Assembly (NCBI RefSeq): GCF_022832435.1
Contig: NZ_JALHLF010000007.1
Location: forward strand, 61,373-95,815
Direction: 5' to 3'
DNA: 34,443 bases
DNA from: Novosphingobium organovorum
Lineage (GTDB): Bacteria; Pseudomonadota; Alphaproteobacteria; Sphingomonadales; Sphingomonadaceae
Under the pieces are notes generated by a model. The model was not told the DNA's origin and made no database searches. It saw only the letters and a list, made by a program, of their open reading frames with translations. The first letter of the stretch is position 1. Each line of letters begins with the position of its first letter. Positions 1 to 34,443 of the stretch are shown here, one piece after another. The position numbers were made by a program, and so were the translations under genes.

Positions 1-136
1 TTACGCTCCCCAAGTCTCGCTGTCCCTCCCGCACGCGGGAGAGGGAAGGCGATTATACCCTCCCGCTGGCGGAAGGGCCGGAAGGCTTGGCACCGAAGGG
101 ACCTGGCCGGACGGGGTGGGCGGGAACCCGCCGCAA
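1..136. other. Left-edge intergenic stretch with GC hairpins
   Basis: I see no gene here. The stretch holds two short perfect inverted repeats: CTCCCGC/GCGGGAG with a 2-nt loop at 26-41, and GCGGG/CCCGC with a 2-nt loop at 120-131. The second lies just past the stop of the leftward GGDEF gene and could end its transcript, but no T-tract follows. The CTCCCGC-type hairpin resembles GC-rich intergenic repeats, and a related CCCGCAGGCGGGAGG string occurs near 14869. Confidence 0.3.
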
Positions 137-1186
137 TCAGTCGTTCCGATCACCTCCAAATCTGTCCACGCAGCCTAGTGGTTCGATTCGCCGCGACCGC
201 CCGCCCAGCGCCTTGGCGCGGTAGAGATCGGCATCGGCGAGCGTGAACAGCTGGCGCGGTTCGCGCGGCGCGTTCGGATCGTCAAGCGCGAGGCCGAACG
301 AGACATGGATCGGCAGCGCAGAGCCCTGCCAGTCGAACGGCCGGTTGAGCCGGGGAAGTGCGCGCAGCAGACGGGCGCGCAGGGCGTGGTGGTTGTCCGG
401 GCGGGGCAGGATGAGCGCGAATTCGTCGCCGCCGATGCGGGCGGCCAGCCGCGCGTCGGAAAAGACCTCGCGCAGTCGCGCGCCGAAGACGCCAAGGCAG
501 GCGTCGCCCGCAAGGTGGCCCCAGCAATCGTTGAGCGCCTTGAACCCGTCGAGGTCGAACAGCACCAGTGCCGTCGCCTCGCCAAGGGGGGCGCTGCCCG
601 GTGGCGGCTCGAGGAAGGCGTGCTGGAAGCGCTGGCGGTTGGCAAGACCGGTCACCGCGTCGGTATAGGCCAGCCGTTCGAGATCGCCCAGGCGCTGGCG
701 TTCGGCGGTGATGTCCTGTTTTGTGCCGAACAGGCGCACCGCCTGGCCGCCGCGCACTTCGACGCTGGCGCTGATGCGGATCCAGCGTTCGAGCCCGGTG
801 CCGGTCTCGATCTGCGCTTCGAGGCAGAACGCCGAGCGGTTGCGGATCGCGCGTTCCCGCACGCTTTCCAGCAGGGCGCGTGAGGAGGAGGCGTACATGT
901 CGAGCGTCATGCGCCGGTCGACCGCGACGCCCTGGTCGAGCCCGAACAGCGCGAAGGTCCCTTCGCTCCAGCGCAGCGTCTCGCTGCCGAGGTCGCAGGA
1001 GAACATGCCGATGCCTTCCTCGGCGTCGGGCTGGATGGCGCTCGACGTGGGCTGGGTGGGCGGCGTGGGCAGGGCGCCGATGGCGTTGCCGCCGGCGCGC
1101 GAGATCGAGAAGAGTGCTTGTCTCTGAGCCATCACGCGCCGTGCCGTTATCGAATGCTGATAGTGCAATCGTTTAATAGTGAACAC
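137..1186 (-). CDS. PAS-GGDEF diguanylate cyclase-like protein
   Basis: This is a probable cytoplasmic signalling protein that makes c-di-GMP from two GTP. A PAS-like sensor segment (about residues 55-160, with a PAC-like GTKQDITAER end) precedes a GGDEF domain (about 165-335). The active-site loop RIGGDEFALILP is intact, as are the N-terminal DAVTGLANR and C-terminal ADLYRAKALGGR signatures. The usual RxxD product-inhibition site before GGDEF is missing (SDAR at that place). No membrane segment is seen. The start is uncertain: 1186 is a GTG without a clear ribosome site, and an ATG at 1132 (MAQRQALF) would remove 18 residues. It follows the small NTF2 gene on the same strand by 34 bp and may be read through from it, but nothing ties it to the catabolic genes. 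Confidence 0.82.
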   Translation of the reverse strand: MFTIKRLHYQHSITARRVMAQRQALFSISRAGGNAIGALPTPPTQPTSSAIQPDAEEGIGMFSCDLGSETLRWSEGTFALFGLDQGVAVDRRMTLDMYASSSRALLESVRERAIRNRSAFCLEAQIETGTGLERWIRISASVEVRGGQAVRLFGTKQDITAERQRLGDLERLAYTDAVTGLANRQRFQHAFLEPPPGSAPLGEATALVLFDLDGFKALNDCWGHLAGDACLGVFGARLREVFSDARLAARIGGDEFALILPRPDNHHALRARLLRALPRLNRPFDWQGSALPIHVSFGLALDDPNAPREPRQLFTLADADLYRAKALGGRSRRIEPLGCVDRFGGDRND

Positions 1187-1220
1187 TTAACGGCGTGCTA
1201 ACGGTGTTTTGACTGTGCGG

Positions 1221-1652
1221 TTACGCCGGGGCTGGTTCGGGGATCCAGACCGCGCCCTTGATATGGTCGATCAGCCCTTGCGCGTTGACGCGGTAGAGGA
1301 TCAGGAACTCCACCTCGACGCGGGCGCCCTGGGGGACCACCGCCATGCCGGTGTAACCGTGCGCGGCCAGTACCTGGGCTGATAGGTCCTGCAGCCCCTC
1401 GAACGCGATGACCACGTTGGCGACGAACCCATCCTGGCCCGGATAGTACCCGCACAGGCGCACGGTTTCGCGGCAATAGGCGTGGAAGAAGGCGTAGAAG
1501 CGCCGGAACGCTTCCTTGCCGCGCACCGCGAAACCGGCGTTTTCGAGCACGAAGTCATCGGTGAAGAAGGCTTCGAGCGCCGCATAGTCGCGCGCGTTGA
1601 AGGCGGCGATGTAGCGCTGGTAATCTTCGCGCGAGGGGACGGGCACGCTCAA
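1221..1652 (-). CDS. SnoaL/NTF2-fold small protein (143 aa)
   Basis: This is a single-domain alpha+beta cone protein. The pattern YIAAFNARDYAALEAFF near the N-terminus and the closing strand with DHIKGAVWIPEP are typical of SnoaL-like polyketide cyclase/isomerase/lyase proteins. The family has no fixed chemistry; members isomerise, dehydrate, decarboxylate or cleave C-C bonds, so the substrate cannot be read from sequence. The frame opens with a TTG at 1652 whose TTGA overlaps the stop of the aldehyde dehydrogenase gene, so translation is probably coupled; a GTG at 1646 is the alternative start. No signal peptide is seen. Its neighbours suggest a role on an aromatic side-chain intermediate. 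It is distinct from the second NTF2-fold gene at 14304. Confidence 0.78.
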   Translation of the reverse strand: MSVPVPSREDYQRYIAAFNARDYAALEAFFTDDFVLENAGFAVRGKEAFRRFYAFFHAYCRETVRLCGYYPGQDGFVANVVIAFEGLQDLSAQVLAAHGYTGMAVVPQGARVEVEFLILYRVNAQGLIDHIKGAVWIPEPAPA

Positions 1653-3121
1653 AGCTGCGCGGGCATGGCGTCGAGCAGCAGTGTCTTGCTTTCAAGGAAC
1701 GAGGACAGCCCCTCGATCCCGCCTTCGCGGCCCACGCCCGATTGCTTGAAGCCGCCGAAGGGCAGCCCGAATTCCAGCCGCATGCCGTTCTGTCCGAACC
1801 CGCCCGCGCGCACCTGGCGCCCGATGCGGTAGGCGGCTTCGTGGTCGGTGGTCAGCACCGAGCCGTTGAGCCCGAACTGGCTTTCGTTGGCGATGCGGAT
1901 CGCGTCGTCCTCGTCCTCGGCCGGGATGAGGGCGAGAACCGGGCCGAAGATTTCCTCCTGCGCGATGCGGCTGGTGTTGTCGACGTGGGCGAACAGGGTG
2001 GGTTCGAGGAAGTAGCCCTTGTTGAGGCCCGCCGGGCGCTGGCCGCCGGTGACGAGCTGCGCGCCGTCCTGCTGGCCGATCGCGACATAGCTTTCCACGC
2101 GTTCGAGCTGGCGCTTCATGGCGAGCGGGCCGAGCTGGGTGTCGGGCGCGGTGCTGGGGCCGATCTTCACTCCCTTCATCACCCGCGCGATGGCTTCGGC
2201 CAGTTCGTCGTGGCGTGACTTGTGGACGATCGCGCGGCTGAGCATCGCGCAGACCTGCCCGCTCATCACGGTGATCGTGTTGCCCAGGATCGCGGCGGCG
2301 GCATCGATGGGGAAATCGTCGCGCACGATCGCGGCCGACTTTCCGCCCAGTTCGAGGGTGCAGCGCGCGATCCGCCCGGCGCAGACCTCGCCGATGCGCT
2401 TGCCCGCGAGCGTCGATCCGGTGAAGCTCACCTTGTCGACGCCGGGGTTGTTGACGAGGTGGTCGGACGCCTCGCGCCCGCCGCAAACCAGGTTGATGAC
2501 GCCGGCAGGGATCCCGGCGGCGTCGGCCGCTTCGGCCATGATATAGGCTTCGAGCGGGGTTTCGGGGGAGGGTTTCATGATGACCGTGCAGCCCGCGACA
2601 AGCGCGTAGGCGACCTTGCTCGACAGGATGCCGAAAGGGGCGTTCCACGGCGCAATGCAGGCCGCGACGCCGACCGGTTCGTAGGCGACCAGCGCGGTGT
2701 CGACCATCGTACTGGGGCGGCGCACGACGAATTCGAAATCGCGCCCGAGCGAAGCGATGAATTGGATCGTGGCGATCGCTCCGCCGTGCATCTGCGGGGC
2801 GAAGCTGGCAAGGCCGCCGACTTGCGCGGTCCACGCCGCGCACAGTTCCTCCTGGCGCTTTTTGAGTTCCTGCGCCCAGCGCGTGACCATCGCGCCGCGT
2901 TCGGCCGGGGCCATGCGCGGCCAGGGGCCGGTGTCGAACGCCGTGCGGGCCGCTGCCACCGCGCGGTCCATGTCGGCCGCCGTCGCTTCGGCGACGATGC
3001 TCACCACCTCCTCGCTGTTAGGGCTCACCAGCGCGATCCGGTCGGTGCCGGTGGAATCGACCCAGGCCCCGTCGATGTAGAGCTTTTCAGGATTGCGGAT
3101 GTCTACGCCTTTGGGGGTCAT
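1649..3121 (-). CDS. NAD(P)+-dependent aldehyde dehydrogenase
   Basis: At 490 aa this is full length for the ALDH superfamily, which oxidises aldehydes to acids with NAD(P)+ in the cytoplasm. Visible landmarks are the oxyanion Asn in APWN (N160), the cofactor-loop FTGSTLAGKRIGE, the general base in LELGG (E257) and the nucleophile in SGQVCAMLSR (C291), so it should be active. The ATG at 3121 is preceded by AGAGGAA about 8 bases upstream. It leads a unit with the overlapping NTF2 gene and lies divergent to an aromatic-acid transporter, with a shared palindromic operator between them. An aromatic aldehyde from side-chain oxidation or stilbene cleavage (a vanillin type) is a plausible substrate. 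I cannot tell it from other members such as an aroyl-acetaldehyde dehydrogenase. Confidence 0.9.
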   Translation of the reverse strand: MTPKGVDIRNPEKLYIDGAWVDSTGTDRIALVSPNSEEVVSIVAEATAADMDRAVAAARTAFDTGPWPRMAPAERGAMVTRWAQELKKRQEELCAAWTAQVGGLASFAPQMHGGAIATIQFIASLGRDFEFVVRRPSTMVDTALVAYEPVGVAACIAPWNAPFGILSSKVAYALVAGCTVIMKPSPETPLEAYIMAEAADAAGIPAGVINLVCGGREASDHLVNNPGVDKVSFTGSTLAGKRIGEVCAGRIARCTLELGGKSAAIVRDDFPIDAAAAILGNTITVMSGQVCAMLSRAIVHKSRHDELAEAIARVMKGVKIGPSTAPDTQLGPLAMKRQLERVESYVAIGQQDGAQLVTGGQRPAGLNKGYFLEPTLFAHVDNTSRIAQEEIFGPVLALIPAEDEDDAIRIANESQFGLNGSVLTTDHEAAYRIGRQVRAGGFGQNGMRLEFGLPFGGFKQSGVGREGGIEGLSSFLESKTLLLDAMPAQL

Positions 3122-3187
3122 CGCGGGATTCCTCTTCCATACAGGTTGCGCGCCTTCGTGAATCCGTCGGGCGGGTGGGCGCGCGTC

Positions 3188-3224
3188 TTGCTAAAACGAT
3201 AACGAGCGTTACGATGTGGTGCAA
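3188..3224. promoter_or_regulatory. Divergent promoters around GTAAC-N4-GTTAC operator (ALDH / transporter)
   Basis: The palindrome ATAACGAGCGTTAC (3199-3212) matches the window-wide GTAAC-N4-GTTAC element at 9 of its 10 arm bases. It sits inside two back-to-back promoter-like elements. Leftward there is TTGCAC (3219-3224), 17 bp, then TATCGT (3196-3201). Rightward there is TTGCTA (3188-3193), 16 bp, then TACGAT (3210-3215). One bound protein would occlude both, which suggests repression. Confidence 0.6.
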
Positions 3225-3298
3225 CGCCCAAAACGCATAGTCTGCGTAGAAAATGGGAAGAGCGCTCGCGTCCAGCGCTGGGGAGAGGATCGAACACG

Positions 3299-4639
3299 AT
3301 GCACGACAGCGCGAGCCGGGCCGAACCGGCGCAGGGCCCATCCGGGGCAGACCCGTCCTTGGTCGGAGAGCCCGCGCCGTCACCGTCACCGTCACCGTCA
3401 CCGTCACCTTCGGGGCGGCGCAGCCGGGGCGTGTCGCTGGTGCTGTGCGGCGCGGTCATGCTGCTCGACGGGTACGATCTGACCGCGATGCCGCTGGCTG
3501 TGCCGCATCTCGGCCCGCTGCTGGGCCTTGCCCCGCAGGGGTTCGCGCTGGCGCTGTCGGCGGTGCTGCTCGGGCTTGGGCTGGGGGCGGTGACGCTGGC
3601 GCCGCTGGGCGATCGGTTTGGTCGGCGGCGGGTGATCCTGGCGGCGCTGCCGGTGCTGGCGGCGGCGACGTTTGGCACTGCGAGCGGGCGCACGCTGGAG
3701 GCTTTCGCCGCGTGGCGTCTGCTGACCGGGCTCGCGCTGGGCGCGTGCCTGCCGAACGTGACCGCGCTCAGCGCCGAACTGGCCCGGCCGGGACGGCGCG
3801 CGAGCACGATGAGCGTGGTTTCCATGGCGATCCCGCTGGGCGCGGCGGGCGCGGGGCTGATCGTCCCGCCGCTGGTGGCGCTGGCGGGCTGGGCAGCCAT
3901 CTTCCTGCTGGCGGGCATCGTGACGCTGGTTCTCTTCGTAGCGCTGTGGCTGGGGCTTGCCGAAGCGCCGCAGATGGCCTCCACCGCGTCGCAAAATACC
4001 CGCATCGCCGCGCTCTGGTTGGCGCTGCTGGCGCCCTCGGTGCGGCGTGTCACCGGGCTGATCTGCGCGCTCTACGCGCTCAACGCTGGCGTGCTTTATT
4101 ACGTCAATTCGTGGGTGCCCACGGTGCTGCCCTGGGCCGGGTTCCCGCTCGCCAGCGCGGCGCACGCGGTCGCGTTGCTGCAGATTGGCGGCATGGCCAT
4201 CGCGCTCGTCCTGGCGCGGCTGCTCGACGCGGGGCGCGGGATTGCGGTCCTTGCGGCAAGTTATGCGGTGATCGCTGCGGCGCTGCTGGCGTTCGGCCTT
4301 ATCGCGCCGACGCGCCTGGGCTGGGGCGCGCTGTTGCTGCTGGCGGGCGGCGGGGTGGCGGGTGTCCACGTCGCCATCCTCGCGCTGGCCTCGCAGTGGG
4401 TCGCGCCGCGCCTGCTGTCGAGCTTGATCGGGATGGCGGTGGCGCTGGCGCGGATCGGGGCGATTGGCGGCCCGTTGCTGGGGGGACTGGTGGTGGCGCG
4501 GGTTCCGGCCGAGCCCGCCGGGGCGAGCGCTTTCTTCGCGCTTGCCGCGGTCCCGGTGGCGGCGTGTCTGGGGCTGGTCCTGCTCTTGCGCCGGACCGCC
4601 CCGCGGCGACCCGCCCAGGGTAACTCAGTCGAGCCTTAG
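3299..4639 (+). CDS. AAHS-family MFS transporter (aromatic acid:H+ symporter-like)
   Basis: This 446-aa inner-membrane carrier has about 12 hydrophobic segments. It shows the DGYD motif in the first membrane helix (57-60) and the loop 2-3 signature GDRFGRR (104-110). Both are hallmarks of the aromatic acid/H+ symporter group (PcaK, BenK and VanK type), so it probably imports an aromatic acid such as vanillate or a related phenolic acid. The ATG at 3299 follows a GGGGAGAGG ribosome site. The cytoplasmic N-terminus carries an unusual Pro-Ser repeat (about 27-38) encoded by five exact copies of CCGTCA. It is divergent from the aldehyde dehydrogenase, with the shared operator near 3205 in between. 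Its 3' end overlaps the convergent DoxX-like gene by 15 bp. Confidence 0.85.
   Translation: MHDSASRAEPAQGPSGADPSLVGEPAPSPSPSPSPSPSGRRSRGVSLVLCGAVMLLDGYDLTAMPLAVPHLGPLLGLAPQGFALALSAVLLGLGLGAVTLAPLGDRFGRRRVILAALPVLAAATFGTASGRTLEAFAAWRLLTGLALGACLPNVTALSAELARPGRRASTMSVVSMAIPLGAAGAGLIVPPLVALAGWAAIFLLAGIVTLVLFVALWLGLAEAPQMASTASQNTRIAALWLALLAPSVRRVTGLICALYALNAGVLYYVNSWVPTVLPWAGFPLASAAHAVALLQIGGMAIALVLARLLDAGRGIAVLAASYAVIAAALLAFGLIAPTRLGWGALLLLAGGGVAGVHVAILALASQWVAPRLLSSLIGMAVALARIGAIGGPLLGGLVVARVPAEPAGASAFFALAAVPVAACLGLVLLLRRTAPRRPAQGNSVEP
3377..3406 (+). repeat. Five tandem CCGTCA hexamers in the transporter gene
   Basis: Five perfect copies of a 6-base unit encode alternating Pro and Ser in the N-terminal cytoplasmic tail of the AAHS transporter. 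Unit length is a multiple of three, so copy-number change would alter tail length without shifting the frame. Confidence 0.9.
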
Positions 4640-5044
4640 CGTAAAGTCGCGCGCGCCTTTCCACGCGGTCAGCATCGGGCGGTAGTAGGCGCGGTAGGGC
4701 CACAGCAGGACGGCGTTGAACAGCACGGTGAGCGCGCCGAACACCACCTCGACGACGCCCCATTCGAGCGCGAAGTTCCAGTAGGCGATGACCACCGTGA
4801 GGGGGACCGCGGCGGCCGCGACGAGTGGCATCAGCCGGTCGGCGAGGACCAGCACGGCGATCGCGATCTCGGCCACCTTGACCCAGGCGAACAGCCCCGA
4901 ATGGATCAGGGCGAGCGTGAATTCCTGGCCGAGCGCGGTGTTGCCCAGCGGCTGGAGGTCGAAGGGGGTGAAATACTCCACCCCCGAGAACAGATACCAG
5001 CCGCCAAAAACCATCCGACTGACATGGTAGAGCGTGCGCATCAT
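4625..5044 (-). CDS. DoxX-like small integral membrane protein
   Basis: This is a protein of about 139 aa with four predicted membrane segments, including VFGGWYLFSGVEYF, an Ala/Val-rich helix near IAIAVLVLADRL and a final VVFGALTVLFNAVLL. It resembles the DoxX/DoxD-like membrane family, whose biochemical role is mostly unclear (some members associate with thiosulfate or thiol-redox oxidation). I chose the ATG at 5044 because GAGGAG lies about 10 bases upstream; the open frame extends to 5089 but would then overlap the receptor gene. It starts 14 bp after the TonB receptor stop and is very probably co-transcribed with it. A function linked to uptake or quinone-coupled oxidation is a guess. 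Confidence 0.7.
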   Translation of the reverse strand: MMRTLYHVSRMVFGGWYLFSGVEYFTPFDLQPLGNTALGQEFTLALIHSGLFAWVKVAEIAIAVLVLADRLMPLVAAAAVPLTVVIAYWNFALEWGVVEVVFGALTVLFNAVLLWPYRAYYRPMLTAWKGARDFTLRLD

Positions 5045-5058
5045 GGCCTTCGCGCTCC

Positions 5059-7485
5059 TCAGAACGAACGGCGCAGCGCGACGAACCACTCGCGCGGGCG
5101 TCCCACCGCGCCGGTGACCACGCCGTAGTTCGAATAGTTGTCCGCCTTGCCGGTATAGTAGAATTTGTCGAACAGGTTGGTGATCGCGCTGCTCAGTTCC
5201 CAGTCGCCGTCGTGCGAGGCGTAGGTCAGGCGCAGGTTGAACAGGCTGCGCGCGGCGACCTTGTTGGTGTCCGCGTTGACCGAGTTGAAGTAGAACGCGG
5301 ACTGATAGGTCCAGTCGAAGCGGGGGGTCAGCGTGCCGATCCCGTGGCCCAGGTCCGCCTTGTACTGGACCCCTGCGCTGCTCTGCCAGGACGGGTTGAA
5401 CGGCGCCTTCATGGCGAGCGAAACCCCGGTCGAGGCGTCCACGCTGGTGTACTGGAAGTGGAGGTAGCCGAACGAACCGTCGATCTGGAGACCGTCGAGG
5501 GGTTCGGCGAACAGTTCGCCCTCAAGCCCCCATACATGCGCGTTGCCCGCGTTGGCCGGCTCCGAACAGGTCGACAGCACGCTTTCGCTGCAGGTGTAGC
5601 GGTTGATCTGGATGTTCTTGTAATCGTTGTAGAAGAACGTGCCGTTGAAGCGCAGGCGGCGGTCCAGCAGGTCCGACTTGAAGCCCGCTTCGTAAGTAAC
5701 GAGCGTTTCGGGATCGAAAGTCACGATCTGGTCGACGACGTAGGGGCGCGGGTTGGTGCCGCCGCCCTTGTAGCCGGTGGCGACCTGCGCATAGACCATG
5801 AGTTCGGGGCTGAAGCGGTAGTTGGCACCCAGCCGCCAGTCGATCCGGTCGCCCGTGTAGGTGCTGCTCTGGTCGTTGAGCCCGACCACCAGCAGGTTCA
5901 CCAGCGAAGCGCCGTCGGGCACGCTGCCGTCGGTGTTGCTGCGGTGGAAGACATAGGTCTTCTTGTCGTCGGTGTAGCGCAGCCCGCCGATGAGGTTGAG
6001 CGCGTCGGTCAGGTGCAGCTCGCCATGGACGAAGGCCGAGGTCGAGCGGTTGGTGACCGGATCGTCCTGAATGAAATCGAGCTGCGAGGTGGGCAGCAGG
6101 ACGCGGCCGGTGATGCGATCCCTGGCGTTGTAATAGTACCCGCCCACGGTCATGTCGGCGAGCGTGCCGAGCTGCGCGGAGAGGCGCAGTTCCTGCGTGA
6201 ACTGCTTGTGCCCATAGGTGAATTCCTGGGTCAGCAGCGAGAGCGGTGAACCGTCCAGGTCGATGCCGGTCTTGCCGTGCGCCTCGCGGTAGGCGGTGAT
6301 CGAGGTCAGCGCGAGATGATCGCCCAGCTGGTAGTCTACATGGCCCGCCACGCCCCAGGCCTTTGCGGTGTTCTCGGGGCTGGTGGTGAAGCTGCCGGGC
6401 TCGACCTGGTAGGGCCCGAAGACCGAATCGTAATTGCCCCCGCTCGCGTAGTTGGCGTAGCTGGTGTACGAATGCGCGCCGGTGATGAAGCGGCTGTCGA
6501 ACGGCACGCCCGCGCTGGCATCGTCCGCGACGTAACTGCGCACGGCCGAGTTGTCGGCGGCGATCAGCTTGGTGGCGACCTGTTCGGAATTGTTCTGCGA
6601 ATAGTCTCCTACAAGGTTGATCTCGAGCGGCGAGCCGTCGGGCTGGTAGCGCAACGCGAGGCGTCCGCCGTGAATGTCGATGCCGCCTTCGGTGCCGGTC
6701 TTGCAGCTCTTGCTGCCCGTCGTCGCGGTGATGCCCGAATCCGGATAGAGGCAACCATAGTCGAGCAGCGTCATGTACCCGTCGGTGTGCTTGGACATTC
6801 CCGAAACGCGCGCGTAGAGCCCGTCGGCGATGGTGAAGTCGGCGCTGCCCTTGAAATCGAGCCGGCCGTAGCTCCCCGTGCTTGCCTCGAGGAAGCCGCC
6901 GCCGTTGCCGTCGGGCTTCTTGCTGAACAGCTTGATCGAGCCACCGATCGAGTTCTTGCCCGACAGCGTGCCCTGCGGACCGCGCAGGACTTCGACCCGG
7001 TCGAGATCGTTGAGTTCGAGGATCGCGCCGAACGTGGTGCCGTAATAGACGTCGTCGATGTAGATGCCCACGCCCGGTTCGAGCGCGAAGCTGGAATCGT
7101 TCTGGCCGATGCCGCGGATATAGGCCTGGATCGCGCTGCCGTTGAGCCCGGTCGCCTGCGAGAGGTTCACGTTGGGCGCGATCGCGGTGAGATCGGTCAC
7201 GCTCTCCACGCTCTTGGCTTCCAGCTCCGCGCCGCTGGTCGCGGTGATCGCGATCGGTGTGTCCTGCAGGCGCTGCGCACGGAACTGCGCGGTGACGATG
7301 ATCTCGGGAATGCTGGCCCCGTCACTGGCCCCGTTACTGGCCCCGCCCCTGGCCGGAGCGTCGGCGGCTGGCGGGGTGGAGGTGGTCTGGGCCTGGGCGA
7401 GACTGGCCGCGCCGGTAAGGCCGGTGGTGAGGGCGATGATCGCGGTCATCGTCCGCCGGGCAGGGGTGATCGTGGCTCGTGCCAT
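5059..7485 (-). CDS. TonB-dependent outer membrane receptor (first copy)
   Basis: This 808-aa outer-membrane beta-barrel imports a ligand using TonB-ExbBD energy. It has a signal peptide (about 1-33, ending LAQAQ), a low-complexity Gly/Ala/Ser stretch, a TonB-box-like EIIVTAQFRAQRLQDTPIAIT, a plug domain with RGIGQND and VEVLRGPQGTLSGKNSIGG, and a long barrel closing in REWFVALRRSF with the C-terminal Phe needed for insertion. Sphingomonads use such receptors for aromatics and other substrates as well as iron. The ATG at 7485 follows GGGAGAGGA. It probably heads a two-gene unit with the DoxX-like gene and is controlled by the palindrome at 7764. The context points to a lignin- or plant-phenolic ligand rather than a siderophore; this is inferred from neighbours only. 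Confidence 0.92.
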   Translation of the reverse strand: MARATITPARRTMTAIIALTTGLTGAASLAQAQTTSTPPAADAPARGGASNGASDGASIPEIIVTAQFRAQRLQDTPIAITATSGAELEAKSVESVTDLTAIAPNVNLSQATGLNGSAIQAYIRGIGQNDSSFALEPGVGIYIDDVYYGTTFGAILELNDLDRVEVLRGPQGTLSGKNSIGGSIKLFSKKPDGNGGGFLEASTGSYGRLDFKGSADFTIADGLYARVSGMSKHTDGYMTLLDYGCLYPDSGITATTGSKSCKTGTEGGIDIHGGRLALRYQPDGSPLEINLVGDYSQNNSEQVATKLIAADNSAVRSYVADDASAGVPFDSRFITGAHSYTSYANYASGGNYDSVFGPYQVEPGSFTTSPENTAKAWGVAGHVDYQLGDHLALTSITAYREAHGKTGIDLDGSPLSLLTQEFTYGHKQFTQELRLSAQLGTLADMTVGGYYYNARDRITGRVLLPTSQLDFIQDDPVTNRSTSAFVHGELHLTDALNLIGGLRYTDDKKTYVFHRSNTDGSVPDGASLVNLLVVGLNDQSSTYTGDRIDWRLGANYRFSPELMVYAQVATGYKGGGTNPRPYVVDQIVTFDPETLVTYEAGFKSDLLDRRLRFNGTFFYNDYKNIQINRYTCSESVLSTCSEPANAGNAHVWGLEGELFAEPLDGLQIDGSFGYLHFQYTSVDASTGVSLAMKAPFNPSWQSSAGVQYKADLGHGIGTLTPRFDWTYQSAFYFNSVNADTNKVAARSLFNLRLTYASHDGDWELSSAITNLFDKFYYTGKADNYSNYGVVTGAVGRPREWFVALRRSF

Positions 7486-7839
7486 GCTGGTTGTCCTCTC
7501 CCTAATGCCGCCGGAGCAGGGCCGGGGATGGCGGGTCCTTGAGGCCCGTTCTCATCCTCGCCTCAGGGGTCAGGGCAGGGCCGGGCCCGCGTGGTGCGAC
7601 CATGGGCCTTGCGCCGTCGTCCCGATCCGACGGTTGCTTGCTGGTGACTGTTCTTGTTTATGTTCAGTTCTGGTTCTGTGCAGGCGCGTGCGTGCGGGCG
7701 GTGCCCGGCGCTGGGACGCGCCCTGTGCACCGGGTGCCGACACGCTCCCTGTCTATCAAATTTGTAACGATCGTTACTAATGAGTCAATCGAAAAATCGG
7801 CCCGATCCGCGTCCGCCGCGGATCCGGCATGAACGGGGT
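7486..7839. other. 354-bp intergenic leader of the TonB receptor
   Basis: No gene is supported here. The stretch holds a promoter with palindromic operator (7760-7788) close to the dioxygenase end and a predicted long leader of about 260 bases before the receptor start. The leader has no T-rich terminator or riboswitch pattern that I can recognise; parts of it are GC-rich (7560-7620) and an AT-richer segment lies at 7640-7680. Confidence 0.5.
7760..7788 (-). promoter_or_regulatory. TonB receptor promoter with perfect GTAACGATCGTTAC operator
   Basis: The 14-bp perfect palindrome at 7764-7777 lies between a leftward -35-like TTGACT (7783-7788) and a weak -10-like ACAAAT (7760-7765), with a 17-bp spacer. 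The geometry is the same as at the NmrA promoter, so the operator occupies the RNA polymerase spacer and probably works by repression. Confidence 0.65.
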
Positions 7840-9327
7840 TCAGGCGGCGTGGGCGGGTTCGCGGCGGGCTTTCGCCTGGTCCAGCTGCTGGCGGGAAACC
7901 CACCATCCGTGGACTTGCGCGCGCATCGGCATGGGCATCGCCACGCGCGCCACCGGCCCGGCTGCAATGGCGCCTGCATCGATCACCCACAGCTCGGAAT
8001 CGAACCGGTTCTCGCCCACCTGTTTGTCCACGACCGTTAATAACCAGCCTTCCTTTTCGGGATCGGCCGAGGGGACGTGGACGGGCTCGTTGATGGCCAT
8101 GCCGGGGCCGAGCGGCAGCGCTTCGATGCGCCCGTTACTCGGCTCGATCTGGAGCAGCATGTTGAACGAGACGCCAACCGGCCCGCCCAGCACCGGGGGA
8201 CCGCCCTGCGGGTTGATGGTCAGATACCAGCCCTTGCGGTGCAGCCGTCCCTGGCTCGCATCGGGAATGCGCGGCATGTCGCCCGGAGGGCCGATCACGC
8301 GCGATTCGAAGCTTTCGCCGGGCTTGCCCATGTCGAAGCTCCAGCGGGTCAGCCCGCCCCCGACGTCCTGCTGCGCGCGATCCACCCCGCCCGCCTCGCG
8401 CATGAAGGGGAAGGCGCAGGTGTCCGACAGGCACACGTCGAGATGGACGAAATCGCCTTCCTCGTAGGCGTTGAGGAAATGGAACGCGGAAACCCCCTTG
8501 GGGCCCTTGAACCAGCGCATCTCCTCGACCTTGCCATAGCGCGGCATGATCCCGACCCAGCTTTCCAGCTCCTGCTGGTGCGCCCAGTGCGGGCCGCCCG
8601 CCGCGATCCGGTCAAGATCGGCGGTGGTCGGAAAAATCGGGAAGATGGCGTAGCGCTCGGTGATCAGGAAATCGTGAATGGTCGAGCAGTAGGGCTGCTT
8701 GAACCACTGTTCGCTGACAAGATTGCCATGCTTGTCGGCAATGCCGTAGGCGACGTCGAGACTGGCCAGCCCGCCGGCCTCGTAGCCGAAAAAGAACATC
8801 TCGCCGGTCACCGGGTCGATGCGTGGGTGCGCGGTGAAGGTCTGCGATTTGAGCGCGCCGTAATAGTCGAACCGGCCGAGCGTCTCGAGCGTTTCGGGAT
8901 CGATCTCGTAGCCAAGGCCGTCCTCCTTGGTCATCAGCAACCGCCCGGCGTGCCAGACCGGGGTGGTGTTGGCGACGGTGCGGTCCTTGCCCGCAACGCT
9001 GGGATCATCGGTATAGGGGTTGCGGTAGCGCCCGAAGAGCGCCTTGCGCGCCGCCTTTTCGAGCGCATAGCGTTCGGTCTCGACGAACTTGATGGCGTAG
9101 TCGACATGGCCACCATGGATGTCGAACTTGGCGATCATGCCGTCGGCCGAAAGCGCGATCTCGTCTTCGAACATCGGCGCGTGGGCGGGGTCGGGCACGG
9201 CGCGGAAGAAGGCGCCGTCGATCTCTTCGGGGATGGTCCCTGTGACTTCGAGATTGGACGCCGACCATTCGATGCCGACGGGGGTGTTGGTGCCTGTGAA
9301 ATGGACGGTCTGCGGAAAATCGGTCAC
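7840..9327 (-). CDS. Lignostilbene-type carotenoid cleavage dioxygenase
   Basis: This 495-aa seven-bladed propeller enzyme should use non-haem Fe(II) and O2 to split a stilbene double bond into two aldehydes. The four iron-ligand histidines fit H167 (TAHPR), H218 (TIHDF), H283 (AFHFL) and H473 (QVHGWW). In lignostilbene dioxygenases, Tyr101 and Lys134 hold the substrate 4-hydroxyl group; here Y101 (FGRYRNPYTDDPS) and K134 (LMTKEDGLGY) fall at the same numbers, so a 4-hydroxystilbene is more likely than a carotenoid. No signal peptide is seen, so it is cytoplasmic. The start is a GTG at 9327 behind GGAGAGGAAG. It lies 94 bp downstream of the GMC gene on the same strand and may belong to that operon. 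It would feed vanillin-type aldehydes to the aldehyde dehydrogenase and then LigM. The exact stilbene is unknown. Confidence 0.88.
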   Translation of the reverse strand: MTDFPQTVHFTGTNTPVGIEWSASNLEVTGTIPEEIDGAFFRAVPDPAHAPMFEDEIALSADGMIAKFDIHGGHVDYAIKFVETERYALEKAARKALFGRYRNPYTDDPSVAGKDRTVANTTPVWHAGRLLMTKEDGLGYEIDPETLETLGRFDYYGALKSQTFTAHPRIDPVTGEMFFFGYEAGGLASLDVAYGIADKHGNLVSEQWFKQPYCSTIHDFLITERYAIFPIFPTTADLDRIAAGGPHWAHQQELESWVGIMPRYGKVEEMRWFKGPKGVSAFHFLNAYEEGDFVHLDVCLSDTCAFPFMREAGGVDRAQQDVGGGLTRWSFDMGKPGESFESRVIGPPGDMPRIPDASQGRLHRKGWYLTINPQGGPPVLGGPVGVSFNMLLQIEPSNGRIEALPLGPGMAINEPVHVPSADPEKEGWLLTVVDKQVGENRFDSELWVIDAGAIAAGPVARVAMPMPMRAQVHGWWVSRQQLDQAKARREPAHAA

Positions 9328-9421
9328 GGCTACTTCCTCTCCAAAAGTGTAACCAGAACGGTTGTTTACGGTATTCTCCCCGGGTGGTCCCCGTATCGTT
9401 GCTCTGTGTGACGTGCCCCCC

Positions 9422-11032
9422 TCAGGCGGGGACGCGCAGGGCCTTCAAGACGTGATCGGAACCCTTGTCGCCGACCATGATCGCAGTGGCGTTGGTGTTG
9501 CCGGCGGGCAGGCTGGGGAAGACCGAGGCATCGGCGACCCACAATCCTTCGACACCGTGGACCGCAAGGTCGGCGTCGACCACCGCCATCAGATCGTCGC
9601 TGGCCCCCATCCTGGCCGTGCCGACCGGGTGGTAGAGCGGGATCGAGGCGAGCTTGACGTATTCGCGCAGCGCTTCGGGCGCCTGGAGCGGGACACCGGG
9701 GCGCACTTCGCCGGTGACCTGCGCGGCCATCGGCGAGGCGGCCATGATGCGGCGCGCGATGGCGATCCCCTCGACGATCTGCTCGATGTCGTCGTCGCTG
9801 CCCAGTTGACGGTGCGCGATCACCGGCGGGGCGAGCGGGTCGGGTGAGCGCAAGGTGATCCGCCCGCGCGAGGAGGGGCGCATCAGCCCGATCAGGGTAG
9901 AGACCGCCGCGTCCTTGCGCAGCATCAGCCGGCCCTGCTCGTCGAAATCGAAGGCGAAGGCGGCGAAGGAAATCTGCAGGTTGGGCGCGGGAAGCCCCGG
10001 ACGGCCGTGGACGAAGGCCTGCGCGTGGCCGATCCCGGTGGTCAGCGCACCGGTGCGGGCAAGCGCGAACTTGAGCACCTGCCAGGCCCCGCGCAGGCCT
10101 TGTGCATCGGTGTTGAGCGTGGTCGCGCTGACCGTGTTGACGAGGTGCGTGCCGACATGGTCCTGCAGGTTGCGCCCGACGCCGGGCCGTTCGCACACGA
10201 CGGGAATGCCCATGTCCTGAAGATGTTCGGCCGGACCGATGCCCGACAGCATGAGCAGGCGCGGGGTGTTCATCGATCCCGCGCTCAGCACCACGCCGCG
10301 CCGCGCGCGCAGCGTGCGCTCGGCGCCGTCCTGGCGCACGATGACGCCGGTGGCGCGGCCATTTTCGACAAGCACGCGCAGCACCTGGCATTCGAGCACG
10401 ACCTCGAGCATCGCGCCGTGGCTTTGCCCTTCAAGATAGCCGCGCGCGCTTGAACTGCGCAGGCCTGCGCGCTGCGAGACCTGGACGTAATCGACCCCTT
10501 CGGCGCATTGCCCGTTGAGGTCGGCAGAACGCGCGATGCCCGCCGCCTGCGCCGCCTCGATCCAGTCATCGGTGATGGCGTAGCGCGCGCGCACTTCGGA
10601 CACCCCGATCGGACCGCCGGTGCCGCGCCATTCGTCTGCGCCGCGCTCGTTGTCCTCCAGCCGCCGGAAATAGGGCAGGCAGCTGGCGTAGTCCCACCCT
10701 GTGGCGCCAAGCTCGGCCCAGTGGTCATAGTCCCACTTGTGGCCGCGGATAAACATCATCCCGTTGAGCGAACTTCCCCCGCCCAGCAGCTTTCCGGCGG
10801 GCCAGACATCGGCGCGTCCGCCCAGCGAGGGATCGGGCTCGACGGTGTAGCACCAGTCGAAATCGGGGTTCTGCACCAGGGAACTGGTGAGCGCGGGGAC
10901 CCGCGACTTGAGCACCTTGTCGGTGCCCCCGGCTTCGATCAGGCAGGTGCTGATGCCGCCTTGGGCGAGGCGCGCGGCCATCGCCGCACCGGCCGATCCG
11001 CCGCCGACGACGAGGATATCGGGTTCGTTCAT
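9422..11032 (-). CDS. GMC-family FAD alcohol oxidoreductase
   Basis: This 536-aa flavoprotein has the N-terminal FAD-binding GGGSAG (10-15), the Glu of the dinucleotide fold in IEAGG, and the C-terminal GMC signature. The active-site pair is present as H468 (YHPVGTARMG) and N512 (GNTNATAIM). The family oxidises primary or secondary alcohols; in Sphingobium SYK-6 members oxidise lignin side-chain alcohols (HpvZ on hydroxypropiovanillone, PhcC/PhcD on phenylcoumarans). I place the start at the ATG at 11032, with GGGAGAGAG just upstream; a TTG at 11050 would overlap the preceding gene. It follows the PQQ dehydrogenase gene by 14 bp in the NmrA-led operon. Oxidation of a gamma-hydroxymethyl group on an aromatic dimer or phenylpropanoid is the best guess; a choline-dehydrogenase-like role is less likely here. 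Confidence 0.88.
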   Translation of the reverse strand: MNEPDILVVGGGSAGAAMAARLAQGGISTCLIEAGGTDKVLKSRVPALTSSLVQNPDFDWCYTVEPDPSLGGRADVWPAGKLLGGGSSLNGMMFIRGHKWDYDHWAELGATGWDYASCLPYFRRLEDNERGADEWRGTGGPIGVSEVRARYAITDDWIEAAQAAGIARSADLNGQCAEGVDYVQVSQRAGLRSSSARGYLEGQSHGAMLEVVLECQVLRVLVENGRATGVIVRQDGAERTLRARRGVVLSAGSMNTPRLLMLSGIGPAEHLQDMGIPVVCERPGVGRNLQDHVGTHLVNTVSATTLNTDAQGLRGAWQVLKFALARTGALTTGIGHAQAFVHGRPGLPAPNLQISFAAFAFDFDEQGRLMLRKDAAVSTLIGLMRPSSRGRITLRSPDPLAPPVIAHRQLGSDDDIEQIVEGIAIARRIMAASPMAAQVTGEVRPGVPLQAPEALREYVKLASIPLYHPVGTARMGASDDLMAVVDADLAVHGVEGLWVADASVFPSLPAGNTNATAIMVGDKGSDHVLKALRVPA

Positions 11033-11046
11033 GGCCGCTCTCTCCC

Positions 11047-13248
11047 TCAATAGCTCGACAGGATGGTGAGGCTGGGCGCGTCGAGCGGTTTGCCTTGCGC
11101 CTGCAGTTCCAGCTCGCGTTTGCGTTCCTTGGCCTGTTCGTCGATCAGCCAGGCGTGGATGGCGTGGGCATCGTCCTTGCTGATGAGATCGTCCCAGCGC
11201 GGCATTCCGGCGGGCACGAACGCGCCTTCGAGCACGATCTGGTCGAACGCCTCGTGGATCTCGGGCGGCATGCGGCGAAGGTCGGGCACGCCCGAGCGGA
11301 TCTGGTTGGAGTGGCAGATCGCGCAGTTGCCAAAGAACACCGCCTGGCCGCGCGCGAGGGTTGCGGGCGTTACGCCGGGGGCTTGCGCGGGCGGCGCGGC
11401 GACGACCTGCGGGGCGGGTAGCGGGTCGGGCTTGGTGACGGGTTTGCCATCGAGCCGGAAAACCAGCAGCTGGTTTTCGTTGCCGTATGTGTAGGCCGCC
11501 GAATAGCGCGGCACGAAGCCCCAGCCGCCGCCGCCAAAGCCGGTGGCGACCGCGACATACTGCACGCCCCCCACGCGGTAGGTCATCGGTGCGGCCATGA
11601 TCGAGCGTCCGGTGTCGAGGCTGGCGAGGACTTTCCCGGTCCCGGCGTCGCGGGCGTAGAAATGCCCGTCAATGCTGCCGTGGAACACCAGTCCGGTGCG
11701 GGTGGCAAGCACGCCGGGGCGGTCCTGCCAGCCCGCGGTGTCGACCGCCCACTTGGCCTTGCCGGTCATCGGATCGATCGCGCGGACCTGCGAACTAAAG
11801 GGCTTGTCCTTGACCCACTGCCATTCGGGCAGCGCCTTGACCGCGTCCTGCAGCGGCGGGGGCAGGGTGGCGAGCGAATGCTCCAGGTCCGAGGTGAACA
11901 GCAGCGCGGTCTGGATGTTGAGCGCCTTCTTGCGGTGCGGGTCCTTGGGGTCGAGCGGGGGCGTCGGGAACATGAGGTTGCCCATGTCGAGCACCGAGGC
12001 GAAATAGAGTCCGCGCCCGGCATCGTAGGCCGCCGGATACCAGTTGCGCGCGCCGGGCGAGGCGGGAAAGACGATCCGCGGCCCCTTCCAGTAGTTGGCG
12101 CCGTTGGCGGTCTTGTTCGGGCGCCCGCTGGCAAGGTCGTAGCCCTTGGCCCAGCTCGTGCGCACGAGCGCGTTGATCGCGAGCGGCTTGCCGGTTTCGC
12201 GGTCGATCACGAACAGGAAGCCGTTCTTGGGCGCGTGCAGGATGACCGGGCGCGAACGGCCATCGATGGTCATGTCGGTGAGGACCATCGGCTGGGTCGA
12301 GGTGAAGTCCCAGGCGTCGCCCGGCGTTTCCTGATAGGCCCATTTCACCCGCCCGGTCTTGCGGTCGAGCGCGACGAGCGAGCCGAGGTAGAGGTTGTCC
12401 CCGCCACCGGGCGAACGGCGCTCGATGTTGTAGGGGCCGCCGTTGCCGACGCCGATGATGACCGTGTCGAAACGCGCATCGTAGTTGATCGCGTCCCACA
12501 CCGTGCCGCCGCCGCCGATGTCCCAGCGGCTGTCCTTCGACCATGTCGCCACCGCCTTGTCGAGCGCGGGGCTCTCCTGCGGCCCGAGCTTGGGGTCGCG
12601 GGGCACGGTGAAGAAGCGCCAGGCCTGTTTGCCGGTCGCAAGGTCATAGGCGGTGACATAGCCGCGTGTGTCGTACTCCGCGCCGCCGTTGCCGATCAGC
12701 ACAAGGTTCCCGGCCACTTCGGGCGCGCCGGTGATGGTGTAGCCGCGCGTCGTGTCGGTGAAGGTCTGGACCTTCCACAGGACCTTGCCGTTCTTCGCGT
12801 CGAGCGCGTAGAGCCACCCGTCGAGCGTGCCGACGAAGACCTTGCCCTGCGCCACGGCAACGCCCCGGTTGGCCTGGTCGCAGCAGGCGGCGCGGTTGGC
12901 CTGCATGTCGATCTCGGGGGTGAATGTCCACAGTTCGCGGCCCGTCGCGGCGTCGAGCGCGTAGGCCCGGCCCAGGTTGCCCCCGGTGTACATCACCCCG
13001 TCAACTACCACCGGGGTGGCTTCCTGCACGCGGTTGGTGCCCAGGTCATAGCTCCAGGCCAGGCCCAGGCGCGCGACATTGCCCGGATTGATGTCGGTCA
13101 GCGCGGAGAAGTGCGCGGCATCGGCCCCGCCCTTGGGGCTGGGCCAGTCGTCGCCGGTGCCCGGATTGGCGGCTTGTCCCGAAGCGAGCGAGCAGGCGGC
13201 GAGAATGAGGGCGGGCGCAACGATGAGCGCTTGGCGCAGGCGGCTCAC
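11047..13248 (-). CDS. PQQ-dependent quinohaemoprotein dehydrogenase, lipoprotein (first copy)
   Basis: This 733-aa periplasmic dehydrogenase combines an eight-bladed PQQ propeller with a C-terminal cytochrome c domain (CAICH, 642-646). The vicinal disulfide pair C122-C123 (ACCDQANRG), the Ca-ligand GVGNGGPYN and the catalytic Asp in AWDFTSTQ are all visible, so alcohol (or aldehyde) oxidation with electrons passed to haem is expected. The N-terminus is short with lipobox LAAC (C19), so the enzyme is probably membrane-anchored rather than soluble. The start is a GTG at 13248 whose GTGA overlaps the NmrA stop; the GMC gene follows after 14 bp. A periplasmic benzylic or allylic alcohol of an imported aromatic is a plausible substrate. 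PQQ biosynthesis genes are not in the window. Confidence 0.9.
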   Translation of the reverse strand: MSRLRQALIVAPALILAACSLASGQAANPGTGDDWPSPKGGADAAHFSALTDINPGNVARLGLAWSYDLGTNRVQEATPVVVDGVMYTGGNLGRAYALDAATGRELWTFTPEIDMQANRAACCDQANRGVAVAQGKVFVGTLDGWLYALDAKNGKVLWKVQTFTDTTRGYTITGAPEVAGNLVLIGNGGAEYDTRGYVTAYDLATGKQAWRFFTVPRDPKLGPQESPALDKAVATWSKDSRWDIGGGGTVWDAINYDARFDTVIIGVGNGGPYNIERRSPGGGDNLYLGSLVALDRKTGRVKWAYQETPGDAWDFTSTQPMVLTDMTIDGRSRPVILHAPKNGFLFVIDRETGKPLAINALVRTSWAKGYDLASGRPNKTANGANYWKGPRIVFPASPGARNWYPAAYDAGRGLYFASVLDMGNLMFPTPPLDPKDPHRKKALNIQTALLFTSDLEHSLATLPPPLQDAVKALPEWQWVKDKPFSSQVRAIDPMTGKAKWAVDTAGWQDRPGVLATRTGLVFHGSIDGHFYARDAGTGKVLASLDTGRSIMAAPMTYRVGGVQYVAVATGFGGGGWGFVPRYSAAYTYGNENQLLVFRLDGKPVTKPDPLPAPQVVAAPPAQAPGVTPATLARGQAVFFGNCAICHSNQIRSGVPDLRRMPPEIHEAFDQIVLEGAFVPAGMPRWDDLISKDDAHAIHAWLIDEQAKERKRELELQAQGKPLDAPSLTILSSY

Positions 13249-14159
13249 TTCGGCCAGCTCGCGCAGTGCTGGAGCATGACGTCGCGCAAAGAACGCGGGG
13301 GCCTGCCGGTCAGTTTCGCGACATGGTCGGTCGCCTGTTCGAAATAGCCTTCGCGGATCGCCTGGCCGAAGGTCACCATGTCGTCGCTCGACCAGGGGAT
13401 CGGCCCGTCGGGCACGATGTCGGAGGCGTGGCGCGGCACGCCCAGCGCGTCGAAATAGGCGAACATCGCCGCATCGTCGACCGGTTCGACCACGATTGGC
13501 TTGTCCGCGATTTCGCTCGCCATGGCCAACGCCTCGGGGATCGAGAGAAGCTCGGGACCGGTCAGGGTATAGGCGGTGTTGGCGTGGCCGTCCTGCGTGA
13601 GCACGCCGACCGCCGAGGCCACGCAGTCCTCGCGGCTGACGAAGGCGACCTTGCCCTCGCCGCAGTTGTCGGCCTTGCGGCCTTCGGCAAGGGCGGGGAT
13701 CACCATGGCGCGCGCGATGGCCTCGGCGTACTGGCTGTCGCGCAGGTGCGTCCAGGCCGCGCCCGAGGCTTCGATGATTTCCTCGGTGGCGCGGTGATCC
13801 AGCTTGACGATGGCCGGATTGCCGGGCGCATCGGCGGCGATCAGCGAGGTGTAGACGATGTGGCCGACTCCGGTAGCCACCGCGGCCTCCACAGCGTTAC
13901 GGTGCTGGCCCACGCGCGTGCCCACGCGCGCGGTGCTTATGAGCAGCATCCGCTCACCGCCTTGCATCGCGGCGGGAAGCGTGGCCGGATCGTCGAAATC
14001 CGCGCTGCGCACTTGTGCGCCCGCCTCGGCAAAGGGCTTGAGCTTTTCCGGGGTGCGGGTCAGAAACACGAGGTCTTCGGGCGCGCAGCGCGCCAGAAGC
14101 TGCTCTGCCGCGGCGCGGCCGAAGGCGCCCGATGCGCCGGTGACGATGATCTTGCCCAA
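13245..14159 (-). CDS. NmrA/QOR2-type NAD(P)H-binding oxidoreductase
   Basis: This 304-aa atypical short-chain dehydrogenase has the N-terminal dinucleotide motif TGASGAFG, the segment GHIVYTSLIAADAPGN and a later LDHRATEEIIEASG helix. These match the NmrA/QOR2 (quinone-reductase-like) branch. A classical Tyr-x3-Lys site is absent, as is usual there. Possible roles are NAD(P)H-dependent reduction of a quinone or enone, or redox sensing. Pinoresinol and phenylcoumaran reductases are distant relatives, but I see no strong match to them. Start is a TTG at 14159 behind GGGAAGAGAG. It is first in a leftward unit NmrA - PQQ dehydrogenase - GMC (perhaps - dioxygenase), transcribed from a promoter that shares its operator with the divergent NTF2 gene. 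Confidence 0.78.
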   Translation of the reverse strand: MGKIIVTGASGAFGRAAAEQLLARCAPEDLVFLTRTPEKLKPFAEAGAQVRSADFDDPATLPAAMQGGERMLLISTARVGTRVGQHRNAVEAAVATGVGHIVYTSLIAADAPGNPAIVKLDHRATEEIIEASGAAWTHLRDSQYAEAIARAMVIPALAEGRKADNCGEGKVAFVSREDCVASAVGVLTQDGHANTAYTLTGPELLSIPEALAMASEIADKPIVVEPVDDAAMFAYFDALGVPRHASDIVPDGPIPWSSDDMVTFGQAIREGYFEQATDHVAKLTGRPPRSLRDVMLQHCASWPK

Positions 14160-14204
14160 GGGTTCTCTCTCTTCCCAAGCTGCTCCGAATCTTCGACGGA
14201 GTTC

Positions 14205-14241
14205 TTGTGGGCAACAGTAACGAGTGTTACGATGTCGTCAA
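14205..14241. promoter_or_regulatory. Divergent promoters around GTAACGAGTGTTAC operator (NmrA operon / NTF2 gene)
   Basis: The palindrome with perfect 5-bp arms (14217-14230) lies within two opposed promoter-like elements. Leftward there is TTGACG (14236-14241), 17 bp, then ACTGTT (14213-14218). Rightward there is TTGTGG (14205-14210), 17 bp, then TACGAT (14228-14233). This is the clearest copy of the shared operator arrangement. Confidence 0.65.
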
Positions 14242-14303
14242 GGCGCGATACGGCCCCCGCTCGAAGCGCAGGCGGTATCGGCGCGAGATGGGAGAGAAGA
14301 GAC

Positions 14304-14801
14304 TTGGCACCAATTGCGATCGAAGACCGGCTGGCCCTGCAGGACCTGATTGCCGACTACAGCTGGGCGCTCGACACCGGCGACGTCGAGGCGCTGGTCG
14401 CCTGCTTCACCAGCGACGCGCGCATGGTCGAGGAAGTGTTCGAGGACCCGGACATCTGGGAAGGGCACGAAGGCATTCGCGGCATCGCCGAGCACTACCG
14501 CAACGCGCCCGGCTTTCCCGGCCGCCAGCACCACGTCACCCAGACCCAGTTCACGCCGCAGGCGGATGGATCGGTCACCATGCGCAGCTTTGCCTTCGTC
14601 ACCGAGTGCGAGGACGAGCCGCCCTACCTCCTGCGCTTCACCGGATGGTACGACGATCACGCGGTCAAGGGCGAGGACGGGCGCTGGCGCTTCCACCGCC
14701 GCACCGTGCGCCTGTGGGACGGCGCGGTGCTGAGCAAGTTCCCCGGACGCGGCCAGTGGGTGGCGCGCAAGCGTCCGGCTTCGCTGGTGATCCAGCGGTA
14801 G
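14304..14801 (+). CDS. SnoaL/NTF2-fold enzyme, possible stilbene-forming lyase (165 aa)
   Basis: This is a one-domain protein of the SnoaL_4 type. The N-terminal helix has DRLALQDLIADYSWALDTGD and an acidic VEALVACFTSDARM; a conserved His pair appears in RQHHVTQTQF. In Novosphingobium, LdpA is an NTF2-like enzyme that removes formaldehyde from diarylpropane diols to give lignostilbene, which a lignostilbene dioxygenase then cleaves. This gene shares a regulatory region with the NmrA-GMC-dioxygenase side, so a similar lyase, dehydratase or decarboxylase step on a dimer is reasonable but unproven. I chose TTG at 14304 because GGGAGAGAAG precedes it; the in-frame ATG at 14232 lies inside the operator and has no ribosome site. 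The long open frame upstream of 14232 is an antisense shadow of the NmrA gene. Confidence 0.8.
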   Translation: MAPIAIEDRLALQDLIADYSWALDTGDVEALVACFTSDARMVEEVFEDPDIWEGHEGIRGIAEHYRNAPGFPGRQHHVTQTQFTPQADGSVTMRSFAFVTECEDEPPYLLRFTGWYDDHAVKGEDGRWRFHRRTVRLWDGAVLSKFPGRGQWVARKRPASLVIQR

Positions 14802-14929
14802 GGGAGAGGGGGCAAGGGTGGTTCTCTCGGTGGATTTCCAAGAGCCCACCCCCAGCCCGGCCCGGCCCGCAGGCGGGAGGGGGGAAGCAGGGTGTCCTTC
14901 CGACCTTTCTGAAGGGCCGGTCCAATGGG

Positions 14930-15484
14930 TCAGCCGCGCAAGTGCAGCACCCAGCTGACGCTTGAGAGTCGGTCGGCCTGGGGTTTGCTATGCGGCTGCG
15001 CGCGGGGCGGAGTGTCCATTGCGCCAAGCGCGTAGTGCGCGAAGGCTTCGGGCCAGAGCGGGCCACTGGCGCGGGTCAGGGCGGCGAGATCGTGTGGCGC
15101 GCGTCCGCACCGGGCATCGCCAAGGCACCCGGTACGGTGCCCGATGCGGACGCGCGCATCGTAGCCGAGCTCGCGCGCAGCGTCGATGAAAAGCAGCCGG
15201 TCGGCCTCCTGGCTGATCGCAAAGACCTGGCCGGGGCGTGTGGCGAGGAGCGTGCGGGCCAGGCGGATCGGGTCGCCCGACAGCACGAGGCTGGGCTGGC
15301 CAAGCGCCTGTGCGCGCGCGGCAAAGCGGCGTCCGGCGGCAAGGCTGGGATCGTGGAGGAGCAGGACCGAGGCGTCCTTCGGCGCGGCGGCAAACGCACC
15401 GGGAGGCAGGGCGGCGCTCAGCAGCCCGGCGGGCAGGGCCAGGCTCGAGTGGGCGAGCAGCGCGCGGCGGGTGAGCGGGCTCAT
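14930..15484 (-). CDS. Exported protein of unknown function in PchX position
   Basis: This 184-aa protein has a twin-arginine-like leader (SPLTRRALLAHSS followed by a hydrophobic stretch ending AFAAA). The mature part shows SVLLLHDPSLAAGRRFAARA and two Cys in GCLGDARCG; I recognise no domain. It overlaps the cytochrome c gene by ATGA (start 15484), so it is surely co-translated with the flavoprotein and cytochrome. The p-cresol methylhydroxylase operon of Pseudomonas putida, pchACXF, also carries a gene of unknown function, pchX, next to the two subunit genes, so this could be the counterpart: an assembly, export or flavinylation helper. That is inference from position; I cannot confirm sequence similarity. 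Confidence 0.72.
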   Translation of the reverse strand: MSPLTRRALLAHSSLALPAGLLSAALPPGAFAAAPKDASVLLLHDPSLAAGRRFAARAQALGQPSLVLSGDPIRLARTLLATRPGQVFAISQEADRLLFIDAARELGYDARVRIGHRTGCLGDARCGRAPHDLAALTRASGPLWPEAFAHYALGAMDTPPRAQPHSKPQADRLSSVSWVLHLRG

Positions 15485-15945
15485 CGGCGCGCCTTTCGCG
15501 ACGTGGGGGCCGCATCGTGCGCGAGGTAGTGCGCGATGGCCGCAAGCTGCGCATCGCTCGCCTCGCCGCGCGGGATCGCGGGCATGTTGCCGATCCCCAT
15601 GCGCGCGGCCTGGATCACGAAGTCGGCGGTAAGATCGGTGCGCTTTTCGAGCAGGGGCTCGTCGCTGCGGCGGGCGAGCAGGCCGGTGCCCATGCCGTTG
15701 GGCCCGTGGCACATGGCGCACTTTTCGAGGAACAGCCGCTCACCTGGTCCGGCGTCGGGACGCGAGGAGACCGTGAGTGGGGCGGGCAGGGGCGGTGGGC
15801 CCTTGGGTTCGGAGGCGGGTGCGGAGGCGGGTGCTGGCGCCGGGGTGTCGGCGTGCGCAGCGGCGAACGCGGCGGCCAAGGCAAGCGCACCCACGGTGGC
15901 GAGGGCAAAGGGACGGCGGCGGCGGGGCGTGCGAACGGGGGTCAT
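15481..15945 (-). CDS. Periplasmic cytochrome c subunit (PchC/EhyA-like)
   Basis: This 154-aa protein has an Arg-rich n-region and a hydrophobic signal segment (about 12-32, ending AHA), a Pro/Ala-rich linker (34-57), and one class I cytochrome c domain with CAMCH at 76-80 and a likely axial Met in GNMPAIP (M121). A small c-type cytochrome encoded directly after a VAO/PCMH-type flavoprotein is the hallmark of p-cresol methylhydroxylase and eugenol hydroxylase, in which it takes electrons from FAD and passes them to the respiratory chain. Start ATG at 15945 overlaps the flavoprotein stop (ATGA), and the next gene overlaps its own stop in the same way. The gene order flavoprotein then cytochrome is compatible with tight stoichiometry. 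Confidence 0.88.
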   Translation of the reverse strand: MTPVRTPRRRRPFALATVGALALAAAFAAAHADTPAPAPASAPASEPKGPPPLPAPLTVSSRPDAGPGERLFLEKCAMCHGPNGMGTGLLARRSDEPLLEKRTDLTADFVIQAARMGIGNMPAIPRGEASDAQLAAIAHYLAHDAAPTSRKARR

Positions 15946-17498
15946 GCGCTGGCTCCAAGGTTCGCGTCGGCCCAGATGCCGCTCTTGCCCGGTGCAATGA
16001 TTCCCGAGGGATCGAGCGCGTTCTTCACCCGCTGGTTGAGCTTGAGCAGCGCGTTGCCGCCGAAATCATAAGTCTGTGCGACGAGGTCCATGTAATCGAG
16101 ATGGGTGCGGTACTCGCCATAGCCCTGCGCCTTCGCGTCGGCGACGAGTTGGCGCAGGAAAGGGTCGACCTTGCCCATCATCGCGGGATCGTCCTTGTCG
16201 AGCAGCGCGACGTTGACGTTGATGAGGTGGCGTTCGCCAAAGGCGAAGCTCGCCTGATAGTCCATGCCGAATTCGCGGTAGCGATCGTAAGTGCGCTTGA
16301 ACTGCGCCATGGCCGCGTTGCCCGATTGCGGCAGCACGGGGGAGAACCCCAGGTGCCCGCCGCGCCCGCCATGCCAGTTGGCGTTCTGCATCGGAAAAGT
16401 GATCGGCGTTCCGGTCCAGCCCGAGTGTTCGAGCGGCTCGCCGCGTTTCCAGGTGGCGGGACGCAGGGTCATCGGCTTGAGATCGTTCATCGCCTTTTCA
16501 AGGATCGGGTAGGCCGCCTTATTGACCGCCTCGCGCCCGTAGAGGCGCAGGCTCACCCCCCACCAGCCGATGCGGTATTTGGCCCGGATCGCGGCAATTA
16601 CCGCATCGCTCAGCGCGCCGGGCTGGTCGGTCCATTCCGAGCGGGTGGTGAGCACGGCGGCCGCGCGCAGCCAGTTGCCGATGGTCGGCGATTGCTGGAG
16701 CAGCCCTTCGCGCCGCAAGGGGCCGAGCGCGTCGATCAGCGGGCCGAGATCCTCGGGGCTGTCGAACTCCAGATCCATGCCCATCAGCGATTCCGGCTCG
16801 GGCATCAGCCACAGCCCCATCTTGGTGACGATGCCGAAGTTGGACTGGACGAACATCTGGTCCCAGGCCGGGCCGAAGCCGTAGCGGTAGAGCTGCCAGG
16901 TGGGCGAACCCGCCAGCGCGCCCATGCCCGTGCGCACCACCGAACCGTCCGCCAGGACCACTTCCATCCCGCAGATCTTGCTCGTGTTCTCACCATAGGG
17001 GGTGTAGCCGACCCCGCGATCGAGCGCGTTGCCGACGACCGAGCCCCAGGCGTTGCCCGGCGTCGACAACCAGTGCTTCATGCCGCGCGCCTGGAGGAAA
17101 TCGTAAAGGTCGTAGAAGCCGACGCCCGGTTCGAGCAGGACGGTGCCGTTCGCCTCGTCGTACTCGATCTTCTTCATGCGCGAGAGGTCGAGCACAACCG
17201 ATCCGGCAAGCTCGGGCGCGCTGCCACCATAACCCAGGTTCTTGCCCCGGCTGATCGGCCAGAGCGGCACCTTGTGTTCCGCCGCGATGCGCACCAGCGC
17301 CTGGATTTCCTCGACCGTCTCGGGCGCGAGCGCGCCGGCGGGATGGTGCAGCGCATCGTCGATCGCGAACTTGTCCTGGTAGGACGTCGCGTCCTCGTCC
17401 GTAAAGAAGGTGCGGTCTGCGCCGAGTACCGACTGGAATTGCCTGAGCGCCTGCTGGATACGCGCCGGGGGCACGGCCCTTTCGCCTGTTGCTGCCAT
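15942..17498 (-). CDS. FAD-linked 4-alkylphenol oxidoreductase (PCMH/eugenol hydroxylase/VAO family)
   Basis: This 518-aa flavoprotein is the usual length for p-cresol methylhydroxylase PchF and eugenol oxidase. The FAD-binding domain (about 55-240) shows PLWPISRGKNLGYGGSAPEL and STPGNAWGSVVGNALDRG; the substrate-binding domain includes GGHLGFSPVLPQSG. The family oxidises 4-alkylphenols through a quinone methide, adding water to give an alcohol (for example eugenol to coniferyl alcohol, cresol to hydroxybenzyl alcohol). A cytochrome follows directly, so it is probably a dehydrogenase/hydroxylase rather than an O2-using oxidase. There is no signal peptide; PchF likewise lacks an obvious one. 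ATG at 17498 follows GGAGAGAG. The promoter region carries the shared palindrome at 17561. Which residue binds FAD covalently I cannot assign. Confidence 0.88.
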   Translation of the reverse strand: MAATGERAVPPARIQQALRQFQSVLGADRTFFTDEDATSYQDKFAIDDALHHPAGALAPETVEEIQALVRIAAEHKVPLWPISRGKNLGYGGSAPELAGSVVLDLSRMKKIEYDEANGTVLLEPGVGFYDLYDFLQARGMKHWLSTPGNAWGSVVGNALDRGVGYTPYGENTSKICGMEVVLADGSVVRTGMGALAGSPTWQLYRYGFGPAWDQMFVQSNFGIVTKMGLWLMPEPESLMGMDLEFDSPEDLGPLIDALGPLRREGLLQQSPTIGNWLRAAAVLTTRSEWTDQPGALSDAVIAAIRAKYRIGWWGVSLRLYGREAVNKAAYPILEKAMNDLKPMTLRPATWKRGEPLEHSGWTGTPITFPMQNANWHGGRGGHLGFSPVLPQSGNAAMAQFKRTYDRYREFGMDYQASFAFGERHLINVNVALLDKDDPAMMGKVDPFLRQLVADAKAQGYGEYRTHLDYMDLVAQTYDFGGNALLKLNQRVKNALDPSGIIAPGKSGIWADANLGASA

Positions 17499-17559
17499 CT
17501 CTCTCCGCCTCGCCCCGATGCGCTACCGCCCGAGGGCGCGCGCCGTGGCTCTCTTATTT

Positions 17560-17575
17560 AGTAACACTCGTTACT
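17560..17575 (-). promoter_or_regulatory. Operator AGTAACACTCGTTACT upstream of flavocytochrome operon
   Basis: This is a 16-bp palindrome with 6-bp arms and a 4-bp centre, 62 bp upstream of the flavoprotein start. It is the fourth copy of the GTAAC-N4-GTTAC element. Here the expected -35 at the usual offset is poor; an AT-rich ACTAAATA lies directly downstream in the leftward direction and a TTGACA is at 17596-17601, so the promoter position is not settled. Confidence 0.6.
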
Positions 17576-17633
17576 GTGATGCTCGGAGCGGCTCTTGTCA
17601 ACGTCTTGGCGCGGGGCCTGCCTCGGCAGGCGC

Positions 17634-18200
17634 TTAAGGGCTGGGTGGCAGGCTGTGGATGCGTTCCAACAGGCCGATCAGGGTTTCAACCTCGGCGGGG
17701 GAGAAGCGTTCCTTGAGCCAGTTTTCGTGCGCGCGAATCGAGGTGCGCGCCTCGCCGAGCACGCGCTCGCCTTCGCTCTCGAGGTAGAGCGCGCTCTTGC
17801 GCCGGTCGAACGGGGAGGGCTCGCGGCGGATCAGCCCGCGCGCGGCGAGGCGGTTGATGATTTCGGTCGTCGTGGCACGGTCCATCTGGAGTTGCTGGCC
17901 CAGATCCGCCTGGATGAGGCCGGGCTGTTCGGCCACCAGCCAGAGCACCGAGACCTGCTTCTGGGTCAGTTCCAGCTCGCTGAAGGTCTCCGAAAAATGG
18001 CGGTAGACGGCCCCATGCGCGAGCCGGATGTGAAAGCCCAGGACCGAATCGAGGTCCCCGCGCCCGTGCGCGCCCGAAGCGCCGGGCGGTGTCGTGCTGC
18101 TGTTTCTGATCGTACCCACGCCATCCTGCTTAGCCCGCCGGGGGAATGGATCAACGGGGATTTCACGGCTCGTCGTGAATTTAGTTCGTTTCACTAACAT
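17634..18200 (-). CDS. MarR-family transcriptional regulator (DesR-like)
   Basis: This is a protein of about 188 aa with the MarR winged helix: LTQKQVSVLWLVAEQPGLIQADLGQQLQMDRATTTEIINRLAARGLIRR, followed by the wing DRRKSALYLESEGERV. MarR proteins usually repress and release DNA on binding a phenolic ligand or its metabolite. In Sphingobium SYK-6 the MarR protein DesR represses the O-demethylase genes ligM and desA; this gene is divergent from ligM, so the same job is likely. Start at 18200 is chosen for AAGAGATA just upstream, but the first 45 or so residues look poorly conserved and a GTG at 18119 is possible. It may also bind the GTAAC-N4-GTTAC sites, one of which is 59 bp beyond its stop codon, but this is a guess. 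Confidence 0.87.
   Translation of the reverse strand: MLVKRTKFTTSREIPVDPFPRRAKQDGVGTIRNSSTTPPGASGAHGRGDLDSVLGFHIRLAHGAVYRHFSETFSELELTQKQVSVLWLVAEQPGLIQADLGQQLQMDRATTTEIINRLAARGLIRREPSPFDRRKSALYLESEGERVLGEARTSIRAHENWLKERFSPAEVETLIGLLERIHSLPPSP
18181..18197. promoter_or_regulatory. Inverted repeat TTAGT-N7-ACTAA at MarR gene start
   Basis: Perfect 5-bp arms are separated by 7 bp, at or inside the predicted 5' end of the marR frame. If translation starts at 18119 instead of 18200, this repeat would be in the untranslated leader and would make a natural autoregulatory site. Confidence 0.4.
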
Positions 18201-18206
18201 TATCTC

Positions 18207-19690
<1,484 letters not shown>

Positions 19691-19727
19691 CGGCCCACAG
19701 CGTCCCTCCTGCATCACACCCGAGGAA

Positions 19728-19761
19728 GGGGCCGCCCGCCGTCATGGCCGGCGGTCCCTTT
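19728..19761 (+). terminator. Hairpin after ligM
   Basis: A 9-bp stem GGGGCCGCC / GGCGGTCCC (one G-U pair) at 19728-19758 has further GCC/GGC pairing in the loop and is followed by TTTCG. It sits 37 bp past the ligM stop and just before the convergent cation-efflux gene. The T-tract is short, so termination may be partly Rho-dependent. Confidence 0.5.
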
Positions 19762-19766
19762 CGTCG

Positions 19767-20384
19767 TCAGGAGCCGCCGCCGCCGGTCGATCCGGCCTTG
19801 CGCGCCTCACGCAGGATTTCGAACGCTTCGCGCATGACATAAAGTCCGATGCCGACCCCGACGACAAGATCGAACCCGATCCATCCGCTCGCCAGAACGG
19901 CAAGGCCCGAGGCGATCACCGCCGCGTTCGCCACCACATCGGCGCGGGTGAAGATCCAGGCCGCGCGCATGTGCACTTCGCGGCTGCGCTGGCGGGCGAG
20001 CAGCCGCAGGACGAAGGCGTTGACGCCAAGCGCCAGGGTTGCCACCGCGATCATCCACAGGCCTTCTGGTGCCCCGCCTGTAAACGCGCGGCGCACCGCT
20101 TCGAGCACGACGCCAAGGCCGGTGAGCAGCAAGAGGGTGCCGCTCCAAAAGGCGGCGCGGGCCTTGAAGTCCGCCGATCGCGTGATCGCGGCCAGCGCGA
20201 CGGCGTAGACCGTCGCGTCGGTCAGCATGTCGAGCCCGTCGGCGATCAGCCCGGTCGAGCGGGCATGAACCCCGGCGCCGACCTCGACCAGGAACATGAT
20301 CGCGTTGAGCGCCAGCGCAAGACGCAGCGCCTGGCGCTGCGTGCGGGTATCGGTTCGGGTATTGCCACAGCCACAGTCTGCCAT
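19767..20384 (-). CDS. Short cation diffusion facilitator-like transporter
   Basis: This is an inner-membrane protein of about 205 aa with roughly six hydrophobic segments. It shows the two CDF membrane metal-site signatures, GLIADGLDMLTDATVYA and RADVVANAAVIASG. The usual cytoplasmic C-terminal domain is missing, as in other short CDF-like cation transporters. The N-terminus has a Cys cluster (DCGCGN) that could bind metal. It would export Zn2+, Co2+ or a similar divalent ion by proton exchange. I chose ATG at 20384; ATG at 20396 is also possible, and neither has a strong ribosome site. It lies downstream of the CmcJ-like gene on the same strand (90 bp gap). It has no evident link to aromatic catabolism and may mark a boundary between the two halves. 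Confidence 0.78.
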   Translation of the reverse strand: MADCGCGNTRTDTRTQRQALRLALALNAIMFLVEVGAGVHARSTGLIADGLDMLTDATVYAVALAAITRSADFKARAAFWSGTLLLLTGLGVVLEAVRRAFTGGAPEGLWMIAVATLALGVNAFVLRLLARQRSREVHMRAAWIFTRADVVANAAVIASGLAVLASGWIGFDLVVGVGIGLYVMREAFEILREARKAGSTGGGGS

Positions 20385-20474
20385 GCCCACCAGCATAGGG
20401 CGCGATAGTGCCAGGCCCAAGCGAGGAATGCATGGGCCAGGACGCGATCCAAAGAAAGGGGGCCTTGTCCAGCC

Positions 20475-21263
20475 TCATCTCCAATAGGCGATCGCCCGTA
20501 GTTCGACCGAGGAGCGCGGCGGCGTGCCGGGCGGTGCGAGGGGGTTGTCGAACGCGACGTGGGGCACGCAGCGCGCGCGGTCGGGGCGGCTGTCATAGGT
20601 CTTGAACAGCAGCGCTTCGCCTGGCGCCATGTCGCTGAACCAGACCCACTGGTGGCGCGGGGAATGGGCCAGGACGTAGCTTTCCATGGACCACAGGTCC
20701 TCTCCGTCGCGGTCGAACACGGCCTTTGCAGGGAGCAGGTCGGCGTCCGTGACGCTGCGCGCGTCGCACAGGGCCAGCGGGACGTCCTGCGGGGGCGGCG
20801 AGGTCACGCACCACAGGTTGTAGTGCGCGCTGTGGCGGTAGGCGGGGAGGTCCTGGGGGCACGAGCGCTGCGAGAAGCGTTCGGCCACAGCGCTCGACAC
20901 ATCGACATGGGCAAAGCGGGCAGGGCGCGAATTGTCGAGCTGGCCCGACCGCTCCGAGCGTTCGGCGAAGCGGTGGACGGGCGGGGCGGAGGCGACGACG
21001 CTGTCCGCGCCGGTCAGTCGGGCGATCAGCGCGCAGGCCGAATCGCGGTCGGGTTCGAGGAGACCGTGCGCGCCGGGCGTCATAACGCATGAGACTATTT
21101 GATACCCATTGCAATAGAGCGTCGATTTTTGCGCGCGTCCATCGCTGATCGGCATCGCTTTGGGCGCCAGATCGACCCGGTCACGGGTCGTGTCGTTGGC
21201 GCGGTAGAGCGTGTCCGTTGCATCGCGGGCGACATAGGCGATAGTGCTGGAAATAAGGGTCAT
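20475..21263 (-). CDS. CmcJ/NvfI-like Fe(II)-dependent oxygenase family protein
   Basis: This 262-aa cytoplasmic protein reads like the CmcJ/AsaB/NvfI family seen in fungal and bacterial secondary metabolism. The landmarks are FAHVDVSS (H119 and D121, likely two Fe ligands), YNLWCVTSPPPQDVPLALCDARSV, KTYDS, VPHVAF (H235, likely third ligand) and PRSSVELRA with R250 as a possible 2-oxoglutarate contact. Proven members act as hydroxylases, desaturases or in ring rearrangement, so a hydroxylation or oxidative modification is expected; the substrate is unknown. The ATG at 21263 has GGGAGAAAA about 14 bases upstream. It is divergent from the second TonB receptor, whose promoter region holds a GntR-type palindrome. 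It may modify the receptor ligand or an intermediate of the GST operon. Confidence 0.72.
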   Translation of the reverse strand: MTLISSTIAYVARDATDTLYRANDTTRDRVDLAPKAMPISDGRAQKSTLYCNGYQIVSCVMTPGAHGLLEPDRDSACALIARLTGADSVVASAPPVHRFAERSERSGQLDNSRPARFAHVDVSSAVAERFSQRSCPQDLPAYRHSAHYNLWCVTSPPPQDVPLALCDARSVTDADLLPAKAVFDRDGEDLWSMESYVLAHSPRHQWVWFSDMAPGEALLFKTYDSRPDRARCVPHVAFDNPLAPPGTPPRSSVELRAIAYWR

Positions 21264-21413
21264 TTTTCAGGTTTTCTCCCATTGTTCAAGGCGCATTCCG
21301 GCCCCCGTAGAGCGTCATTGTGACGGCTGCGGGGGGGGCGAGGCGCGCGTCTGATACCGCGCGTCCTGGCAAAAAATCGAGCGGCGAGGTTTTGCGTACT
21401 TGCCATCCTGATA

Positions 21414-21428
21414 TTGTATGCCATACAA
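21414..21428. promoter_or_regulatory. GntR-type palindrome TTGTATGCCATACAA
   Basis: This perfect 7-1-7 palindrome contains the GT...AC core typical of GntR/FadR-subfamily operators (VanR-like sites look similar). A TTGCCA at 21400-21405 followed after 17 bp by ATACAA could be the receptor promoter, in which case the site overlaps the -10. No GntR gene is present in the window. Confidence 0.55.
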
Positions 21429-21507
21429 ACAACATGTCGCACAACGCGACGGCATGAAAGGCGCACGGAGCCCAGAATTTCCGGCGCTGGTTCAGGAGAG
21501 GACCAAG

Positions 21508-23958
21508 ATGCACACCATTTCCAAATCGGGGTTGCGCTGCGCCCTGCTTGCCACGGTTTCCGTTGCCACCCTGTTCGCTTCCTCGGCTGCCCAGGCGCAG
21601 AGCGCGGCACCGCTTGCCAGTGCCCAGGCGGGCGCGCAGGCCGCCGCTTCGACCGGTGACGGTGCCGCCAAGGACGCGGGCCAGAAGGTCAGCGACGACA
21701 CCATGCGCGAGATTATCGTGACCGCGCAGTTCCGCTCGCAAAAGCTTCAGGACACGCCGCTGGCGATCACGGCGGTCGATTCCGCGCTGCTCGAAGCGCG
21801 CAACCAGACCGATATCTCGCAGATCGCGGCGCAGGCCCCCAACGTGCAGATGACGCAGATGGGCGGCGCCTTCGGGGCCTCGATGGCGGTCTACATCCGC
21901 GGTATCGGCCAGTACGACTTCAACCCCGCTTACGAGCCGGGCGTGGGCATGTATGTCGACGATGTCTACTACGCCTCGCTGACCGGTTCGATCATGGACC
22001 TGCTCGATCTCGAACGCGTCGAGGTGCTGCGCGGGCCGCAGGGCACGCTGACCGGGCGCAACTCGATCGGCGGCGCGATCAAGATGTTCTCGATGCCGCC
22101 CGAGGCCGAGGACAGCGGCTCTTTCGAGGCCGCCTACGGCGCGCGCAACCGCATTGACCTGCGCGGCAGCATGAACTTCGCGCTGACCGACAACCTCTTC
22201 GCGCGCGTGGCGGGCGTCTACAAGCGCCAGGACGGCTACGTCGACCAGATCGACTACGGCTGCGCCAACCCCGACAACGCGCTGGGCATTACCGCCAAGC
22301 CCTCGACCCCGTCGAACTGCGTCATGGATAAGCTGGGCGAGAAGGGCTACGCGGGCGTTCGTGGCGCGCTGCGCTTCAATCCCAACGACAAGCTCGACTG
22401 GACGGTGATCGGGGACTACTCCTACGAGAAGCACACCAATGCCGCCAACGTGCTGACGATCGATGATACCAGCAAGACCGACGGCATCAACTTCATCTGC
22501 GGCAAGCGCTGCACCTACGCCGATTTCTACGTGCCGGCGGGCGGCGATGCCAGCCAGTCCTACTCGATGCCCAACGAGACGATGTTCACCGGCTGGGGCG
22601 TGTCGAGCAACCTCAAGTACGATTTCACCGACACGCTCAAGCTCCAGTCGATCACCGCCTACCGCGCGTGGCACACCACCTTTGGCACCGACGATGACTT
22701 CACGCCCGATCCCAACATCGTGGGCGGCGGCTACAACGACATCAAGTTCCACTTCTTCAGCCAGGAACTGCGCCTGTCGGGTTCGGTCGGGACTGTCGCG
22801 GACTGGACCGTGGGCGGTTATTATTCCGACCAGAAGACGGTCTACTTCACCCGTCAGGACATCCGCTACATCGATTACGCCTATTGTGGCGGCCTGGGCG
22901 TGTGCAACCTTCAGTTCACCGGCAACGATCCGGTCAACGCCGACACCAAGGCGCTGTTCGGCACGGTCATGCTGCACCCCACCTCCGATCTCAACGTGAC
23001 CGCGGGCATCCGCTACACCAAGGAGCACAAGGACTACACCTTCGTGCGCAAGGCGTTCGACGGGGGCACGCTCAACGATGCCTTCGGGGTGGGCCTGCTT
23101 GACGGGTCGACCGCGAACTACGATGGCAGCCGGGTCGACTGGCGCATTTCGGCCGACTACCACTTCACGCCCGACTTCATGGGCTACGCCACGGTCAGCA
23201 CCGGCTTCAAGGGCGGCGGCGTGGTGGCGCGTCCGTTCACCCGGCTCCAGGCGGTCAACGGCGCGTTCGATCCCGAAACGCTCACCGCCTATGAAATGGG
23301 CTTCAAGACCGACTTCTTCCACCACATGCTACGCGTCAACGTGGCCGCGTTCTACAACGACTACAAGAACATCCAGCTGCCGATCTCGGACTGCTCGGTG
23401 CTTGACGAGGTGGAACCCGGCACCGACACCAACACCTGTGCCGCGGTCACCAACGCGGGCGATGGACACATGTACGGCGCCGAGCTGGAAGTCAGCGCGA
23501 ACCCGGTCGACGGGCTCGATTTCGATGCCTCGCTCAGCTACATCAACGGCGCGTGGGACAACATCGCGGACGTCGTGGGCGGCTCGATCAAGGTCGGCGA
23601 TCCGATCACCACGCCTAACTGGCGCTGGAGCATGGGTGTGCAGTACCGCGCGGACCTGGGCAATTCGGGCTCGCTCACCCCGCGCCTCGACCTCAATGGC
23701 CTGAGCAAGCAGAGCCAGGGCCGTCTGACCCTGACCTCGCCGCTCGACTATATCCCGGCCTATATGCTCGCCAACGCGCGGCTGACCTGGAAGAACGCGA
23801 ACGAGGATCTGGCGATCTCGTTCGAGGTGCAGAACCTGTTCGACAAGTACTACCTGCTGCCGCTGCGCTTTACCGCCGTCTATGGCGCGGCGGGGACGGG
23901 CTACAGCACGGTCGGCCGTCCGCGCGAATGGGCCGTCAGCATCAACAAGAAGTTCTGA
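21508..23958 (+). CDS. TonB-dependent outer membrane receptor (second copy)
   Basis: This is an 816-aa barrel importer. It has a signal peptide at 1-31 (MHTISKSGLRC... ending AAQAQ), a TonB-box-like EIIVTAQFRSQKLQDTPLAIT, a plug with IRGIGQYDFNP and VEVLRGPQGTLTGRNSIGG, and a barrel ending WAVSINKKF. It is related to the receptor at 5059 in the plug but differs in the barrel loops, so a different ligand is likely. I set the start at 21508, where CAGGAGAGGA precedes the ATG; the in-frame ATG at 21418 lies inside the operator palindrome. It heads a six-gene rightward unit with GSTs, a PQQ dehydrogenase, an amidohydrolase and an SDR. A beta-aryl ether dimer or other phenolic as ligand is inferred from that context. 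Confidence 0.93.
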   Translation: MHTISKSGLRCALLATVSVATLFASSAAQAQSAAPLASAQAGAQAAASTGDGAAKDAGQKVSDDTMREIIVTAQFRSQKLQDTPLAITAVDSALLEARNQTDISQIAAQAPNVQMTQMGGAFGASMAVYIRGIGQYDFNPAYEPGVGMYVDDVYYASLTGSIMDLLDLERVEVLRGPQGTLTGRNSIGGAIKMFSMPPEAEDSGSFEAAYGARNRIDLRGSMNFALTDNLFARVAGVYKRQDGYVDQIDYGCANPDNALGITAKPSTPSNCVMDKLGEKGYAGVRGALRFNPNDKLDWTVIGDYSYEKHTNAANVLTIDDTSKTDGINFICGKRCTYADFYVPAGGDASQSYSMPNETMFTGWGVSSNLKYDFTDTLKLQSITAYRAWHTTFGTDDDFTPDPNIVGGGYNDIKFHFFSQELRLSGSVGTVADWTVGGYYSDQKTVYFTRQDIRYIDYAYCGGLGVCNLQFTGNDPVNADTKALFGTVMLHPTSDLNVTAGIRYTKEHKDYTFVRKAFDGGTLNDAFGVGLLDGSTANYDGSRVDWRISADYHFTPDFMGYATVSTGFKGGGVVARPFTRLQAVNGAFDPETLTAYEMGFKTDFFHHMLRVNVAAFYNDYKNIQLPISDCSVLDEVEPGTDTNTCAAVTNAGDGHMYGAELEVSANPVDGLDFDASLSYINGAWDNIADVVGGSIKVGDPITTPNWRWSMGVQYRADLGNSGSLTPRLDLNGLSKQSQGRLTLTSPLDYIPAYMLANARLTWKNANEDLAISFEVQNLFDKYYLLPLRFTAVYGAAGTGYSTVGRPREWAVSINKKF

Positions 23959-24032
23959 TCGAAAGCGGATACCGGGCTGCGTCAAGCGGCCCGGTATCCT
24001 CGTTTGACACGCCATCACGCGGGAGAGAAGCG

Positions 24033-24800
24033 ATGGCCGAGGTTACGCTCTACCACTGGGAACCCAACGCCAATTCGGGCAAGCCGATGCTTGCGCTGAT
24101 GGAAAAGGGCGTACCCTTTGACAGCCACTACATCGACATGCTCAATTTCGATCAGCACAAGCCGGAGTATCTGGCGATCAACCCGCAAGGCACGATCCCC
24201 GCGATGACCCACGGCGCGCGCGCGCTGGTCGAGAGCACGGCGATCATGGAATACGTCAACGAGACCTTCGAGGGGCCCCAACTGATGCCCTCTGACCCGC
24301 GCGATCGCTGGCGGGTGCGCTGGTGGATGAAGTTCATGGACCAGTGGCTGGCGCCCAGCTTCTCGATGATCGGCTGGTCGGTGTTCATCGGCCCGGTAGT
24401 GCGCCAGCGTGATCCGGCCGAACTGGAGGCCGCGATCGAACGCATCCCCATGCCCGAACGGCGCGTGTCCTGGCGCAAGGCGATCTACGGCACGTTCTCC
24501 GAGGCCGAGATCGCCGAGAGCCAGCGCCGCGTGGCGCTCGGCATTGCCATGCTCGAGGCCGAACTGGGCAAGCGCGAATGGCTGGCGAGCGATACCTATT
24601 CGCTGGCCGACATCAACGGGTTCAACCTTGCCTACGCCATTCCGCTCAGCCAGCCGCATCTCTCGAACGATGAACTGACCCCCAATCTGCTGCGCTGGCT
24701 GCGCGCGATCTACGCGCGGCAGGCGGTGAAAGACTGCTGGGCGCTGGGCCGCACCGACATGGTGAAGCGCGTGACCATTCTCGAGAAGGAGCGCATCTGA
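24033..24800 (+). CDS. LigF-like glutathione S-transferase (beta-etherase family)
   Basis: This 255-aa cytoplasmic GST has the thioredoxin-fold domain (1-80) with WEPNANSGKPMLALMEKG, the cis-Pro in INPQGTIPAM and the glutathione-binding ESTAI, followed by an all-helical domain. Features shared with LigF of Sphingobium SYK-6 include the N-terminal ANS-x-KP motif and a PMPERRVSWRKA-like segment (LigF has PIPEQQLKWRRA), so I place it near the LigF beta-etherases, which cleave arylglycerol-beta-aryl ether ketones by forming a glutathione conjugate. Start ATG at 24033 follows GGGAGAGAAG, 74 bp after the receptor. Its stop overlaps the next GST start by one base (TGATG). Other glutathione conjugations are possible; no LigG-type lyase is obvious nearby. 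Confidence 0.83.
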   Translation: MAEVTLYHWEPNANSGKPMLALMEKGVPFDSHYIDMLNFDQHKPEYLAINPQGTIPAMTHGARALVESTAIMEYVNETFEGPQLMPSDPRDRWRVRWWMKFMDQWLAPSFSMIGWSVFIGPVVRQRDPAELEAAIERIPMPERRVSWRKAIYGTFSEAEIAESQRRVALGIAMLEAELGKREWLASDTYSLADINGFNLAYAIPLSQPHLSNDELTPNLLRWLRAIYARQAVKDCWALGRTDMVKRVTILEKERI

Positions 24801-25597
24801 TGGCGACCATCCTTTACCACGGCGAGCCCAACGGACCCTCGCTCGCCGTCCTCGCCGCGCTTTATGAGACGGGCGCGGACACCACGCTCGCGGTCGAGTG
24901 CCGCACGATCGACCTGCTGGCGGGGGATCGCCACACGATCCCCGCACTGGCCGAGCCACTGGCGCGCGACATGGGTGTCGAGGGGGAGGGGCCGGTGCTG
25001 GTCGTGGCGGGCGAGGCGATGACCGAATCGGTCTTTCTCGCGCAGTATTTCGACGAGGCAAGCGGCAGCGGATGCCTCCAGCCAAGCGACCCTTACGCGC
25101 ACTGGGAAATGATGATGTGGTGCCGCCAGATCACCGAGCGGCTTTCGCCTGCGGCGGCCTTGCTGGGCAATCTGGCCACCTCGCACGAGCGGCTGGAGGC
25201 GATGGACCAGGACGCCTTCGATGCCTGTCTGGAAGGCATGGCGAGCGCTGATCTCAAGGTGCGCTGGGATCTGGTGCGCGATGGTGAGGCGGACGATGCG
25301 CAGCTGCGCGACTGCGAGGCCAAGGTCGTCCAGGCGGTCGCGCGCTGCGAGGCGCAGCTTGGCGACGGGCGCGAATGGTTGATGGGCGCGCTCACGATTG
25401 CCGATTTCGAGACCTATGCCTGGCTCGCGGGCATGGTATCGATCGTCCCGCAGGCCTTCGCGGAAAAGGCCCTGACGGGAGAGTGGATGGACCGGGTCAA
25501 GGCACGGCCGAGCGTGGCTCGCGCACGGGCGCGGGCGCGCACCGCGCAGCCCGAGCGCGCCTTTGCGCCGGGGCCGGAGATCAACCGCTGGGGCTGA
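24800..25597 (+). CDS. Divergent GST-like protein, possible partner subunit
   Basis: This is a 265-aa GST-fold protein. The N-terminal half keeps LYHGEPNGPSLAVLAALYETG, a cis-Pro-like GEGPVLVV and an ESVFLAQYFDE element equivalent to the glutathione site. The Trx-domain sequence between them is unusual, and the C-terminal tail is Arg/Ala-rich. Translation is coupled to the LigF-like gene through a 1-base overlap. Heterodimeric beta-etherases (BaeAB of Novosphingobium-type bacteria) are made of two adjacent, unlike GSTs, so these two products may form a heterodimer with this as the less typical subunit. It could instead act alone in a separate glutathione step, such as thioether removal. Confidence in the GST fold is good; confidence in the pairing is moderate. 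Confidence 0.75.
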   Translation: MATILYHGEPNGPSLAVLAALYETGADTTLAVECRTIDLLAGDRHTIPALAEPLARDMGVEGEGPVLVVAGEAMTESVFLAQYFDEASGSGCLQPSDPYAHWEMMMWCRQITERLSPAAALLGNLATSHERLEAMDQDAFDACLEGMASADLKVRWDLVRDGEADDAQLRDCEAKVVQAVARCEAQLGDGREWLMGALTIADFETYAWLAGMVSIVPQAFAEKALTGEWMDRVKARPSVARARARARTAQPERAFAPGPEINRWG

Positions 25598-25712
25598 GGG
25601 CGTAGCGCCCGAGCGGGGGATGCCTGCACACGAAAGAGAAAAAGACGGCTTTTCCCGCAAACGGCCCGGCATGAGGTCGATCCGGGATGGCGATGAAGGG
25701 AACTGGAAGAGG

Positions 25713-27992
25713 ATGATGACGCGCACCGGCTCGGGCTCGATTTCGCATGAGGTACGCCAACACACCCGCACGCGCACCGGACTTCTCGCTATCGCGGCGG
25801 TCGGCGCACTGGCGCTGGGCGGGTGCAGTGGGGGACGGGCCAGTCCGTCGCATGAAAGCGTATCGAGCAAGGGCGTGGTCGATGGCACGATCATCGCGAC
25901 GGGCGACAATTCCGAGTGGCTGAGCTACGGGCGCACTTACGACGAGCAGCGCTATTCGCCGCTCGACGCGATCAACCGGACCAATGTGGGCGAATTGGGC
26001 CTCGCCTGGTCGAGCGACCTCGACACCGCGCGTGGGCAGGAATCGACCCCGCTGGTGATCGACGGGGTGATCTACATCACCACCGCCTGGTCCAAGGTGC
26101 GCGCCTACGATGCGAAGAGTGGTAAGGAACTGTGGGCCTACGATCCCGAAGTTCCCGGCGCCACCGGCGTCAAGGGGTGCTGCGATGTCGTCAACCGCGG
26201 GCTTGCGGCCTGGGGGGACAAGCTGTTCCTGGGCACCTTCGACGGCCGGCTCGTCGCGCTCGACCGCAAGACCGGCAAGGTCGCCTGGACGCAGGTCACC
26301 ACCGATCCGGCCAAGCCCTATACCATCACCGGCGCGCCGCGCGTGGTGAAGGGGCTGGTGATCATCGGCAACGGCGGTGCGGAGATGGGTGTGCGCGGTT
26401 ACGTCACCGCCTATCACGCCGATACGGGCAAACAGGCCTGGCGCTTCTACACGGTCCCCGATGCGCCGGGGAAGAACTCCGAAAAGTACCTCAAGGACGC
26501 CGAGAAGACCTGGCATGGCCAATACTGGGCCGAGGGTGGCGGCGGCACGGCGTGGGATTCGATGGCCTACGATCCCGAACTCGATTTGCTCTACATTGGC
26601 GTTGGCAACGGGTCGCCATGGAACCAGGGCATCCGTTCGGAAGGCAAGGGCGACAACCTCTACCTCTCCTCGATCGTCGCGGTCCGGCCCGAGACCGGCG
26701 AATACGTCTGGCACTTCCAGACCACGCCGGGCGAGACATGGGACTTCACCGCCACGCAAAGCATCATCCTGGCGGACCTCACGATTGGTGGCAAGACGCG
26801 CAAGGTCTTGATGCAGGCGCCCAAGAACGGGTTCTTCTACGTCATCGACCGTGAGACCGGGAAGTTCATCTCGGGCAAGAACTTCGTGCCGGTCAACTGG
26901 GCGACGGGGCTCGATCCCGTCACCGGGCGGCCGATCGAGAACCCCGAGGCGCGCTACTACAAGACCGGCAAGATGTGGGTCGGTTCGCCCGGCGCGGGGG
27001 GGGCGCATTCGTGGCACCCCATGGCTTACAGCCCCAAGGACAAGCTGGTGTTCATCCCTGCACAGCACGCCGCCTTGCCCTATTTCCCCGACAAGGACTG
27101 GAAGCCCGCGAAGAAGGGTTTCAACACCGGGGTCGACATGTCGGCGGGGGCGATGCCGGCGGACCCGGCGGTGCGCAAGGCCGCGGCCGAGGCGACCTGG
27201 GGCGAGCTGATCGCCTGGGACCCGGTGGCGCAGAAGGCGCGCTGGTCGGTCAAGTTTCCCAGCGTCAACAACGGCGGCGTGCTGGCCACCGGCGGCGGGC
27301 TCGTGTTCCAGGGCAACATGACCCAGAACCTGGCCGCCTACGCTTCGGACAGCGGCAAGAAGCTGTGGTCCTATCCGGTCCAGACCGGCATCGTTGCCCC
27401 GCCGATCACGTATGAGATCGACGGCACGCAGTATGTCGCGGTGGTCGCGGGCTGGGGCGGGATCTGGGCGCTGGCGCCGGGTATCCTCTCGCAGGATGGC
27501 GGGCCGATCCGCAACGTCAGCCGCCTGCTGGTGTTCAAGCTGGGCGGCAAGGCCACGCTGTCCAAGCCCATGACGCTCGACCAGCTGCCGCTCGATCCGC
27601 CCGCCTTTGCCGGGACGAAGGAGCAGGTCGCCAAGGGCGCCTACCGCTTCGCGCGCTTTTGCAGCACCTGCCACGGCGATGCGGCGGTGGGCGGGGGCGA
27701 GCTGCCCGACTTGCGCCGTTCGGCCTTCATCCAGCAGCGCGACGCGTTCCAGCAGGTGGTCCACGATGGCGCGCTGACCGACCTTGGCATGGTCAGCTTT
27801 GCCGACGTGATGAAGCCCGAGGAGATCGAGGACGTGCGCCAGTACGTCATCCACCGCGCCAACGAGGACAAGGCGCTGGAAGCGGCGGGCGGCAAGGCTC
27901 CGGCCGCGCCGAGCCCGACGCCCGCCGACAAGGCGACCCAGGCCGCCGCGCAGATCGTCAAGGATCAGGAGAAGACGGGTCCGCGGCGGTGA
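25713..27992 (+). CDS. PQQ-dependent quinohaemoprotein dehydrogenase, lipoprotein (second copy)
   Basis: This protein of about 759 aa has an eight-bladed PQQ propeller and a C-terminal cytochrome c domain (CSTCH at 650-654). The vicinal disulfide Cys pair (KGCCDVVNRG), the Ca-ligand GVGNGSPWN and the catalytic Asp in TWDFTATQ are present. A long n-region is followed by a hydrophobic stretch and lipobox LGGC (C38), so this is also a predicted periplasmic lipoprotein. Either ATG at 25713 or 25716 fits the GGAAGAGG just upstream; the open frame upstream to 25563 overlaps the GST gene and is rejected. After the haem domain there is an Ala/Pro-rich tail. It is the fourth gene of the receptor-GST operon, and its stop overlaps the amidohydrolase start. 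It could oxidise a side-chain alcohol before uptake into the cytoplasm. Confidence 0.9.
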   Translation: MMTRTGSGSISHEVRQHTRTRTGLLAIAAVGALALGGCSGGRASPSHESVSSKGVVDGTIIATGDNSEWLSYGRTYDEQRYSPLDAINRTNVGELGLAWSSDLDTARGQESTPLVIDGVIYITTAWSKVRAYDAKSGKELWAYDPEVPGATGVKGCCDVVNRGLAAWGDKLFLGTFDGRLVALDRKTGKVAWTQVTTDPAKPYTITGAPRVVKGLVIIGNGGAEMGVRGYVTAYHADTGKQAWRFYTVPDAPGKNSEKYLKDAEKTWHGQYWAEGGGGTAWDSMAYDPELDLLYIGVGNGSPWNQGIRSEGKGDNLYLSSIVAVRPETGEYVWHFQTTPGETWDFTATQSIILADLTIGGKTRKVLMQAPKNGFFYVIDRETGKFISGKNFVPVNWATGLDPVTGRPIENPEARYYKTGKMWVGSPGAGGAHSWHPMAYSPKDKLVFIPAQHAALPYFPDKDWKPAKKGFNTGVDMSAGAMPADPAVRKAAAEATWGELIAWDPVAQKARWSVKFPSVNNGGVLATGGGLVFQGNMTQNLAAYASDSGKKLWSYPVQTGIVAPPITYEIDGTQYVAVVAGWGGIWALAPGILSQDGGPIRNVSRLLVFKLGGKATLSKPMTLDQLPLDPPAFAGTKEQVAKGAYRFARFCSTCHGDAAVGGGELPDLRRSAFIQQRDAFQQVVHDGALTDLGMVSFADVMKPEEIEDVRQYVIHRANEDKALEAAGGKAPAAPSPTPADKATQAAAQIVKDQEKTGPRR

Positions 27993-28864
27993 GCCTCGAT
28001 CTCGCATCGCTCGCTGCGATCGACGTCCACGTTCATGCCGAAGTCTCGTGCCATGATCCCGAAGACCCGGTCATGGCGCAGTTCTTCGACGCCGCCTCGG
28101 CCTATTTCAAGGCCCCGCGCGAACGCCCCCGGATGCCCGAGATCGCCGAGATCTACCGCGCGCAGGCCATTGCCTTTTGTCTCTTCACGGTCGATTGCGA
28201 GAGCGGGGTGGGCGCGCGGCGCGTATCGAACTACGAAGTGGCCGACTTTGCCGCCGCCAACGCCGACGTATGCATTCCCTTTGCCTCGATCGATCCGCGC
28301 AAGGGACGCCTGGGCGCGCGTGAGGCGCGCGACCTGGTGGAGAACCACGGCGTGCGCGGTTTCAAGTTCCACGCCATCATGCAGGATTGCCACCCGGCCG
28401 ACCGGGTGGGCTATCCGATCTACGAAGTGATCGCCGAACACGCCTTGCCCGCGATCTTCCACACCGGCCATTCGGGGATGGGCACGGGAATGCGCGGCGG
28501 GGGCGGGCTCAGGCTCAAATACGGGCGCCCGATGCTGGTCGATGATGTCGCGGTGGATTTTCCCGAGATGAAGATCGTCCTGGCCCACCCCAGCTGGCCC
28601 TGGGTCGATGAGAGCCTGTCGATGGCGCTGCACAAGGAGAACGTGTTCATCGACCTCTCGGGCTGGAGCCCCAAGTATTTTCCGCCGCAGATCGTGCGCT
28701 ACGCCAATGGGCAACTCAGGCACAAGATGATGTTCGGCTCGGACTTCCCGCTGATCCGCCCCGACAAGTGGATCGAGGCGGCGAAGCACGTCGGTTTCCG
28801 GGACGAGGTGATGCCGGGGATCATGAAAGGCAACGCCGCGCGCGTGCTGGGGCTGGCGGTATGA
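27989..28864 (+). CDS. Amidohydrolase-2 family metal enzyme
   Basis: This 291-aa TIM-barrel protein of the amidohydrolase_2 group includes aromatic decarboxylases (gamma-resorcylate, ACMSD type) and lactone or C-C hydrolases. Metal-site landmarks are DVHVH (H14, H16), FHTGHSG (H158, H161), LAHPSWPW (H200) and GSDFP (D252). The start is the GTG at 27989, whose GTGA overlaps the PQQ dehydrogenase stop; the product then opens with SLDLASLAAIDVHVH, the normal N-terminal strand. The stop overlaps the next gene by ATGA. In this operon a decarboxylation or hydrolysis of an aromatic or side-chain intermediate is plausible; the substrate cannot be read. Confidence 0.85.
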   Translation: MSLDLASLAAIDVHVHAEVSCHDPEDPVMAQFFDAASAYFKAPRERPRMPEIAEIYRAQAIAFCLFTVDCESGVGARRVSNYEVADFAAANADVCIPFASIDPRKGRLGAREARDLVENHGVRGFKFHAIMQDCHPADRVGYPIYEVIAEHALPAIFHTGHSGMGTGMRGGGGLRLKYGRPMLVDDVAVDFPEMKIVLAHPSWPWVDESLSMALHKENVFIDLSGWSPKYFPPQIVRYANGQLRHKMMFGSDFPLIRPDKWIEAAKHVGFRDEVMPGIMKGNAARVLGLAV

Positions 28865-29610
28865 GCGCCTTTGCCGGACGCCATGTCGTCATCACCGGAG
28901 CTTCGAGCGGGATCGGGGAAGCAAGCGCGCGGGTGATCGCGCGCGCCGGCGGGCGCGTGACGCTGATCGCGCGCCGGGCCGAACGGCTGGCCGCACTGGC
29001 GCAGGAACTGGGGGAGGACACGCGCTGGTTCGCGCTCGACGTCGCGGATGGCCGTGCCCAGCGCGCGGTGTTCGACGCGATCCTGGAGCAGCTTGGGCCG
29101 ATCGATGGCCTGTTCCTCAACGCCGGGACGGGAGGCGCCTTCGCCCCGGTAGAGAGCTATGGCGAGGCCGCCTTCGAGACGGTGCTCGGCGTCAACCTGC
29201 TTGCCCCCTACCGCGCCATCGCGCAGGTCCTGCCCGCCATGAAGGCGCGCGGGAAGGGGGCGATCCTGGTTACGGGCAGCCTCGCCAGCGAACGCGGGAT
29301 GGCCAACAACGCGGCCTATGTCGCCTCCAAGCACGCGGTGCTGGGGCTGTCGCGCGCGGTCGCGCTCGAAGCCGCGCCGTTCGGGGTGCGTTGCAACTGC
29401 ATCGTTCCCGGCTTCATCGAGACCGAGATGTTCGCCAACCTCCCCCCCGATGCGCTGTCGCACATCGCCGCGCGCGTGCCGCAGGGGCGCACCGGGAGCG
29501 CCGAGGAGCTGGGCGAAGTCGCCGCGTTCCTCCTGTGTGATGCAGCCTCGCACGTCACCGGACAGAGCCTTGCCGTCGATGGCGGCGTGCTGGGGACGTT
29601 GACGGTGTGA
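28861..29610 (+). CDS. Short-chain dehydrogenase/reductase (SDR), classical
   Basis: This 249-aa protein has a Rossmann fold with TGASSGIG (12-19), NAG (87-89) and the catalytic triad S140, Y153 and K157 (YVASK); the C-terminus SLAVDGGVLG is typical. It interconverts an alcohol and a ketone with NAD(P)(H). In the beta-aryl ether pathway, SDRs (LigD, LigL, LigN, LigO) oxidise the benzylic alcohol before etherase cleavage, so this one at the end of a GST operon could do that, though I see no specific signature of those enzymes. ATG at 28861 overlaps the amidohydrolase stop (ATGA). It is the last gene before the hairpin at 29702. Confidence 0.9.
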   Translation: MSAFAGRHVVITGASSGIGEASARVIARAGGRVTLIARRAERLAALAQELGEDTRWFALDVADGRAQRAVFDAILEQLGPIDGLFLNAGTGGAFAPVESYGEAAFETVLGVNLLAPYRAIAQVLPAMKARGKGAILVTGSLASERGMANNAAYVASKHAVLGLSRAVALEAAPFGVRCNCIVPGFIETEMFANLPPDALSHIAARVPQGRTGSAEELGEVAAFLLCDAASHVTGQSLAVDGGVLGTLTV

Positions 29611-29701
29611 GCCCGAGGAACCTTGCCCCTCGCAGAAACGCTCACCCTACCGCTTCCAGAGCACGCTGGCCGAGAGCCGTGACCTCTACAGTCATGGGGC
29701 G

Positions 29702-29721
29702 CAAGGGGTAATAACCCCTTG
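29702..29721. terminator. Hairpin between convergent operons
   Basis: A perfect 7-bp stem CAAGGGG/CCCCTTG with a TAATAA loop lies midway between the ends of the rightward GST operon and the leftward BKACE operon. On the plus strand a pyrimidine-rich CCTCCTTTCCC follows. It is probably a bidirectional terminator, although the T-tract is weak. Confidence 0.5.
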
Positions 29722-29738
29722 AGTCCTCCTTTCCCGCT

Positions 29739-30176
29739 TCAATCCTCGAAGAAATTGAGCTCCAGCAGCACCCCGTCCGGATCGTGCACGAAGAGTTGCC
29801 TCAGGCCAATCGAGCGGATGAAATTGCTTTCGTAGACAAGACCATGGTCTTCAAGCCGGTCTCGGATCTCGTCGTAGCCTTCGCAGCGCAGCGCGATGTG
29901 GTGCAGCGCGCCAGTCGGCCCGCGCGCCATGTCGCGGTCCATCGCGCGCGGGGCTTCGCGGGTGTTGAGGTGGATGATCGGGCGCTCGTCGTGGTCGTAG
30001 ATCCAGCGCGCGGTCTCGCGGGTGAGCGGGGCGGGGGCGGGGTAGGATTCGAGCGAGAGCACGTCGCAGTAGAACGCCTCGGCACGGTCGAGATCGGCGA
30101 CCACCACGCAGAAATGGTCGAGCGCGACGACGCGGGCGCGCACGCGGGTTTCGAAGTGGAGGAAGGGGCTGTTCAT
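29739..30176 (-). CDS. VOC (glyoxalase/dioxygenase-fold) protein
   Basis: This 145-aa vicinal-oxygen-chelate protein has two beta-alpha-beta-beta-beta units. Likely metal ligands are H21 (LDHFCVVV), H93 (HHIAL) and E139 (LLELNFFED). The family includes glyoxalase I, epimerases, fosfomycin-type glutathione transferases and extradiol dioxygenases. At this size a single-domain lyase, isomerase or thiol transferase is more likely than a ring-cleaving enzyme. ATG at 30176 overlaps the stop of the SDR gene (ATGA), so it is the third gene of the BKACE operon. Longer open frames upstream are shadows of that SDR gene. The substrate is unknown. Confidence 0.83.
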   Translation of the reverse strand: MNSPFLHFETRVRARVVALDHFCVVVADLDRAEAFYCDVLSLESYPAPAPLTRETARWIYDHDERPIIHLNTREAPRAMDRDMARGPTGALHHIALRCEGYDEIRDRLEDHGLVYESNFIRSIGLRQLFVHDPDGVLLELNFFED

Positions 30177-31081
30177 GCGGTTTCCTCCTCCTTCTTCGCG
30201 CCGCCGGGCACGCCGTGGGCGATGCGCCGTTCGTAGTCGGGATCGTCCTCGGGCCGGGCGAGCGCGGCCATGACGCGCGCGTGAATGTCCTTTAGCGGCT
30301 GGCGGAACTCGGGGTAGGCGAGGATGTAGAGCTGGTTTTCCTCCACCGCCCTGAGCACGTAGGCGGCCAGCGTCTCGGGCTCCATCCCGCAGGCGATCAC
30401 GTTCTTGAGGTGGGCGAACATCTCGGGGTTGGCGGTGTAATAGCCGGTGTCCGCGAGGTGTTCGGGGCGGGTGAGCAGCGCTTCGTGGATATTGGTGTTG
30501 ACCGCGCCCGGACACAGCAGCGACACCCCGATGCCGTGCTCCTCGAGGTCGAGCGCGAGCGTTTCGGTGAGCCCGCGCACCGCCATCTTGGTGGTGCAGT
30601 AGATGCCCGTGCCCTTGAGCGCGACGAAGGCCGACATCGAGGCGGTGTTGACGACATGCCCGCCGTTGCCCCGCGCGATCATGCGCGGCATGAAGGTCCG
30701 GATGCCGTTGATGAGCCCGCGCAGGTTGACGTCGATCTGCCAGTCCCAGTCGTCGTAAGTCGCGTCCTGGATCGCCCCGAAGTGCGAGACGCCCGCGGTG
30801 TTGAACAGCAGCGAGACCGGGCCGAGCCGGGCTTCCACCGCATCGGCAGCGGCGGCGTAGGCCTCGCGGTCGGTGATGTCGAGCTTGACCGCCATGACCT
30901 CGAAACCGGCGCCTTTCGCGTTTTCGGCCTCGAACCAGGCCATGGCCTCGTCGAGATGGTCCTGGCGGATGTCGGCGATGGCCACCTTGCAGCCGGCCCG
31001 CGCGAAGACCTTGGCCTGGCCCAGCGCCACGCCCGATCCGCCACCGGTGATGAAGGCGGTACGTCCCTTTACCTCAGTCAT
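30173..31081 (-). CDS. Short-chain dehydrogenase/reductase (second SDR)
   Basis: This 302-aa protein has the variant cofactor motif TGGGSGVALG (12-21), NTAG (94-97), S148 and the Y161/K165 pair (YCTTK). It is longer than most SDRs, with a C-terminal extension after the substrate loop (PLKDIHARVMAALARPEDD). It is an NAD(P)-linked alcohol/ketone oxidoreductase. ATG at 31081 has GGAGAGAGGAA upstream; an in-frame upstream codon at 31093 would sit before that site. It lies 41 bp after the BKACE gene and overlaps the VOC gene. Forming the beta-keto acid substrate for BKACE from a beta-hydroxy acid would be a sensible role, but this is inference. Confidence 0.88.
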   Translation of the reverse strand: MTEVKGRTAFITGGGSGVALGQAKVFARAGCKVAIADIRQDHLDEAMAWFEAENAKGAGFEVMAVKLDITDREAYAAAADAVEARLGPVSLLFNTAGVSHFGAIQDATYDDWDWQIDVNLRGLINGIRTFMPRMIARGNGGHVVNTASMSAFVALKGTGIYCTTKMAVRGLTETLALDLEEHGIGVSLLCPGAVNTNIHEALLTRPEHLADTGYYTANPEMFAHLKNVIACGMEPETLAAYVLRAVEENQLYILAYPEFRQPLKDIHARVMAALARPEDDPDYERRIAHGVPGGAKKEEETA

Positions 31082-31122
31082 TCCTCTCTCCAATCGCTCT
31101 CGTGTTCTGTTTTGGTATCGGT

Positions 31123-32010
31123 TCAGGCGTAGGCGTGGTTCTCCAGCCCCAGAAGGTCGCGCGTTTCGCCCGCGCTCGACACCTGCCCGCCCAGCCGGTC
31201 GATGAGGTCCACCGCCCAGCGTACGTGCGCCGCGTTGTCAGGCGCCATCTGGCCTTTGCGCAAGTAGATCGTGTCTTCGAAGCCGACCCGCACGTGTCCG
31301 CCCAGAAGCACCGACTGCGCGGCCATGGGGTAGGAATGGCGGCTGACGCCAAAGCCGGTGAAGGCCGCGCCGCGCGGGATCTGCCCGGCCGAATAGACCA
31401 TCGCCTCGGTCGTTGCGGGAAGGCCGTACTTGGTGCCCAGCACGAAGGAGAACGGGGCGTTCTGCGGGATCGCGCCCTTGGCCATGAGATCGTCGGCGAA
31501 GACGAAGTCGCCCGCCTCGAAGCACTCGATCTCGGGCAGCACGCCCGCGTCCTGGATCATGTGGCCCATGCGGGTGATCATCGGGTCGAGATTGATCGCC
31601 ACCCCGCCCCACAGCTGCATCGTGCAGATGTCGAGCGTGCACATGTCGGGCTTGAGGTCGAGGATATGTTCGAGCCGGCGTTCGGCGGTGAACATCAGCG
31701 TGCCTTCGCCGCAGACCGCCGGGTCCTCCTCGCTCTGCATCCAGGTGCAGCCCGGCCCGGTGGTGACGTTGAGGATGACCTCGCGGTTCTTCTCGCGGAT
31801 CATGCCCACGACCTTGCGGTAGTCCTCGAGCGCCTGCGAGGGCTTGCCGGTCTCGCCGTCACGCACGTGGACGTGGATGATCGAGGCACCCGCCTCGGCC
31901 GCGGCCAGCGCCTCGGCGGCGACGTGTTCGGGGCGGAAGGGGAAGTTGGGGTGGTCGGGCAGGGGTGAACTGCCGGTCACCGCGCACGTAATGTAGACCT
32001 TGTGGGCCAA
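31123..32010 (-). CDS. Beta-keto acid cleavage enzyme (BKACE, DUF849)
   Basis: This is a 295-aa zinc TIM-barrel protein. With the TTG at 32010 as start (GAGAGGAG upstream), the zinc histidines fall at H46 and H48 (SIIHVHVRDGE), the same numbers as in characterised 3-keto-5-aminohexanoate cleavage enzyme; E245 (VGFEDTIYL) is the likely third ligand. A GTG at 32028 lies within the ribosome site and is rejected. BKACEs react a beta-keto acid with acetyl-CoA to give acetoacetate and a new acyl-CoA. The family is broad and includes uncharacterised aromatic-side-chain branches. In this neighbourhood an aroylacetate (vanilloylacetate type, made after beta-ether cleavage) is an attractive candidate substrate. 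First gene of a BKACE-SDR-VOC operon, divergent from an XRE regulator. Confidence 0.88.
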   Translation of the reverse strand: MAHKVYITCAVTGSSPLPDHPNFPFRPEHVAAEALAAAEAGASIIHVHVRDGETGKPSQALEDYRKVVGMIREKNREVILNVTTGPGCTWMQSEEDPAVCGEGTLMFTAERRLEHILDLKPDMCTLDICTMQLWGGVAINLDPMITRMGHMIQDAGVLPEIECFEAGDFVFADDLMAKGAIPQNAPFSFVLGTKYGLPATTEAMVYSAGQIPRGAAFTGFGVSRHSYPMAAQSVLLGGHVRVGFEDTIYLRKGQMAPDNAAHVRWAVDLIDRLGGQVSSAGETRDLLGLENHAYA

Positions 32011-32105
32011 TCTCGATTCTCCTCTCACCTTGCATGCCCGCTTGATTTCGGGTTCACTGCGGCGAAATTACCAAGTTGAGACTGACGGAATAGTTCAGCA
32101 CATAT

Positions 32106-32142
32106 CCTATCACGACCGCTGACAGGTAGTGGCGATGATAGG
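32106..32142. promoter_or_regulatory. Inverted repeat CCTATCA-N23-TGATAGG between BKACE and XRE genes
   Basis: Perfect 7-bp arms (32106-32112 and 32136-32142) occur in the 150-bp divergent region, close to the regulator start. Arm spacing suits a dimer binding two turns apart. It is a candidate site for the adjacent XRE/MmyB-type regulator. Confidence 0.35.
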
Positions 32143-32160
32143 CAGGAGAGAGGAGAGCCC

Positions 32161-32997
32161 ATGTCGCATCGCGAGGAACTGTCGCGTTTCCTGAAATCGG
32201 CCCGCGCCCGGCTCAGTCCCGGAGAGGTCGGCTTGCCCGAAGGCGAACGGCGCCGCGCCAAGGGGTTGCGCCGCGAGGAAGTGGCCGCGCTCGCGGGGAT
32301 GAGCGTGACCTGGTACACCTGGTTCGAACAGGGGCGCGAAATCCAGCTTTCGGCGCCGATGATCGAGCGTCTGGGACGCACCCTGCGGTTGTCGGATACC
32401 GAGCGCGACTATCTCTTCGGCCTTGCGCAGCACCGCCCGCCGCCGCTGGCCTCGCGGCTCGACGAGGCGATTCGTCCGGCCACGCGCCATATGCTCGACG
32501 CGCTGGCGATCCCCGCGCTGGTGATCGTGGCGGACTGGACGGTGGTGGGCTGGAATGCCCTCGTCACGCGCGCCTTTCGCGATTACACCGACATGGATCG
32601 GCCAGAGCGCAACCTGTTCAAGATCCTCATGCTGTCGGAGCGCTACCAGCGCAATCCGGAGAATTTCCGCGAGATGGCCGCACGCCTCACCGCGCGCTTC
32701 AAGTGGGATTACAGCCAGGCCGGAAGCCCCGAAGTGTTCGACGACCTGATCGAGGAGATGACCCAAAAATCCGCAATGTTCCGCGAATTCTGGCAATGCA
32801 GCGCGATCCAGGCGCATTTCGGAGGCGAAAATTCGAGCCGGATCGAAGGGGTGGGGCGGGTTTCCTTCGTGCACAGCTCCTATGCGATCGAGGAAGCGCC
32901 CAGCCAGCGGCTGATCGTCTTCGCGCCCAAGAGCGCCGAGGATGCGGCCCGGCTCGACCGCTTGCGTGCGCTCGAACCCGAACTGGCGGTGTCCTAA
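32161..32997 (+). CDS. XRE-family regulator with MmyB-like ligand-binding domain
   Basis: This 278-aa DNA-binding protein has an N-terminal helix-turn-helix (about 35-60: RREEVAALAGMSVTWYTWFEQG) followed by a MmyB-type PAS-like ligand domain (about 105-265, with WTVVGWNALVTRAF, RNLFKILM and a VHSSYAIEE core). Such proteins often sense a small lipophilic molecule and control the adjacent divergent gene. The ATG at 32161 follows GGAGAG. It is divergent from the BKACE operon, which it probably regulates, and its stop overlaps the convergent MFS gene by 4 bp. The ligand is not known. Confidence 0.88.
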   Translation: MSHREELSRFLKSARARLSPGEVGLPEGERRRAKGLRREEVAALAGMSVTWYTWFEQGREIQLSAPMIERLGRTLRLSDTERDYLFGLAQHRPPPLASRLDEAIRPATRHMLDALAIPALVIVADWTVVGWNALVTRAFRDYTDMDRPERNLFKILMLSERYQRNPENFREMAARLTARFKWDYSQAGSPEVFDDLIEEMTQKSAMFREFWQCSAIQAHFGGENSSRIEGVGRVSFVHSSYAIEEAPSQRLIVFAPKSAEDAARLDRLRALEPELAVS

Positions 32998-34443
32998 TGG
33001 GCCGTCAGCGCCGCGCTTGACGGCGCGGTGGTGATCGCGGCGCCCGCGTTTGCCGGCAGGCGGGCAAAGAACACCACGGCCAGCGCGCCGATCGCCGCCA
33101 GCGCGAGCAGCGCGACGCGATAGGGCAGGGGATCCGAAACGAGCAGCGGGCCGAGCGGGAGGTTGAGGAACAGCGCGCCGAGCGAAATGCCGATCGCTGC
33201 CGAAAGCGCGTTGCCGATCGCGTTGAGCACGTTGGCGCCGGGCATTTCCTCCCCCTCGACATCGGCGAAGGCAAGGCTGACCATCCCGGTGAACGGCACC
33301 GAGCGCGCCATGCCTGCCCCGAACAGGGCGAGCGCCAGGAACCAGAACGGCATCGCCGCATCGAGCGCGGCGATCCCTGCGGTCGCCCCCATCATCAGCG
33401 CGGTCCCCGCGGTCAGGCCGGTGCGAAAGCCCCTCGCGCGAAGGATGCGCGCGATGAACGGCTTGAGCGCGAGATCGCCCAGGTTGTTGGCGAGCAGCAG
33501 CACGCCCGCCATGCCCGGTGAAAGCCCGAAGGCGAGCTGGAAGAACAGCGGCAGGACCAGCGCCTGGCCCATGTGCGGAATGCGCATGAGCATGCCCGGG
33601 CCAAAGGCGATGGCGCGAAAGGTGTGGTGGCGCAGCGCGTCGAGCGGGATCAGCCGCCCCGGCATCGCGCGCAGCCAGGCGCAGGCGACAAGGCCGATGC
33701 CCGCGCCCGCGCCGATCAGGCCGAGCGCGCCCATGGGGTGCGCGGGGTGCGCGCCGAGCCGGTCGAGCCCGTAGATCACGAGCGCGAGCGCGGTGGCGAT
33801 GAGCGCGAAGCCTGGCGCATCGAAGCGCAGGCGTTGTGGTGCGATCGGGGGCAGCAGGCGCCGGGTCAGGAACGCGCCCAGAAGCGTGAGCGGCAGATTG
33901 ATGAGGAAGATCGCCGGCCAGCCGAAGGCCTGGGTGAGAAAACCACCGAGCGGCGGGCCGATCACCGGCGCGATCAGCGCGGGCGTGGTCGAGATGGCGA
34001 GGATCTCGACCAGCCGGTGCTTGGGGGTGATGCGCAAAAGGACGAGATTGCCGACCGGGGTCATCAGGCTCGATCCCAGCGCCTGGAGTGCGCGCGCGGC
34101 GACGAAGAGGCCGAGCGTCGGGCTTTGCGAGCAGGCGAGCGAGGCGAGCCCGAAGCCGAGCAGCGAGCAGGTCAGCACCCGCCGGGGGCCAAGCCGCAGC
34201 GCGATCCAGCTGCTTAGCGGCAGGAACGCGGTGGATACCAGCAGGTAGGCGGTGATGCCGATGCCCAGCGCGCTGGGCGCGACGCCAAAGTCGCGCGCCA
34301 TGTCGGGCAGCGCGGTGGCGATCACCGTTGCCTCGAGGATCGAGAGGAACAGGATGAAGGCGACGAGCAGCGCGGGCGCGCGCGGGTCGGGGCTGGCAGG
34401 CCGGGATTGCGCTGGCGCTTCGGTGCGCTGCGCAGCGCCCCGC
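32994..34443 (-). CDS. MFS transporter, drug-export type (5' end beyond window)
   Basis: At least 483 aa are visible, with no start before the right edge; the frame is open to the last base, so the gene continues outside. The first membrane helix reads FILFLSILEATVIATALP, a pattern of drug:H+ antiporters (DHA1/DHA2 group), and there are about 12-14 hydrophobic segments with the loop 2-3 region LRLGPRRVLTCS. An APVIGPPLGG motif (the antiporter motif C type) supports export rather than uptake. It would efflux toxic compounds, perhaps aromatic intermediates. It is convergent with the XRE gene. A GTG at 34325 is not the real start, because conserved helix 1 residues lie upstream. Confidence 0.82.
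   Translation of the reverse strand, partial: RGAAQRTEAPAQSRPASPDPRAPALLVAFILFLSILEATVIATALPDMARDFGVAPSALGIGITAYLLVSTAFLPLSSWIALRLGPRRVLTCSLLGFGLASLACSQSPTLGLFVAARALQALGSSLMTPVGNLVLLRITPKHRLVEILAISTTPALIAPVIGPPLGGFLTQAFGWPAIFLINLPLTLLGAFLTRRLLPPIAPQRLRFDAPGFALIATALALVIYGLDRLGAHPAHPMGALGLIGAGAGIGLVACAWLRAMPGRLIPLDALRHHTFRAIAFGPGMLMRIPHMGQALVLPLFFQLAFGLSPGMAGVLLLANNLGDLALKPFIARILRARGFRTGLTAGTALMMGATAGIAALDAAMPFWFLALALFGAGMARSVPFTGMVSLAFADVEGEEMPGANVLNAIGNALSAAIGISLGALFLNLPLGPLLVSDPLPYRVALLALAAIGALAVVFFARLPANAGAAITTAPSSAALTAH

Follow-up and report, generated by a model that had tools for sequence, protein, structure and literature searches.

Related systems of aromatic catabolism

In Novosphingobium aromaticivorans, the MarR regulator Saro_0803 controls the stilbene dioxygenase gene nov1 and is released by resveratrol, as stated in the accessible text of its description (PMC10046596). 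The locus presented here, from a window of 34,443 nucleotides of Novosphingobium organovorum (the whole stretch of DNA analysed) and its left flank, resembles that system in its candidate MarR protein, its palindromic site at the -10 box and its putative target, a stilbene-cleaving dioxygenase, but differs in its operator sequence and in the joining of several promoters. The MarR repressors PcaV, HosA, HpaR, CouR and FerC, all acting in aromatic catabolism (FerC being taken from the reference lists of partly accessible sources), have their fold and presumed logic in common with our candidate regulator, hereafter MarR1. MarR1 with its predicted operator is a new and widely conserved member of this known kind of system, the MarR catabolic repressor. 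No description of it was found in the literature searched; in the pinoresinol, beta-5 and dimer-review papers covered by that search, PMC12607616 and PMC12997858 included, the term MarR never appears in the main text. PheR of Sphingobium was considered as a relative and rejected, being of the IclR type with a different site in the available part of its description.

As regards the catabolic genes, the pin genes of Novosphingobium rhizosphaerae LY, in the accessible parts of their descriptions, encode enzyme kinds common to the window-type cluster (NmrA, GMC, DUF3237, flavocytochrome and lignostilbene dioxygenase), with two other genes preceding that of the DUF3237 decarboxylase in a putative operon (PMC12607616, PMC12997858). 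The window proteins are paralogues of pin-type cluster proteins, with identities of 47-49% for NmrA, 52-56% for the pinU-type dioxygenase, 43-45% for the FAD subunit and mostly 61-70% for DUF3237. The window NmrA protein shares no more than 48% identity with the one PinZ-like match in SYK-6, which we infer to be SYK-6 PinZ itself, while the pinoresinol reductase PinZ of LY is reported to be 73.3% identical to SYK-6 PinZ; the idea that the cluster is the pin cluster itself was therefore dropped. The palindromes mark a putative catabolic regulon that resembles the pinoresinol genes without being orthologous to them.

The palindrome and its promoters

The four palindrome copies of the initial annotation were recovered where it had located them. 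Putative operator 1, ATAACGAGCGTTAC (3199-3212, with one arm mismatch), lies in the overlapping divergent promoters of an aldehyde dehydrogenase gene (- strand) and an MFS transporter gene (+ strand), operator 2, GTAACGATCGTTAC (7764-7777), in the TonB-receptor promoter (TTGACT-16 bp-TACAAA on the - strand), operator 3, GTAACGAGTGTTAC (14217-14230), in the overlapping divergent promoters of the NmrA operon (-) and a SnoaL_4 gene (+), and operator 4, GTAACACTCGTTAC (17561-17574), upstream of the flavocytochrome operon. With at most one mismatch, the window holds five matches against 0.11 expected, a number reached by none of 100 dinucleotide shuffles; the fifth match, at 5696, has a broken arm within the TonB-receptor coding sequence and was dropped. 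Genome-wide, the exact form GTAAC-N4-GTTAC occurs four times (control pattern, 3), three times in the window and once on another contig; the exact match on contig C236 was discarded, as it falls within an RND-pump gene. RTAAC-N4-GTTAY occurs seven times (control, 7), six of them in C252:58094-78946. These six all fit the core TAAC-R-NN-Y-GTTA (TAACRNNYGTTA) and are therefore its six copies in the 4.6 Mb genome, where the reversed control pattern has five. Two-mismatch hits outside C252 were set aside, as the genome totals of 13 and 14 matched the control (14 and 12). The copy number of the palindrome thus matches the background set by the reversed pattern. It is the clustering that departs far from chance: all six core copies are confined to a single stretch of 21 kb, with four inside the window and two just to its left.

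The promoters share a common layout, with a -35 TTG outside the palindrome and a -10 element that begins in its arm; divergent pairs show this layout in each direction. At 3199 and 14217, both directions show a TTG and a -10-like TAnnnN separated by 16 or 17 bp, and 7764 shows this in one direction, in line with the earlier proposal that the first three copies lie within a 16-17 bp -35/-10 spacer; no -35 was recognisable in the direction of the gene at the 17561, MFS2 and marR1 promoters. The promoter pairs described earlier as back-to-back and sharing one site do share it, but they are more aptly called divergent promoters that overlap completely. In a promoter logo built from 192 pooled segments, the palindrome arms form -10 hexamers in both directions, although the symmetry of the logo is partly built in because both orientations of the divergent sites are included. 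Bidirectional bacterial promoters based on sequence symmetry are known, in which two divergent promoters share symmetric DNA; they differ from the present case, where the symmetric element is also the presumed operator and the two -10 hexamers lie 8 bp apart.

These -10 hexamers could suggest that the palindrome is a promoter feature only, formed by symmetric -10 elements without a specific regulator. This is hardly credible, since the exact TAAC-N4-GTTA with R...Y flanks goes beyond the needs of a -10 element, and the core is rare in the genome and follows MarR1 in number (see below). As some MarR proteins activate, it could also be argued that MarR1 is an activator or dual regulator, which the position of the sites taken alone would allow; a site in the -35/-10 spacer that overlaps the -10 element wherever a -35 is recognisable fits steric exclusion of the polymerase instead, and makes this reading quite unlikely.

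The candidate regulator MarR1

The palindrome is very probably the operator of MarR1, a presumed transcriptional repressor of the MarR family. The initial annotation had left room for a regulator elsewhere, and a different MarR gene, marR1, was indeed located 2.5-3.1 kb left of the window edge (G000:C252:58270-58866, - strand). Since marR1 and the window are connected across a scaffold join (a single N with a repeat on both sides), the case for their being linked here depends in part on the assembly; in two other loci, L057 and L058, window-type and left-flank genes are contiguous. MarR1 contains a MarR winged-helix domain above curated cut-offs (PF12802, 42.3 bits against 27; PF01047, 41.0 against 24.6), and its AlphaFold model (pLDDT 83.5, first 18 residues unreliable) adopts the MarR fold, a helical core with a winged helix-turn-helix and beta wing. 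Its best Foldseek match is the FabT-DNA structure 6jbx (E 1.8e-9), and the 50 matches listed, which include PcaV, HosA and HpaR structures, show 17-28% identity over the fold. MarR1 falls below the cut-off of each of the 16 NCBIfam models listed for it, including that of the Saro_0803 family (NF053777, 29.3 bits against 200). As is common in the MarR family, the palindromic operator predicted from sequence and conservation overlaps the putatively regulated promoters, including that of marR1 itself, where the site is degenerate in this genome (ATCACGAATGTTAC).

The sites were indeed clearly associated with MarR1 across genomes. After removal of 15 of 70 MarR1 loci as redundant, the remaining 55, mostly from Sphingomonadales, contained 168 core sites, with at least one in 52 loci and none in three, while nine permuted palindromes of the same composition gave at most 7 sites each in the same loci. 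The R...Y flanks were present in 165 of the 168, and none of the 207 core sites of all 70 loci lay within a recognised gene. Among the 30 best of 38 MarR1 matches, whose 3.5-kb loci were fetched (own genome included), 27 had a core site; after exclusion of L033, L036 and L041 for internal stops, 24 of 27 had a site with at most two arm mismatches at the presumed marR1 start or up to 700 bp upstream. In SYK-6, all five core sites lie in 17.4 kb around its marR1 orthologue, found near position 3,005,600 of NC_015976. The core count per genome had a median of 8 in 37 genomes with MarR1 and of 1 in 20 genomes without it (Mann-Whitney p 5.7e-9; control pattern, p 0.36), the latter being those among the genomes listed rather than a random draw, and the genomes being related and hence not independent samples. 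Two MarR1 genomes were exceptions, with no core site (G034) and one (G117).

Conservation extended to the target genes. Counting orthologues with at least 50% identity, 60% coverage and an upstream stretch inside the locus, a core site was present across the 70 loci within 300 bp upstream of SnoaLa in 34/34, NmrA in 33/34, the dioxygenase in 40/44, SnoaL4 in 31/35 and the TonB receptor in 3/3 cases; MFS1 homologues, mostly below 50% identity, are absent from these counts. Sites directly upstream were less frequent for orthologues of the FAD gene (14 of 45) and of the DUF3237 gene (4 of 47), most of which we take to be inside operons, as checked in four FAD loci. In two other MarR1 genomes, 9 of 14 further sites inspected precede genes of a fitting kind, including a second dioxygenase, an aldehyde dehydrogenase, a GMC oxidoreductase and a TonB receptor. 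The motif is thus neither randomly placed nor lacking upstream of orthologous genes, and these comparative data strongly support the earlier proposal that uptake, side-chain oxidation and stilbene chemistry are united in one dedicated regulon, with repression as its presumed mode.

Operators of the TetR type, too, are typically short palindromes of this form, so that a regulator of another kind, encoded elsewhere, could bind the palindrome with MarR1 as a mere neighbour. In line with this, the 20 genomes without MarR1 still hold 0-4 core copies, and three of them (G319, G361 and G002) combine a PinZ-like gene with 3-4 core sites. However, across many genera both the location and the number of the sites go with MarR1, and the pin-type clusters of G319 and G361 contain a MarR protein about 30% identical to MarR1, with a recognition-helix region that is similar by eye (A-M-S/N-V-S-R-A). 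We consider such a regulator unlikely.

The MarR protein inside the window, MarR2 (17634-18269, - strand), had been named as a candidate regulator in the initial annotation. It is a MarR protein whose gene ends 60 bp (3' end) from the 17561 site, and it belongs to the Saro_0803 family (NCBIfam NF053777, 218.8 bits, cut-off 200), whose N. aromaticivorans member controls a stilbene dioxygenase gene; however, the inverted repeat published for that family at the nov1 promoter, GCAATA------TATTGC, is a different one in the accessible text (PMC10046596). In the window, GCAATA-N6-TATTGC with up to three mismatches gave five hits against 3.89 expected, none at the four sites. None of 19 foreign loci of MarR2 relatives, fetched from among the 37 other genomes that gave a match, had the core within 1.5 kb, whereas 27 of the 30 MarR1 loci had one, and in SYK-6 the MarR2 relative lies at 1.40 Mb, whereas all five core sites lie at 3.00-3.02 Mb. 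MarR2 as the repressor binding the palindrome is thus highly improbable, and was rejected on operator, family and distribution. Its true start is probably further downstream, because the family match begins at residue 69. CouR was among the matches of MarR2.

The putative regulon and its wider distribution

The cluster, most of whose promoters hold the palindrome, looks built for degrading plant-derived aromatic dimers. For uptake, it would provide the TonB-dependent receptor (5059-7485, -; Pfam), with a leader of about 280 bases, and MFS transporters such as that at 3299-4639 (+; Pfam MFS_1). A presumed operon runs leftward from 14159 through the NmrA-family reductase, a PinZ-like paralogue (13245-14159, -; Pfam), the PQQ-dependent dehydrogenase with c-type cytochrome domain (11047-13248, -), the PinY/PhcC-like GMC oxidoreductase (9422-11050, -; Pfam) and the NOV2/PinU/LsdF-like lignostilbene dioxygenase (7840-9327, -; NCBIfam NOV2, 886 bits, cut-off 650). 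The closest homologues of the NmrA protein, at 56-78% identity, all come from genomes that carry MarR1. The flavocytochrome comprises a PinW/VAO-like FAD subunit (15942-17498, -; Pfam FAD_binding_4 and FAD-oxidase_C) and a PinV-like c-type cytochrome subunit (15481-15945, -; Pfam). Other members are SnoaL proteins, among them the NTF2-like SnoaL_4 (14304-14801, +; Pfam SnoaL_4, 70 bits within ORF 13266-14801, its TTG start at 14304 being read from the sequence), a DUF3237 protein encoded left of the window, and the aldehyde dehydrogenase (1649-3121, -; Pfam Aldedh, 485 bits), whose SYK-6 homologue, 78% identical, is likewise beside a core site.

From a mechanistic point of view, a MarR1 dimer would bind the extended palindrome AY-NN-TAACR-NN-YGTTA-NN-RT, each arm of which would start a -10 hexamer (TAnnRT) with its TTG -35 at 16-17 bp, so that operator bases would also be promoter bases. 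At divergent pairs, two promoters would overlap wholly on one operator, and one bound dimer could close both. MarR1 would repress rather than activate, and the weaker site ahead of marR1 may provide autoregulation. The most likely course is that MarR1 occupies the promoters until it binds an aromatic dimer, or a breakdown intermediate of one, and then leaves the DNA. This release would turn on uptake across the outer and inner membranes, the operon for NmrA, PQQ dehydrogenase, GMC and lignostilbene dioxygenase, and the flavocytochrome, together with a SnoaL-SDR-DUF3237 operon and the aldehyde dehydrogenase, operon structure and exact substrate being likewise predicted. The place of the SYK-6 aldehyde dehydrogenase gene suggests that it may be bzaA. 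Transcription of bzaA is described as constitutive with or without syringaldehyde or vanillin in the accessible text (PMC5353671), which, if the two genes are the same, lends no support to induction by these aldehydes.

Enzymes acting on lignin dimers are being found fast, while little is known about how cells sense such dimers. This system yields a candidate sensor, an exact operator and a predicted target list; MarR1 and its operator are a candidate biosensor part, and TAAC-R-NN-Y-GTTA offers a genomic tag for uncharacterised lignin-dimer genes elsewhere on the chromosome. We tentatively propose, as an idea that falls just short of being probable, that a MarR subfamily with the helix A-M-(S/N)-V-S-R-A and the half-site TAAC constitutes a shared code for lignin-dimer catabolism across Sphingomonadales. 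Its MarR1 branch, with GATC and ACTC as commonest central bases, would control the window-type pathway, with a regulon that in some MarR1 genomes has extended to additional genes around the chromosome, for dioxygenase, aldehyde dehydrogenase and TonB receptor, and a second branch, about 30% identical and mostly with AATT, would control pinoresinol-type pinU and pinW. Counting against this two-branch code, the core is absent from 10 of 25 pin-type stretches and from the pin-type locus L255, presumably the pin locus of N. aromaticivorans DSM12444. Autoregulation of the pin-type MarR found no support, as no more than 2 of 30 loci had a core within 1.5 kb. The operator sequences contrasted when the code is read as split between two MarR branches are TAACAATTGTTA and TAACGATCGTTA. 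The present data also suggest a wide distribution of a pin-like pathway among Erythrobacteraceae.

Palindrome copies, their genes and their promoters

The four palindrome copies reported in the initial annotation, at window positions 3199, 7764, 14217 and 17561, were each confirmed in the sequence, with exact coordinates. A search of the whole genome (4,604,542 bases, 284 contigs) found four exact copies, three in the window and one within an RND pump gene on another contig. When the outermost G was permitted to be A, and the outermost C to be T, seven places matched, six of them within C252:58094-78946, two just left of the window (C252:61373-95815) and the rest inside it; the core, TAAC-R-NN-Y-GTTA, occurred at these same six sites and nowhere else in the genome. 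Palindrome number alone is ordinary, since a reversed version of the pattern was equally common (3, 7 and 5 occurrences in the exact, relaxed and core searches, respectively). The confinement of all core copies to 21 kb is not ordinary (rough placement estimate 6e-11). A one-mismatch copy, GTAACGAGCGTTTC, within the TonB-receptor coding sequence (5696-5709) is probably due to chance.

According to Pfam and NCBIfam, the site at 3199 precedes aldehyde dehydrogenase and MFS transporter genes, that at 7764 a TonB receptor gene, and that at 17561 the flavocytochrome genes (FAD and cytochrome c subunits), while 14217 lies between a SnoaL_4 gene and a divergent, presumed operon encoding an NmrA reductase, a PQQ dehydrogenase, a GMC oxidoreductase and a NOV2-type lignostilbene dioxygenase. 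In L009, the stretch left of the window, the site at L009:16722 adjoins a second MFS gene (MFS2) and that at L009:17991 a SnoaL gene and, running the opposite way, a SnoaL-SDR-DUF3237 set. Between them lies marR1 (L009:16898-17494, C252:58270-58866), with a degenerate palindrome copy, ATCACGAATGTTAC, immediately upstream of its likely start. The window itself starts directly after a single N, at a scaffold join flanked on either side by copies of one repeat, about 100 bases long; the tail of L009 (19900-20000) recurs in window positions 1-60 at least.

Reading spacings with one base of slack, we found TTG -35 elements paired, at a spacing of 16 or 17 bp, with a -10-like TAnnnN that takes its first T from a palindrome arm. 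Such pairs face both ways at 3199, 14217 and L009:17991 and one way at 7764; this agrees with the spacer placement proposed for the first three window sites and with the two promoter pairs said to share one site (3199 and 14217). At 17561, L009:16722 and the marR1 site, no such -35 was oriented toward the gene. Since these elements flank one palindrome in both directions, one predicted operator spans two overlapping divergent promoters. The same elements emerge from 192 distinct segments pooled from relatives and oriented by gene: a TTG spanning positions -12 to -10 (its three bases present in 78, 59 and 60% of segments), an A in 84% at -4, a T in 80% at +15, and A (52%) or G (43%) at +14. The opposite flank carries a fainter GCAA; this symmetry is partly built in, since divergent sites entered the pool in both orientations. 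The best reading is steric repression, in which a MarR1 dimer would block these promoters and an aromatic dimer or breakdown intermediate would relieve the block.

Conservation of the sites around marR1

Scanning a MarR1 alignment against 84,980 species genomes yielded 70 named loci, annotated using window and L009 proteins. The same genes surround MarR1 in Novosphingobium, Sphingobium, Sphingomonas, Rhizorhapis, many Erythrobacteraceae and some gammaproteobacterial bins. These loci (1.33 Mb) held 207 core sites, none within recognised genes, against nine for the reversed control, three of them within genes; the full 14-base pattern gave 11 exact and 142 one-mismatch sites, against 2 and 59 for its own reversal. 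Among 55 non-redundant loci (MarR1 less than 90% identical), there were 168 core sites, as against 0 to 7 for each of nine alternative palindromes composed of the same bases, and 165 of the 168 spacers were purine-first and pyrimidine-last; the core was absent from three (L059, L121 and L122).

Absence of the motif upstream of orthologues had been named beforehand as counting against a regulon, and the opposite was found. A core site lay within 300 bp upstream of NmrA in 33/34 cases, dioxygenase in 40/44, SnoaLa in 34/34, the TonB receptor in 3/3, SnoaL4 in 31/35, MFS2 in 14/17 and GMC in 5/7; of MarR1 in 36/66, SnoaLb in 15/33, aldehyde dehydrogenase in 7/19, the FAD subunit in 14/45, PQQ dehydrogenase in 2/17, DUF3237 in 4/47, SDR in 0/47 and LigM-like in 0/10. 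The reversed control preceded two genes altogether. We take the genes that seldom have their own site to be mostly operon-internal; by eye, an SDR-like gene stood between site and FAD gene in three of four loci inspected. Two gammaproteobacterial bins (L119, L120) encode relatives of MarR1 at 46-47% identity; core sites and homologues of NmrA, FAD, cytochrome and SnoaL accompany them, possibly through horizontal transfer or misbinning.

Sites elsewhere on the chromosome were inspected in two MarR1 genomes (G014, G102; 14 sites, two of them at 8-10 kb from marR1 and the remaining 12 distant from it). Pfam-matched gene starts adjoined nine: an RPE65-type dioxygenase, an aldehyde dehydrogenase and a GMC oxidoreductase in both genomes (GMC at the sites near marR1), and further a TonB receptor, a gluconolactonase-like protein and an FAD monooxygenase, the site of which also falls within an opposite open frame. 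No fitting gene was identified beside the other five.

Choice between the two MarR proteins

The MarR protein at 17634 (MarR2), proposed initially as regulator, is not favoured by these data: the core was found in 27/30 MarR1 loci (own genome included) and at 0/19 foreign MarR2 loci examined, and MarR2 belongs by NCBIfam to the Saro_0803 family, for which PMC10046596 gives a different inverted repeat. The MarR2 gene itself was likewise rejected as a regulon member on the 0/19 count, and the LigM-like gene at 18263 on the absence of the core upstream of its orthologues; the two are divergent (17634-19690), the latter being named from sequence as a LigM/DesA-like aminomethyltransferase gene.

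MarR1 orthologues occurred in 37/397 family genomes searched, with 0-13 core sites (median 8), as against 0-4 (median 1) in 20 lacking the gene (p 5.7e-9; control pattern p 0.36), the genomes being non-independent and the 20 being those listed, not a random draw. In SYK-6 (NC_015976), all five core sites lie at 3,003,783-3,021,195, around its MarR1 at 3,005,601. MarR1 has a MarR fold in structure comparison of a predicted model, and scored below the cut-off of every NCBIfam model listed for it. We recognised no description of this regulator or its operator in the literature searched, mostly outside subscription papers. MarR repressors of aromatic catabolism are already known as a kind, to which MarR1 would add another; its value lies in a clear, testable predicted regulon, conserved through much of an order.

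Relation to pin genes and lignin-dimer enzymes

The pinoresinol (pin) pathway of N. rhizosphaerae LY, as described in PMC12607616 and PMC12997858, has an enzyme set parallel to that of the window. The PinZ-like protein in SYK-6 shares 48% identity with the window NmrA protein, and the closest homologues of the latter (56-78%) all come from MarR1-carrying genomes; the window pathway is thus a paralogue of the pin pathway. Five MarR1 genomes (G111, G380, SYK-6, G391 and G075) have only an NmrA of the 47-49% kind.

In SYK-6, core sites adjoin a dioxygenase-GMC gene pair, probably SLG_27970 (lsdF) and SLG_27980 from gene order. In lysates, LsdF (LSD5) acted preferentially on lignostilbene rather than DCA-S, and PMC8191317 does not include it with the dioxygenases it names as induced by dehydrodiconiferyl alcohol. 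The same locus (about 3.00 Mb) encodes homologues of the window FAD and cytochrome subunits (79 and 71% identical). A 2026 table, from PMC12997858, lists SYK-6 without a pinW or pinV homologue; its window-type flavocytochrome and that of pinW/pinV may be different paralogues.

In 25 stretches from 24 genomes, picked for pin-type clusters or for a MarR sharing about 30% identity with MarR1, the core was present in 15 (21 sites, none within recognised genes, against 3 controls) and absent from 10, including the likely DSM12444 locus (L255). Fifteen of the 21 sites were TAACAATTGTTA or TAACTATTGTTA, mostly preceding pinU-, pinW- or aldehyde-dehydrogenase-like genes. A tie between the core, pin-type clusters and a second MarR is a lead rather than a result. 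This second subfamily lies near pin-like genes in many Novosphingobium-type genomes (L195-L199, L236-L255), with matches in 73/195 genus genomes at E 1e-12, some being MarR1 itself, and part of the genomes having it also contain TAACWATTGTTA palindromes.
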